This document shows positions 1 to 64,000 of a stretch of DNA of 64,000 bases, one piece after another. The DNA is from Parietichytrium sp. I65-24A. Taxonomy: Eukaryota > Sar > Bigyra > Thraustochytrida > Thraustochytriidae. Made by a program: the position numbers and the translations under genes. A model generated the notes under the pieces. That model was not told where the DNA came from and did no database searches. It worked only from the letters and a program-made list of their open reading frames with translations. The stretch lies in the NCBI GenBank assembly GCA_012862575.1, contig BLSF01000088.1:62001-126000 (forward strand), given 5' to 3'. Numbering within the stretch: position 1 is the first letter of the stretch; each line of letters begins with the position of its first letter.

Positions 1-1188
1 ATGAATGATTTTCAAATATCGAAATCAATCGATTTTTCTTGTTCATCCATTCACTTCATCATGTTTGACAACAGTCCTTTTTACCAAGCAATATCGTATA
101 AGGTGTGCTAAGCTAAGTACTAACTGGGCAGTATAGTGTGCCATTGACTCTAGCCCACGTGCCCTTCTAAATGGGCTTAAGACTAGTTAACGAAATACTA
201 TTACCTAATAGGGTCCCTTCCGTATCTCGACCGACTAAGGATAAGATTAATGCTTGATATAGCCATAGGGTAAGAGGGGGGTATGTTATAGTGTCCCTCA
301 GACGTTACTCGGTAAGACCCCAGTCACCGCCGTTTCGCTAGTGACTTTTATTGGAACAAGTAGGAGAGGGCGTACCTTCCTTCTGTCCCTTTCTTTCTCC
401 CTTCTTTCCACTGGCGGAAAGAGAGGGAAAGGCATAGCACGCGACGACTGCTACAGATTAAACTAGAAGGCAGTGCCACCCTCATGAGCTGAATCAACTG
501 ACAGTGATTTCTCTGCCATTTCTGTAAACTTCAAAGTGACAACGAATGAATGAAGCTATTGCAATTGGAACTAATACTTTTCTCGGAAAAACTCGGAAAG
601 GAAAGCTTACAAGCCATTCGTGGCAAATGTGGCGTTTTTAATTCCTTGGACAAGTAACCGAGAAGAAATGCTGAAGGAAAAGGCAAGAGCGGCAGTAGCA
701 GTCTAACAATAACTAATAGTAATCCCAGGCAACCCGTCTCTTCTCCAACTTCTCCTGTCTTCCCACTTCGCCCCCCAACGCCCCCGGGTCCTACTGCTTT
801 CTAAGCCTTTCCTTAATCTCCGCCCCCAGAATTGCATTGCCGGGGAGAGGGGCGGGAGGATTAATTCTCCATCTACACCAAACACTACCAGAGGGAGAGA
901 GAACCCAACAAACCGAGTCAGGCGAGCGCGCACCAGAAAGAGCAATACCTAACCCAACTCTACCCGCCACGCTAAACAGCCGGTATCACCCCACTGCCTT
1001 CACAGTCGAGCGTAGCCCCTCATTACACCAACCGCTAGTGCCTTCGCCAAGTCGAGGGAGAAGGCAAGAGCGGATTAGCGACGCGTATCCGAGTCGTAGC
1101 TCAAAAGTATGCCTCGCAGACGGCGGAGGAGGAGGAGGAGGAGTCTTTGCAAAGAGTGTCCACTACAGAGAGAGACAGAGACACACAG

Positions 1189-1193
1189 TGAGT

Positions 1194-1230
<37 letters not shown>

Positions 1231-1276
1231 GAAGAGAGCTGCAAGGAGAGAGGCAGAGAGAGAGAGAGAGAGAGAA
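1189..1276. repeat. GA-rich microsatellite
   Basis: Two long (GA)n runs, about 1197-1226 and 1255-1274, separated by an imperfect purine-rich spacer. They create spurious Arg/Glu and Ser/Leu open frames. The tract lies about 500 bp upstream of the TPR gene. Confidence 0.9.
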
Positions 1277-1506
1277 GAAAGCAGGTGGAGAGGGTACTGG
1301 CAGTGAGTGCGAAGACGTGTCGTTTGCTCTTCAACTACACGGGGGAAGTTCCAAAGCTGATCACTCGGGTACCGTACTGTACAGCAGGTCCGTCGCGGAC
1401 GTTGGCTGGTTCAAGGGCTTTACACTTTTGCACAGAGAGGAAAACACGCTCGGGCTTTGTTGAACGCCACGGCCTTCCATTGCGCTTTGCGGTCTCAGAC
1501 TTTCGA

Positions 1507-1575
1507 TTGATTGATTGACCGATCGATTCATTGATCGATCGATTCATTGATCGATTCATTCATTTGGATTGATTT
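1507..1575. repeat. GATT/GATC-rich tandem repeat
   Basis: Repeated GATTGATT, GATCGATC and GATTCATT units, about 200-260 bp upstream of the TPR gene ATG. A compositionally similar block lies upstream of the Cys-rich gene at 62219. It may be simple sequence only. Confidence 0.8.
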
Positions 1576-1767
1576 GGAGTGGAGGCCGGATTTTGGGTCT
1601 TTTGCCACGGTGTGGGCCTGACTGCCACGGAGTGCGATTGCTCCTGCGCTGATTTGGCGGCATCGGCATCGGAGCGGTCCGCGATTGCGGCCGGCTCATA
1701 TATACATATTCGTCTTTGTTGTGTGTTATAATTTGGTGGCCAAGCGCGGGCTCAGTTTACAGTGGAG

Positions 1768-3879
1768 ATGAGGACTGTGCGGCGGCTGTCGAAACGGCTC
1801 TCGCACAGGCTGAGCGTGTCGCGCAAAGATGACTTGGAGAGCCCTGTGGTCCGGTTCAAAGGCATTGCGGCAAAGGTGCTCCAAATGATGCAGCAGAACA
1901 TTCTGAACGAGGCGGAAGCGCCAGGAGTGCAGCTGGCGTCGTGTCTGGAAGACGTGGCTGACGGTCTCTTGCGCGGCGACACGGTTAGAGTGACGGAGTC
2001 CGTTAGTGGTGGCAGAGTCAAAGTGGTGTCTCCAGCACTGCCCGGTAGCGTTTTCACAGTGCGGGAGGACGCGATCAAGCTCAAGTCGAGGAGTGAGTGG
2101 TCCATGAAGGACGTGTGTCAGTATATTGTGGTGCAGAGGACGGCAGCCTCATGTGGGTTTTTCAGCGACGCAATCAACGTCAAGACTGGCGTCCCGTTCC
2201 AGGGAAGTGTGCTCATCTGCTCGCATAGGAGCTCGTTCGTTGACGTTGTGGATGCCATCCTGCGGCGGTTGTCAGGGCGTGAGATCGAGAAGGAATACGT
2301 ATGGATTGACATCTTCGGGATGAACCAGGCTCTGCTCGCGGAGAAAAACAGCTTTCATGTACCTTACACAGAAATGGTCCAGAGCAGTCTGCGCAAAGCG
2401 CTGGAGCGGTTCGAGGAACGGTGGATCTACCTCGGCAGCTGGACCGACCCTGAGCCGCTCTCGCGGCTTTGGCCAGTGTACGAAATCTTCCTGCTCACCA
2501 CCTTCGAGACTCTGCCAGCCACTCACATGCTTTTGAACGCTGACGCGGAGAAGAATTTCCGCGCCTCCCTCATGAGCGAATATGACACTATTAAAAAGAC
2601 CATCCAAAACTTTGACAGCCGCAAGGCACTTTGCAGCGACAAAAAGGACAATGAGCTCCTGCAGCGCTGCATCGACCGGCACTCCGAGAACGGCTTTGCT
2701 GCTGTGAACCGCAAAATCATCGCGTTTCTGCGGCATAGTCTGGTGGAAGCCACTAAGGCGGCGATCAACTCCATGCGACTCAACTCTAGCGGCACGGAGG
2801 ACCTTGCAGATTTCCTCAACAAGGCCGGCGTCCTGATGCACGACCAGGGCCAGCACGGTCTCGCCATGCGCCTTTACAACGAAGCCATCTTCATCTACCG
2901 CAACCAGGTGGATCTCCCCGACAAGAAAGAGCTAGATTTGCGCGTCGCCAGGACGCTGGGTAATATCGGAAACGTCCTCGCGGACCAGGGCAAATTGGAA
3001 GAGGCTCTGGAGATGTACTTGGAGGACCTGAGTATTTCTAAGCGCATACTCGGCGACCATCCGGAGGTGGCTACCACGATCAATAACATTGCGGTGGTGC
3101 TGGACGATCTTGGCAAGCATGTGGAGGCGATCGCGCGCTATGAGTCCTCGTTGGTCATTCGGAAGAAGACATTGGGAGAGAGGCATCCTGATGTCGCACA
3201 GGTCCTCAACAACCTCGCCGGATCGTTCTTTGCGCTGCATGAACTGGACCAGGCCGAAGCCCACTATGAGGCCGCACTCGAAATTTACACAGAAGCGTAC
3301 GGCGAAACGCACCCATCTGTGGTGGACGCGCTCAACAACCTGGCCACTGTGCATTCCTCGCAAAAACGCCACGCGGTGGCCCTGGATAACTACCGCGCCG
3401 CGCACAGACTGGCGAAAAAAGCTCTAGGACCGAATCACCCACAGGTGGCCTCCGCATTGATCAATATTGCCTGCTGTCTGGAGGAGATGGCAGAGTTCGA
3501 GGAGTCCCTGCGCTGCTTAGAAGCGGCGCTCGCCATCCTCTTGGAACGGTTCGGCGTGAAGAGTGTGGACGTGGCCAACACGCTCAACCTAATTGCAGGC
3601 GTGCACCACGCCATCAAGCAAGATGACAGCGCGGTGCTTAAATACTCGCAGGCTTTGGCGATTCTGCGCGAGCGCCTGGGCGAAGAGCACCCCACGGTGG
3701 CGATGACTTTGTTCAATATGGCGCAGAGTTATGAATGCCTCGGAAAAGGGCACGACGCTCTCAAAGCTAGCCAGCAGGCTTTCCGGATTTACAAGTCCGT
3801 TCACGGCGAGTCTCACCAAGACACCCGGGATGCTTCACGGCAAATGTCCCGTTTGGAGGATCAGCTCAAGCGTCCTTAA
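1768..3879 (+). CDS. TPR protein (kinesin-light-chain-type repeats) with TIR/HET-like N-terminal region
   Basis: Single-exon gene of 703 residues. The first ATG is 1768; an in-frame GTG six bases upstream is not a likely eukaryotic start. Residues about 350-700 hold at least seven 42-residue tetratricopeptide repeats of the kinesin-light-chain/TPR_12 type, seen as the recurring pattern LG..HP.VA..LNN.A. The N-terminal half has no TPRs. Around residues 175-250 it contains YVWIDIFGMNQ followed by a W...SRLWPVYEI segment, resembling HET/TIR-like modules fused to TPRs in other protists; this is pattern recognition only. TPR solenoids bind peptides or protein partners, so an adaptor or signalling role is likely. 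It is unlikely to be a true kinesin light chain because the heptad-repeat heavy-chain-binding region is absent. The neighbour AFG2 gene converges on it. Confidence 0.85.
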   Translation: MRTVRRLSKRLSHRLSVSRKDDLESPVVRFKGIAAKVLQMMQQNILNEAEAPGVQLASCLEDVADGLLRGDTVRVTESVSGGRVKVVSPALPGSVFTVREDAIKLKSRSEWSMKDVCQYIVVQRTAASCGFFSDAINVKTGVPFQGSVLICSHRSSFVDVVDAILRRLSGREIEKEYVWIDIFGMNQALLAEKNSFHVPYTEMVQSSLRKALERFEERWIYLGSWTDPEPLSRLWPVYEIFLLTTFETLPATHMLLNADAEKNFRASLMSEYDTIKKTIQNFDSRKALCSDKKDNELLQRCIDRHSENGFAAVNRKIIAFLRHSLVEATKAAINSMRLNSSGTEDLADFLNKAGVLMHDQGQHGLAMRLYNEAIFIYRNQVDLPDKKELDLRVARTLGNIGNVLADQGKLEEALEMYLEDLSISKRILGDHPEVATTINNIAVVLDDLGKHVEAIARYESSLVIRKKTLGERHPDVAQVLNNLAGSFFALHELDQAEAHYEAALEIYTEAYGETHPSVVDALNNLATVHSSQKRHAVALDNYRAAHRLAKKALGPNHPQVASALINIACCLEEMAEFEESLRCLEAALAILLERFGVKSVDVANTLNLIAGVHHAIKQDDSAVLKYSQALAILRERLGEEHPTVAMTLFNMAQSYECLGKGHDALKASQQAFRIYKSVHGESHQDTRDASRQMSRLEDQLKRP

Positions 3880-4182
3880 GTGGATCTTTTTGACGGTTTC
3901 CTATCCCAAAATTCTGATTGCGCACTTGCGCCCGGCACTCGAGTACTCGTACAGCAGCAGTCCGGCAGTGCAAGTGCACTCATTTGTTCAATAATGATAT
4001 TCTAAATCTAAATCTAAAATGCGTTGCTTCGTGCACACTCTTGTTCTTGTTTCTTTTTTTCACGATTACTAACTTGTATCAATCAGTCAATCAATCAGTC
4101 CCAATTTTATACAGCTCTACTAGCTCGTACTATTTTCACAGTTACACATGGCCTTGCACTCCCCCTTTTTCCTCTTTGTTTG
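3880..4182. other. Convergent intergenic region
   Basis: 303 bp between the stop codons of the TPR gene (+) and the AFG2 gene (-). It must hold both 3' UTRs. It is AT-rich with pyrimidine runs and shows no gene. Confidence 0.7.
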
Positions 4183-6531
4183 TTACACAGCGCGAGTTTG
4201 CAAGACCCTCGCCTTCAGAACCTCCATACTGAAAACGATATCGGCTTTCGCGACCGCTTCTTTCCCAGTCCGCAGTGCCTGCATGGCAGCTTCTCTGCAT
4301 ACGTTCTCCAGTTCCGCTCCACTAAACCCTTCCGTATTTTCCGCTAGCCACGAAATCATTTGGCCGCGGTCGCCTTGCATCGGCGTTCGCGCTGCATGAA
4401 TTTCCAGAATGGCAACTCGATCGGCCAAGTCCGGCAGCGGCACATGCACAATGCGATCAAACCTCCCGGGCCGAAGCAACGCCTCGTCGATCATATCCAG
4501 CCTGTTGGTAGCGCCAAGGACCAGGAGCCCGTGGCACGCAGCCACGCCGTCCATTTCATTGAGCAGAGTGGACAGAACCCGAGCCTGCGTCGAGGACCCG
4601 GACCCGGAACCGGTTCCCGAGAGCCCGCGTTTGCCGACCAGGGCGTCCACCTCATCCAGAAAGATCACCGCGGGGGCGGCCAGCCTCGCGTTCGCGAACA
4701 GTTCTCTAACCGTACGCTCGGCATCGCCCACGAACGGCGAGTACACATCCGCTGCGCTGAGTTTAAAGAACGAAAGCCCAGCGCTCTGTGCTGCCCCGCG
4801 AGCCAAAGTGGTTTTGCTGCACCCTGGAGGGCCGTGCAACAAGATTCCGCGCGGCGGAGTCAAACCCATACGCGACATCGCATCTTTATGCGAGACTGGC
4901 CATTCCAGAGCTTTCGCTAGTTCCAGTTTAACGCCGGGGTACCCGCCAACTTTGGCATTTTTCATAGACGTTGCGTTTCCGTTGCGCGAACGCATCCTGA
5001 GCAGCGACGCGGTTTCGCCATGATGAAGCGCGTGCGCCAATTCCGTGGCGAGAGGCACCAAGCAGTTGCGAGATTCCATCGCCAAGTCCGATGCAGTTCG
5101 CACGAGAGCCACCAGGTCCGCTGCGACGCACCCCACGCAGTCATTCGCCACCTGCGACAGCTCCGTCTCGGAAACATTCGCACCATGGAGTGTGCAGGAC
5201 ACGCACGAGCTAGAAGCGGGACTCGAACCGATAGAACCCATCGAACCGAGGTCATTGGAACCGGAACCAGAACCAGAACCGGAACCGGAACGCGCGCAGC
5301 ACGAGCGGGCGAGGGGCCGGAGGAGCGTGGCGAGGATGTAAAAGCGTTCCGCAGCGTCCGGCGGCGCAAAGTGAACCTCGCGATCGAAGCGTCCCGGGCG
5401 CCGAAGAGCCGGATCGATGGCTTCTGGCCGGTTGGTCGCCGCGAGGACGATGACGTCGCCGCGCGTCCCACCGTCCCCACCGTCCCCACCGCGCCCGTGC
5501 GCGCCGTCCATGAGCGTGAGCAGCTGCGCTACCGTGCGCGCCGTATGCGCCGTATGCGACTCGCGGCGCGGACACAGGCCGTCCAGCTCGTCCAGGAACA
5601 CCACCGCGCGCGCGCCACCCGGGGAACGTTCCAGGAACGTTCGCGCCGCGGCGAACACGCGCCGCAGCCGCTCCTCTGGCGATGAACCAGAACCAGAACC
5701 GGAACCGGAACCGGAACCGGAAGAGGAACCGGAGAAGGTGAAGAACCGGCAGGGGCCGAGGCGGGACAAGCGGCGGGCGATGAGAGCGGCGGCGCGGGTC
5801 TTGCCGGTTCCCGGCGGGCCGTACATGAGAACCCCGCACGGCGCCGCCAACACCGGGAACCGGGCGAACAGTTCCTTCTTCTCACACGGCCACACCACCG
5901 CCTGCTCCAGCGCGCGGAACCCGGCGCCAACCTCCTCCTCCTCCTCGCGGTCCTCCCGGTCCTCCCGGTCCTCCCCGTCTCCCGGTTCCCCGGCCGGTTC
6001 TCCAGCCGGTTCCGCTGCGAGTTCCTGGGCGTCGTTGTCGAAGGTGACGGAAGTGGCGAGCGCGGTTCTCCCCAGTGGGTGGGAGCACCTCACAACGTGC
6101 GCGTCCAAGGCCATCCCCGCCGGGCCCGGCAGCGTGCAGCCCTGCGCCACGACCATGCCGCTTCTTACCAGCAGCGCTAGCTGCTCCCTAGCACTGCTCG
6201 CCACGGGCATGGCCACCGCGGACACCTCGGGGTCCGCGCCACGCCGCGTCATACGCAGGGTCACGGATGCGTGCAGCGGCAGGGAACCGGCGCGCGAGTG
6301 AGCGGTCCAGGCGGGTTCTTCAGTGGGTTCTCCGGTGGGTTCTTCGGTGGGTTCTCCGGCGGGAACCGGGCGCAGGCCCAGCGAAGCGAGCGCGGCGGAG
6401 GGCACGGTCACGCGCTGCCACGGATCGCTGGGACGGAGCAGCCAGGCGTGGCGGCTTCTCCCGCGCTGCAGGGCCAGCGCGCTGCAGGACGTGTGCTGGG
6501 AGACCAGCTCGGCTGGCCACGGCGCCTTCAT
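4183..6531 (-). CDS. AFG2: AFG2/SPATA5-family AAA+ ATPase
   Basis: Tandem two-domain AAA+ ATPase of 782 residues from the first ATG at 6531 (a GTG 48 bases upstream is rejected). An N-domain fills about residues 1-200. D1 has Walker A GPPGTGKT near residue 237 and Walker B VVFLDELDG near 309. D2 has Walker A GPPGCSKT near 565 and Walker B VIFLDEVDAL near 621. The GPPGC(S/A)KT form in D2 is typical of the AFG2 (SPATA5/SPATA5L1) family, which releases shuttling factors from pre-60S ribosomes, rather than of CDC48/p97. Oddities are Gly-Ser dipeptide runs inside D1 and between D1 and D2, and GEP(T/A)EEP-like repeats in the N-domain, all from GGTTCC-type hexanucleotides. The paralogue (AFG2A or AFG2B) cannot be decided. 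It is divergent from HSP101 and shares an intergenic region containing heat-shock elements. Confidence 0.9.
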   Translation of the reverse strand: MKAPWPAELVSQHTSCSALALQRGRSRHAWLLRPSDPWQRVTVPSAALASLGLRPVPAGEPTEEPTGEPTEEPAWTAHSRAGSLPLHASVTLRMTRRGADPEVSAVAMPVASSAREQLALLVRSGMVVAQGCTLPGPAGMALDAHVVRCSHPLGRTALATSVTFDNDAQELAAEPAGEPAGEPGDGEDREDREDREEEEEVGAGFRALEQAVVWPCEKKELFARFPVLAAPCGVLMYGPPGTGKTRAAALIARRLSRLGPCRFFTFSGSSSGSGSGSGSGSGSSPEERLRRVFAAARTFLERSPGGARAVVFLDELDGLCPRRESHTAHTARTVAQLLTLMDGAHGRGGDGGDGGTRGDVIVLAATNRPEAIDPALRRPGRFDREVHFAPPDAAERFYILATLLRPLARSCCARSGSGSGSGSGSNDLGSMGSIGSSPASSSCVSCTLHGANVSETELSQVANDCVGCVAADLVALVRTASDLAMESRNCLVPLATELAHALHHGETASLLRMRSRNGNATSMKNAKVGGYPGVKLELAKALEWPVSHKDAMSRMGLTPPRGILLHGPPGCSKTTLARGAAQSAGLSFFKLSAADVYSPFVGDAERTVRELFANARLAAPAVIFLDEVDALVGKRGLSGTGSGSGSSTQARVLSTLLNEMDGVAACHGLLVLGATNRLDMIDEALLRPGRFDRIVHVPLPDLADRVAILEIHAARTPMQGDRGQMISWLAENTEGFSGAELENVCREAAMQALRTGKEAVAKADIVFSMEVLKARVLQTRAV
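5257..5291. repeat. GGAACC hexanucleotide repeat (Gly-Ser run) between AFG2 D1 and D2
   Basis: Tandem GGAACC/GAACCA units on the + strand encode alternating Gly-Ser on the - strand in the linker after D1. The unit length is a multiple of three, so expansion keeps the frame. Confidence 0.9.
5684..5728. repeat. GGAACC hexanucleotide repeat (Gly-Ser run) inside AFG2 D1
   Basis: Second block of the same hexamer, encoding a Gly-Ser run between Walker A and Walker B of D1. It interrupts a normally compact ATPase fold, presumably as a surface loop. Confidence 0.9.
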
Positions 6532-6752
6532 CTTTCTCCCGCTGCCCGGCGAAATGTGTACGCGAGGACACTTTTCCACTCAGACTCAGGCGCACGGAGC
6601 ACCATTAAAGTGGTGCCTAACAACCTCCTCTAGCTATCTAATAGGTTGTAAGGGCATGGTAGCCTAAATTGGTGGTTGCGGAACCCTTCCTGCCCCGAAA
6701 TTGTTCGCGAGTGTTCCAGTGCTTCGGAATTGTTCTTTTCTGTTCGATGTTG

Positions 6753-6770
6753 TTCTCGAAGCTTCGGGAA
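6753..6770. promoter_or_regulatory. Heat-shock element, perfect four-unit
   Basis: TTCtcGAAgcTTCggGAA: four alternating inverted pentamers with exact 2-base spacing, the canonical HSF-binding array. It lies about 220 bp from the AFG2 ATG and about 660 bp from the HSP101 ATG, so it could serve either gene or both. A role in induction is inferred from motif and neighbour. Confidence 0.8.
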
Positions 6771-6822
6771 GACTCGAGTGTTTTCGAGATTCTTCTCGAG
6801 TCTTCGTTTTTGTTCGATTCTG

Positions 6823-6840
6823 TTCTCGAAGCTTCGCGAG
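6823..6840. promoter_or_regulatory. Heat-shock element, three perfect units plus one degenerate
   Basis: TTCtcGAAgcTTCgcGAG, exactly 70 bp from the first element, with flanking sequence also repeated (TTGTTCGAT before, TCGAG after). It is a duplicated HSF-binding module. Confidence 0.75.
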
Positions 6841-7264
6841 CGATCGAGGAGATTCGAGAACCACCGAGACTTTTCCCCATCTTGCTAAGCCCTCTTAGTG
6901 TTTCAACCTTTCAGAACTCGACCGTTCTCCTTACGGTTCCTCGTAGATGGAGCTACAGCGACCCATCATGATACATTCGTCCACAGTGCAGTGGCTACTG
7001 TGGGAAGCTGAGTCTCCTATAGTTCCTTCTAGCCGCGGCTCGGAGTGAAAGTTGCACATCAAAGATACTGCGACCATCACGAAGACTGGACATTTCCAAA
7101 ACAATACGGAACTGTAAGGTACAGCCAGGAAGAACAATAAGAGGAGGGCAACCGTCCAACTCAATGGCGAGCGAAGTGCAAGTTTTCAGATGGCAGCAGA
7201 CCCCGAATACAAAGCGGAATCAGAACGAGAAGACAAGAGCGCGAAGAGCGCGTGAAGCAAGAAG

Positions 7265-7265
<1 letters not shown>

Positions 7266-7297
<32 letters not shown>

Positions 7298-7298
7298 G
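7266..7298. repeat. (CAA)n microsatellite
   Basis: About eleven CAA units in the presumed 5' UTR of HSP101, just upstream of the candidate leader intron. CAA tracts are common in unstructured, well-translated leaders; that consequence is speculative. Confidence 0.9.
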
Positions 7299-7320
7299 GA
7301 AGAAGACAACAAGAACAATA

Positions 7321-7419
7321 GTGAGTGAATTGCGGCAGATCGCGATAGTCAGACAGAAGAGCAAAGCAATCAGAGTCTGGAGAAAGGCTTCAAAATTTGA
7401 TCAAAGCTTTCCCTTTTAG
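7321..7419 (+). other. Candidate 5' UTR intron of HSP101
   Basis: Starts GTGAGTG and ends in a pyrimidine-rich CCCTTTTAG, nine bases before the HSP101 ATG. At 99 bp it matches the size and GTGAGT donor of the introns demonstrable by coding continuity elsewhere in the window. No transcript evidence is available. Confidence 0.5.
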
Positions 7420-7427
7420 GAGCCGAG

Positions 7428-10211
7428 ATGGACCCTAGCACGTGGACCGATGCCACCAAGACGCTGGTGAACAGCGCGCACGAGAAAGCAGTGGAGCTCA
7501 AGCATGTGACTTTGACGCCGCAGGTGCTCGCGGCAGCCATGTTCGAGGACCCGAACGGGCTGCCGAGCAGGTTATGCAACAAAGCCGGAGGAGACAGGAA
7601 CCGGATCAAGCAGGAGTTGGACTTGCTGCTGGCCAAGCTCCCGGCGCAGGACCCGGCGCCAGAGCAACTGACGCCGTCACCGGCTTTCTTGACTGTAATT
7701 AGAACCGCCGCAGGGTTCCAAAAGAAAGCTGGCGACTCGTTTCTCGCCGTGGACACGCTGCTCAAAGCACTAGTGAACGACCCCAGTGTCAAGGCCGCGT
7801 TCAAGGCGGGCAATTTGGGTGCCTCGGAGCTCGACACTGCGATGAAACAGAGCCGCGGAGCCAGCGGAGCCAAGGTGCAGAGCAAGACGGGCGAGGACTC
7901 GTTCGATGCGCTCGATAAGTACGGACGCGATCTGGTGAAGGACGCGCAGGACGGCAAACTGGACCCTGTCATTGGGCGCGACAGGGAAATTGCAAGAGTA
8001 ATTCAGATCCTGGCTCGCAAGACCAAGAACAACCCTGTCCTTGTCGGTGCCCCTGGTGTGGGCAAGTCCGCCATCGTCGAAGGTCTCGCCCAGCGAATCC
8101 TGCAAGGGGACGTGCCGGATTCTCTCAACGCAAGGCTGTACTCGCTAGACATGGGAGCCCTTGTTGCTGGTGCCTCCTACCGCGGAGAGTTCGAGGCGCG
8201 CCTAAAGTCCGTGCTCAAGGAAATTGAGGACGCGAACGGAGACATCATCCTCTTCATCGATGAGCTGCACTTGGTGATGGGCGCGGGCAAAGGAGAGGGC
8301 TCCATGGATGCTGCAAACCTCCTCAAGCCCATGTTGGCCCGCGGCGTGCTCAGGTGCATCGGCGCCACCACCATCGACGAGTACCGCAAGTACATCGAAA
8401 CGGATAAAGCGTTCGCGCGCCGTTTCCAGAAGGTAGACGTGGACGAGCCTACCGTGGAGGACACCGTGTCCATTCTGCGCGGAATCAAGGAGGCTTACCA
8501 GTCACATCACGGTGTGACTATTCAAGACAGCGCTGTGGTTCTGGCGGCCAAGTTGGCAAAGCGATACGTCACCACTCGACACTTGCCAGACTCTGCCATC
8601 GATTTGATGGATGAGGCCGCCGCGCACATTCGTGTCCAGCTTGACAGCCAGCCTGAGGAGATTGACCGCTTGGAGCGCCGCAAGCTCCAGCTTCAGGTCG
8701 AGGAGACCGCACTCAAGACCGAGAAGGACACCCAGAGCAAGGACCGCCTCAAGCTCTGCCAGAGCGAGCTTCAAGCCGTGGAGGAGAAGCTTCGCCCGCT
8801 AAAGCTCAAGCACGAGGAAGAAAAGTCACGCGTCGACGAGATCCGACGCGTGCGCAACAAGATCAAGGAGGTGCAGCTCAAGATCCAGGAGGCGGAGCGG
8901 AACCGCGATCTGGCCAAGGTCGCTGATTTGCGCTACGGCGCGATCCCTGAGCTTGAATCGCGACTCAACAAGCTCACCATGGAGGATGCTCGCATCAAGG
9001 CCGAAAACGCCGAGGACCGCCTCCTCACTGAGGTTATTTCGGAGAAAGAGATCGCCGAGGTCGTCTCTAGATGGACTGGCATCCCAGTCTCTAGGCTGCA
9101 AAAGAGCGAGTCCGCGAAACTTCTGACCCTTTCCACTCGCCTCAAGCAGAAGGTGATTGGCCAGGACGTGGCAGTGGATGCCATGGCGAATGCAATCCTC
9201 CGCGCTCGTGCCGGATTGGCCCCACAAGGAAGGCCAATCTGCACGGCCCTCTTTCTGGGACCAACCGGAGTTGGTAAGACTGAGTGCACCAAGGTTCTGG
9301 CCGAGGAGCTATTCGATGATCGCGCCAACATGATCCGCATCGACTGCTCTGAGTACATGGAGAAGCACGCCGTCAGCCGTCTTATTGGCGCTCCTCCGGG
9401 CTACGTGGGGCACGACGAAGGCGGCCAGCTCACCGAGGCTGTCCGCAGAAAACCATACTCTGTGGTTCTCTTTGACGAAGTGGAGAAGGCGCACAAGGAC
9501 TTCTTTAACGTCCTCCTCCAGGTCTTTGACGATGGCCGTCTCACTGACAGCAAGGGTGAGGTTGTCTCCTTTGAGAACACCATCATCATCATGACCAGCA
9601 ACCTGGGAAGCAAGTTCCTCGTCGATGCGGCTGACGTGGAGTCTCGCAAGAAGCGCAGGAAGCTTTTTGCTCCAAACGAGACCGACGATTCCGATGACGA
9701 TCGCCCAGGAGCTTCAAGTCAGATCACCATGGAGTCCGCAAAGAAACTGGTGATGAACGAGGTGAAGCAGCACTTCCGCCCAGAGTTCCTCAACCGTATC
9801 GACGAAATTGCTATCTTTGAGCCGCTCAAGCTGGAGAACCTTCAGGACATCGTTCGCGCACAGCTCGAAGTGATCGTCAAGACTCTCAAGTCGGAGCGCA
9901 ACATCGAAGTGACTGCATCTCGCTTGGCTTTGTCACAGATCATCGACGCCAGTTTTGACCCCGCATATGGTGCAAGGCCACTCAAGCGCTGGATTGAGCG
10001 TCACATTGCAACAGAACTCGCCACGCTCATCATCAAAGGAAGTGTGCCAGACTCCAGCAAGGTCATGCTCTGTGACTCCGGCGAGGATGCTCCGACAAAC
10101 ATGATCGTCAAGGACAGATTCGTTCTCGAACGTCACGCGTCCCTATGCTTTTATGTTGGCAACCGCGACGAGGAAGACAAAGACTTTGAAATGCTCAACT
10201 CCAAGTACTGA
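7428..10211 (+). CDS. HSP101: Cytosolic HSP101/HSP104-type ClpB disaggregase
   Basis: 927-residue HSP100 chaperone, the usual length. Domains in order: Clp N-domain (about 1-145), NBD1 with Walker A GAPGVGKS (about 207-214) and Walker B ILFIDE (about 274), the long coiled-coil middle domain typical of ClpB/Hsp104 (about 405-540), and NBD2 with Walker A GPTGVGKT (about 611-618), Walker [12 protein letters not shown], and the [10 protein letters not shown] and GARPLKR sensor regions. It should thread aggregated proteins with HSP70. No signal or transit peptide is visible, so it is probably cytosolic or nuclear. After sensor 1, about residues 740-765, is an insert with a basic KKRRK followed by an acidic NETDDSDDD stretch that I do not recall from yeast Hsp104 or E. 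coli ClpB. The upstream region holds heat-shock elements and a likely leader intron. Confidence 0.96.
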
Positions 10212-11033
10212 AACGCGGAACTTGGCAGCCTTTGATGCGCCACTCATTTGCAATGTCAACGACAATGATATATGTATAATTTACCAATGAAATGTTTTGA
10301 GACTTTACACAGTAGTACTTTTTCTTTCTTTCTCCAAGATGTGAACCTTTATTTAAGCAGATTCAATCTACTTTACAACATTGTGCATTCCAATAACTTT
10401 GGCAGGGGTTCAAGTTACCGCTGCTCACTGCCGCTCGCTTCCGCTGGAAGTTTCACAACTGCCAAATTTCTACAACCTTTTTCTGTTCTCTCAGCTCTCT
10501 TTTCGCAGTAAACCAGACAGGGAAGTCATACTTTAAAAGTCACGTTTGTGCTTAGTTGAAGCCGATTGTAGAATCCAACGGATTCCAACACTAGTAGCTA
10601 GCTAGTCAACGCGCCATGGGTCCGACCTGGCATCTAAACCAGATGGTATCGGACAAATGAGCATACCGGCTTGCCTGGCTAGAGCTACCGGACGCCCTGA
10701 ACGTGCTGCCAGCTTCCTTCTCACAGAGCCTCATAAATTTATCTCACAAACTTTACTAATCTCGAATGTCGCTTTGCGTCAAACCTGATGGATTGCGCGT
10801 CACAATCACAGAGTCCTACGTAGATGTCGGAAAGCCGGGAATGGCTACGCAGTCTATGCAGTCTACGCAGTATCGACCGAGAGGAAGTGGCAGGTATGAA
10901 ACTTCGAACTCGGTACATTACAATAGAATCTGGATTCCTGTTTAACCCTCTTTCAGGATACCGCCAAGACCTCGGCGAGCGGGCTGCAAAGTCGACAGCG
11001 CAGCTCACATGAGACCGGCGATTGCAAGAGTCC
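10212..11033. other. Intergenic region
   Basis: Holds the HSP101 3' UTR and the presumed promoter of the next membrane-protein gene. Open frames are short and unsupported. Confidence 0.6.
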
Positions 11034-12698
11034 ATGGAGCTTGCGAAGAGCAGCCGGCTCGAGGGCAAGCGAGCTAATGGTGGAACCAAACTGCTGTTCT
11101 ATTGTGACGAAGAAGACCTTTACGTAGATTTTCGACATGACACCATTGTCGCAGCGGTGTTTGGCGCGAGAGTGAATGCGCAGGTCGTCAAGTTAGCGCG
11201 GGCCCACCGGAGCATCGTCATCCTCGTTATGGCTGTCGTCGTGACGAGCCAATCGATCGGCCTGATTGTTGAGGGAACTGAAAACCTCACTTGGTGCGGA
11301 CTCCTTCTTCTGCCGCTCCTCCCGTTTGCTCTGGGCAACTGGAACGCCACGTTGATGCGGCGCATAGCGCATTCCTTTGACGGGTTGTTTTTGCTGTATA
11401 ATGTTCTCGGGTATTCGACCGCTCTGTTCCTCTTGCACATGAGGAACTATCGCATGTATGGCACCATCTTTGGTTTCAGTTGGTGTACTTTGGCCGTCCC
11501 ATTTTACGATGCATATCCTCCAACAATTCGGAAGAAGAGCTTTGCCCAAAACTTCATCTTTATCTCGTTGATCGCGCTTTTGGGCCTCCATGCCTTTTCG
11601 AACGAACCGGATATCCAAGTCGAGTTCGGCGCAGGTATAGTGTCAGTAAAGAGCAGGTTGCTCGCACACACCATAACATTGGTCGTTTTCCAGCTCAAAA
11701 ACCTCTACGTAGGCTTCACGAGAGGCGCGTCGACCTTTACGACATTAAAGGGCCCCATCAGATGTTCTCTGCAACGAGCCTCCTCGAGGAGCTCTGCTAC
11801 AGCCCGGCCGGCAAAGGTTGTGCCTTCTACACCATCCGAGAGCGGGAGCGTCCTCTCTTCTACGAATAGCCCGAGCAGCACGACGTTGGGGAGTACATCT
11901 CATGAGATAAGCAAGCCACCTCTCAATTTGTCTCGTGTGTATCACAGCATGAAACCTATTCCTATCTGTTTTCGAGAAGACACCGTCGCGTGGAGATGCT
12001 TTGGGAGGCAGGTATGGAAAGTTTGTTATTTTGCAGCGAAGAACTCTCTTGGCTGGTTGGTCCTGGCCATGACCTTCCTGCCTGGGATGATTTGTACTGC
12101 GCTCTCAATGTTTCAGGGCTATTCCCATCTTGGCTGGTTTGCGGCGTTAACACTCCCTGGAGAATTTCTCCTCGGGGTTCCTTTGATGAGCGTTACAATC
12201 CTGAGAATGCTCTTACGGTCTTTTCGGACGCAGTTCTTGCTTGGCAACACGATTTGCTTTGTTGCACTCACCGTGTATCTGTTTAGGCAGATTCCGGCGG
12301 TGGTCTTCGCCATATTTTGTACTCTTCCTGTGACCATTGCAGTGTGTTTCGCAGACGCGCTGCATCCCGAGGCGCGACGGCTCATGCGAATACCGATGTT
12401 GATGTTGTTCTTTGCTTTCAATGGGTTTACCCTCGGCATCTTTCTCGACAATCTCTCAATGCCTGACGAGAGCCTGGAAAATAGTTATCTGATTTTGGAA
12501 AGCTTTCAAAACTATCGGTTGTCCATGGTAGGCCTTTGCTCGTCGCTTAATTTTACGCTGAGCATCTTCTACCTGCGGAATATCATGTTGTTCTCGAGCG
12601 ACACACTCACCGCTCTGCAAGCCACCGTTCGCCTTGAGAGGTCATCCACCACCATGACTGCCCCTTCTCAGGTCGTTGCAGGTCATCCGCCGCAATGA
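11034..12698 (+). CDS. Polytopic membrane protein, paralogue 1 (internally duplicated)
   Basis: 554 residues from the first ATG at 11034 (an upstream in-frame TTG is not used). Family not recognised. It shows roughly ten to twelve hydrophobic membrane segments in two halves separated by a Ser/Thr-rich loop of about 60 residues. The two halves look like an internal duplication: DFRHDTIVAAVFG near the N-terminus corresponds to CFREDTVAWRCFG after the loop, and each half later has an acidic-Ala...Pro...Arg motif (YDAYPPTIR, ADALHPEAR). The gene at 13863 encodes a clear paralogue along its full length with the same motifs. No signal peptide is seen. Two inverted or direct membrane halves are typical of transporters and channels, but no function can be assigned. 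An additional 5' exon cannot be excluded. Confidence 0.8.
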   Translation: MELAKSSRLEGKRANGGTKLLFYCDEEDLYVDFRHDTIVAAVFGARVNAQVVKLARAHRSIVILVMAVVVTSQSIGLIVEGTENLTWCGLLLLPLLPFALGNWNATLMRRIAHSFDGLFLLYNVLGYSTALFLLHMRNYRMYGTIFGFSWCTLAVPFYDAYPPTIRKKSFAQNFIFISLIALLGLHAFSNEPDIQVEFGAGIVSVKSRLLAHTITLVVFQLKNLYVGFTRGASTFTTLKGPIRCSLQRASSRSSATARPAKVVPSTPSESGSVLSSTNSPSSTTLGSTSHEISKPPLNLSRVYHSMKPIPICFREDTVAWRCFGRQVWKVCYFAAKNSLGWLVLAMTFLPGMICTALSMFQGYSHLGWFAALTLPGEFLLGVPLMSVTILRMLLRSFRTQFLLGNTICFVALTVYLFRQIPAVVFAIFCTLPVTIAVCFADALHPEARRLMRIPMLMLFFAFNGFTLGIFLDNLSMPDESLENSYLILESFQNYRLSMVGLCSSLNFTLSIFYLRNIMLFSSDTLTALQATVRLERSSTTMTAPSQVVAGHPPQ

Positions 12699-12783
12699 CG
12701 TGGGCTTGATCTCCTGCAAGCCCTTCAGTGTGCTTGCTGCGGTCCTTGCTGGTCATCAAGCGCAGTGACGCAGGCTTGATCTC
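12671..12783. repeat. 70-bp imperfect direct repeat
   Basis: About 43 bp at 12671-12713 (GGTCRTTGC then CGCARTGACG then GGCTTGATCTC) recur at 12741-12783, offset 70. The first copy overlaps the last codons of paralogue 1, so the repeat straddles its stop codon. Confidence 0.75.
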
Positions 12784-13862
12784 GCGCGCGCAGTTTTAGT
12801 TTGCTTGAAACCCGCGCACGCAAGTGCGGCCGGACGTACGGACCGACGTCGAAAGCTTGTTTGTTCCATCTTGAAAAGCGTAATGATAGTGATCGGTAGT
12901 ACCCTCCCTCCCTTCAGTTTCTCCTGTCAAGACATCCATGACACAAACCGAGCAGTCAAAATGCCGAAACCTTGAAACAGCTGCGATCGCAACCGCCTAA
13001 AGACTGGACTGCATTCCACCTAGAACGGAGAGCAACCTTTTTCGTGGAAGACTCCTCGATCAGTGCAGTTCTCAATCAATCTTTCCCTTTCTTTCTTACT
13101 TAGTTTCTTTCTTTCTCGAGTTGCGCATTTCCAAGCATGCTGACAAGTGCGTCTCGGAAATATTGAGTCATCTCCAAATTGCTAATTCATTTACTGTCCA
13201 CCTCTCTCACTCAAGACTTCACGACTGAACGGCTATGCCTCGCGCTGCTAGTCAAAACTATTAGAAACTGGTAGTGACACCGGCATTTTATAAATGTTTG
13301 CGTCTTTTTTCCCTATCCTAGTTCAATTCGAAAAGAAAAGTGAAGTTGGTTGCATCTGTGCTCCAGAGTGTGGAGAATTCGTAAACGAAATGCAGCCGAG
13401 ACGCAGGAGAAGCAGGAAAAGTAGGAATGATGGGCGAGAATGTGAAGTGAGCGACAGCCTTGCATGTGCTCTCAAGACTATGGCAATCATGGCCGATGAC
13501 GATGCTTCATCGAAGTTTAGTTTCATTTGGGAATGTTGGACCAAGACCGAGAAAGTACTGACAGTGGGGCACACTTTTTGCCGTGAGTTTCTCTTAGGCT
13601 TTGTACTGTTCGACTCCAAAGCAAGGAAGTACAGCTCTCCTTTATAGCTTGGCTTACTGTCAGCGCGCAATCCAGATTCAGGAGTGACACAGAAAGCGCA
13701 CAGTCTAGGGGCCCGTGCTCCGCATTCACAACTAAGCGATATAAAGGTAGACTGGCTTGAAGGCTCGTTGAACACTGGCCGCGAGGAGTGTCTGTGCCGA
13801 CGGGCGCGCAAGTGAGGCGCAAAATAGGCCGTTCATGCGCATAACAATCGCGGGCCCGCTCG
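12699..13862. other. Intergenic region between the two membrane paralogues
   Basis: Contains the direct repeat just described. A 117-codon open frame at 13294-13647 has no recognisable features and overlaps opposite-strand frames. It presumably holds the 3' UTR of paralogue 1 and the promoter of paralogue 2. Confidence 0.6.
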
Positions 13863-15545
13863 ATGAAGGCCCTGCCAGACAATGATCAGAAGGAGAAACT
13901 GAGCGCTGCAGAGAGCGCAGGAGACGCGGGTGACGCGGCCAACATGTCGTACTACTGCTATGAGGAAGCATTTTACGTTGATTTTCGGCACGACACCGTT
14001 GCTGCTGCGTTCTTTGGCGACAAAGTGAGCCTTTGGATCCTGGAAAAAGCGCGGAAGACATATGTGATCATATGTTTCATGATGACCATTATTGCGACTC
14101 ACTTACTCGGGCTGTCAATTAAAGGCTTGGAGAGCTTGACCTGGTCTGGGCTATTCCTTATCCCACTCATTCCCTTCACATTGGGTGGTTTTAGCGCCAA
14201 ATTAATACTTCGCATCATGCGAACTTTTGATGGTGCGTTCTTGATATACAATGTGGTTGGCTACACATGCTCCTTGCTTAGCCTGCACGTGAACAACCAT
14301 CGCATGTATGCTACAATTCTTGGTTTTGGTTGCTACGCTCTGATCGTTCCATTCTACGATGCATACCCGCCTTCGATTCGACGGAGAAGCTTGTTTGAGA
14401 ACCTTGGCTTCATGTCAATCTTATTTTTCTTGAGCTTGCATGCAATTGCAAATGAGGAAGACATCCAGTTTGACGTCGGAGCACAACAAATGTCCATAAA
14501 GGCGAGACTGTTTGGGTTCGCCTCAACTCTGATCATTTTCCAGATCAAAAATATCTACATCAGCTACAAGAACGGAGCGGCTGTCCTCACAACGCTTAAA
14601 ACCCCGATCAGGACCGCAGTAAGGATTTCAGGAAGCGCTTCCCAGGAACTCAGCTCTAGCGGCCTGCCTAAAGTGGTGCCCGCCCGGTACGAAGAAGCTC
14701 AGTATCCGTGCGAGCCATGCAAGGTTTTACCAGGAAAAGGGCGCCAGAAGTTGACTCGCGTGTTCCACACGATGAAGCCGATATCGATCTGTTTCCGCGA
14801 GGACACTGTTGCTTGGAAGTTTTTTGGAAGAAAGTTCTGGCGCATCTGCTCTTCAACTGGTAAAAACCCCGTAGGATGGGGTGCTCTCAGTCTACTCTTC
14901 TTTCCGGGAATGACTTGCACATTGCTTTCAATGTTTCGAGGCTATGATCAGCTTGGGTGGTTTGCTGTACTTACCATCCCCGTGCAAGTGCTCCTTGTGA
15001 TGCCCTTGATGAGCGTCACGATCTTGAAGATGCTTGTGCGTTCGTTTCAGGTTCAGTTCTTGTTGGGAAATGCGATTTGTCTCTTCGGAATCACGATTTA
15101 CTTATATCGGCACGTGCCTCCGGTGGTGTTTGCAATGTTTTGTGCTTTTTCGACAACAATGTGCGGATGTTTTTCCGATGCGCTCCATCCCCGGGCAAGA
15201 AGGCTGATGAGGCTACCAATGTTTCTCTCATTTTTTGTCTTCAACGGTTATACTGCAGGTATCGTTTTCGACTCCCTCTCCGCGCCGAAAGAGAGCTTGG
15301 AAACGAGTTTTATTTCATTGAAAATGTTCCAGGACTACCAGCTGTCCCTCCTCGGTTTTTGCGTTTCGCAAAATTTCACCCTGAGTTTATTTTGCTTGAG
15401 GAATGTGCAAGCGACTTCGGTCATTTGGAAGGATCAATTGACTTCCATACAAGGAACCTTACGAATTGAACGGAGCTTGAGTCCCGCCATTGGTCCACGT
15501 GCTACCTGCGAGCCACCGAATGCAGAGACTTGCTCTGAGGAATGA
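13863..15545 (+). CDS. Polytopic membrane protein, paralogue 2 (internally duplicated)
   Basis: 560 residues from ATG 13863. A full-length paralogue of the protein at 11034-12698, with the same two-half organisation: DFRHDTVAAAFFG in the N-half and CFREDTVAWKFFG in the C-half, the shared segments FYDAYPPSIRR and SDALHPRARRLMR, and a hydrophilic loop between halves. The loop, N-terminus and C-terminus are the diverged parts, while the membrane core is conserved, which argues that both copies are functional. The family is unrecognised and the function unknown. The same orientation and about 1.2 kb spacing indicate tandem gene duplication. Confidence 0.82.
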   Translation: MKALPDNDQKEKLSAAESAGDAGDAANMSYYCYEEAFYVDFRHDTVAAAFFGDKVSLWILEKARKTYVIICFMMTIIATHLLGLSIKGLESLTWSGLFLIPLIPFTLGGFSAKLILRIMRTFDGAFLIYNVVGYTCSLLSLHVNNHRMYATILGFGCYALIVPFYDAYPPSIRRRSLFENLGFMSILFFLSLHAIANEEDIQFDVGAQQMSIKARLFGFASTLIIFQIKNIYISYKNGAAVLTTLKTPIRTAVRISGSASQELSSSGLPKVVPARYEEAQYPCEPCKVLPGKGRQKLTRVFHTMKPISICFREDTVAWKFFGRKFWRICSSTGKNPVGWGALSLLFFPGMTCTLLSMFRGYDQLGWFAVLTIPVQVLLVMPLMSVTILKMLVRSFQVQFLLGNAICLFGITIYLYRHVPPVVFAMFCAFSTTMCGCFSDALHPRARRLMRLPMFLSFFVFNGYTAGIVFDSLSAPKESLETSFISLKMFQDYQLSLLGFCVSQNFTLSLFCLRNVQATSVIWKDQLTSIQGTLRIERSLSPAIGPRATCEPPNAETCSEE

Positions 15546-16094
15546 ATTCTTAAGTTACTGCCCTTTGCTACGGCAAAAATTGGCTCGCCATCGAGTCGAA
15601 AACAAGGCTCAGGCAAGAGCCTGCGAATGGAAATCTTGTCCAAGTAATGACTGACTCAAGGCGACGAAGTATCGTGGCTTTGTTGTGCACGAAATTTTGA
15701 CCATTGTCAGACGACGGCATAACGAAATTATTTCTGAACATAGATTTGTACAAATAATTAATTCTGCTTCGCAGATTGTCCAGTCCTTGTGACGCCGACC
15801 TCTTCTCCTCCAAGCAGTCAATATCGAGTCGAAGGGCAAGTCCAAAACAGGTACCGTGATGTCCTCGGGAGGGTCTTGAAGCGTTTGGCAAACTATATAT
15901 CCATTCATCCGCTCATTTTTCCTCGGAGTGAAAAAGATGAAAGCGCTATAATTGTGAACTGGATGGCTGGAACTGTTCAATTTTTTTTTTTAATCTTGTT
16001 GTGAGTCTCTGCCCCGCAGAACTGTATATAAATTAATCTAACACTCTAAACACGGCCTTGGAAACTAGCGTGCGACACCCTTCTAGATGGGCAA
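15546..16094. other. Convergent intergenic region
   Basis: Between the stops of membrane paralogue 2 (+) and TMEM161 (-). No gene supported; expected to hold both 3' UTRs. Confidence 0.65.
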
Positions 16095-17603
16095 TCACTC
16101 CGCTTTCTTTGCAGCGTGTAGTGCAAAAGACCGTGCTGTGTTCATCTGCCTAAAGTAAATGAGGCCAAGGAAGGTGGCCACAAACCAGCATATATTGGAC
16201 CACAAGAGGAAGACGTCCAAGAGTGGGGTAATCACTTCAGGAGGCACCGCGAGCTCTGACGCAGACACGTCATCAGGCAAAAATTGCTCAACAATGGTCG
16301 TGAGAGCAGATGGTCCCATTTCTCGAGCTTCTGGTCGTGTCAGATTACCGAACTCCCCAGCAGCATTCCAAAATGCACTGCATAAGCCATTTCCTTCGGC
16401 TGATAGCCGGGCGCGCACAGAAGCAAGAACCAGTGAGAAGAGAGTAGGGGCAAGGTATTGCGCCGATACATAGGATGTGAGCCAGTACTGACCCTCGAGA
16501 AATTTGAGCACTGCCGGGCCAGAGAAGTTCTTCGCATCGCGAACCATGTAGGTCACTACAAGCGTTGAGGAGTCCAGAAAGCCCTGGACAACCTTTGGAA
16601 ACAGCATGACGCGCAAAGCAGATAAGAATATGACAAGCGAGCTGCGCAATTGCACCCACTTTTCACGATCTCCGGCAAAGAGTGCGTCAGTGATAGGCTT
16701 TCCGGTGAGTGGCTCAATGTACATGAGAGTGATAAAGAGTGGGATAAAAAAGGTAAAGTGAAACGACAAGGTGGTCAGCTTCGACCGCAGTCCCCCCTCC
16801 TCGTGATCTGCTTCGACAGCCGGTCGCTCCTGGTAAATTCTTGCAAAGCGGAGAGCGGGCAAGAGCGTAATCGCAGCAAACGTGCCGGCGTTCCCACAGA
16901 TGCCCAGAGTGGAGAACCACCACACGCCGGTACGTGTGGACTCGTCAAAGCTGTCTGTAGCGTTGGAGGCACTCGGCTTCATGTTGAAAATGAGATCAGG
17001 GAAAACTTTCGTGTCCGACACCATTCCTTGAAGGCCGAGTGCGAGCCAAAAGCCCAAGATGCCATACACGAGCGCCAGCCGATTCTCCTGGTTTCCCATT
17101 CTGCTCCACATCTGCGAAGTAAGACGAAGGAGCACCATGACTGCTTGCAAAGCGATACCGAGCAGAAAGGTCAGAGTTGCGGTCTGGCGCCCAGGAAAGA
17201 AGCTATTGTTGGCCAAGCAGTACATGATTTCGGAGGCGCCAAACGTGAGAAACGCAACCATCGCGGACCAAATGAGCTGCTCCAGCTCAAAGTAATTCTC
17301 CTGCTTCACCAGCATGACCCTCTGCTTTGTGAAATTGACCATCACTTCGGTTGTCGTCGGCTGCGTGGGCTCCTCGATCTTATTCTTGGTCCCTTTTTTC
17401 TTCTTGTTATTTTGCGCGGCTTTTGGCACCAAGTTGACCTGCGCCTCCTTCTTGAGCTGCTCATCAATTGCGCCCAAATTTTGCGGCACTGACATCCACA
17501 AGTCACCAAGCACCTTGTGAGTGGCTTCGTAGAATTTGCTCAGCTTGATGTAAGGCAACACGCCCATGATCAGTAGCAGCGTGTCCAATCCCATGAGCGC
17601 CAT
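16095..17603 (-). CDS. TMEM161: TMEM161-family transmembrane protein
   Basis: 502 residues, single exon, ATG at 17603. Recognised from several collinear segments resembling animal TMEM161A/B: the MAL-G start, a LPALRFARI segment (animal FPGLRLAQM), FFIPLFITLMYIEPLTG (animal LAPLFMVLLWVKPIT), LRSSLVIFLSALRVM (animal LRLWLIILLCALRLA) and YVSAQYLAPTLFSLVL (animal CVIALQYVAPLVMLL). It has about eight hydrophobic segments and a Lys-rich cytosolic-type insert (KKKKGTKNK) near residues 67-75. Animal TMEM161B is implicated in membrane excitability and cardiac rhythm; the biochemical activity is unknown. The length is close to the animal proteins (about 480-490). Confidence 0.85.
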   Translation of the reverse strand: MALMGLDTLLLIMGVLPYIKLSKFYEATHKVLGDLWMSVPQNLGAIDEQLKKEAQVNLVPKAAQNNKKKKGTKNKIEEPTQPTTTEVMVNFTKQRVMLVKQENYFELEQLIWSAMVAFLTFGASEIMYCLANNSFFPGRQTATLTFLLGIALQAVMVLLRLTSQMWSRMGNQENRLALVYGILGFWLALGLQGMVSDTKVFPDLIFNMKPSASNATDSFDESTRTGVWWFSTLGICGNAGTFAAITLLPALRFARIYQERPAVEADHEEGGLRSKLTTLSFHFTFFIPLFITLMYIEPLTGKPITDALFAGDREKWVQLRSSLVIFLSALRVMLFPKVVQGFLDSSTLVVTYMVRDAKNFSGPAVLKFLEGQYWLTSYVSAQYLAPTLFSLVLASVRARLSAEGNGLCSAFWNAAGEFGNLTRPEAREMGPSALTTIVEQFLPDDVSASELAVPPEVITPLLDVFLLWSNICWFVATFLGLIYFRQMNTARSFALHAAKKAE

Positions 17604-17914
17604 TTTTGCTGCCCGCCTATCAATCCACGCTCAGCCCACCAATCACCCAATCTGCACTTGTATCCCCAACGTGCAGCCAACTTTTGCCACCCTTCAGACC
17701 CAGACTGCGAGAGGAAGAGAAACACCAAAAGAGCAATATTCACGAGCGAGGATGACACCGGCCAATCACCAAACCCATCCACAACGTCCCACCAGCTTCG
17801 CCAACAGTCCTCGCCCACCTCTCGTGTGAGGAAGATACGCAGACAGATCGATATACGCTCCAAACGCTTCTCTCCAGCTCAGGGATTGGTGTTTGCCGCC
17901 TCACGATCGACGAT

Positions 17915-17962
17915 GTATGTATGAATGAATGAATGAATGTATGAATGTATGAATGAATGAAT
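17915..17962. repeat. (ATGA)n microsatellite
   Basis: Imperfect TGAA/TGTA tetranucleotide array about 310-360 bp upstream of the TMEM161 ATG. Confidence 0.9.
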
Positions 17963-18850
17963 GGGTGCCGCGGGTATCTGCCTGACGAGCTAAGGTCGAC
18001 GGGTCTGAGTTGTGAATCAGAGTCTGCTGTGAAAGCTGTGAACGTCCTTCTTCTCCTCTTCATTTATTCTTTCTTTCATTCATTCTTCACAATCAACAAC
18101 TGAACGGTGAACACAGGCAGATAGATAGATCAGATACATCTTGCAATCTATCATCGCTTACATTGCTGACTGACAGTCAATTCCATTTACCACATAGTTT
18201 ACCTTTCACATGAGAGCTATTTGCCACTAGGCAGTTCACTAATGACAACATCAACCACAGTCTGTCCTCTGTCTTCACAGTCTCCACAGATCCACGCTCT
18301 TACTATTCAGTGTATGACGTAATAGTACTGCGATGAGCAATAGCTAGCACTGGCAAGGGGTAGCAGCGAGCTACCACTAGTTAATGACTTCATTGCTAAC
18401 ACTTAATCCGAATTGGTTGGGATATTGTATCCGGTAGAAAGCGGGTAATCGTTTGAAATTAGTCGTGGGTTTACGTGGATGGGTAATGTTGGCTGTAAGG
18501 CCGGTAAGGACAGGCTGGTAAGAGTGTCTGTGACTTGTTTCTATCCATGTGTGTCGACGTCTTTTGGACAGCTGACTTTGACTCGAAAGTGATTGTCCAA
18601 ACGAAGACAAATTCTCACGCCGAGCACAAAATTCAGAGATGGAACTAACGCCCATGCAGTGTCGTCGATCGTTCACTGCACTGTCAGTCCTGAACTCCGC
18701 AAAGCGGTCGCTGCCGTTGACTCCTTCCACATCAAGCCTGAACATCGCGCGTAAGGCTTGTAGGGCTTGGCATAGCGAGATGGGAACACCCTCTGCACGA
18801 CGACTGATGGAGACAGACGCGAGAGTTTCGTTCTCTTTTCGAGTTAAGAG

Positions 18851-19048
18851 ATGTTTACAGAATCGGAAAAATTCATTGAAAATTTATCTAAAGAGAGACT
18901 GATCTACGAGCCCATCAAACGAGCACAAGTGGCTTTACAGTGCTCGAGTATTTTGATGAATGCTTCGTTCGGGCTTGAGGATGGCGAATTGGATGACAAA
19001 GCAGTCTCTGAAGGCGTGAACGACTGCGACGCTCTGTTCATGAAATGA
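18851..19048 (+). CDS. Possible small hypothetical protein
   Basis: 65 codons beginning ATG. The predicted peptide is acidic and lacks low-complexity bias (it starts MFTESEKFIENLSKER and ends near DCDALFMK), but there is no recognised domain, no homologue I know and no context. It ends about 80 bp before the SEC24 stop on the opposite strand, so it may simply be a chance frame in the SEC24 3' flank. An overlapping frame at 18639-18902 is equally open. Confidence 0.2.
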   Translation: MFTESEKFIENLSKERLIYEPIKRAQVALQCSSILMNASFGLEDGELDDKAVSEGVNDCDALFMK

Positions 19049-19131
19049 AACTGCGAAGAAAAGGACAAAGAAGACGAAGAGAAAAATTGCGTGATGAAAG
19101 AACCAACAAGCTATGAAAGGGAGTACTCAAT

Positions 19132-22100
19132 TTACGAGCCGTAATTGCTGTCCGAGCCCGAGTTGGAAGACGCTAGCCGAGTAATGTGGTTGACGTACTC
19201 ATCGTACATGAAAGATCCGCCGTTAAAGTTGGCCCGGTCCTCTACCAAATTAATGCGAAAGAGGTACTCCATAGTGTCCCCTTCCTTGACGAAACGCAGC
19301 TGCTGGTACGTGCCGCAGCGAGCCTGGTTTCGTAGGGCATCTATTATATTGCACACGCGCTGCTTAAACTCTGAATCGCCAGCCTGACGCTCGAGGCGGA
19401 GCACACCTGCATCCACCTTGTCCAACGACTGCACGCCAAAGATGGACTGCAAGATGCGGGGATCCACACCCCGGCCGATCCACATGATCAAGCCGAGGCC
19501 ATTGCTAACTAGAAAGATTCCGTTGGACCGCAACTGTGTGCTGCTCAGGCTCAGCGAGGTAGGGAGTTTAAGCCTCTGGTTATTATCCATGGCTACCATG
19601 CCAGGCTCGTCTTGCACAGGCTGGCCCGCAGGGATTGCCACGAGGCGACCAGCGTCTGGGGGCATGCTGTCTATCTCGTACATACGAGGGTATATGCAGA
19701 GCATCGCAGTGGCCGGACCCATGCGGATAAACTTGTGGAGCAAATAGGAGCGCTCGTCAAAACTAGTCTCTGATCCGCCGCGAAACGCAGCGTGCTTCTG
19801 AAGCGCCATGGCGTAGAGCGGAACCAGAGCAAGATTTGGTGCTAGTCCACCTTGCTGCTGCTGTTGCTGCTGGTTGTACATTTGACCAGGCATTTTTCCA
19901 TAATTCATGTTGGACGAGCTGAGGCGGGACGCACGAAGCACATTGACACTAAAATTCATAAGTTTTGACCGGACTGTAGCAAGAGAAATCTTGCTGCTCT
20001 CTTCACTTGCCTTTCTTGCCAAATAGGCAAAAATGGTGTCTTGGTTTGCTGTGTTGTGCATTTCGCTGATCTGGGTAGTGACGGGGTACACACTCGTCAT
20101 GACTCGGATGCGTCGCTCGCCGTTGCTGTTGGTGTACAACAGCGCGCCCTGCAACGTGACGTATGAAGAGTTGACCATGCTATCAACGTGGCTCAGTTCC
20201 AAGCCGTAGGTAGCATCAGCGTCACACACAGGCACCTGGAGCAAGTCAGCGCCACGAAGCTGGCAGTTTCCATAGAACCCGGATACGCGTACCCCATGAG
20301 ACGCACGCAGACGGAAGACAGCCTCCCACGCAGTCTCTCTGGTCAAGCCACGAGTAATGTCCGCCATTAGAGCAGCACCGTGCATCTGGGCGTTGAAGCG
20401 AGGGTAATAGTGCAGGTCGCCTCCGGAATATTTAGGAAGCGCCTGGAGCGTCGCCACGTCGCAGTACATTGAAGGGAATAGGTACAAGTCAATGGAGACT
20501 TGATTCTTGCACATCTCGCCGACGGTGTTCTTGTAAGTCAGGTTTGCAGCTTCCAGGAGTGTAAAGTCCTTGTCAGTGTTCATGAGCTTTGGGTTCTCGC
20601 GATTGGTGAGCTTCAGTTGGCCGAGCGTCGGTAGCTTGGTCTGAAACACCATCATCTTTCCTCCGATGTGAACCATAATCCGATATGCAGCATGAATTGC
20701 AGACCCTGCAGCAACGTCATGAGTTGCGCTCTTGCCGTGAATACGAGGGAGAGAATCCAGCAGCATCTCAAAAACATCGCGCGTCTCGGATAGGTTGACG
20801 AGGAGGTCCTCTGGGCACGGCAGGAAGAGGTCGTCCAGATCACTCACCACGTACATCTTGGGCTGCGTGAGGTTCTTGTTGAGTCCGTAAAAGTGCACGG
20901 CGTAGTCAAACGTAAGCAACGCAACCTGGGTTCGCGGAGAGCCCGGAAGTTTGTCCAGGTTCTGCTTGATGGCCTCCACAGCGGTAGCGAGCATGCCAGA
21001 CGCCACTGCCTCGTACGAAACGTCAAGAACAAACACATAGACCGGCGCTTGAGGCGGGCGGATCGTGTATTCCTCAGGCGCAAGGATCTCTATGCATCCT
21101 TCGTGCAGCTCTGGGCGCTCCATACGATCAGCGCGATGCCCGCTCGCATCAAGGTGAGAATAATAGTTTGGACCAGTCTCGTTATCGCGGCCGCACAAGT
21201 TGCAGCGCCAGCGTCGGCCATTGTCAGTCCACTGTACGAAAGGATTCATGTAAGCACGGCAAGCCCTGCAGCGTATCACGCTTGCACCAAAATTCACCAC
21301 TGGGGCCTCCTTGCCCTCAGGGTGCTCGGCCAGTGGCTGAATCACCACACCAAGTGGGATTGCAGACTGTTTCCTTAATGCCTCCGAAGCGGGAAAACTA
21401 CCAAAGCAAGTTTGCATCCAGCACGGGGCACACTGGGACTCTGGGTTGGCAAACATAAGGTCGCGGCCCTGCTGTTGAGGCATGCCCCCCATCTGGCCGC
21501 CTTGTGGTGGGTACGCGCCACCCTGCGGCGGCGGCTGCTGTTGAAACCCGCCCATCTGCTGTCCGGATGGCGGGCCTTGTCCGAATCCTTGAGGCCCTGG
21601 AGGCGCCATGCCCGGTCTTGGAGGACCATTCATCTGAAACTGCTGCGGAGGTACCTGCTGCTGCTGCTGGCCAGGCTGTGGCATACCAGGCCTAGGAGCA
21701 CCCTGCATTTGCTGTGGCATACCAGGCATTGGGGGTTGCTGTCCCATTGGTTGTGGCATTCCTGGTCTTGGCGGCCCTTGCTGCCCCATAGGCTGTTGCG
21801 GGCTTGGCATTCCGGGCCTTGGCGGACCCTGTTGGCCCATTGGTTGTTGCGGGCTTGGCATTCCAGGCCTTGGCTGCCCTTGCTGACCCATTGGTTGTTG
21901 CGGACTAGGCATTCCAGGTCTTGGCGGTTGTTGACCCATCGGTTGCGACTGTTGAGGGCTTGGCATTCCAGGTCTTGGTGGCCCTTGGTGCCCCATCGGC
22001 TGTGGTTGAGCGCCTGGCATCCCAGGTCTTGGCGGTTGTTGACCACCTTGCGGCATCCCAGGTCTTGGCGGTTGTTGACCACCTTGCGGCATCCCAGGCC

Positions 22101-22704
22101 TTGGCGGCCCGCTCATGCCTGGGCTAGGAGCACGCTGCGGTGGCATTTGGCCGCCAGGCGCAGGACTTGTATTTGGTCTCGGAGGCCCAGCAGGATTTGG
22201 CTGCTGCCCAGGCATTCCTGGTCTTGGTGGCCCTTGCGGTTGTGAAGTCATTGGCATCCCGGGCCTAGGCTGCATTGGCATGCCAGGTCTTGGCTGTTGA
22301 CCTTGCTGCATGGGCATGCCAGGTCTCGGCTGCTGACCTTGCTGACCTTGCTGAATCGGCATCGGTCTCGGCTGTGATCCCATCGGCATGGGCGCTCCAG
22401 GTCTTGGCATTGACGCCATTGGCATTGGCATTGACCCTCCAGGCCGCGGTTGTGCACTGCTCATCGGCATCGGTGCGCCAGGTCTTGGCTGTGCATGGCC
22501 CATGGGCGCTCCTGGTCGTGGCTGGTATTGCATCGGTGCTGATCCAGGTCTATTGCCGCCATTTTGTAAGGACATCCCCGCCATTTGGCTTTGAACGCCG
22601 GCCATTTGGTTCCCAGGTTGACCAGGTTGAGCATTCGCAGACTGTTGATACCCGCCCGGGAATTGCGGACGTGCAAATCCCGAAGGATTGCCTTGCGGCT
22701 GCAT
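19132..22704 (-). CDS. SEC24: COPII coat subunit SEC24
   Basis: 1,190 residues from the first ATG at 22704; an in-frame GTG 75 bases upstream is not used. It is the cargo-binding COPII adaptor at ER exit sites. Residues about 1-415 are a Pro/Gln/Gly/Met-rich disordered tail with many PPRPGMP-type repeats. A zinc finger follows (CRAC near 478 and CNLC near 500), then the vWA-like trunk starting near 553 ([12 protein letters not shown]), the beta-sandwich and helical regions, and a C-terminal gelsolin-like domain. The order and length match SEC24. A short poly-Gln run (QQQQQQQ) lies in a loop near residue 940. The N-terminal repeats come from a DNA minisatellite, so the tail length is probably polymorphic. 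The AADC gene is divergent, about 2 kb away. Confidence 0.95.
21740..22100. repeat. Coding minisatellite in SEC24 N-terminal tail
   Basis: Repeats of about 45-60 bp carrying GGCATTCCAGG and CTTGGCGG cores on the + strand. On the - strand they encode [17 protein letters not shown]-like units. The units stay in frame and several neighbours are nearly identical, indicating recent expansion. Confidence 0.85.
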
Positions 22705-24679
22705 CTTAAACTGCGACTTCCCTTCTTGTCCCGCCTCTTCGCAGTCCTTCCCAGCACCTGCAAAACGCCGGTCTTGCACGATCGTAGGGGCTCGCCAATT
22801 ATCTCCCTAGTCAGAGTCTCCGCCAGAGGACAGACAGACAGACGGACGATTGATTCAACTGTGCTGTCCGCGCAGCGTACTGGTCCCCGGTTGCGAAATG
22901 CGTTCTGCAGAAGGTCGAAAGTCGAAGGTCGATCGAGTCGCCGGGGCAACTGCGGGGAGCCTCGCCTTTTTCGCCGAGAGAGGGCTCGGCAAATACGGGT
23001 TTTTGCGAAGCGGTTGTAATTCGCCGATTTCGCCGTCCTCGCTCTCCTTCCTTTCCCAGTGAGCACCTGAGGTTCCTCCTCTCAACCGCGCCTTTGTTTT
23101 TTAACTGCGCCGCCACTACCGTTTACGCTAAGTAACGCTCCCAGCGCCTAGCTGCGACTGGTAGCGAAAAGCGTAGACACGTGGTTACTCGAAGATTTCC
23201 CTGCCGGTTGTGAGGGGGATCTCACAGTGTGAAAAAAGGAAGAAAAAAAAACGCTTCTCTTACGATAGGCTGTGACTCCCTCATAGTAGTGGATAATACT
23301 TACGGTAGGAGTCGAAACGGGGGGAACGCCGAGGAACAACGGCGGAGGGTTGTAGGGTTTATGGTGGGAGAGTATTACTTGGCGCTTTGCGGCTGCGAAT
23401 GACGTGGAGGAACAAGGAATAGTTCGGAGGGGGTCTGTGTGCTTTGTGCGATGTAAGTGTTGTTGTGTAATGCGCTGGTCATGGATGGCCGATGAATGAA
23501 ATGAGATGAGCATCAAAGACTGAGGAGCGGAAGGCAAGCGCACAACGGTTACGAATTGAGTTTATTGAATTGAACTGTTTGAAGCTCTGCTTCTTCTTGG
23601 TACATTCGAATGTGCTGCAGAGCAACAAAATATGGAACGGCTTTCGACGTCGATGGCAAGGACTGGGTTCTCGTGAGTTCTCATTGGCAACAGCTGGATG
23701 AGAACTTTTGGTTTGTTTTGGAAGTGAAAGTGGTTTCTTTTCCTCCTTTCTTCTTTTTGGAGCTTGCAAAATGAAAGGTGTGCCGGTGGCAGGTGCAAAG
23801 ACCATGAGGCATCATGTGCGGTTTCGAATTTGGCGAAAAGAAATGTTGCCACTGCTTCGGGGGTCGGTTTCGAAGTAAGGGATTGATCTCCGCCCGCTGG
23901 CGCAACGAATCCTGCGGCCTTTACACTTGCTCTTCTCGAGATCGACGTAGGGTTTTGATTATGTCGTTTGTCGAACTCAGCGACTCAAAAGAATGAATTT
24001 GTCTTCGCTCAAACCATATCAGTGTTCGTTGCATTTCATAACACAGAAAACCAAATTCGAAAACGGTATTACGAGAACAACCCTGGACAAGTTCACAAAT
24101 TTCCTTGGTTTCCACGACCCGAGTGGAATTTGGAAGCTCCATTCAGAACCCATTCGATTTGGAGCGAACGAAATACCTTTCCACAAGCATCAAGCTCCTG
24201 AGAACCTTTGAGCATGAACAACCCTTGCTTATGATGGGACCGCGACTTCCAAACTCACCGTCAAACTACTTCGCGCAACGCAATCGGGCGACCAAAGTCT
24301 TGCAAACATCGATGGACGAGACCACTTGGCATTCAGCCTGCCTCTTCCTTCTCTCTTACGCTGCTCTCTTAACCCTTCAACGCCGACGCTCATTTCGCAC
24401 TATTTCTAGAGTCCAACTTCATAAAATTACTTGACCTGCGAAACTCGCGTCAACTTGGCCCTTGAAGCGATCTTTCCATGCAACTCAATCAATCAACGAT
24501 CTTTCCATGCAACTCAATCTCCCAAAAAATTTCGAAAAATCGACGTGCGAGCGCTGGTCCTACCGCTCCCTACCCTCCTCGCCTAGGACTTCATCACAAT
24601 GCACACCAAAACCCACTAACCGTGTCTACCCAATACGGTAGTGTCCTCGGTCTGGACGGAAGGCAAGGCCGCAGTGAGG
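22705..24679. other. Divergent SEC24/AADC intergenic region
   Basis: Almost 2 kb with only short unsupported open frames. A 20-plus-base element starting GATCTTTCCATGCAACTC is duplicated near 24470 and 24497. It should contain the promoters of SEC24 (-) and AADC (+). Confidence 0.6.
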
Positions 24680-26463
24680 ATGCTCGCGAGTGCGGGGACG
24701 ATTTTGCGGGCAACAAAGTGCACACGTTTGGCGAGTTCCGTGTTTGGAAGAGCGCATTGGGCGAAGCAGGTTCCGTTGCAGCGAGGACTGTCCACAGGGG
24801 ACGGAATGAGCAGTGATGATGGGGCGAAAGATGGGCTCCCGCCGCCCATGGGAATGACCTCGGAGGAGTTCAAGGCGAGCGGGAAACAGGTGATTGACTT
24901 TGTGGGGGACTATTATGATACGATTGAGAAGAACCCGGTGAGGTCGGTCGTGGAACCCGGGTTCTTGCAGAAGGCGCTGCCCGCGGACCCGCCGGAGGAC
25001 CCGGAGAAGTGGGATGTCATCTGGGATGACTTTCAGAAGCACGTGCTTCCTGGCATCACCCATTGGCAGAGCCCGAGGTTTTTGGCGTACTTTCCTGCCA
25101 ATTCTTCGTACCCTGCGCAGCTGGTGAGTTTACGAGGCAGGTAGTGCACACAACTTTGGACGACGTGTGATGATTGACAATGTCTGTGTTTGGATGGACA
25201 GGGCGAGATTCTCTCCAACTGCTTTAACATGATTGGATTCAAGTGAGTTTTCTGCTTGCTCGAGGTATTGTACACAGGTGCGGGACGGTTTGCTGACATG
25301 TGCTTGTGTATAGCTGGATCAACGGCCCGGCGCTCACCGAGCTCGAAACTCTGATGATGGATTGGCTGTGCAAGATGTTGGATCTTCCAAAGCATTTTTA
25401 CTCTGACAGCGGCTTTGGAGGCGGCGCGATCCAAGGGAGCGCTAGCGAAGCGACTCTTGTGGCAGTGATCTGCGCAAGGGAGCGCGCTGTAGATCGCTAC
25501 CAGACCCCTCTTGACAAACTTGTGGCGTATACCAGTGATCAGGCTCATGCGTCTTTCGTGAAAGCATTCAAGCTGGCGGGCGTGTCTCGGGACAACATTC
25601 GCATTATTCCAACCACAGGCTGCAAGACACATGAGGATCTGGCCTTCGACACCAGCCTTTTGGCGTCACAGATCGCGGAGGACAGGGCCAAGGGTCTTGT
25701 GCCATTTTTCGCAGGGGCCACCATCGGGTGCACGTCCACCGCGTCGCACGATCACCTCGACCAGTTTGGAGCCATCGCAAACGACCCCGACGTCTGGATT
25801 CACGTCGATGCGGCTTACGCAGGCGCTTCCCTTGTCTGCCCGGAGTGGCGCTACCTCGCCAAGGGCCTCGATCAAGTGGACAGCTTCTCCTTCAATGCTC
25901 ACAAATGGATGCTTACCAACTTTGACTGTAGCCCGCTCTGGGTTCGCGATGCTTCTGCGCTCATGGCTTCCATGAATTCCACTCTGGCCATCTACCGAAA
26001 TGCTGCTTCAGATTCGGGCAAAGTCCGCGATCTACGCAACTGGGGAATTCCTCTTGGACGCCGTTTCCGCTCGCTCAAGCTTTGGTTCGTTATGCGCATT
26101 TATGGTCGCGCGGGGCTCATGGCGCACATTCGTCGCCAGTGCTCCTTTGCCGAGTTGTTCGCAAAGCTGTGCGGCGAGGACTCCAACTTTGAAACGTTTT
26201 TGCCACACCGCCTCGGACTGAGCTGTTTTCGCGTCCGCCCAGAAAATCATGAGGAGGCCTCAGTAGAGGACTGGAATGCCCTTAACAAGCGTGTGGTCCA
26301 GGCGCTCGACGAAGACGGCCGCCTTTTCCTCGTATCCTCTGAGGTGCATGGCGTCTACTTTTTGCGCTTTGTGGTTTGCAGCCCAATGATGACAGAGACG
26401 CACGTGCACGAGGCCTGGGAAATTATTCGCGAGGTTACTGCTTCCGTTCTTAAGCAGAATTAA
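24680..26463 (+). CDS. Aromatic-L-amino-acid/tyrosine decarboxylase (PLP group II), probable mitochondrial presequence
   Basis: Three exons: 24680-25123, 25202-25242 and 25314-26463, giving 544 residues. The introns (78 and 71 bp) start GTGAGT and end ACAG and ATAG; joining them gives SSYPAQLGEIL and MIGFNWING, the continuous family sequence. This is a pyridoxal-phosphate group II decarboxylase: HVDAAYAG holds the cofactor-binding Asp, NAHKWM the Schiff-base Lys (about residue 359), and DQAHASFVKA another conserved block. The reaction is decarboxylation of an aromatic amino acid (Tyr, DOPA, Trp or 5-hydroxy-Trp) to the amine; the substrate cannot be set by eye. The first about 40 residues are rich in Arg, Ser and Ala, lack acids and precede RGLSTG, resembling a mitochondrial targeting peptide. 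An internal ATG at 24809 (MSSDDG) would give a cytosolic form. An upstream GTG at 24641 is rejected. Confidence 0.92.
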
Positions 26464-26655
26464 TTTATTTTATTGATATAGGCTTTCATCATTCACGAGG
26501 AGCGACCCATACAACCAGCAAATGTTCAGAACATGAATCTCTAACCAAAAAAAAAAGGAAACATTCAAGCTGAGTTTTCGCGTGATCGGTGTGTTTATAT
26601 GAGGTTTGGTGGTATTTTTTTTAAGAAGAAGAGACAACGGCTTTGAGCACACAGA

Positions 26656-28293
26656 CTACTTGCGCTTCTTAAGGTTGGCGTTTTCGACTGGCTCGGAGTC
26701 CTTCAAGATCTGGTCTTTTAGTGCGCTAAAGTCAACCCCGTCCAAGACTTGCTTGGTGCAATCAGCAAGTGCCTTAGCAAGCTTCATCAGCTCAGTCTCA
26801 GTGTGCATCGTGGTGATAGCAGCACGGAGGGATGGCGCTGGCAAAGGTGGCTTGGCGCTGGATCCCACCGTGGTGCTCGCGGCGGGGTTATGAATGTAAC
26901 TAGCAACTGGGACCAAGAAGCCCTGCTCACGCAGAGCGTGCGCGATGCGTCGAATGATCTTCTCCTCTTGGTACCGGGACTCCTCTGAGTACTCTGCGCG
27001 GCTGGCAGCGAGCTGGTACTTTGGTGCCAGGCGGATGTGAACAAGAGCCGAGGCAGGGTTGCTGATGGTTACCAACAAGCCGTTAGCGACCTTGGAAAGC
27101 TCGCCGTTAAAAAAGTTGGCGTTTTGGCGCAACGTTGGCATCAAGCTTTGCTTGCCCTCCTTGGTGAGAACGGCAATAGCAGCCGAAGCAGCGGTGGAAA
27201 CAAAAGGAGGCGACGAGGCGGAGAAGCAATAGCCGGCTCCACTCAAACGCTGGTGGTCCACCACATCGCGGGAGCCGACGCAGAATCCCCCCACACTTGC
27301 CAAGGAGGTGCTAAGGGCAGACACAAGCAAGTCAATGTCCGCAATTGGAACGCCAAAATGCTCGTGCACGCCGCGTCCGGTGGCACCAAAGACCCCGATG
27401 GAATGGGATTCGTCCAAAAATAAGCGCCACTTGTACTTTTGTTTGAGCTTGTACACCTCATCGAGCGGACTGATATCACCAAAGTTGCGGTACAGACCTT
27501 CCACCACGATAAAGCGGCGCTGTGGCTTCCTCTTGAGACGCTTGTCCTCCTCGTCTACCTTTTCTAGAATGCGCTTGAGATCGTCCATGTCATTGTGCTT
27601 GAAGAAGTACACCTTGCTGCGGGAGAGGTTGACTCCGGTCATAATGGCGTCGTTGCAGCCGTCGTCGACAACAAGAACATCCGCGCGGTTGGAGAAAGCA
27701 GGGATTGCGCTTGAAGCAGTGCTGGAAGCGTCAGAGTAAACGATGGCCTCTTCTGTTCCAAAAAACTTGGCAAGATCCTGCTCCAAATACACGTGCACAT
27801 CGATAGATCCGTAGAATCCGCGAGGCCCGCAAGATCCGCAGCCATATTTATCCAAAGCAGAGCTGGCCGCAGTAAAAATCTCCTCGCGTTGTCCAAGGCC
27901 GAGGAAGTCCAGGGTAGCAAAGTTGAGAAGCTCCTTCTCGAAACCACGCACTTTGACCATCTTTGCAGGCTTGGACTCGAGGATAACGCAATCTTCCAGC
28001 ATGATCTCTGCATCTTTAGCCACAGGCGGGCACAAAGGCTCCGGCTCGAACTCATCGATGAGCTCTTGGACCATTCCTGGCGGCAATGTCTCCAGCTTGG
28101 ACGTCTTCTTGCTCGGTCTCTTGAGCAAAATGTATAAAATGAACACAATCAATGCCGACTCCACCAGCATGTGAAACGGGTTCTCATTCCATTGTTCCAC
28201 GAGCCATTTCACATACGTTTCCGCCAATGGAAATCGCTGCAGAACCACCGCCAAAGGTTCAGGGATCTTTATGCTCAGCGTATAATCTCCCAT
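26656..28293 (-). CDS. SPTLC1: Serine palmitoyltransferase subunit 1 (LCB1)
   Basis: 545 residues, single exon, ATG 28293. Subunit of the ER enzyme that condenses serine with palmitoyl-CoA, the first step of sphingolipid synthesis. It has the alpha-oxoamine synthase fold, with one N-terminal membrane helix (about residues 42-60) and the LCB1 hallmark KYGCGSCGPRGFYG, whose second Cys corresponds to the human SPTLC1 residue mutated in HSAN1. The catalytic PLP lysine is absent: the equivalent segment reads STSLASVGGFC, as in LCB1, so it needs a catalytic LCB2 partner not found in this window. The C-terminus ends in NLKKRK, a possible dilysine-type ER signal. It converges with AADC (192 bp between stops). 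A CT run lies just upstream of the ATG. Confidence 0.95.
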   Translation of the reverse strand: MGDYTLSIKIPEPLAVVLQRFPLAETYVKWLVEQWNENPFHMLVESALIVFILYILLKRPSKKTSKLETLPPGMVQELIDEFEPEPLCPPVAKDAEIMLEDCVILESKPAKMVKVRGFEKELLNFATLDFLGLGQREEIFTAASSALDKYGCGSCGPRGFYGSIDVHVYLEQDLAKFFGTEEAIVYSDASSTASSAIPAFSNRADVLVVDDGCNDAIMTGVNLSRSKVYFFKHNDMDDLKRILEKVDEEDKRLKRKPQRRFIVVEGLYRNFGDISPLDEVYKLKQKYKWRLFLDESHSIGVFGATGRGVHEHFGVPIADIDLLVSALSTSLASVGGFCVGSRDVVDHQRLSGAGYCFSASSPPFVSTAASAAIAVLTKEGKQSLMPTLRQNANFFNGELSKVANGLLVTISNPASALVHIRLAPKYQLAASRAEYSEESRYQEEKIIRRIAHALREQGFLVPVASYIHNPAASTTVGSSAKPPLPAPSLRAAITTMHTETELMKLAKALADCTKQVLDGVDFSALKDQILKDSEPVENANLKKRK

Positions 28294-29466
28294 CCTATTT
28301 CTCTCTCTCTCTCTTTGTATAGCGCGCGCGCACTCTCACTCGCGTCCTTCGCTCCGCAGTTCCGCAGTTCCGCCAAAGAACAAAAGCGAATTCGCCGGAA
28401 TTCCCCGCAGCTGGGCCTTCGCCTACGTGCCTACGTGTCCGGGGACCAGTGGGGCGCACACTGCACGTGCAATTACGCAAACGATTGTTCGTCGATTTCT
28501 CGGCAATTTTTTTCTGAATTTTTCGTGAATTTGGTTGGCTTTTGTGACGTCATTCATTTGCGTGGGTGGTGGGGGTTGATGGAGGTTATGGTAGGGTGCA
28601 CGTGGGAGGGTGACGTCATGTGGTGGATTGTGCTGTAATGCGCTTGCAACTGGTCCTGTAATGTTTGGTGTTTGCGCCTTATGACTTGTGTATGCACGAA
28701 ATTGTTGTTTTAGTAGACTCAGGAGCAGGACTAATGTTAAAAAAACAAATGTTCCACGTTTTGCACGAAGTGTTATGAAAGAGATACGTAAATCAGTACA
28801 GTGCTGATTTGTGTTCTTCATGCAATCCTCTCAGCGCTGATTAAGACTCCCGCCATGACTACCATTTAGATTAGCTAAATGTAAGAGTTCATTTTGTGAG
28901 GAAAAGCAAAGGGCTGGTCAAGGATGCTACTCTCATATAGTCGAAAACCTTAGACAGCGGATTGCAAATGCACACCTTCTCAATTTCCGAATTCGTATTC
29001 GAATATTTTTCGAATTCAAAAAATACGAAGATACAAAGAACATATTCCTTATTCACCCCTGAAATTTTCCCTTTCCTATGCAAAACGCTATTCCTTGCGA
29101 TAGTCCGCGATTTCAAAATTTCAAATGCCAATCGCCGAAGTACAAACTCGCATCTCCGTCTCTATTTCTCCATTTACAAGAAACATCTAGAACTAAAATG
29201 ATAGAAGAGCAGGAGCAAAATGTCTATGCAACATTATGGTGAATATCATGCTCCTGGATTGTATCAGAGCAAAGGAAACACTCTCTGCTCACAGTCAATT
29301 CGCCTTGTCGTCCGCGCCCTCACAACAGGGACCCCTCCTGTACGATACCTCGCGTACGCTGTGGTTAAGTAATTTGTTACGATCGATCGTTGGTGTGGGA
29401 AAGGCAGGGACACTTGCGGGAGAAAGAAGCTGGTGCGGATCATAGGAGAATTTGAGGATTGGAAAA
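28294..29466. other. Divergent LCB1/JAMM-protease intergenic region
   Basis: Starts with a CT microsatellite (about 28299-28315) in the LCB1 leader. 28980-29120 is AT-rich with repeated TTCGAATTC-like palindromic words. No gene supported. Confidence 0.6.
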
Positions 29467-31605
29467 ATGGAGATGGACGAAGCGAGCTCGGAGCTCATAC
29501 AAAAGCTCCTCATGGAAGAGGATCAGGAGTATGCGATGGCGTCAGGTGAGTTGCTGATTATACTGTTGACTAAATGTGTCGCGGATGTGGAATCAATACT
29601 TGTTTTCGGCTTTTGGTGATGTGTGCATCGTCTCGGTGGTATGGGCTGGGTGCATTGTCGAAAAAGAGTTGTGTTTGATTGAATTGTGCAAATGTCTTTC
29701 AAGGTTTTCAAGGTGGCTGACGCATCATTCTTCATTTCCTTTTTCTTAATCGATCTGATCTGATCTGATCTGGGTGCTTTTGGGGTAATGTTTGGGAAAT
29801 ATGAAGGCTTCTATGATGATCCAAGCAGCGACGAAGAGCAAAAGCGCAAGAGGAGGAAAAAAGCTCGGGCAAAGGGCGCCAAAGTGAAGAGTGAACCCGC
29901 GGCGAAGCCGAAAAAGACCGCCAAATCTCCTGCAGCATGCAAGACCAAGAGAAAATCAGCTCCCCATTCCCAGGAGGACGACAGCGACTACACTGGTGAA
30001 GGTGCCAAGCCAAATGGGAAGAAACGAGCGCCGCCAAAGCGTTGGACTGAAGACGAGGAAGTGTCTTTTCTGGAGGGTTTGGATTTGTACGGCAGAGACT
30101 GGCAGAGCGTCGCAGAGCACATCAACACAGATCGCAAGGCAAGAGATGTCGCCTCGCACGCGCAAAAACACTTTATCAAACTCTTCAAGGAGAACTTGCC
30201 GCTGCCCGACAAGGTGCGTCAGAGTGGCGAAGGGTACACGCTTTCTGGCAAGCCCCTCGACCCGGACTCGGCCGCTGCAAGGGCTTATGGCTTGCAGGGC
30301 CAATCTGCAAGCAAAGCCTACCGCCTGCAAAACCTAGCCAAGAGAAGCACCGCGCCGGAGCCTGCAGAGCTGCGGCCCGAAGATGCCACAGATGAAGTCA
30401 CAGAAACCTTGGACTCAACAACCACCTCCGCGAGCAGCTCCCAAGAGGTGGAAAAGGAAAACTCCAAAACAAATGATAACATGACGCCTCGCGAACGCAA
30501 CAGCCTTGGCATTTTACAAGATGCGGCCCTGCTGATCAAGCTCTCGTCTCCTGCGAAGGCTGGCTCCACTCGGACTCCGACGAAAGCGAGCTTGCGGTGC
30601 GAAGCAGCTGCTCAAAAGAAGAGGGAGAGGGAAAACAAACAGCTCTTAAAGAAACAAGAGGAAAGAGAGAAACGACACGCCCAACGGCAACAGGTTTACG
30701 GGGAAGATGGGCGCACAGAGTACTCTCGTAATCGAAGCCGCCGAAAGGTTGTGAACCGCTTTGGAAACGCAGATCTCGAAAACTTGCAATTTGTGCCCGT
30801 CTCCTCCTACGTTGGAGAGCCTGGCTCAAGCACCAAGGCTCAGCCTTTCAACGTCAAAGTTCACTCGGGCGTTTACGCAGCCGTAGACCTCCACGCCCAC
30901 CTGTCCCAAGCTGAAGTCATGGGGCTTCTTGCGGGGCGCTTCGATCCTACAAAATTGCTCATCACCGTTGAAAAAGCGTTTCCAGGCATCTCCACACTAA
31001 ATGGAGAGACAGAGTGCGAGATGGATCCGGTCGTGGAGGTCAACTTGCGTGCGGAGATCAACCGCGAGGGACTCACAGTTGTGGGCTGGTATCACAGTCA
31101 CCCAACATTTCAGCCGGTTCCGAGCCAGTGCGACGTTGTAAATCAAGCAAATTACCAAGTTCTCTTCCGCGACGAGGCTAGCGACACGGAGCCTTTCATT
31201 GGGCTCATTCTATCCCCCTACGATGTGAGATTACCTTCGGCACGCTCGCAGTTCTCTTGGTTTTACGTGGAATCCCCTCGGATCAACAAGACCGCCAAGC
31301 GGGTCGAGACTACCATGGTGTGCGACGAGAGCTTCTCAGACGATTTGAAGAAGCGGCTAAGCGGGCTAGTGGAGAACTTGACCAGCGTCACAGATAACTG
31401 TCATGCAGTGAGCTTTTCTGAGACCTGGCGAGTGAACAAGGACAACGAGCCCATGACATATCTGCAAAAGCTTCGTGCTTCACTCAAGTATTGGCTTCCT
31501 CCGTTGGTCTTCTCTATGGCGGGCAACGGCACTTTAGAGGATGTGTCAGACGAGAAGCAGGAGGATGCTGATCAAGTGATAGACGAGATACTTGAGCATC
31601 TCTAG
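29467..31605 (+). CDS. MYSM1-like MYB/SANT and JAMM (MPN+) deubiquitinase
   Basis: Two exons, 29467-29545 and 29807-31605, giving 625 residues. The 261-bp intron has a GTGAGT donor and a TTTCCTTTTTC tract; the first AG after the tract is 29805-29806, which joins in frame as YAMASGFYDDP. The order is: acidic N-terminus, Lys-rich nuclear-type segment (KRKRRKKARAK), SANT/MYB domain about 103-150 with the SHAQKHF motif, disordered and charged middle, and MPN domain about 370-500. The JAMM zinc motif is intact: an upstream Glu in SQAEVMGLL and HSHPTFQPVPSQCD. This matches MYSM1, which removes ubiquitin from histone H2A. No SWIRM domain is visible between SANT and MPN, unlike animal MYSM1. It is a likely nuclear metalloprotease; the substrate is inferred. 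Confidence 0.88.
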
Positions 31606-32265
31606 TGCCGATACGTCTTTGTCAGTCACACTTTCGTCTTTCTGTTACAAACCAGATATCGCGGCAATCCATCATATATCTCCGCTGGGTCGCGGCGTGT
31701 GTTATTCCCGCATTATTCTCTTTTTTTACTCCATGAACAATTTCTCTTGCATTATCGAGTCCATTTTCCAACCTCTGCTCAAACCTGAATTCTGGTTTCC
31801 TACGCAAATAGTATGGTACAAGGAACTATTCCCCTGCGCGGACTTTTGGACTCTTATGTAAAGTACTAATGAGGCTTACCGGCGTGGAGAAACGTGTGTA
31901 CAAGTTTTGCAAGAGTATCCAACCTTTGGTCAATGTTGACAGTGTGGATTTTGGGGACAGTGTGAATTGAAAGATCTACTGAGATGAAGACGAGCATTGG
32001 TCAAGCTGCTTTAGCCTCACCTTGTTCTTCTAACTTTTGATAAAAGTACCTCAAAGCCTGGTTGCCCTTGCTTTCGAAGTGTCGGAACGATTGGCATTAT
32101 AGGAAGATTTTATAGTTTATGTTTTTCACTACGTTTTGAGCAACGTCCGCGCCGGCTGACGGTGAAGGAGCGAAAGGCCATGATTTTGAGAGTGGCAAGT
32201 TGGGGCTGGCAGATCCCAAATCGTCGAATCGTTGGGGCAGCTGAGCTATCTGATTCTACGACAAG
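31606..32265. other. Intergenic region
   Basis: Between the JAMM protease stop and the BART gene, same strand. Only short open frames; nothing supported. Confidence 0.6.
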
Positions 32266-32769
32266 ATGGAGACTCTTTTCGAGCAAGTCGAGAGCGAGGT
32301 CTTGAGGAAATTGTTCACGTACTTGAGCACGGAGAAAGTCAACAGCGAGCTGGAGGCGTTCCTTGATGAAAACTGCGAGATGTTCAAGGGGGAGATGGAG
32401 GATGTCATCGGCGAACAAGACCTTGAGAGGTACGAGCTCTATCAAGACTACTGCGGGATGCTCGACAGGCAGATGGGCGACTTTTGCGAAAAGTTCGGAT
32501 ACACGCAGAAGGAAATTTACGCCGAGTGCAACGACGCGTGCGTCCAGAATGAAGGGGCGAATTTGACTGCTCTTATCATCGACATGTTACTCTCGGCGAC
32601 CGATTACCAAATGTTTTGCATGAACATGAGCACTTTCAAGAGATACAAGGAGCATCGTCAGAAAGCCCAAAGTGAGTCCAAGTTTAATGAGGATGATGAT
32701 GAGGAGTTTGAAGGCAAGCGCCAGGATAGTGAGTCCAAGACGGAGTCCCGCAAGAGCAGCAAAAAGTAG
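32266..32769 (+). CDS. BART-domain protein (ARL2BP/CFAP36-like)
   Basis: 167 residues, ATG 32266. Residues about 1-125 fit the BART fold that binds ARL2/ARL3 GTPases: FLDENCEMF, then a LYQDYCGMLD helix, then a third part with IIDMLLSATDYQMFCMNM, matching the conserved LL.x.DF..F..M ending. The C-terminal 40 residues are acidic then Lys/Ser-rich and disordered. Members act in ciliary/flagellar or mitochondrial ARL2 and ARL3 pathways. I cannot separate ARL2BP from the CFAP36 (CCDC104) group; the short C-tail favours an ARL2BP-like size. Its stop lies only 39 bp from the MLH3 stop on the other strand. Confidence 0.8.
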   Translation: METLFEQVESEVLRKLFTYLSTEKVNSELEAFLDENCEMFKGEMEDVIGEQDLERYELYQDYCGMLDRQMGDFCEKFGYTQKEIYAECNDACVQNEGANLTALIIDMLLSATDYQMFCMNMSTFKRYKEHRQKAQSESKFNEDDDEEFEGKRQDSESKTESRKSSKK

Positions 32770-32808
32770 ATCCTTGTTGTTCTGTTAGGTACAATTTTAC
32801 AAAAAAGT

Positions 32809-34812
32809 TTACATGTATACACTTTGACGCTTCTTTTTTTCAATTTTGGCGAGTGGGCAGCACGTCGGCCGGCCGTGTGCGCACTGAAAAGGCAGTTTGC
32901 ATTTGGACAAATTGAAAATCAACCTTTCGCACTGCTGCACGGTGAGCTCATCCCCAAATTTAATTGCCCCACGACACGCCCTATTCACGATGGCTCTTCG
33001 GATGGGGGGCGGAATCCTGTACTTTAGTGCGCCAGGGATCCCTGCCGCAAAGTCGACCGTTTCCAAGAAATCTTTGCTGGACAGAGGAACTTCGAACACC
33101 TCGGGAACGCTCGTCAGCTCGCAGACATCGCGCTGATCAATCGCGATATCAAATCCCCACGACTTTAGATCGGCTTGGAAAGACTCCAGTAAAAGCCTCC
33201 TTGATTGACTAAGTTGCACAATTTCTGATTTGTCCAAAGTGTGCGTTCTGAGGACAGGAGAACCCGTTTTTAAGGCCAACAAATCACTTTCGAATCCCTC
33301 CAGCCTCACGCGCTCATCAGCTGCGTGCTGATCAACGCAAAAGAGCTGCAGCCCATGGCGCAGAATGATGAACTTTGCACCAACTTGCGAAATCACCTTG
33401 CCTTCCGCGAATACAATCCGATCCATAACAACGCCATCTGGTGCATCGCGACGACGCTTCGAAGGCATACCTTGTTGCCAAGTGGCTTTAGGAGGCGGAC
33501 CATGCTTGGCATTGTGCGCCAGCCATACATCCTGAGACTCCAGGGAATCCTGAGAGTGTTTTGTGCCATGACAGCACGAGTCAGAGCTTTCGTTACATGG
33601 TTGAGAGTCACTGGGCATGAAGAACCTGCTAAAACTTTCTTCCTGAGCTTGGATATCCGAGCCAAAAGAATCCTGCGTATTTCCATCTTCAAGCAGTTCG
33701 TTGCGCCAGTCAGCCAGTGCTGCTGTGCTTGCCTCTTCTGAGCTCCGAAGAACAGCAGCAAGCAAACCTTCCGTGCATTTTTGCACAGCCGGCCAATCAA
33801 GAAACTCCACACTTGACTTGCTAGGCTCGAGTAAGATATCATACATCTGTTTCGGGCACTCTATCGAGATCACAAACGCAGGAAAAATTACCTTACGGGG
33901 CGGGCCGACCCGTTCAAAGTGTTGGCGGTACAGCCTTGTGACAGTGTTGTCCAATTTCCTGCACGAGCTCATGGGCCGTCCGTTTAAGAACACAAATTGA
34001 AATTGGGCGCTCGAATGCATTTCTGAAAGCCTTGCCGGCGAAACGAGGGCAGTCATCTCCAAAATGCCTGCCTCGGATGCAATCGAGTGATGACAATCAA
34101 TAAGACTCTTCCCCAGCGCCTCTCCGAAGAACATGCAGAGTGCAGTTCGTGTTGAGTTTGCGCCAAGATATTGCAGTATCTCGCCCTTTTCTTGGCTCGC
34201 GTCATACAGCGCGATGGACGTCCTGGGACAAGCCAAAGCTGCTCGTTGGACAACGTTCACAATGCGCTTAGTCACGAGCTTTGTGTTCTGCATCATCTTG
34301 CTCCGCCGCACGGGCACATTGCCAAACATGTTTAGTACCGTCACCGTCGTGCCAGCCTTGCTCCGCGGGTATGTGTGTTGGCGACATCCCTCACTCCGAC
34401 CTTCCCAAATCGTCTTCTGCAAAGTAGGCTCTTCGCGAAGATACGATTTCGACCGAGAGACGATCTCCACCATCCCCACAAACGTCAAACTATGAAGCGC
34501 TTCGCCCCTGAACCCAAACGTATTCACATTACAAACGCCATAATCCACAATCGCCTTTGCTTCTGCGCCGTTCAATTTACTCGTGCAGTATCTTTGCGCC
34601 ACCTTCTGCATCTCCTTCATCTTCATTCCAACGCCATCATCCGAGACGCGCAGCAAGCCTCTTTCCAAATCAATTTCAATCTCAATCCGCAATGATTCGG
34701 CGTCCAATGAGTTGGCCACCAGCTCCTCCACTGCCTGCTCGTACGAGCTAATCACAACTGCAGATCGAGTGAGCATGGCGCTCTTGCCATCTATTCTCCG
34801 CAATGCTTCCAT
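32809..34812 (-). CDS. MLH3: DNA mismatch repair endonuclease MLH3
   Basis: 667 residues, single exon, ATG 34812. MutL family. N-terminal GHKL ATPase motifs are EELVANSLDA (about 29-38), DDGVGM (about 58-63) and GFRGEAL (about 100). The C-terminal nuclease motif DQHAADERVRLE is near 487-498, and the end has CRGAIKFGDEL and LPFQCAHGRP. The last features match MLH3 rather than PMS2/PMS1, and the metal-binding DQHA(x)2E(x)4E motif is intact, so endonuclease activity is expected. MLH3 pairs with MLH1 for meiotic crossover resolution and some mismatch repair, in the nucleus. The length is close to yeast Mlh3 (715) and far shorter than human. The middle is Ser/Gln-rich linker. It converges tightly on the BART gene. 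Confidence 0.9.
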   Translation of the reverse strand: MEALRRIDGKSAMLTRSAVVISSYEQAVEELVANSLDAESLRIEIEIDLERGLLRVSDDGVGMKMKEMQKVAQRYCTSKLNGAEAKAIVDYGVCNVNTFGFRGEALHSLTFVGMVEIVSRSKSYLREEPTLQKTIWEGRSEGCRQHTYPRSKAGTTVTVLNMFGNVPVRRSKMMQNTKLVTKRIVNVVQRAALACPRTSIALYDASQEKGEILQYLGANSTRTALCMFFGEALGKSLIDCHHSIASEAGILEMTALVSPARLSEMHSSAQFQFVFLNGRPMSSCRKLDNTVTRLYRQHFERVGPPRKVIFPAFVISIECPKQMYDILLEPSKSSVEFLDWPAVQKCTEGLLAAVLRSSEEASTAALADWRNELLEDGNTQDSFGSDIQAQEESFSRFFMPSDSQPCNESSDSCCHGTKHSQDSLESQDVWLAHNAKHGPPPKATWQQGMPSKRRRDAPDGVVMDRIVFAEGKVISQVGAKFIILRHGLQLFCVDQHAADERVRLEGFESDLLALKTGSPVLRTHTLDKSEIVQLSQSRRLLLESFQADLKSWGFDIAIDQRDVCELTSVPEVFEVPLSSKDFLETVDFAAGIPGALKYRIPPPIRRAIVNRACRGAIKFGDELTVQQCERLIFNLSKCKLPFQCAHGRPTCCPLAKIEKKKRQSVYM

Positions 34813-36458
34813 TCTATCCGTGTCCTCGCCGATCGCAATAGTTCACCCGTCCCAGCAATACATTAACTTCTTTCAAAGTTTTCAAAGCCAAGTTTTTCAA
34901 CTTTTACACGACAACTCCGTTGCTATCCCGACTACTCTTCAGAGTTAAAAGTTGAAAAGTTGAAAAGTTGAGAGAGCTGAGCGCTTCGTTCGACCCAGCT
35001 GTAAAACCGGCTATGTTTGGAATGGTACGCGCGTACACTGCGGTCGTACGCGTACGTATGTGCGTACCACTCCTTTCATTGTTGCTGGGGGAGTTGCTTC
35101 TCGAGTATTCTTATGAAAATATGTATGTAAACTCTTACTTCTGAAGCGTTCTGCAGGTCTTGGAAAGGAGTGGAGAAAGTTTCTGAGGTATTCTAACAAT
35201 AAAGCAGCATAAAAAACACCTGCGAAACAATGGTGATTGGTAATACTATGGGCAATAATTACTGCTACGAGAATGCAGCGAACAATATGATCAATACGAA
35301 TACATTGAACACATAAATACTCTTAAGAACGGGAATGGTATGCATTTGGTAGTGTGGTCATGAAGAGTCTTTCTGGCTTTCGACGTTAGATCGTCAGAGT
35401 TGCCCTCCACTGAATCAAATGTTTCTTTCTTTGCTGTCGCATGCGAGTGCCGTTACCGATCGAAGAAGTTTCGTTCCTTTTTGCGGCTGCACATGCTAGC
35501 GCTCGATAGCGGGTCGACTAAGCAGTGCATCGATCTGGAACTTGTCCATCTCCAAACAACCCAACTTGGAGACTAATGATCGTGTTTGAGTTTGCCACCT
35601 GGTCGCTTCTGGTCGTGAGATTTCAGAGACGGAGCTAGGTCTCCGCAAGCAACGACAATGGCTCGCAGTCCATCCATCGGCCGACTGAAAAGATCGGTTG
35701 TGCCTTAGTAAGGAGTCGGAGCACAAATAATGTATGTGCTCACACAGGTTTGCAATTATGGGTGACGATAGGTAAGGCCTAATAGGGTTAACAATGAGGA
35801 AATCCGTTGAATGCTGAGAATTCGAAGTTCGAAGATCAAGTTCAATTCAATTGTCACTGACATCCACAATTTGCCTACGGGCTTGCACATGTCGGCTGCG
35901 CCACTTGTGCTTGTTCAAATGAAAATATGCTTAAAAGAGACTGTTCTATAGATAAATTTTTAAGCAAATTTCACATTCAATTGTCACTGCCGAGTCGCCC
36001 TTGGTCTCTCTCGGCGCTTTGTGAGTTGCTTATTGCCTATCTGCCTTTTTTCTTTGGTGTCGGTTTAGTTTTGAAAGGTTCAAGATATGCCAAGAGAGTC
36101 GAAGGAAACAGCGCTCTGCAAAGTGCCTTTCATGGATTTCCATGGAATATGGATCGCAGCAATTGCGTTATTATGCTGCGGAGTCTGACACCTCATGTGC
36201 CGCTGTTTTTCGCTGATGACGGCGAGAAAATTGCTCAGACCGACCTCAGCACCCAACATTCGAACCGTGACCCACAGCAAAAAGCCTTGGTTTAGCGAAC
36301 TTGTCTGGCGCTTATTGTAGGCATTATTCCCTCTCACTGCAGCTAAATTCGCTTACTTGTAGGCCGCGGAGCTGCGGCATTAAAATCTAACACCTTGCGA
36401 GTGGCGCATCCGAGCGTGCCCTGCTGATACTGCGAAGCCGCGCTATGTCGAACGCCCG
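34813..36458. other. Intergenic region
   Basis: About 1.6 kb without a supported gene. It contains ACGCGTACG-type palindromic words near 35030-35070 and short AT-rich runs. It presumably includes the MLH3 promoter and the leader of the membrane-protein gene at 36459. Confidence 0.6.
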
Positions 36459-36462
36459 ATGA
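36445..36462 (+). promoter_or_regulatory. Upstream mini-ORF overlapping the main start
   Basis: ATG TCG AAC GCC CGA TGA: a five-codon open frame whose TGA stop overlaps the ATG of the following membrane-protein gene as ATGA. It could allow termination-reinitiation or reduce translation. It assumes the transcript includes this ATG and that 36459 is the real start. Confidence 0.35.
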
Positions 36463-37826
36463 TCGTGAATGCGCCTGCATTGAGCGCCGAGTCCCCTCCG
36501 GGGACGGAGGGGACGGCGAAGCAGGTGAAAACCATCGACGTCCTGCTCGGCTTGAGCCGCGCATTCGTTCTTCAGATTATTGCGGCAAGCAGGTCAATCA
36601 GGCATGCTTCGTTCTGCGTGCTCTTCGCGCTGTCCAGTTGGCTGACGATACTTTTCTGTCAAGACAAAATTCTGAACGTAAGGGCGCTTGGGAAGATTCT
36701 GAACAGCACAGAGTTGTGCACCAATCAATGGGTATCGAAGCCTGGCGAGGAGCTGGGTATTGACATGGGTTTTCAATTGGCCTTTGCGGCAGGATTCGCG
36801 AGGATGGCCATTCTGCTCTTCGCTGGCCATACCGTCCGCTTTGTTTTGATTTCATTTTGGATCGTGGTAATGTGCGTCACGTACGCTTTGCTCACAAGGC
36901 CTGGCGCGGTTTTTAATCCTTTGCTATTCCACCTCGTGATTCAAGCACTTATTTGGCTATTGTCCGCGTTCGAGCGGACGGTGGTGAAGAGGCGCATTCA
37001 AGTCATGTTCTGGCTTCGATCGCTCGTGTCTTTGGCAGGGACATCGCTGCTCTCGGTCTGCATCACTGGTGTTGTGATGCTCTCGAGTCAGGAGGGGCTT
37101 TCACAGATTTGGCAGGTATTTATTGCTGGCGTATTTTACCCCGTCTTGTCCATATTACTTCGCTTTGGATTGCGGAAAGAGATGCGGAGGATGTCATCAA
37201 CTCGCGGGCGTATTGAGCGAGGAGACAAGCTGTTCGTGTTCATCAATGAAGTCACGGTTTGTGCAAGTTCGTTGCCTGGCTTCTTGCTCATCTTTGACAC
37301 AGACGATGTCACAAGTTTTCTCGTAACATTGGCTTTACAGATGGTTACAGAGCCCTTTTGTGCAATGCTCTACATGAGGCTTGCGCACGAAAAGATATTT
37401 ACGAAGTCTGTCGTCGGGCCGGGTGTCAGCGTGGCCGTCAAAAGTGTAAAATACGTGAAGCCGCAGGTTCCAAAAGTCGCCCCGGTGGACCCAGAAGATC
37501 CAATAGTTCAAGCTAAGGCTCGGCGCGAGAAGCTTTGGTGCAGACTCATCCTCAGCGAGGAGTCTGGCGAGAAGACCTCTCTTATACTTGCTTCTGCGCT
37601 CTCCGCCAGGTTCCACCAAGACCTGGCCAGATTCGTCTGGCAAACCTCACTGGCTTTACTCGCAGAGACCGTTTCGGACATGAGCAAGCGCCACGTGTAT
37701 TACATCTCGCCAAACGCTATGCCGGACGAGAGATCGTATAGGGAGTCATTTGCTGTCAAGATTGCCAATTGCGGCGCTATCGTGCTTGTCCACGGCTCTT
37801 TGATGACAGCATGTTACGACTTTTGA
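36459..37826 (+). CDS. Polytopic membrane protein, unknown
   Basis: 455 residues, ATG 36459. Family not recognised. A hydrophilic N-terminus of about 25 residues is followed by about eight hydrophobic segments to residue 300 (for example MAILLFAGHTVRFVLISF and LVSLAGTSLLSVCITGVV). A soluble C-terminal third of about 150 residues follows, charged at first (PVDPEDPIVQAKARREKLW) and then moderately hydrophobic. It lacks the FR.DT and DA..P motifs of the paralogues at 11034 and 13863, so I do not group it with them. A receptor or transporter-like protein is possible. A mini-ORF overlaps its start. Confidence 0.7.
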   Translation: MIVNAPALSAESPPGTEGTAKQVKTIDVLLGLSRAFVLQIIAASRSIRHASFCVLFALSSWLTILFCQDKILNVRALGKILNSTELCTNQWVSKPGEELGIDMGFQLAFAAGFARMAILLFAGHTVRFVLISFWIVVMCVTYALLTRPGAVFNPLLFHLVIQALIWLLSAFERTVVKRRIQVMFWLRSLVSLAGTSLLSVCITGVVMLSSQEGLSQIWQVFIAGVFYPVLSILLRFGLRKEMRRMSSTRGRIERGDKLFVFINEVTVCASSLPGFLLIFDTDDVTSFLVTLALQMVTEPFCAMLYMRLAHEKIFTKSVVGPGVSVAVKSVKYVKPQVPKVAPVDPEDPIVQAKARREKLWCRLILSEESGEKTSLILASALSARFHQDLARFVWQTSLALLAETVSDMSKRHVYYISPNAMPDERSYRESFAVKIANCGAIVLVHGSLMTACYDF

Positions 37827-38452
37827 GGGCTTTGAGTTCTTCCCATCGTTTCGGATTATTTCGGCCGCAAAAGCAAGCAGTATTGAATGTGTGGCCCAAC
37901 CCATATTGACTGAAATTCTTCCATTGCACCCCCAAGCCCATCTACTATTGCGCCAAGTTCATTGACTGTGAAAACTAACTTTCTAGAACCAGAACCTTTG
38001 TCGTGGAGCCACACTATGTACGATGGTAACGAAACCAGTCTAATGTGCTCTCTTCGTCAATGCAAGGAACATGATACTTCGGAGCTCACTGACAGCTGAT
38101 TTATTCACGTGCTTCGATCAGCGAATATTCGTTCACTCATTTGGTGATCCTTACCCACTTTGCTGCTTCTTCCTTCTTCAATTGGATATATGATCTGATT
38201 GAACTTGACTATGAACAACAAGAGTTGTGTATTCCAACGTGAATGGTTGATCTTCATGGACCAATTTGTCTTCCTCGCTTTCGAAGTGAGGAAGGTTCTT
38301 ATAAATGCAATATGATGTCTCATCAACACACATTGCACGAAATCACTGCCTGCCTATACCTATTACCAGGGACATGAATCTCTGCGAGATCTGTGAGTCA
38401 GAAAACTAAACTTATTCTTTTTCCTTTTCTTTTTCTTTCTTTTTTGGAGACC
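37827..38452. other. Intergenic region before the truncated array member
   Basis: No gene supported. Near the end, GTGAGTCAG at 38393 and a long pyrimidine tract with AG at 38448-38449 could form a 57-bp leader intron for the truncated copy. A coding exon upstream of it is not in frame. Confidence 0.5.
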
Positions 38453-39052
38453 ATGGAGAGGAATAAAGCCCCTAGCTACGCGGCTTTGCTGGCTGAGCCA
38501 AACTGGAAGGCTCTTCTCAAGGTGGCTGCAGACAGACAAGAAGCCCGTCTTCAGCGCGATTTCCAGCAAAAGCTTGAGGAGGAACTCAGAAAGAATATCG
38601 ACGACCAATCCTTGCTTCTACACCGAAACAAAATCATCAACGAGATCCTAACACTGCAGTGCCCGTCCTGCAAGAAGGCCTTCGTTGACTTTGCCGCGTG
38701 CTTTGCCGTGCAGTGCATCGATCAAATTGGGAATGATTGCAAGACCTACTTTTGCGCATGGTGTCTTACAAACTGTGGGCGAAACAGTCAAGTTGCACAC
38801 AGCCATGTAGCGAACTGTCCTTCGAATCGATCAAGGGCTTGGAATGTGTACTTTGGCGACCACGCCGAGCGCGACAAGGAGATGAAGCGCCTCCGCGCTA
38901 AGAGGCTCGGAGAGTATTGGGCCGCGGAGATCTCTGGGAGGGCGAGCAGGGAGGTGGAGAATGGTCTCAAGTCTCTCCTTGTTGGGTTTCGCGAGTCGAT
39001 TGATTTTGATGTTCTGCCGCCTGCACTCGCAGAGTTCTTATTACAAAGCTAA
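38453..39052 (+). pseudogene. Truncated copy of the LRR-kinase-RING family (C-terminal module only)
   Basis: Open frame of 199 codons with its own ATG. From AALLAEPNWKALL to the stop it matches the last about 190 residues of genes A-C, including the IBR-like Cys/His module (CPSCKKAF, FCAWCLTNCG, AHSHVANC) and the C-terminal ALAEFLLQ. It lacks the LRRs, coiled coil, kinase and first RING-like module. Relative to the paralogues it has FAACF for FDACF and CGRNSQ for CGPSSQ. The 3' flank is shared with gene A, so it is the remnant of a fourth tandem gene. The frame is intact, so it could be expressed as a small standalone zinc-binding protein, but truncation makes pseudogene the safer call. Confidence 0.7.
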
Positions 39053-39092
39053 ACAAATAAACACCTGGAGAGATAAATTTTATTTCGTGGCA

Positions 39093-39372
39093 TTAAGTTT
39101 TGAGAACAGAGAATCATGTGTCGATGTCTAATGTACACTCAGACCACCGCTCCGCGAAATGGCATCGTACAGACGGTGAGTGGCGCAAAGGTTTCGTGCA
39201 CAGCTGCAAAGTCGGAGAATAACCTTTGCGATGGGGTTGGCCACTTGGAGACGCACTTAGAGCCGCCACAATCTCATAAGAAGTGCAGACCTGGTCAGCA
39301 TGGTGCAAGTCGAGATCCAATAAGGAATCCGTCAAATGCAATATTTTTTTCCGCGGCATTTAAAGAGTAAAT
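39093..39372. repeat. Duplicated 3' flank (truncated copy)
   Basis: About 280 bp starting near TTTTGAGAACA, nearly identical to 45708-45975 downstream of gene A. The shared flank shows that the duplication unit was a gene plus its downstream sequence. Confidence 0.9.
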
Positions 39373-39927
39373 AAACATTGATTACAAGCAAACCCATCAT
39401 GCTCTTGTCGAGAGGCGGGAGATCTAGCTAGAGCTAGTCTCATCCTAAGCCTGCATTCCTAAGCAGAGGATTAGAGCCGTCTTAGAAAACCTGTAGTATC
39501 CAGCTATAAAATCGAGTACGCTCGCATTAGACGGGTGATAGTCAACTGCTTAACGACTGCTAGTCCTGACGAGGACGTGTACGCCTGCTGTACGTCGCGT
39601 AGGCGGACGAGCAGTTCCTTGTTCTTGCCATTTCTTGCCAAAGTTCTTCACCTGTCTTCACCTACTATCTTTCTTTCTTTCTCAAGCGTGCAACGTGTAC
39701 GCGACCGGGAGAGCTGCGTGGGGCGTCTAACATGGACAGTAGACCTCGAAAGGCAGCTAGAGAAGCTGACTCTGAGTTTGGTAACCTCCCAACTCGAGAC
39801 GCGCGCAGCGAGGACGACAGAGACCGACAGAGGACAGAGGGCGACCAAGTTGACGAAGAGAGGAGAAGAGAAGGAAAGAAAGAAAGATAGAAAGATAGAA
39901 AGAGAAAGAAAGAGAGGAGACGGGAAG
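39373..39927. other. Promoter and leader region of gene A
   Basis: Non-coding. It carries a block conserved before genes A, B and C (39686-39706) and ends in a long purine-rich GAAAGA tract immediately before the ATG, also seen in B and C. Confidence 0.65.
39686..39706 (+). promoter_or_regulatory. Conserved upstream block of the array (gene A copy)
   Basis: GCGTGCAACG then TGTACGCGACC, about 240 bp upstream of the gene A ATG. Near-identical blocks occur at 46380-46400 (gene B) and 54650-54670 (gene C), inside otherwise more diverged promoter sequence. A regulatory role is inferred. Confidence 0.45.
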
Positions 39928-42900
39928 ATGGGCAAGTACTTCGAGGAGCGAAGCTGTGACGGCGTCAAGTTGATGTATTGGTGTGTGGAGACGTTGGGCG
40001 AAGGTCTTGAGGCGATGGACCGAGGAGAAGTTGCCGTGCAGTGAGTTGTAGAGATTAGCAGAGCAGAAGTTGGAGTGGGTTTGGTTGCTAATGGCGAAGT
40101 CGTTTCATAAAGGTTTGGGTGGAGTTGCAAGTTGGGGCAGGATGGGGCGCGAAAGATTGCTGCCAAGCTCGAGCGAAACAAGACGCTTGTGAGATTGATG
40201 TGAGTGGATTCATTCATCACGCGACAAGTCTTACGAGCTGTCGTGATGTTTTCATGAATTTGGGGAGGTAAAGACGACTTGCTTCTCGTGGAAAACGTTC
40301 AGTACATTTCTTGACCTCATTCGTGCGTCCATGCAATGCATTGCTTGTCTCTTCTGGAAATAAATAGTCTTTGGCCTAATGGAATTCGCGGTGAAGGAGC
40401 ATCAGCGATCGGTCGCGCGTTGGAGAAGAACACTGCGCTGTCTACATTGGAGTACGTTTGACTTTGACACGGCCTATGCGTGAAAACTTTCACTACATTT
40501 CCTGACTTGGCTCGTGCGTTCGTGTTGTGCGGCTGACAATTTCTCGCCACTTTTGGAAACAACTAGGCTTGGGTGGAATGAAATCGGTGCTAAAGGAGCA
40601 CTAGCTATCGGTCGCGCGTTGGAGCGGAACACTGCGTTGACTGCATTGGAGTACGGCTGACGTTGACAGCGGCTATACGTGAAATCGTTTTTCAAATCGT
40701 TTTTCACATTTCCTTGTTTGAGCTTTGCGGCTGACGAATTTTTGTTTATTCTGGAAACAAATAGTCTTTGCTCGAATGGAATTGGCACTGAAGGATTGTC
40801 AGTGATCAGTCGTGCGTTGAAGAAGATTGCTGCGCTGACTACATTGGGGTACGTGTGACTTTGACATCCTGCTTTCCATGGAAACATTCGGGACGTCTAA
40901 TGGTTCGTGCTCTATGGCTAATGAGTCTTCGTCATTTCTGAAATAAATAGTCCTCCACAAAATGAAATTGGCGCTGAAGGAGTATCAGCAATCGGTCGCG
41001 CGTTGGAGAAGAACACTGCGCTGACTACATTGGAGTACGTGTGACTTTGACACAGGCTTCAAGTAAAAATGATCAATACATTTTCCTGACCTCGTTTGCG
41101 TGTTCGTGCTTTGTGGCTGACGACGTTTTTTCTCTTCTTTAATTAAACAAAAGTCTTTCTTCCAATGGAATTGGCGAGAAAGGAGCATCAGCGATCGGTC
41201 GCGCGTTGGAGAAGAACACTGTGCTGACTGAATTGAAGTACGTGTGACTTTGACACGGGCTTCAAGTAAAAATGATCAATACATCTCCTGACCTCGTTTG
41301 TGCGTTCGTGTTGTGTGGCTGAAACTTTTTCTCTTACCTGGAAATCATAGTCTTTCTGAAAATGGAATTGGTACTGAAGGAGCATCAGCGATTGGTCGCG
41401 CGTTGGAGAAGAACACTGTGCTGACTGAATTGAAGTACGTGTGACTTTGACTCGGGCTTTTCGTTACACCCTTCGTACATCTCCTGACCTCGTTCGTGCT
41501 TTGCGGCTGACAATTCCTTGTGTCTCTTTTTTTGGAATTCTGAAACCCACTTGGTCAAATTTCTCGTGCTTGACCACTGTGACGTGCTGACGTCATGCAA
41601 AGTCTTGACAATTACAATGGAACCGGGATCCAAGAGTCGCTCCGGTTAAACCGAGACATTGCAACATGCCGTGAGGAAGCGCAAAGGGGGGAGGCGGAGA
41701 GACTCAGAAGAGAAGCGGAGGAGGAGGCAGAGAGACTCAGGAAAGCAAAAGCAGAACAGAAAAAACAAGAGCAGGAAGAACAACAAAGAAAGCTTGCACA
41801 GGAACAGGAAGTAGAGATGCGCAGGCAAGAGCGGGAGGGACCCGTGCCATGGACGGAGTCTGTCAAGCTCTTTGCGCGGTTGGTGAGCTTGAACAATGAT
41901 CTTGTGAGGCGACGCGAGTTTGCAAAGGGCGGAGTGGAGCTGCCAAAAGCTGCTGTGCAGTTGGAGTGGTGCGCCATTCAATTCGCGCGGGACCCCACCG
42001 AGCCTTTTGAGAGCTTTTTTGCCGCGCTTCATGCTGCCAAGGAGAGCCAAACGGCTTTTGAGGGGCTTCAAAGCGAGGTTAAAAGCAACATTGGACGAAA
42101 ACAGGCTCGCAATGANACAGGCTTCAAGTAAAAATGATCAATACATTTTCCTGACCTCGTTTGCGTGTTCGTGCTTTGTGGCTGACGACGTTTTTTCTCT
42201 TCTTTAATTAAACAAAAGTCTTTCTTCCAATGGAATTGGCGAGAAAGGAGCATCAGCGATCGGTCGCGCGTTGGAGAAGAACACTGTGCTGACTGAATTG
42301 AAGTACGTGTGACTTTGACACGGGCTTCAAGTAAAAATGATCAATACATCTCCTGACCTCGTTTGTGCGTTCGTGTTGTGTGGCTGAAACTTTTTCTCTT
42401 ACCTGGAAATCATAGTCTTTCTGAAAATGGAATTGGTACTGAAGGAGCATCAGCGATTGGTCGCGCGTTGGAGAAGAACACTGTGCTGACTGAATTGAAG
42501 TACGTGTGACTTTGACTCGGGCTTTTCGTTACACCCTTCGTACATCTCCTGACCTCGTTCGTGCTTTGCGGCTGACAATTCCTTGTGTCTCTTTTTTTGG
42601 AATTCTGAAACCCACTTGGTCAAATTTCTCGTGCTTGACCACTGTGACGTGCTGACGTCATGCAAAGTCTTGACAATTACAATGGAACCGGGATCCAAGA
42701 GTCGCTCCGGTTAAACCGAGACATTGCAACATGCCGTGAGGAAGCGCAAAGGGGGGAGGCGGAGAGACTCAGAAGAGAAGCGGAGGAGGAGGCAGAGAGA
42801 CTCAGGAAAGCAAAAGCAGAACAGAAAAAACAAGAGCAGGAAGAACAACAAAGAAAGCTTGCACAGGAACAGGAAGTAGAGATGCGCAGGCAAGAGCGGG

Positions 42901-45659
42901 AGGGACCCGTGCCATGGACGGAGTCTGTCAAGCTCTTTGCGCGGTTGGTGAGCTTGAACAATGATCTTGTGAGGCGACGCGAGTTTGCAAAGGGCGGAGT
43001 GGAGCTGCCAAAAGCTGCTGTGCAGTTGGAGTGGTGCGCCATTCAATTCGCGCGGGACCCCACCGAGCCTTTTGAGAGCTTTTTTGCCGCGCTTCATGCT
43101 GCCAAGGAGAGCCAAACGGCTTTTGAGGGGCTTCAAAGCGAGGTTAAAAGCAACATTGGACGAAAACAGGCTCGCAATGAAGCGCGGCAGAAGCTTCAAA
43201 AACTGGTCTCCATCGTTCTCGAAGAAAATGCAACCTTAAAACTGAACAACGTCGAGAAAGAGTGGCGCCGCTGGGAAAGCAAACTAAATCAGGACATCTC
43301 TGCAAATGTTGAACGCATCAGAAGCAGCACAACGCTCCTGAGCTTTGACCTCGAGAGCTTTAGAGAAATATGCTCCAGCACAATTGCTCAGCTTCAAAAT
43401 GCCCACGAGTCTCTGCAAGGGTGGAAGGGCCACCACGACTCCCGAGTATGGCGAGCCAAATCCGAGCAAGCGATGGTTCAGCTCAAACGAGCCGTGTCAC
43501 AAGACGGTAAGAGGGATGTCTTTGAAGTCGTCTTGAGCGCAGATGGCTTAGAAGAGGTGAAGCAGTGGTTGAAGCAAGCAGTTACCGTATTAGAAGGCGA
43601 GTACAACTGTTTGCGGGAAGACCACCCCGAAGCCGACTTTCCTGAAGCGAAAATAGAAATGGCCCTGAAGGCTCTCAGGCTGTTTGTTCAGGATGATATG
43701 TTTGTCTTTCTTGAGTGGGTTCGTGAACAAGTGAACACGTATGAAAATTTGCAAGCATTCTATGCGACAGGAAGCAAAGAGCCGTCTACTCGAGCCTTTG
43801 AGACTCTCGTAGAGAACGTACATGGGCTTGAGGATGATATTGCTAAGTGTGAGTTTGCGTCAGGGAGGCTTGAGAAGCAAATTGTACGCGGAAAAGACCG
43901 AGATGGAAGCTTGGCATCCGAAAACCATGAACTGAACACCAAGTCAAAAAGATTGCGAGAAAATTTGAGAAGGCTCTCTCGTCGATTGGTGGCAGAGCGT
44001 GCGCGGTTGCTGCGCACAGCCGAGCTTCATTATCCAGAGCTGTTGGCCAGTCCCGAGTGGACTCGAGTTCTCGGACTTGAGGATGTTCCCGGTGCGGACT
44101 TGCTGCAAAAGAACGGTGTGTTGCTAGAAGGCTTTCGAGCGCAGGACTTCACCGTTATACGGACACTGGGCTCTTCAAGCCCTGGAAGAAGAGTCGATCT
44201 GGTGGAGGATTCGAGTATCTCTCGGGAAGGCAGGGGTGCAATCGCTTCGACTCGACGAGTTCTGAAATCATTCCATCTTGGCGACCCTGATGCCCAAAAG
44301 TACTTTCTGCGGCAGTGCGCCGTGCTGACCTCATTACGCGATGCAAACGTGGCTCGAGTGGAAAATGTGTTCCTGGATCGCGAAGCGAACCTCGGGTGCA
44401 TTGTGATGCCCTTCTACGAGAACGGTGACCTGAATGTGTGGCTCGAGTCGACCCCGCCGACGGCAAGAGAGATGTGGAGGTGCAAGTCGCTCGCCATGGA
44501 TATCCTTCAGGGCTTGAACCAGATCCATTCAGCGGGTCACGTTCATTGCGACTTGAAGCCGCACAACGTATTCCTGACGCGGTCGTTTCGCGCCGTTCTT
44601 GGAGACTTTGACGGTGTGCAGAAAAATGGCCGGACGCTTACAGCCAACCTCCAGGTGACATTGGACTACCTCGCGCCGGAGCTGAGGGACGGGTCGCAAC
44701 ACAAGGTCACTGCGGCTGTGGACATGTACGCTTGCGGGAGGATTCTGGAGCAGTTGCTGGATGGGGTCGCGAAAGAGGGAAGCGGCTGCAATGCTCTGAT
44801 TTCGAGTCTAATGAGCGCCGATCCTCACGCCCGGCCGACGGCCAACCAAGCTCTGCAAGACGAATTCTTTTCCGAAAAGCCTGCTGAGACCCGCGATTGT
44901 TGGACGTGCTGGGATAAGTGTCTTGAGCAGAACACAGTCGTGTGTGGTAGCGGCGCACATTGCTTGTGCAAGGAGTGCTTGAGCAACCTTGTGAGAGGCG
45001 GTGTCAACCCGGAAACAGTTGCGATGGACGGCACTCTGCGGTGTTGCATGCCTGAATGTCAAGAACTGCTACCGTCGAGTTCTATCGCGGCTTTGTTGGC
45101 CGAGTCAGACTGGAAGGCGCTTCTGAAGGTGGCAGCAGACAGGCATGAAGCCCGTCTTCAGCGCGATTTCCAGCAAAAGCTTGAGGAGGAACTCAAGAAG
45201 AGTATCGACGACCAATCCTTGCTTCTACACCGAAACAAAATCATCAACGAGATCCTTACATTGCAGTGCCCGTCCTGCAAGAAGGCTTTCGTTGACTTTG
45301 ATGCCTGTTTCGCCGTGCAGTGCATTGACACTATGGGCAACGGGTGCAAGACCTACTTTTGTGCATGGTGTCTTACAAACTGTGGGCCAAGCAGTCAAGC
45401 CGCGCACAGGCATGTTGCGAACTGTCCTTCGAATCGATCAAGGGATCAGAATGTGTACTTTGGCGACCACGCCAAGCGCGACAAGGAGATGAAGCGCCTC
45501 CGCGCCAAGAGACTCGGAGAGTATTGGACCGCCGAGATCTCCGGTCGAGCGAGTAAAGAAGTAGAGACTGGTCTCAAGTCTCTCCTTGTTGGGTTTCGCG
45601 AGTCGATTGAATTCGATGTTCTGCCGCCTGCACTCGCAGAGTTCTTATTACAATTCTAG
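39928..45659 (+). CDS. Gene A: LRR-coiled coil-kinase-like-RING/IBR-like protein
   Basis: Exons 39928-40040, 40113-40199, then six LRR exons (40368-40451, 40567-40650, 40765-40848, 40951-41034, 41154-41237, 41351-41434) and a last exon 42668-45659. The sum is 3,696 nt, an open frame of 1,231 residues. The copies at 41603-42115, 42219-42302 and 42416-42499 are treated as an assembly duplicate around the N at 42116. Domains: N-cap, ribonuclease-inhibitor-type LRRs, highly charged coiled coil (about 245-300) and helical region, kinase-like domain about 727-985 with HCDLKPHN and LAPEL but GDFDGV in place of DFG and FLRQCAVL where the alpha-C Glu is expected, a RING-like module (CWTC...CGSGAHCLCKEC...CMPEC), and an IBR-like module (CPSC...FCAWC...HRHVANC). 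Probably an intracellular sensor or E3-type protein; function unknown. Confidence 0.85.
40368..41434 (+). repeat. LRR-exon array of gene A (6 units)
   Basis: Six 84-nt exons, each one 28-residue LRR, at a period of about 185-205 bp, with introns of 102-119 bp that also resemble each other (GTACGTGTGACTTTG donor region; GCTGAC branch-like motif; AAATAG acceptor). Each exon starts after codon position 2, so any unit can be lost or gained in frame. Confidence 0.92.
41052..42115 (+). repeat. Duplicate copy 1 flanking the assembly N
   Basis: 1,064 bp identical, as far as I can compare, to 42117-43180 (offset 1,065), covering two LRR exons, their introns and the first 513 nt of the last exon. It ends mid-codon at the N. 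Most likely the end of one contig overlapping the start of the next. Confidence 0.93.
42116..42116. other. Single-N contig join
   Basis: One ambiguous base between two identical 1,064-bp stretches. It interrupts the coding frame of the upstream copy. It looks like a scaffolding join of overlapping contigs rather than a base-call ambiguity. Confidence 0.9.
42117..43180 (+). repeat. Duplicate copy 2 flanking the assembly N
   Basis: Second copy of the 1,064-bp stretch. It continues without a break into the rest of the gene A last exon, so this copy is the one used in the gene model. Confidence 0.93.
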
Positions 45660-45707
45660 AAGAAACAAACACCTGTAGCGACAACATTTTTTTTTGTGGC
45701 ATAAAAT

Positions 45708-45975
45708 TTTGAGAACAGGATATCATGTGTCGATGTCTAATGTAAACTCAGACCACCGCTCCGCGAAATGACATCGTACAAACGGTGAGTGGCACAAAGG
45801 TTTCGTGCACAGCTGCAAAGTCGGAGAATGACCTTTGCGATGGGGTTGGCCACTTGGAGACGCACTCAGGGCCGCCACAATCTCATAAAAAGTGCAGACC
45901 TGGTCAGCATGGTGCAAGTCGAGATCCAATAAGGAATCCGTCAAATGCAATATTTTTTTTCCGTGGCATTTATTA
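45708..45975. repeat. Duplicated 3' flank (gene A)
   Basis: Nearly identical to 39093-39372. Differences are scattered single bases and short indels. A weaker remnant (CAAGC.CATC...CTCTTGTTGA..GACGGGAGATCTAG) lies after gene B near 54195-54238. Confidence 0.9.
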
Positions 45976-46379
45976 AAGAGTGAATAGACTGAATAGACAT
46001 TGGCAAGCAAACCCATCATGCTCTTGTTGACAGGCGGGAGATCTAGCCAGAGCTAGTCTCAGCCAACTCAGCCACAGCGAAAGTGAGCAGAGGTAATCCC
46101 AACTTTTCTTCCTCGCTAGTAGCTAGTAGAGCCAACTCATTAACTTTAACTATTAATCTCATCCTAAGCAGATTATTAGAGCCGCCCTAGAGAGCCAGTA
46201 GTCTCCAGCTAGACGATCGAGTACGCCTGCAGTACCTGCAGTACATGGGATGTTATTCAACTGCATAATAACGGCTAGGCCTTGACGAGGACGTGTACGC
46301 CCGTACGTGGCGTAGGTCAGACGAGCAGTTCCTTGTTCTAAAGTGCAACAACAACCACGAACCTCTCTCTCATTCTCAT

Positions 46380-46400
46380 GCGTGCAACGTTTACGCGACC
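46380..46400 (+). promoter_or_regulatory. Conserved upstream block of the array (gene B copy)
   Basis: GCGTGCAACG then TTTACGCGACC, about 320 bp upstream of the gene B ATG. Confidence 0.45.
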
Positions 46401-46701
46401 CAGAGGGAACTGTGCGTCATGTTTACGCTGTCTGCTGGAAAGGAAAGCGCAGCTGGACATAGCGGGACACGGAGTTCCGTAACGTCGGAAAGGAGGCTCG
46501 AGTATCCAAGCAACACTAATCCACTATGCTCTATTTGCTCTATTTGCTCTATCCTCTATCCATGGACAATATCCACGCACGCGCGAACGACAGAGAGCGA
46601 CAGAGGACGGAACTTTGTGAGCGACCAAGTTTTGACGAAGAGAAGGAAAGAAAGATAGATTGATAGAAAGATAGAAAGAAAGAAAGAGAGGAGACGTGAA
46701 G

Positions 46702-49700
46702 ATGGGAAAGTATCAGGAGTTAAGTTCTAACGGCGTCAAGTTGAGGTATTGGTTTGTGGAGACGTTGGACGAAGGTCTTGAGGCAATAGACCGAGGAGAA
46801 GTTGCCGTGCGGTGAGTTGTAGAGATTAGCAGAGCAGAAGATGGATTGGTTTGGTGCTAATGGCGATTTACTTTTGTACAGGTTTGGGCCGGGTTGCAAG
46901 TTGGGGCAGGATGGGGCGCGAAAGATTGCTGCCAAGCTCGAGCGAAACAAGACGCTTGTGAGATTGATGTGAGTGGATTCATTCATCACGCGGCAAGTCT
47001 TGCGAGCTGTCGTGATGTTTGCGCGAAATTGGGGAAGCAATGACGACTTGCTTCTCGTGGGAAACGTTCAGTACATTTCCTGACCTCGTTCGGGCCATCG
47101 CGCTTTGTGGCTGACCATTTCTTGTCGTATCTGGGAATTATAGTCTTTCTAAAAGTGGAATTGGTGCTGAAGGAGCATCAGCGATCGGTCGCGCGTTGGA
47201 GAAGAACACTGCGCTGACTACGCTGGAGTACGTGTGACTTTTGAAACGGGCTTCTTGTGAAACCTCATGGTAAATGTCCTGGTCTCGTTCGTGTTTTGTG
47301 ATTGACGAGTCAGTGTCTTCTCCATAACAAATAGTCTCTCTTCCAATGGAATTGGCTCTGAAGGAGCATCAGCGATCGGTCGCGCGTTGGGAAAAAATAC
47401 TGCGCTGACGCTCTTGAAGTACGATGGACTTTGACACTGTCTTTTCGTGAAAGAATCCAGCATATCTCCACTTGTTCGAACTCTGGCTGACAATTTCTTG
47501 TGTTTCTGGAAACAAATAGTCTCTATGGCAATGATATTCGCTATTCAGGAGCATCAGCGATCGGTAGCGCGTTGGAGAAGAACACTGCGCTGACTACGCT
47601 GGAGTACGTGTGACTTTTGAAACGGGCTTCTTGTGAAACCCTATGGTAAATTTCCTGGTCTCGCTCGTGTTTTGTGATTGACAAGTCATTTTCTTCTCCA
47701 AAACAAATAGTCTCTCTTCCAATGGAATTGGTGCTAATGGAGCATCAGCGATCGGTCGCGCGTTGAGGAAAAATACTGCGCTGACGCGCTTGAAGTACGA
47801 TGGACTTTGACGCTGTCTTTCGTGAAACAAACCAGCATATTTTCCCTTGTTCGAACTCTGGCTGACAATTTCTTGTGTTTCTGGAAACAAATAGTCTCTA
47901 TGGCAATGATATTAGCTCTGCAGGAGCATCAGCGATCGGTCGCGCGTTGGAGAAGAACACTGCGCTGACTACACTGGAGTACGTGTGACTTTTGAAACGG
48001 GCTTCTTGTGAAACCCTATGGTAAATTTCCTGGTCTCGCTCGTGTTTTGTGATTGACGAGTCATTGTCTTCTCCAAAACAAATAGTCTCTCTTCGAATGG
48101 AATTGGCGCTGAAGGAGCTTCAACAATCGGTCGCGCGTTGGAGAAGAACACAGCACTGACTACGCTTATGTACGTGTGACTTTGGCCACTTGCCCTTGGT
48201 GAAACTGTTTAGTACATTTTTTGCTAACTTCTGAAAAAAAAAAAAGGTTTCAAAGTAATGCAATTCGCGCTTACGGAGCATCGGCGATCGGCCACGCGTT
48301 GAAGACGAATACTGCGCTGACTACTTTGGAGTAGGTGTGACATTAATACGTGCTTTCGTGAAACTCTTGTATACATTTGCTATCCACGTTCGTGCATTCA
48401 TGTTTTGCGGCTGACAAAATTTGGTCTTTTCTGGAAATAAACAGTCTTCAACGAACCGAAACTGACGCTGAAGGAGCATCAGCGATCTTTGCTGGGCTGA
48501 AGAAGAATACTGCGCTGACTACATTGAAGTACGTGTGACGTTGAGACAGGCGTTTTGTGGAAAGCTTCAGCTGACATCATATGTGCTTTGCTGTCAACAA
48601 TGTCTTGTCTTATCTGGAGAACCGTAGTCTTCGACTGAACGAAATTGACGCTGAAGGAGCTTCAGCGATCGGTCGCGCGTTGAAAAAGAACACTGCCCTG
48701 ACTGCACTTAAGTACGTGGGACGTTGACCGGAGCATTTTTTTGGAAACCCTTCATTCAATACATGATGTGACCTCGCTCACGCATTCATGCTTTGTGGCT
48801 GACGATAACTTGTTACTTCCGGGAATAAACAGTCTTCAACGGAACGGAATTGGCGCTGGAGGGGCACAAGCAATCGGTCGCGCGTTGGAGAAGAACGCTG
48901 CACTGACTACGTTGGGGTACGTGTGACTTTGACAATCGCCTTTTGGGAGAATGTTCTGTACACTGCCTGACCTTGTCTGAGTATTCCCGCTGACGATTTC
49001 TTGCCTTTTCTGAAAACAAATAGTCTTTCTGAAAACAGAATTCGCGCTGAAGGAGCATCAGTGATCGGTCGCGCGTTGGAGAAGAACGCTGCGCTAACTA
49101 CATTAGAGTAAGTGCGACTTTCACATTGTGCTAACTTTGCTTGTGCTTGCGGCTGACTATTCCTTGTCTTTTCTGGAAATGAATAGTCTTTCTGAAAACG
49201 AAATTTGCGCTGAAGGAGTAACAATAATTGGTCGCGCGTTGGAGAAGAACACTGTGCTGAGGAAGTTGGAGTACGTGCGAATTTGTCGCAGGCTTTTCCT
49301 GAAAACGTTCAGTATATTTACTAAGATTGCTCGTGCTTTGCGGCTGACGATTTGTTGTCTTTTCTCGAACAAATAGTCTCTTTTTCAATGAAACTGGCGA
49401 CGAAGGTGCATCAGCGATCGGTCGCGCGTTGGAGAAGAACACTGCGCTGACTACTTTGGAGTACGTATGACTTTGCCCATTTCCACCAAAAGCTCTTCAG
49501 TACATTCCCTGACCTCACTCGTGCGTTCGCCCGTTGTGTCTGACAATTTCTTGTCTTTTCTGGAAACAAACAGTCTCTCTAAGAATGGAATCGGCGCTGA
49601 AGGAGCATCAGCGATTGGTCGCGCGTTGGAAAGGAACACGGCGCTGACGACATTGTAGTACGTGTGACTTTGGCATTGGCTTCTCGTGAAAATCGTCGGT

Positions 49701-52700
49701 ACATTTCCTGGCCTCGGCCGTGCGATCGTGTGATCGTGCTTAGCGGCTGACATTTTCTTGGATTTTGGAAATGAATAGTCTTTCTGAAAATGGAATTCGC
49801 GCTGAAGGAGCTTCAGCGATCGGCCGCGCGTTGGAGAAGAACACTGTGCTGACTAAGTTGGAGTACGTGAGACTTTGGCACAGGCTTTTAGTAAACATGG
49901 TCAGTACAATTCCTAACATCATTCGTGCTTTGCGTCTGACGATTGCTTGTTCTTTGGGGGGAGAAATAGTCTTCGGTCGAATGAAATTAATGCTGGAAGA
50001 GCATCACCGATCGGTCGCGCGTTTGAGAAGATTACTGGGCTGACTACAATCGGGTACGTGTGACTTTGACACTTTGCTCATCGTGAAAACAATCAGTATG
50101 TCTAATCCTTATTCGCGCTTTATGGCTAATGGTTTCTTGTCATTCCTGGAAATAAATAGTCTTCGAAATGGAATTGGCGCTGAAGGAGCATCAGCGATCG
50201 GTCGCGCGTTGGAGAAGAACACTGCGCTGATGTACTTGAAGTACGTGTGACTACGAGTAGTGTNTTTCTTGTCATTCCTGGAAATAAATAGTCTTCGAAA
50301 TGGAATTGGCGCTGAAGGAGCATCAGCGATCGGTCGCGCGTTGGAGAAGAACACTGCGCTGATGTACTTGAAGTACGTGTGACTTTGGCATGGGCTTTTC
50401 CTGACACCCTTCAGTGTTCGTGCTGTGTGGCTGACGATTTCTTAACTTTTTTTTTGAAATATATAGTCTTTCTTCCAATAGGTTTGGCACTGCAGAAGCG
50501 TCAGCGATCGGTCGCGCGTTGGAGAAGAACGCTGCGCTGACTACATTGTAGTACGTATGGCTTTGACACTTTCATTTCGAAAACCCTTCTGTACATTTCC
50601 TCACCTCCTTTGTGCGTCCATGCTTTACCATTGTTTTTTTGGAAAAAAAATAGTCTTTCTGAGACTGAAATTGGCACTGAAGGAGCATCGGCGATTGGTC
50701 GCGCGTTGGAGAAGAACACTACGCTGATCGTATTGGTGTACGTCTGATTTTGACACGGGCGTTTTGTGAAGACCATTAGTACCTTTCTTGACCTCCTTCA
50801 TGCTTTGCGGCTGACAATTTTTCGTGTTTTCTATTTTCAAAAATTCTTACAATTTAAAATCTATTTGGTCAATGTACCTGTGCTTGACCACTGTGCCGAA
50901 ATGATATCTTGCACAGCCTTGATGATCACTTTGGAACCGGAATGAAAGAGGCGCTCCAGAGAAACGAGGATATCGCGAGACACCGTGAGGAAGCGCAAAG
51001 GGAGGAGGCAGAGAGACTCCGGAAAGAAAAAGAAGAACAGGAACAACAAAGAAAGCTTGCGGAGGAGGCAGAGAGACGCCGAGAGGAATTGGAGGGACCC
51101 GTCCCTTGGACGGAGTCTGTCAAGCTTTTTGCGCGGTTGGCGAGCTTGAACGCTGATCTTGTCAGGCGACGCGAGTCCGCGAAGGGTGGAGTGGAGTTGC
51201 CTGAAGCTGCCGTGACGTTGGAGTGGTGCACAGTCGAGTTCGTACAGGATCCCGCCGAGCCTTTTGAGAGCTTTTTTGCCGCCCTTCAGGCTGCCAAGGA
51301 GAGCCAAACGGCCTTTGAGGGGCTTCAAAGCGAGGTCAAAAGCAACATTGAACGAAAACAGGCTCGAAATGAAGCCCGCGAGAAGCTTCAGAAACTGGTC
51401 TCCATCGTTCTCGAGGAAAATGCAACCTTGACACTGAGCAACACCGAGAAAGACTGGCGCCGCTGGGAAAGCAGATTAAAGGAGGACATCTCTGCAAATG
51501 TTGAACGCATCAGAAGCGGCACAAAGCTCAGGAGCTTTGACCTCGAGAGCTTTAGAAAGATCTACTCAAGCACAATTGCTCAGCTTTATGATGCTCACGA
51601 GTCTCTGCAGGGGTGGAAGTACCGTCACGACTCCCGAGTATGGCGAGCCAAATCCGACCAAGCGATGGTTCAGCTCAAACGAGCCACGGTACAAGACAGT
51701 AACAGAGATGCCTTCGGAGTCGTCTCAAGCGCAGGTGGCTTAGAGGAAGTGAAGCAGTGGTTGAAGCAAGCAGTTACCGTGTTAGAAGGCGAGTACAACC
51801 TTTTGGGGGAAGACCACCCCGAAGCCGACTTTCCTGAAGCGGAAATAGAAATGGCCCTGAAGGCTCTCAGGCTGTTTGTTCAGGATGATATGTTTGTCTT
51901 TCTTGAGTGGGTTCGTGAGCAAGTGAACACGTTTGAAGATTTGCAAGTATTCTATGCGACAGGAAGCGAAGAGCCGTCCACTGGAGCCTATGAGACTCTC
52001 GCAGAGAACGTCCATGGGCTTGAGGATGATATTGCTGAGTGTGAGTTTGCATCAGGGATGCTTGAGAAGCAAATTGTACGCGGAAAAGACCAAGATGGAA
52101 GCTTGGCATCCGAATACAATAAACTGAACACCAAGTCCAAAAGATTGCGAGAAAATTTGAGAAGGCTCTCTCGTCGATTGGTGGCAGAGCGTGCGCGGTT
52201 GCTGCGCGCAGCCGAGCTTCATTATCCAGAGTTGTTGGCCAGTCCCGAGTGGGCTCGAGTTCTCGGACTTGAGGATGTTCCCGGTGCGGACTTGCTGCAA
52301 AAGAACGGTGTGTTGCTGGAAGGTTTTCGAGCGCAGGACTTCACTATTATAAGGACGCTGGGCTCTTCAAGCCCTGGAAGAAGAGTCGATCTGGTGGAGG
52401 ATTCGAGTATCTCTCGGGAAGGCAGGGGTGCAATCGCTTCGACTCGACGAGTTCTGAAATCATTCCATCTTGGCGACCCTGATGCCCAAAAGTACTTTCT
52501 GCGGCAGTGCGCCGTGCTGACCTCATTACGCGATGCAAACGTGGCTCGAGTGGAAAATGTGTTCCTGGATCGCGAAGCGAACCTCGGGTGCATTGTGATG
52601 CCCTTCTACGAGAACGGTGACCTGAATGTGTGGCTCGAGTCGACCCCGCCGACGGCAAGGGAGATGTGGAGGTGCAAGTCGCTCGCCATGGATATCCTTC

Positions 52701-53851
52701 AGGGCTTGAACCAGATCCATTCAGCGGGTCACGTTCATTGCGACTTGAAGCCGCACAACGTATTCCTGACGCGGTCGTTTCGCGCCGTTCTTGGAGACTT
52801 TGACGGTGTGCAGAAAAATGGCCGGACGCTTACAGCCAACCTCCAGGTGACATTGGACTACCTCGCGCCGGAGCTGAGGGACGGGTCGCAACACAAGGTC
52901 ACTGCGGCTGTGGACATGTACGCTTGCGGGAGGATTCTGGAGCAGTTGCTGGATGGGGTCGCCAAAGAGGGAAGCGGCTGCAATGCTCTGCTTTCGAGTC
53001 TAATGAGCGCCGATCCTCACGCCAGGCCGACGGCCAACCAAGCTCTGCAAGACGAATTCTTTACCGAAAAGCCTGCTGAGACCCGCGATTGTTGGACGTG
53101 CTGGGATAAGTGTCTTGAGCAGAACACAGTCGTGTGTGGCAGCGGCGCACATTGCTTGTGCAAGGAGTGCTTGAGCAACCTTGTGAGAGGCGGTGTCAAC
53201 CCGGAAACAGTTGCGATGGACGGCACTCTGCGGTGTTGCATGCCTGAATGTCAAGAACTGCTGCCGTCGAGTTCTATGGCGGCTTTGTTGGCCGAGTCAG
53301 ACTGGAAGGCGCTTCTGAAGGTGGCAGCAGACAGGCAAGAAGCCCGTCTTCAGCGCGATCTCCAGCAAAAGCTCGAGGAGGAACTCAAGAAGAGTATCGA
53401 CGACCAATCCTTGCTTCTACACCGAAACAAAATCATCAACGAGATCCTTACATTGCAGTGCCCGTCCTGCAAGAAGGCTTTCGTTGACTTTGATGCCTGT
53501 TTCGCCGTGCAGTGCATTGACACTATGGGCAACGGGTGCAAGACCTACTTTTGTGCATGGTGTCTTACAAACTGTGGGCCAAGCAGTCAAGCCGCGCACA
53601 GGCATGTTGCGAACTGTCCTTCGAATCGATCAAGGGATCAGAATGTGTACTTTGGCGACCACGCCAAGCGCGACAAGGAGATGAAGCGCCTCCGCGCCAA
53701 GAGACTTGGAGAGTATTGGACTGCCGAGATCTCCGGTCGAGCGAGTAAAGAAGTAGAGGCTGGTCTCAAGTCTCTCCTTGTTGGGTTTCGCGAGTCGATT
53801 GATTTTGATGTTCTGCCGCCTGCACTCGCAGAGTTCTTATTACAATGCTAG
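46702..53851 (+). CDS. Gene B: LRR-coiled coil-kinase-like-RING/IBR-like protein, long LRR form
   Basis: Exons 46702-46811, 46882-46968; LRR exons start at 47144, 47335, 47520, 47711, 47895, 48086, 48247, 48445, 48628, 48833, 49024, 49187, 49377, 49574, 49779, 49970 (84 nt each), 50160 (81 nt; repeated at 50292 across an N), 50467, 50654 (84 nt each); last exon 50917-53851. Counting the N-flanked unit once gives 4,725 nt and 1,574 residues in frame. It is the same architecture as gene A with a solenoid three times longer. The coiled coil is shorter and diverged, but the kinase-like domain is almost residue-identical to A, including HCDLKPHN and the unusual GDFDGV. The RING-like and IBR-like modules keep all expected Cys/His ligands. 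Every donor and acceptor follows GT...AG. The large LRR excess suggests ligand-recognition diversification, which is inference. Confidence 0.85.
47144..48169 (+). repeat. Two-exon higher-order repeat within gene B
   Basis: Exon-intron pairs recur with period 375-376 bp (47144, 47520, 47895). Introns alternate between a GTGACTTTTGAAACGGGCTT type (107 bp) and a GATGGACTTTGACRCTGTC type (100-101 bp). The array therefore grew here by duplicating two LRR exons at a time. Confidence 0.88.
50133..50384 (+). repeat. 120-bp duplicate around a second assembly N (50264)
   Basis: 50133-50252 is repeated exactly at 50265-50384 (offset 132), with an 11-base unmatched tail and one N between. It duplicates the 81-nt LRR exon (50160-50240 and 50292-50372). 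Most likely another contig-overlap artefact. Confidence 0.88.
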
Positions 53852-54959
53852 AAGAAACAAAGGAAGAAGACTTGTAAAGATAAAGTGATGTTTGTGGCAT
53901 TAGATTCGAGAGTTGAAAATCACAAGTTGAAGTAACCTGAAAATTACGCATCGCGGCATAGCATTAAGGCGAATGGCGTGAAGCTTGGGTCCATCTCGTC
54001 AGTTGGAGGTTGGCATCTTAGTTCCCTCAGTTGCATGGGATTCTCATTAACCACTTCATACATGCTCTGCTTGCTTTGTAGCTTTAATCAGACGTGAACA
54101 CATGCCTCTTCGCCTTTGCAAGCACGCACTTCTCATCCGGGGTTTTCAACCCCCGTCAGTTTTTCCGCGGCATTCACACAGTGAATGGGCATTGGCAAGC
54201 CATCGATTCAAGCTCTTGTTGAGAGACGGGAGATCTAGTTCCAGCCACAGCGAAGACGAAAGCGAAAGCGAATGATAGTGAGCAGCAGTGATTCCTGATA
54301 ATTCCATTTTTTGCCACACTGGAATGGAACACATCTAGTAGACAGAGAGCAGACTCGGAATTTCGCTAACCTTAACCTGTACTCTCCACCATAAGAATCA
54401 GCGTAGAACCACCATAGGGTATCCTTAATCTCCTTCTACGCCGTCGAGTACACCAGCAGTACGCTGGGTACTACTCAATTGCGTACGCACTGATCAGGCA
54501 CTACTTAGCAGAACGAGTAAGAGCACGAGTACGTCTGCCTTGGTCTACAGTACGTCACATAATAGGGTAGCGAAGCAGCTCCTTGTTCGTTCCAAAGTTC
54601 AGGAATGAATAAGCCCACCTACTTAAGGTACTAATTCTTCCCTTCACCTGCGTGCGACGTTTACGCGACCCAGATGAAACCGTGTGCATAGTGTGCATAG
54701 TGTGCATGTTTACTGTGTCTGCTGGAAAGAAAAGCGCAGTTGCATAGAGCTGAATAGAGCTGGATACGTTGACTCGGAGTTCTGTAACATCGGAAAGGAG
54801 GCGCGAGTATCCAAGCAACACTGTCCACGCACGACACACGCGTGGACGACAGAGTTTGACAGAGGACGGAAAGTTGTGAGTGACCAAGTTGACGAAGAGA
54901 AGAGAAGTAAAGATAGATAGATAGATAGATAGATTGAAAGAAAGAGAGGAGACGGAAAG
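53852..54959. other. Intergenic B-C and gene C promoter
   Basis: Non-coding. It shows partial similarity to the flanks of the other array genes (near 54168-54250), the conserved upstream block, and a purine-rich leader ending at the gene C ATG. Confidence 0.65.
54650..54670 (+). promoter_or_regulatory. Conserved upstream block of the array (gene C copy)
   Basis: GCGTGCGACG then TTTACGCGACC, about 310 bp upstream of the gene C ATG; one base differs from the gene B copy. Confidence 0.45.
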
Positions 54960-57900
54960 ATGGGTCATTATAAGGACCTAAGCTTTAATGGCGTCAATTT
55001 GAGGTTTTGGTATGTGGGTTCGTGGAACGAAGGTCTTGAGGCGATGGACCGAGGAGAAGTTGCCGTGCGGTGAGTTGTAGAGATTAGCAGAGCAGAAGTT
55101 GGAAGTTGGAGTGGGTTTGGTTGCTAATGGCGAAGTCGTTTCATAAAGGTTTGGGTGGAGTTGCAGCAACGTGGGGCCGAATGGGGCGCGAAGGATTGCT
55201 GCCAAGCTCGAGCGAAACAAGACGCTTGTGAGATTGATGTGAGTGGATTCGTTCTTCACGCGGCAAGTCTTGCGAGCTGTCGTGATGTTTTCGCGAAGTT
55301 GATGAGGCAATGGCGCCTTGACTCTTGTGAAAAACTTGAGTACATTTCCTGACCTTGTTCATGCGTTCGTGCTTTCCGGCTGACTATTTTTGTCTTCTCC
55401 GGAAATAAATAGTCTTAGGTGCAATGGAATTCGCGGTGAAGGAGCATCAGCGATCGGTCGCGCGTTGGAGAAGAACACTGCGCTGACTACTTTGGAGTAC
55501 GTGTGACTTTGGCGCAGACTAAGCGTTAAAAAGTTCACTACATTTCCTGACTTTGTTCGTGCTTTGCGGCTGACGACCTCTTTTCTTGTTGTAAATAGTC
55601 TTGCTGAAAATGAATTTGGGGATGGAGGCGCATCAGCGATCGGTCGTGCGTTGGAGAAGAAGAACACTGCGCTGAATACATTGACGTACGTGTGACTTTG
55701 GCACGGTCAATGCGTGAAAACGCTCACTACATTTTTAGACTTCGTTCGCGCGTTCGTGCTTTGCGGCTGACGACTTCTTATCTTGATATGTAAAGACTTG
55801 CTGAAAATGGAATTGGTGATGGAGGCGCATCAGCGATCGGTCGCGCGTTGGAGAAGAACACTGGACTGACTGCATTGAAGTACGTGTGACTTTGGCACGG
55901 CCTATGCGTGAAACTTTTCACTACATTTCCTGACTTGGCTCGTGCGTTCGTGTTGCGCGGCTGACAATTTCTTGTCTCTTCTGGAATTAAACAGTCTTAG
56001 ATGTAATGGAATTAGCGCTGAAGAGCATCAGCGATCGGTCGCGCGTTGGAGAAGAACACTGCGCTGACTGATTTGAAGTACGTGTGGCTTTGACACAGGC
56101 CCAAGTAACATTGACCAGTACATTTCCTGGCCTCATTGTGCGTGCGTGCTTCGCGGCTAACTACTTCTTTTCTTCTCTGGAAACAAATAGTCTCTATGCC
56201 AATAAAATTGGCCTTGAAGGAGTATCAGCGATCTGTCGTGCGTTGGAGAAGAACACTGCGCTGACTACATTGGAGTACGTGTGACTTTGGCACGGGTACA
56301 CGTGAAGAGTTTATTTACAATTCCTGACCTCGTTCGTGCTTCACGGCTGACTATGTTTTGTCTTCTCCGGAAATAAATAGTCTTGGATGGAATGAAATCG
56401 GTGCTGAAGGAGCCTTAGCGATCGGTCGCGCGTTGGAGAAGAACACTGTGCTGACTACATTGAAGTACGGGTGACGTTGACAGCGGCTATACGTGAAATC
56501 GTTTTTCAAATCGTTTTTCAAATTTCCTTGTTAGCTTTGCGGCTGACGAATTTTGGTTTGTTCTGGAAACAAATAGGCTTCGATCGAATGGAATTGGCGC
56601 TGAAGGAGTATCAGCAGTCGGTCGCGCGTTGGAGACGAACACTGCGCTGACTGCATTGGAGTACGTGTGACTTTGGCACGATCTTTTCGCGGAGAGGTTC
56701 AGTACATTTCCTGACCTCGTTTGTGTGTTCGTGCTTTTGCGGCTGACGACTTCTTTTCTCTTCTTTTCTTTGAACAAAAAGTCTTTCTTCCAATGGAATT
56801 GGCGGGAAAGGAGCATCAGCGATCGGTCACGCGTTGGAGAAGAACACTGTGCTGACGACATTGAGGTACGCGTGACTTGACTCGGGCCTCAAGTAAATAG
56901 GATCAGTACATTTCCTGAACTCGTTTGTGTGTTCGTGCTTGCGGCTGAAACTTTTACTCTTATTTGGAAATCATAGTCTTCTTGAAAATCGAATAGGTGC
57001 TGAAGGAGCATCAGCGATCGGTCACGCGTTGAAGAAGAACACTGCTCTGACCTCAATATAGTACGTATGACTTTGACTCGGGCTTTTCGTTACACCCTTC
57101 GGTACATATCCTGACCTCGTTCGTGCTTTGCGGCTGGCACTTTCCTGCGTTTTCTCTCTTGGAATTCTAAACCCAACTTGGTCAATTTTCTCATGCTTGA
57201 CCACTGTGACTGCCTGATGTCTTACAAAGTCTTGACAATTACAATGGAACCGCGATCCAAGAGGCGCTCTGGAGAAATCAAGACATCGTGAAATGCCGCG
57301 AGGAAGCGCAGAGAGAGGAGGCAGAGAGGCGCAGGCAAGAACGGGAGGGACCCGTGCCATGGACGGAGTCTGTCAAGCTCTTTGCGCGGTTGGTGAGCTT
57401 GAACACTGATCTTGTCAGGCGACGCGAGTTTGCAAAGGGCAGAGTGGAGCTGCCAAAAGCTGCTGTGCAGTTGGAGTGGTGCGCCATTCAATTCGCGCGG
57501 GACCCCACTGAGCCTTTTGAGAGCTTTATTGCCGCCCTTCATGCTGCCAAGGAGAGCCAAACGGCTTTTGAGGGGCTTCAAAGCGAGGTTAAAAGCAACG
57601 TTGAACGAAAACAGGCTCGAAATAAAGCGCGCGAGAAGGTTCAAAAACTGGTGTTCATCGTGCTCGAAAAAAATGCAACCTTGACACTGAGAAACGCCGA
57701 GAAAGACTGGCACCGCTGGGAAAGCAGACTAAAGGAGGACAACTCTGCAAATGTCGAAAGCATCAGAGGCAGCGTAAAGCTCTGGAGCTTTGAACTCGAG
57801 AGCTTTAGAGAAATATGCTCCAGCACAATTGCTCAGCTTCATAATGCCCACGACTCTCTGCGAGGGTGGAAGGACATCCACGACTCCCGAGTATGGCAAG

Positions 57901-60104
57901 CCAAATCCGAGCAAGCGATGGATCAGCTCAAACGAGCCGTGTCACAAGACGGTAAGAGAGATGCCTTCGAAGTCGTCTCGAGCGCAGATGGCTTAGAAGA
58001 GGTGAAGCAGTGGTTGAAGCAAGCAGTTGCCGTACTAGAAAGTGAGTACAACCTTTTGCGGGAAGACCACCCCGAAGCCGACTTTCCTGAAGCGAAAATA
58101 GAAATGGCCCTGAAGGCTCTCAGGCTGTTTGTTCAGGATGATATGTTTGTCTTTCTTGGGTGGGTTCGTGAACAAGTAAACACGTATGAAGATTTGCAAG
58201 CATTCTATGCGACAGGAAGCGAAGAGCCGTCTACTCGAGCCTTTGAGACTCTCGCAGAGAACGTACATGGGCTTGAGGATGATATTGCTAAGTGTGAGTT
58301 TGCGTCAGGGAGGCTTGAGAAGCAAATTGTACGCGGAAAAGACCGAGATGGAAGCTTGGCATCTGAAAACCATGAGCTGAAGACCAAGTCCGAAAGGTTG
58401 CGAGAAAACTTGAAAAGGCTCTCTCGTCGATTGGTGGCAGAGCGTGCGCGGTTGCTGCGCGCAGCCGAGCTTCATTATCCAGAGTTGTTGGCCAGTCCCG
58501 AGTGGGCTCGAGTTCTCGGACTTGAGGACGTTCCAGGTGCGGACTTGCTGCAAAGGAACGGTGTGTTGCTGGAAGGCTTTCGAGCGCAGGACTTCACTGT
58601 TATAAGGACGCTGGGCTCTTCAAGCCCTGGAAGAAGAGTCGATCTGGTGGAGGATTCAAGTATCTCTCGGGAAGGCAGGGGTGCAATCGCTTCGACTCGA
58701 CGAGTCCTGAAGTCATTTCATCTTGGCGACCCTGATGCCCAAAAGTACTTTCTGCGGCAGTGCGCCGTGCTGACCTCATTACGCGATGCAAACGTGGCTC
58801 GAGTGGAAAATGTGTTCCTGGATCGCGAAGCGAACCTCGGGTGCATTGTGATGCCCTTCTACGAGAACGGTGACCTGAATGTGTGGCTCGAGTCGACCCC
58901 GCCGACGGCAAGAGAGATGTGGAGGTGCAAGTCGCTCGCCATGGATATCCTTCAGGGCTTGAACCAGATCCATTCAGCGGGTCACGTTCATTGCGACTTG
59001 AAGCCGCACAACGTATTCCTGACGCGGTCGTTTCGCGCCGTTCTTGGAGACTTTGACGGTGTGCAGAAAAATGGCCGGACGCTTACAGCCAACCTCCAGG
59101 TGACATTGGACTACCTCGCGCCGGAGCTGAGGGACGGGTCGCAACACAAGGTCACTGCGGCTGTGGACATGTACGCTTGCGGGAGGATTCTGGAGCAGTT
59201 GCTGGATGGGGTCGCCAAAGAGGGAAGCGGCTGCAATGCTCTGCTTTCGAGTCTAATGAGCGCCGATCCTCACGCCAGGCCGACGGCCAACCAAGCTCTG
59301 CAAGACGAATTCTTTTCCGAAAAGCCTGCTGAGACCCGCGATTGTTGGACGTGCTGGGATAAGTATCTTGAGCAGAACACGATCGTGTGTGGTAGCGGCG
59401 TGCATAGCTTGTGTAAGGAGTGCTTGAGCAACCTTGTGAGAGGCGGTGTCAACCCGGAAACAGTTGCGATGGACGGCACTCTGCGGTGTTGCATGCCTGA
59501 ATGTCAAGAACTGCTACCGTCGAGTTCTATCGCGGCTTTGTTGGCCGAGTCAGACTGGAAGGCGCTTCTGAAGGTGGCAGCAGACAGGCAAGAAGCCCGT
59601 CTTCAGCGCGATTTCCAGCGAACGCTTGAGGAGGAACTCAAGAAGAGTATCGACGACCAATCCTTGCTTCTACACCGAAACAAAATCATCAACGAGATCC
59701 TCACACTGCAGTGCCCGTCCTGCAAGAAAGCTTTTGTGGACTTTGATGCCTGTTTCGCCGTGCAGTGCATTGACACTATGGGCAACGGGTGCAAGACCTA
59801 CTTTTGTGCATGGTGTCTTACAAACTGTGGGCCGAGCAGTCAAGTTGCACACAGCCATGTAGCGAACTGTCCTTCGAATCGATCAAGGGCTTGGAATGTG
59901 CTTTTTGGCGACCACGCCGAGCGCGACAAGGAGATGAAGCGCCTCCGCGCCAAGAGGCTCGGAGAGTATTGGGCCGCCGAGATCTCCGGTCGCGCGAGTA
60001 AAGAAGTAGAAGCTGGTCTCAAGTCTCTCCTTCTTTGGTTTCGCGAGTCGATTGATTTTGATGTTCTGCCGCCTGCACTCGCAGAGTTCATATTGCAATG
60101 CTAA
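54960..60104 (+). CDS. Gene C: LRR-coiled coil-kinase-like-RING/IBR-like protein with one frameshifted LRR exon
   Basis: Exons 54960-55069, 55149-55238, LRR exons 55413-55496, 55599-55685, 55796-55879, 55995-56077, 56191-56274, 56381-56464, 56577-56660, 56782-56865, 56977-57060, and last exon 57230-60104. The unit at 55995 is 83 nt because GAAGGAGCATCA reads GAAGAGCATCA; including it breaks the frame. Skipping it restores 1,249 residues, since the exons are phase-symmetric. The exon at 55599 has one extra Lys codon (87 nt). The domain order is that of A and B, but the charged coiled coil after the LRRs is much shorter. The kinase-like domain has the same HCDLKPHN and GDFDGV. The RING-like module reads CWTCWDKYL and CGSGVHSLCKEC, changing two extra Cys but keeping the likely zinc ligands. 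It is either a functional gene with a sequencing error or skipped exon, or an early pseudogene. Confidence 0.78.
55413..57060 (+). repeat. LRR-exon array of gene C (9 units)
   Basis: Nine LRR exons. Intron fingerprints tie them to gene A: the intron after 55879 matches the A intron after 40451, the one after 56464 matches that after 40650 (shared CAGCGGCTATACGTGAAATC), and the last two match the A introns after 41237 and 41434. Confidence 0.9.
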
Positions 60105-61784
60105 CAAGGAGAAAGAAAGTTTTGAGAGTTAGATATTTCTCGAATCTTGTGTAGAAATCTGGAAAATACATGATTATGAATCAGCATAAATCTCTCATGC
60201 GTCTTGCGAAATCATCATCAACAAGATCGGCCCCCTATGAATTTAAGATATGTAGTATCCGGGGCTGTCCTTCGTTTCCTGCTGCACCACCAAATGGCAT
60301 ATTTCATTGAAGCGGCTTGAAGTCCAGCAGCGGGCACAGAATGACATGTCACTTTGAGGCATCAAAAGTGAGCTGCTGCGCGGTGCTGGTAAATATACAT
60401 GACCGGTAAAAATGTAAAAATCAAGCTTCAAAAATCTTCAAAACACACGAAGGTGCCGAAGCTTCGTTTGTTCTTTCGTCATTTAATCTAAGCTATCCAT
60501 AGCTATCCATAAAGTAGTGGATAATAGGGAGTATCTATCCTAGATGCTATTGGACCGAGTAGAAGTAGCATCTCTTCACTAAGGAGAAGTGGACATTATG
60601 AATGACTATACGAAAAGCGTAAGCACTAGAGAATTATTGCTTCGATCTACAGATTCGGCTATTCAACACATTAAGATTCACTATAGCTCGGTGGTATTGT
60701 TGTCCATTACAACTAACGAAATTCGTCCCTATAGTATATGTTGGCTGTCTCCAATAAGGACTCAAAACAGCGCTTTCTGGAGATGCCTCGTTGGGTAAGT
60801 GAATCCTTAGTTCAATTGGTAAGTAGGGGTATCCGTCATGAAGGTCATACTCTTGATTAGACTGGAGGGAATTCAGCTTGCATTCTCGGAAAGCATTTTT
60901 GATTTTACCCAAAAATTACGAACAGTTTCTCCCTCCTTTTATCAAGCATAACAAAACCGCATATTATCGCGTTCATTCCTCGCGTGCCTAGTTCATTTCA
61001 CAGTGTTCATTCATTCATTGTCTAATGAACAAACAAACGAACGATTCTGGCGGCAAAGCAAGCTTTTACAAACTGTTCTTGAAAGCCACATGTCACCAAA
61101 ATAACCGTGAACGAACTTGAACTTTTACAGTTTCAACAGACGCCACTCTCCAAGTTCAGAGCTCGCGAGCGCCAAAGTGAATGAACTTTCCCGCCGTAGC
61201 GCTCTTTCAACGGCTGACGCACACTTTTCCATCCGTGAGCCAAGCCAAACAGTTGCGCTGAAAAGCAGTCTCTGTCCAATCAGGACAACACGGTGATGAT
61301 GATAATGTGTGTTCTTTCATATGATAAAGCCACAAGATTTTGCATTTTATACCGTGTTTTTGTTTATGAAATTAAAAAAAGATAAAGGATTTGATGTGAA
61401 GCTGAACCAAAGTTCACCTTGCTGTTGCGAAAAAACTGCACAAAAGAAGAAATAAATGTATCTTTTCCACCGTCGCTGAAAATAACCACTACCTACTTCA
61501 CTATAACACCATAATATGGCACTAGCTACCCAGCACTAACGTTCAGCCTCGCCAATGAACACCTCCGTTATGTTTGTTATGTTTGCGGGTAATACTCACT
61601 ATTAATCCCCTCACAATAAAACTGGTAGCGTCGACTACTAGCGGGAACTTGGGAGGTGGGGGAGCGAATGCTACCGGTACTGACTATGAGCTGGTAGGAC
61701 TGCGCTGTAATTATTTTTGGAAAGATTCACTGTCCACACTGTCTATTCTGTCTAATTGTTATTGCCATTTCGTTTGTTGTTGAT

Positions 61785-61809
61785 CAATTGATTGATTGAT
61801 TGATTGATG
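61785..61809. repeat. (GATT)n microsatellite
   Basis: TTGATTGATTGATTGATTGA-type run, about 410 bp upstream of the Cys-rich gene. Confidence 0.88.
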
Positions 61810-62028
61810 GATGAACAACAGAGATGGTTGTGGACTGCAGCAGACCCCTAACTCGAAGCGGAAACGAGCAAGCAGAAGAGAAGCACGCGAGTTGTGTGTG
61901 GTTCATTTGAACGAAGGAACGAAGGAACGAAGGAAGGATCGACGGAGAGAAGGAGGAAGAGCAGTCGCATTGGAGACACGGATTAGACGACGCCGGTCGA
62001 AGGATCTCGCTGGATTGGTCCATTTTAT

Positions 62029-62150
62029 TGATTGATTGCTTCTTGTTTGGTTGCTTTTATTTGATTGATCGATTGATTGATTGATCGAGATTGATCGCTT
62101 TTATTTGATTGATTGATTAATTGATTGATCGCTTTTGGTTGGTCGATCGT
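62029..62150. repeat. GATT/GATC-rich tandem block
   Basis: Repeated TTTTATTTGATTGATT and TTGATCGATTGATT units, ending about 70 bp before the Cys-rich gene ATG. Similar in composition to 1507-1575 upstream of the TPR gene. Confidence 0.85.
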
Positions 62151-62218
62151 TTCGCGGCAAAAGTCTTTGCGGTCGCGAGGACCAGAATTGGTGCGCTAGG
62201 TTGAGATCGTCGGGCAAA

Positions 62219-64000
62219 ATGAGACTCGAGGCGGCTCTGAGGACGCTGGCGGCGCTTAGTGGCGGCGCGATGATGCGGCAGGAGGATGCGGGTTCCGCGC
62301 TGGTTTGCCGCGGCACGAGGTGCCCCGAGGGGTTCTCTGCGGTTGGCGAGTTTTGCTCGACGTGTGATATTACGGAGATTGTGGGCGAGTACGTCTCGTG
62401 CACGACGGCCTCGGGACGAGGTCTTGCGTTCTCGCAGAATCATCTGCCGACTTGCGGAGTCCAGGGCCAGCCGCCGCAGGTGGTGCAAGTGCTGCAACAG
62501 GAGACGCCGGTCGCGTGTCGGGCGTGGAGATGCCCTCTTGGAGTGCCGTCGTTTCCTGGTAGTGGAGGCAATGGAGTGTGCTACAACTGTGACAATTTCA
62601 CGGTGGCTGAGGACTCCTCCTCGATGTCATGCACGCGGAACAGCGTGACGACCGAATTCTCGCTCAGCTTTCTCCCATACTGTAATATGCTTCCAAACAG
62701 GGCTCCGCAACTTGATGGCCAAGCCCCGGCAGTGTGCACGGGAACGGTTTGCGCAGCAGGAGTCGCGTCTGTCTCAAGAGGGAATGATGCAATCTGTCAC
62801 AATTGCGATGTGTTGGACATGGCGACGGGCACGTGCACCAAGGGAGAGCAGTCCACCACATTTGCGTTAGGCAAAGCTCCAAGCTGCAATTCATGGCACA
62901 GGGAATATGAAGTTCTAAAAAAGGACCGCCCCGCAGTTTGCGCATCGTCTTACACGTGTCCGATAGGCGTCGCGTCGACTTCTGTGAACAGCAATCACTT
63001 TTGCCACAACTGTGACCAGATAAATTTCCAAGGCAACCAGATCCTCTGCACTAAGAATAGTACCACCATCTCAGTGAACATCCAAGTCGCATCCAATTGC
63101 AACTCGCCAGGCGAGGTTGTGCCAGCACTCGTCACCGCTGAACCTTCCGCCTGCAGATCATTTCGTTGCCCGGCCACGGCGTCCTCGGTTGTCATGACAG
63201 GAAACACGAACGTATGCTTGAACTGTGACCAGATGGCCGTTGGTTCGATCAACGGAACTTGCTCCAAAAATGGCAAAACGATTATCTTCGAAGCATCCAT
63301 GCTTGGCCAGTGCTCACGCGACTTTTCCAGGTTTCCTACAGCGCTCACACAGACCGGCGGGAAAGTTGTGGCGTGCAAGGATCGGCAGTGCCCGCCGCAC
63401 TCCTCTTCTGGGCTGGCTGCAAGCGATTTTGGCTTTTGCCACAACTGCGAGACCATAAGCCACAACACACTCACCAACGAAACAACGTGCGTGGGCTCCA
63501 CCGGAATCCTTGTATTCATGGACGACATGCTACCCACTTGTACATCGCTACCTGTTTCAGACGCGCTGGGAACAACGATGGATATGTGCAGGACACACGG
63601 TAAATGCCCTCTTGGTGCAAATTCGACTTTGGCAACAAGCGATGGGCCGATCTGCGCAGTCAACGATGCTCTAGATGGCATTGAGAACGTTGACATTAGC
63701 GGTATCCCCGGGTGCTACAATCTTGGAACTCACGAGCTCTCGGATCAGACGGAGGGCGGAATTTGCTTGGGGGATTTTGGTTGCCCCTCAGGACTTGAAA
63801 CAAGTACTGGTGCTGGCTTTGACCGTGAGATCTGCCATAACTGCGACGAAGTCTTCGTCTCTGATGGAATGGTCACCTGCAAGCGCAACAACGAGCAGAC
63901 AAAAAGGTTTCAAGAAGCTGCGCCTTGCAATGACGACGAGTCGAGACGTATTTACAACTCGCTTAGGTCATCTTCTCCCATGAACATGTGCTTTCCGCTG
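62219..64000 (+). CDS. Cys-rich modular protein, 3' end beyond window
   Basis: Open from ATG 62219 to the window end (594 codons, no stop). About eight modules of roughly 70-80 residues, each with the pattern C-x(3,4)-C-P-x-G, then CHNCD (or a variant such as CYNCD or CLNCD), then two more single Cys before the next module. The module near residues 455-500 is degenerate (CAVND replaces CHNCD). Six Cys per module and several N-x-S/T sites suggest disulphide-bonded extracellular repeats, loosely recalling TNFR or GCC2/GCC3-type modules. I do not recognise the family. The N-terminus as read (MRLEAALRTLAALSGG) is only a weak signal peptide, so an upstream exon may exist. An adhesion, cell-wall or receptor ectodomain role is possible. 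Opposite-strand frames are shadows. Confidence 0.8.
   Translation, partial: MRLEAALRTLAALSGGAMMRQEDAGSALVCRGTRCPEGFSAVGEFCSTCDITEIVGEYVSCTTASGRGLAFSQNHLPTCGVQGQPPQVVQVLQQETPVACRAWRCPLGVPSFPGSGGNGVCYNCDNFTVAEDSSSMSCTRNSVTTEFSLSFLPYCNMLPNRAPQLDGQAPAVCTGTVCAAGVASVSRGNDAICHNCDVLDMATGTCTKGEQSTTFALGKAPSCNSWHREYEVLKKDRPAVCASSYTCPIGVASTSVNSNHFCHNCDQINFQGNQILCTKNSTTISVNIQVASNCNSPGEVVPALVTAEPSACRSFRCPATASSVVMTGNTNVCLNCDQMAVGSINGTCSKNGKTIIFEASMLGQCSRDFSRFPTALTQTGGKVVACKDRQCPPHSSSGLAASDFGFCHNCETISHNTLTNETTCVGSTGILVFMDDMLPTCTSLPVSDALGTTMDMCRTHGKCPLGANSTLATSDGPICAVNDALDGIENVDISGIPGCYNLGTHELSDQTEGGICLGDFGCPSGLETSTGAGFDREICHNCDEVFVSDGMVTCKRNNEQTKRFQEAAPCNDDESRRIYNSLRSSSPMNMCFPL

Follow-up and report, generated by a model that had tools for sequence, protein, structure and literature searches.

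Variable LRR arms on a constant signalling part are familiar from the NLR receptors of plants and animals, and plant KEG and animal MEKK1 each combine a kinase with a RING-type E3 module in a single polypeptide. In RBR E3 ligases, which include parkin, HHARI/ARIH1, HOIP, and RNF216, RING2 carries a His at +2 from the catalytic Cys. Thraustochytrids are abundant marine protists that are grown industrially. Brown algal LRR-ROCO proteins are candidate immune receptors proposed to diversify recognition; each of their LRRs is encoded by a 72-bp phase-2 exon, and selected sites lie on the concave face (PMC11378527). According to the sections of PMC9834252 that deal with these enzymes, a kinase activates an RBR ligase by phosphorylation in the PINK1/parkin pair, HHARI can also be activated by phosphorylation, and RNF216 is phosphorylated in vitro on Ser719.

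We analyzed a 64,000-nt stretch of DNA (the window) from the thraustochytrid Parietichytrium sp. I65-24A (contig BLSF01000088.1, C88:62001-126000, in an assembly of 42.5 Mb and 172 contigs), which contains a tandem family of genes for LRR proteins with a kinase and two zinc modules. The family resembles NLR receptors in this combination of variable LRRs with a constant signalling part, but its sensor is N-terminal, and neither NACHT nor NB-ARC was found when Pfam was run on the last exons of all three genes (E<=1) or on the spliced N-terminal parts of genes A and B (E<=0.01). ROC-COR was likewise absent from these scans. With the brown algal LRR-ROCO genes, the family shares the logic of one LRR per phase-2 exon and variation on the concave face; those genes have 72-bp exons and a ROC-COR GTPase output, whereas the window family has mostly 84-nt exons and a predicted kinase-E3 output. 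KEG and MEKK1 have RING or RING/PHD only, lack a RING2-like module, and differ in domain order and arms. PINK1 and parkin, in the source cited above, are two separate proteins, whereas the window family combines its modules in one polypeptide. The exon-per-LRR logic is known from other stramenopiles, and what differs is the predicted kinase-E3 output. We found no description of proteins combining LRR or ankyrin repeats, a kinase, and RING1-RING2 in the literature searched. The main text of the Phytophthora infestans kinome paper (PMC3019232) does not contain RING as a whole word. In the passage found in the Thraustochytrium transcriptome paper (PMC8917795), domain counts are all that is given for LRR proteins and kinases.

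Gene models and assembly of the tandem cluster

Three genes, A, B, and C, lie in tandem on the + strand of the window, to which all coordinates refer, together with a truncated fourth copy, D. This is the arrangement given in the preliminary description, and both the spliced models and the match of copy D to the last exon of gene B bear it out. Gene A (39928..45659) has 9 exons, encodes 1231 aa, and contains an assembly duplicate. Gene B (46702..53851) has 21 exons encoding 1547 aa, or 22 exons encoding 1574 aa when an exon at an assembly join is included, and gene C (54960..60104) has 11 in-frame exons encoding 1249 aa. Copy D (38453..39052) consists of a helix, RING2 (Rcat), and tail only, starting from an ATG preceded by a T-rich stretch; it has an 87% match to residues 787-986 of the gene B last exon, and its RING2-like ligands lie at 38660-38818. 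In genes A, B, and C, a short first exon encoding an N-cap is followed by a second exon of 87-90 nt, by LRR exons that are mostly 84 nt long and encode one 28-residue LRR each, and by a last exon of ~2.9-3.0 kb (42668..45659 in A; 50917..53851 in B, with residue numbering starting at 50888; 57230..60104 in C). The number of LRR exons after exon 2 is 6 in A, 18-19 in B, and 8-9 in C. The introns are GT..AG and all in phase 2, and the spliced frames are open from ATG to stop. An Rfam scan of the window gave zero matches.

Two exact duplications flank single N positions. The 1064 bases at 41052-42115 recur at 42117-43180, with the N at 42116 between them (41052..43180), and the 120 bases at 50133-50252 recur at 50265-50384 beside the N at 50264 (50133..50384). 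Both look like contig-join artefacts in which contigs were abutted without merging of their overlap. For the join at 42116, this reading is supported by intron length, because the last intron of gene A is 1233 nt as assembled and about 168 nt without the duplication, similar to 179 nt in B and 169 nt in C. The duplication at 50264 displays one 81-nt in-frame LRR exon of gene B twice. Frameshifted 80-nt exons in gene B were considered and rejected, as the exons are 81 nt long and in frame, one of them being duplicated by the assembly.

Frame continuity had been claimed for 9, 22, and 12 exons. It holds for the 9 exons of gene A and the 22 of gene B, with the duplicated exon counted once, but not for 12 exons in gene C, where an LRR exon of 83 nt (55995..56077) is frameshifted, as judged from the exon lengths. 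Because the LRR exons are symmetrical, the frame of gene C is kept without this exon, which may be skipped; alternatively, gene C may be impaired, or the exon may contain a sequencing error.

Several lines of evidence argue for the LRR exons and the large last exon encoding one protein. A predicted homologue from another source, P0001 (1240 aa), carries LRRs, a helical region, a kinase, and both zinc modules in a single protein, and the deposited Hondaea protein P0003 carries the same set, with its second zinc module cut short. The last exon of gene A opens with an LRR-like cap, LDNYNGTGIQESL (assigned by eye), in the phase supplied by the LRR exons, and every exon junction in A, B, and C has the same phase. 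An LRR array also lies directly upstream of the last exon at 7 of the 13 other loci scanned in the genome (C30, C2, C29, C8, C140b, C45, and C73), so the association is more than chance. The remaining six, several of which are fragments, lack such an array: C13 and C11b have LRR exons only downstream, C71 has two exons ~3 kb upstream, and C60, C32b, and C62 have none. The single polypeptide proposed in the preliminary description, with LRRs, a helical coil, a kinase, and two zinc modules, is supported, with P0001 as its single-protein homologue.

A search of the same genome with the last exon returned 50 matches. Of these, 11 are long or nearly complete copies, among them A, B, C, both C140 copies, and the divergent C13. 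The genome further encodes four cassette proteins that are more distant: C11 has a kinase match of 56.8 bits, the kinase match of C32a is below the cut-off, C6 has no kinase, and in C12 the cassette is joined to an SF1 helicase. Of 20 places where the family occurs, 11 are no more than 10 kb from a contig end, which has a probability of at most 8% by chance; the count left out places on C172, C37, C46, and C49, the more distant cassette proteins of C6, C11, C12, and C32, and kinase-only hits. A subtelomeric location was rejected as the reason, since TTAGGG x3 has 0 occurrences in the assembly (controls, 5 and 3) and assembly breaks at repeats explain the contig-end bias equally well.

This bias, the two duplicated joins, the truncated copy, and the frameshifted exon would all be expected if the cluster consisted of decaying or misassembled repeats with few working genes. 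We consider this very unlikely, because the frames of A (9 exons) and B (21-22 exons) are open throughout and the last-exon dN/dS stays below 1 among A, B, and C (0.35-0.42) and drops further when diverged paralogues are compared, to 0.12-0.21 for A or B versus C30, C2, and C8 and among C30, C2, and C8, with several dS values near or >1. Against C140a the ratio is 0.37, and between the two C140 copies it is 1.06. The output end is under purifying selection. Among A, B, and C, dS is lower in the kinase than in the coil (coil and kinase, respectively: A-B, 0.199 and 0.035; B-C, 0.214 and 0.029; A-C, 0.089 and 0.052), which points to gene conversion or to an output end that was exchanged recently.

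Kinase domain and zinc cassette

The last exon of gene A encodes, in order, a coil, kinase, RING1, helical linker, and RING2-like module. The coil named in the preliminary description corresponds to residues 76-430 of gene B (51113..52177), which are helical in the AF2 model of its last exon (mean pLDDT 75.0, pTM 0.44). The kinase-like domain was confirmed by Pkinase matches above the cut-off of 31.7 bits in all three last exons, namely A (44148..44879, with bounds transferred from gene B; 91.5 bits), B (52340..53071, residues 485-728; 90.9 bits), and C (58593..59324; 90.8 bits). A PDB sequence search gave 277 distinct matches at E<=1e-6, and the 60 matches listed are all kinases, among them CDKs, IRAK4, and PKR. 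In gene B, K524, D619 of the HCD motif, N624, and D637 of the DFD motif occupy what we take to be the positions of the beta3 Lys, the catalytic Asp, the Asn, and the DFG Asp. D619, N624, and D637 are invariant in all 18 aligned proteins, and K524 is kept in 16 of them, with Arg in P0048 and a misalignment at this position in P0052. The alpha-C Glu position, assigned by eye, is Gln in 16 of the 18 rows (Q540 in gene B) and Glu only in P0050 and P0052. The Gly-rich loop is irregular, with GSSSPG at its position, also assigned by eye. All four catalytic residues are present in the window proteins, whose kinases may be active. In the divergent paralogues C13, C11, and C32a, catalytic residues are lost (D619 is replaced by Gly, Asn, and Ser) and the zinc cassette is kept, as seen in a 29-row set. 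The kinase is thus probably a pseudokinase in parts of the family, and the cassette, judging from these paralogues, is its constant output.

Pfam reported no RING in the window proteins, so the identity of the zinc modules is based on conserved ligands, profile searches, and predicted structure. The first module, located at 44898..45059 in A, 53090..53251 in B, and 59343..59504 in C, is of the C3HC4 type and matches parkin RING1. Its eight ligands (C735, C738, C750, H755, C758, C761, C783, and C788 in gene B) are invariant in 18 rows, and the single departure among 29 rows is at C761 in C11; the RING assignment of the preliminary description is supported by these data. The second module lies at 45267..45425 in A, 53459..53617 in B, and 59712..59870 in C. 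Its conserved positions in gene B are C858, C861, C871, C876, C884, C889, C892, H906, and C910, with the spacing C-x2-C-x9-C-x4-C, in which the third Cys (C871) falls on the active-site position of RBR ligases; this comparison draws on the relevant part of PMC3305615. The active-site position is Cys in 25 of the 27 proteins reaching it and Ser in C140a and C140b; the Cys is also kept in non-kinase proteins. The module matches parkin, ARIH1, ARIH2, HOIP, and CUL9 with modest E-values.

The preliminary description had called the second module IBR-like, and this did not hold. Its ligand spacing, its alignment with parkin RING2, and its place after a true IBR in P0054 identify it as RING2 (Rcat)-like, and IBR_1 was matched only below the cut-off of 27 bits (10.2 in copy D, the only match in the window proteins, and 19.9 in P0051, 17.9 in P0052, and 18.1 in P0053). 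Nor is there an IBR between RING1 and RING2. Its place is taken by a linker that is modelled as helices and has no Cys among 69 residues in gene B (53252..53458); across the 29 proteins, the linker is 39-78 residues long, with no Cys in 27 (one of them cut short) and 1 or 2 Cys in the other two.

Taken as a whole, the cassette is like the RBR E3s (parkin, HHARI/ARIH1, HOIP, and RNF216) in its C3HC4 RING1, RING2-like spacing, active-site Cys position, and profile and fold matches; it differs from them in lacking both an IBR and the His at +2, and in sharing its polypeptide with a kinase and a variable repeat arm. We infer that it is probably an RBR-type E3 ligase without an IBR. It could instead be a scaffold that binds proteins or nucleic acids through RING1 and the RING2-like module, leaving the kinase as the sole output. 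The missing IBR and His, the C140 copies without the putative catalytic Cys, and the C12 homologue with its SF1 helicase are in line with a scaffold. On the other hand, constraint among diverged paralogues is strongest in the RING2-like module (dN/dS 0.03-0.07 where computable), the active-site Cys of this module is nearly always retained, folds and profiles point to RBR ligases, and C13, C11, and C32a retain the cassette despite their lost kinase residues. A scaffold therefore seems unlikely to us.

Relatives and repeat arms

When the whole gene B protein was used as the query, a protein database search yielded 32 matches; only three of them, P0001-P0003, extend over more than half of its length. 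A search with gene B residues 690-987 gave zero matches at E<=0.001 among 3176 candidates, a result attributable to low sensitivity, as relatives were found by other queries. The P0002 cassette retrieved 24 proteins, comprising 19 records of the thraustochytrid Hondaea fermentalgiana (P0002, P0003, and P0033-P0049) and 5 others. Among the Hondaea records, 16 have a kinase match (P0042, P0046, and P0047 do not), and 15 are named 'Protein kinase, putative'; P0049 is deposited as NLR family CARD domain-containing protein 3. Twelve aligned Hondaea rows are 28-38% identical to gene B. The kinase, RING1, linker, and RING2-like module of these records are homologous to those of the window family, and many have the helical region; they differ in often carrying ankyrin rather than LRR arms. 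A recognized N-terminal arm is present in 9 of the 19, consisting of ankyrin repeats in P0002, P0034, P0041, P0042, P0043, and P0048, LRRs in P0003 and P0049, and both in P0036. Pfam recognized no arm in the other 10, some of which are partial. P0037 has a C-terminal TIR domain. We found no functional description of the Hondaea records. The preliminary description knew of no named family with this architecture, and this stands in so far as the literature searched gave no description of it, although the databases contain the 19 Hondaea records with the cassette.

The cassette also occurs in other protist proteins, including a cryptophyte kinase protein and the SF1-helicase protein. A kinase and cassette are combined in P0052 from Hanusia phi, a cryptophyte, and in the metagenome protein P0050. 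Among viral sequences in IMG/VR, 140 pattern stretches were found, and zero were confirmed as relatives.

A tree of the kinase and cassette places the window family in one starred group and the Hondaea family, together with P0001, in another. When only the 15 rows whose arm is clearly LRR or ankyrin are counted, 3 arm changes are needed, and a tree uniting the LRR rows, among them C140a, in one clade is rejected (p-AU 1.15e-98). The tree was built by a quick method and has long outgroup branches, and its ankyrin rows are not clustered beyond shuffles. The arm changes and the rejected LRR clade fit a history in which arms were exchanged or lost on a stable output.

The LRRs of the preliminary description were recovered by Pfam as LRR_6 in the two spliced N-terminal parts scanned, those of A (94.9 bits) and B (247.4 bits; cut-off 23.4). 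We compared 83 family LRR exons of 84 nt in phase 2, 31 of them in the window, with the duplicated stretch dropped. As these exons were chosen by length and by agreement with a consensus at 13 or more of 27 positions, the set is biased toward a conserved scaffold. Each symmetrical exon encodes one LRR, and the variation is concentrated on the concave face: entropy is 2.85-3.57 bits at codons 2, 3, 5, and 26, which we take from the LRR consensus to be exposed positions of the concave sheet, 2.4 bits at codon 8, 1.75 at codon 9, and at most 1.3 elsewhere. Across 56 nearest-neighbor exon pairs, the scaffold codons have pN 0.047 and pS 0.145 (ratio 0.32), and the concave codons have pN 0.337, with an exon-wide pS of 0.168 and a local pS of 0.363. 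Concave pN is thus twice the exon-wide pS, and the local pN/pS is ~1 (0.93 when limited to pairs no more than 15 nt apart), the ratio depending on the synonymous reference chosen. The LRR exons combine a conserved scaffold with a hypervariable predicted binding face, through selection or through loss of constraint.

Loss of constraint would suit a lineage-expanded family in non-immune signalling, in which the arms are generic binders of substrates or scaffolds, the cassette tags proteins for ordinary turnover, and tandem LRR exons drift and recombine. The local ratio of ~1 is what relaxed constraint would give, the near-identical kinase tracts of A, B, and C suggest recombination homogenizing the cluster, and ankyrin and LRR arms are common adaptors. 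Relaxed constraint is harder to reconcile with a concave pN that is double the exon-wide pS in exons whose scaffold is constrained, and with paralogues that vary in repeat number and yet keep their output. We regard non-immune signalling as possible, though rather doubtful.

Proposed mode of action and implications

The architecture of arm, kinase, and cassette is well supported, and we consider a modular multigene family for intracellular recognition, in which a variable arm and a kinase are joined to an IBR-less RBR-type E3, to be its reasonably probable explanation. The intracellular recognition protein with a kinase and ubiquitin-ligase output envisaged in the preliminary description is supported to this extent, ligase activity and an immune role being predicted. 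The variable repeat arm, here ribonuclease-inhibitor-type LRRs with one repeat per exon, would bind a ligand on the LRR face. The helical region would relay the signal through a conformational change, or oligomerize and cluster the protein. The kinase, which keeps its catalytic residues in the window copies, would then be activated and switch the protein on by acting on itself or on a partner, opening the RING1-RING2 cassette. RING1 would receive ubiquitin-loaded E2, and ubiquitin would pass via a thioester on the RING2 cysteine C871 to targets. A kinase in cis as the switch is plausible because of the activation of parkin and HHARI and the phosphorylation of RNF216 described in PMC9834252. 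The ligands may come from microbes, viruses, or self.

More tentatively, the family may represent an NLR-independent intracellular immune system of heterotrophic stramenopiles, in which exon-per-LRR arms and exchangeable ankyrin arms (with TIR once) would provide the repertoire for recognition, and ligand binding would trigger a cis kinase that unlocks thioester-forming, IBR-less RING1-RING2 ligases, a class so far unnamed.

The analysis defines a zinc cassette that gives no Pfam report above the cut-off in the window proteins. If the proposed explanation is correct, thraustochytrids would own a large candidate recognition repertoire whose output is unlike that of NLRs, receptor kinases, or ROCO proteins, and recognition, phosphorylation, and ubiquitin transfer would be united in one chain. 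It would then become testable whether the RBR-type thioester mechanism can run without an IBR, and how single-celled stramenopiles sense viruses and bacteria.

Output end of the clustered genes and assembly joins

In the window, genes A (39928–45659), B (46702–53851) and C (54960–60104) on the forward strand share an almost identical kinase tract, while their helical coils and LRRs diverge. The near identity of the kinase tract points to gene conversion or recent exchange at the output end, which comprises the kinase and the zinc cassette. A single N is present at position 42116 alongside an exact 1064-base duplication, and another at 50264 alongside an exact 120-base duplication. At both sites, contig ends were apparently joined with their overlap left unmerged, and the gene models in the window are corrupted as a result. 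The same artefact may occur elsewhere in the assembly and affect gene models there too.

Other open frames were found on the forward strand. The Cys-rich repeated unit of the long frame at 62129–64000, which continues past the window end, has a CxNCD motif recognized by eye, and a Pfam scan gave nothing above the cut-off. Two adjacent frames (11013–12695 and 13845–15542) have a common YVDFRHD motif, and neither matched Pfam at E values up to 1e-4.

Divergent paralogues and the cassette outside kinase proteins

The divergent paralogues C13 (L033), C11 (L029) and C32a (L030) have lost kinase catalytic residues and retained the zinc cassette; their kinases are probably pseudokinases. Hydrophobic stretches were seen by eye close to the N-termini of the C13 and C11 proteins. 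In both copies at C140 (L038), the active-site Cys position is Ser. These copies, with a dN/dS near 1.06, are possibly decoys or decaying genes.

The RING1-helix-RING2 cassette of the window genes is also joined to an SF1 helicase (AAA_11 and AAA_12) and a Cys-rich stretch in an open frame of 1495 aa on contig C12 (ORF 475–4959 of locus L031, 497000–506900). The database relative P0054, a DEAH11-like KH protein, contains RING1, a canonical IBR and the RING2-like module of the window family, and possibly bridges classical RBRs and the IBR-less cassette.

TIR and NB-ARC content of the genome

In the whole genome, TIR_2 gave 38 matches, 37 of them above the cut-off, and NB-ARC gave only three (25–32 bits; cut-off 23.5). 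This protist genome is thus rich in TIR and poor in NB-ARC.
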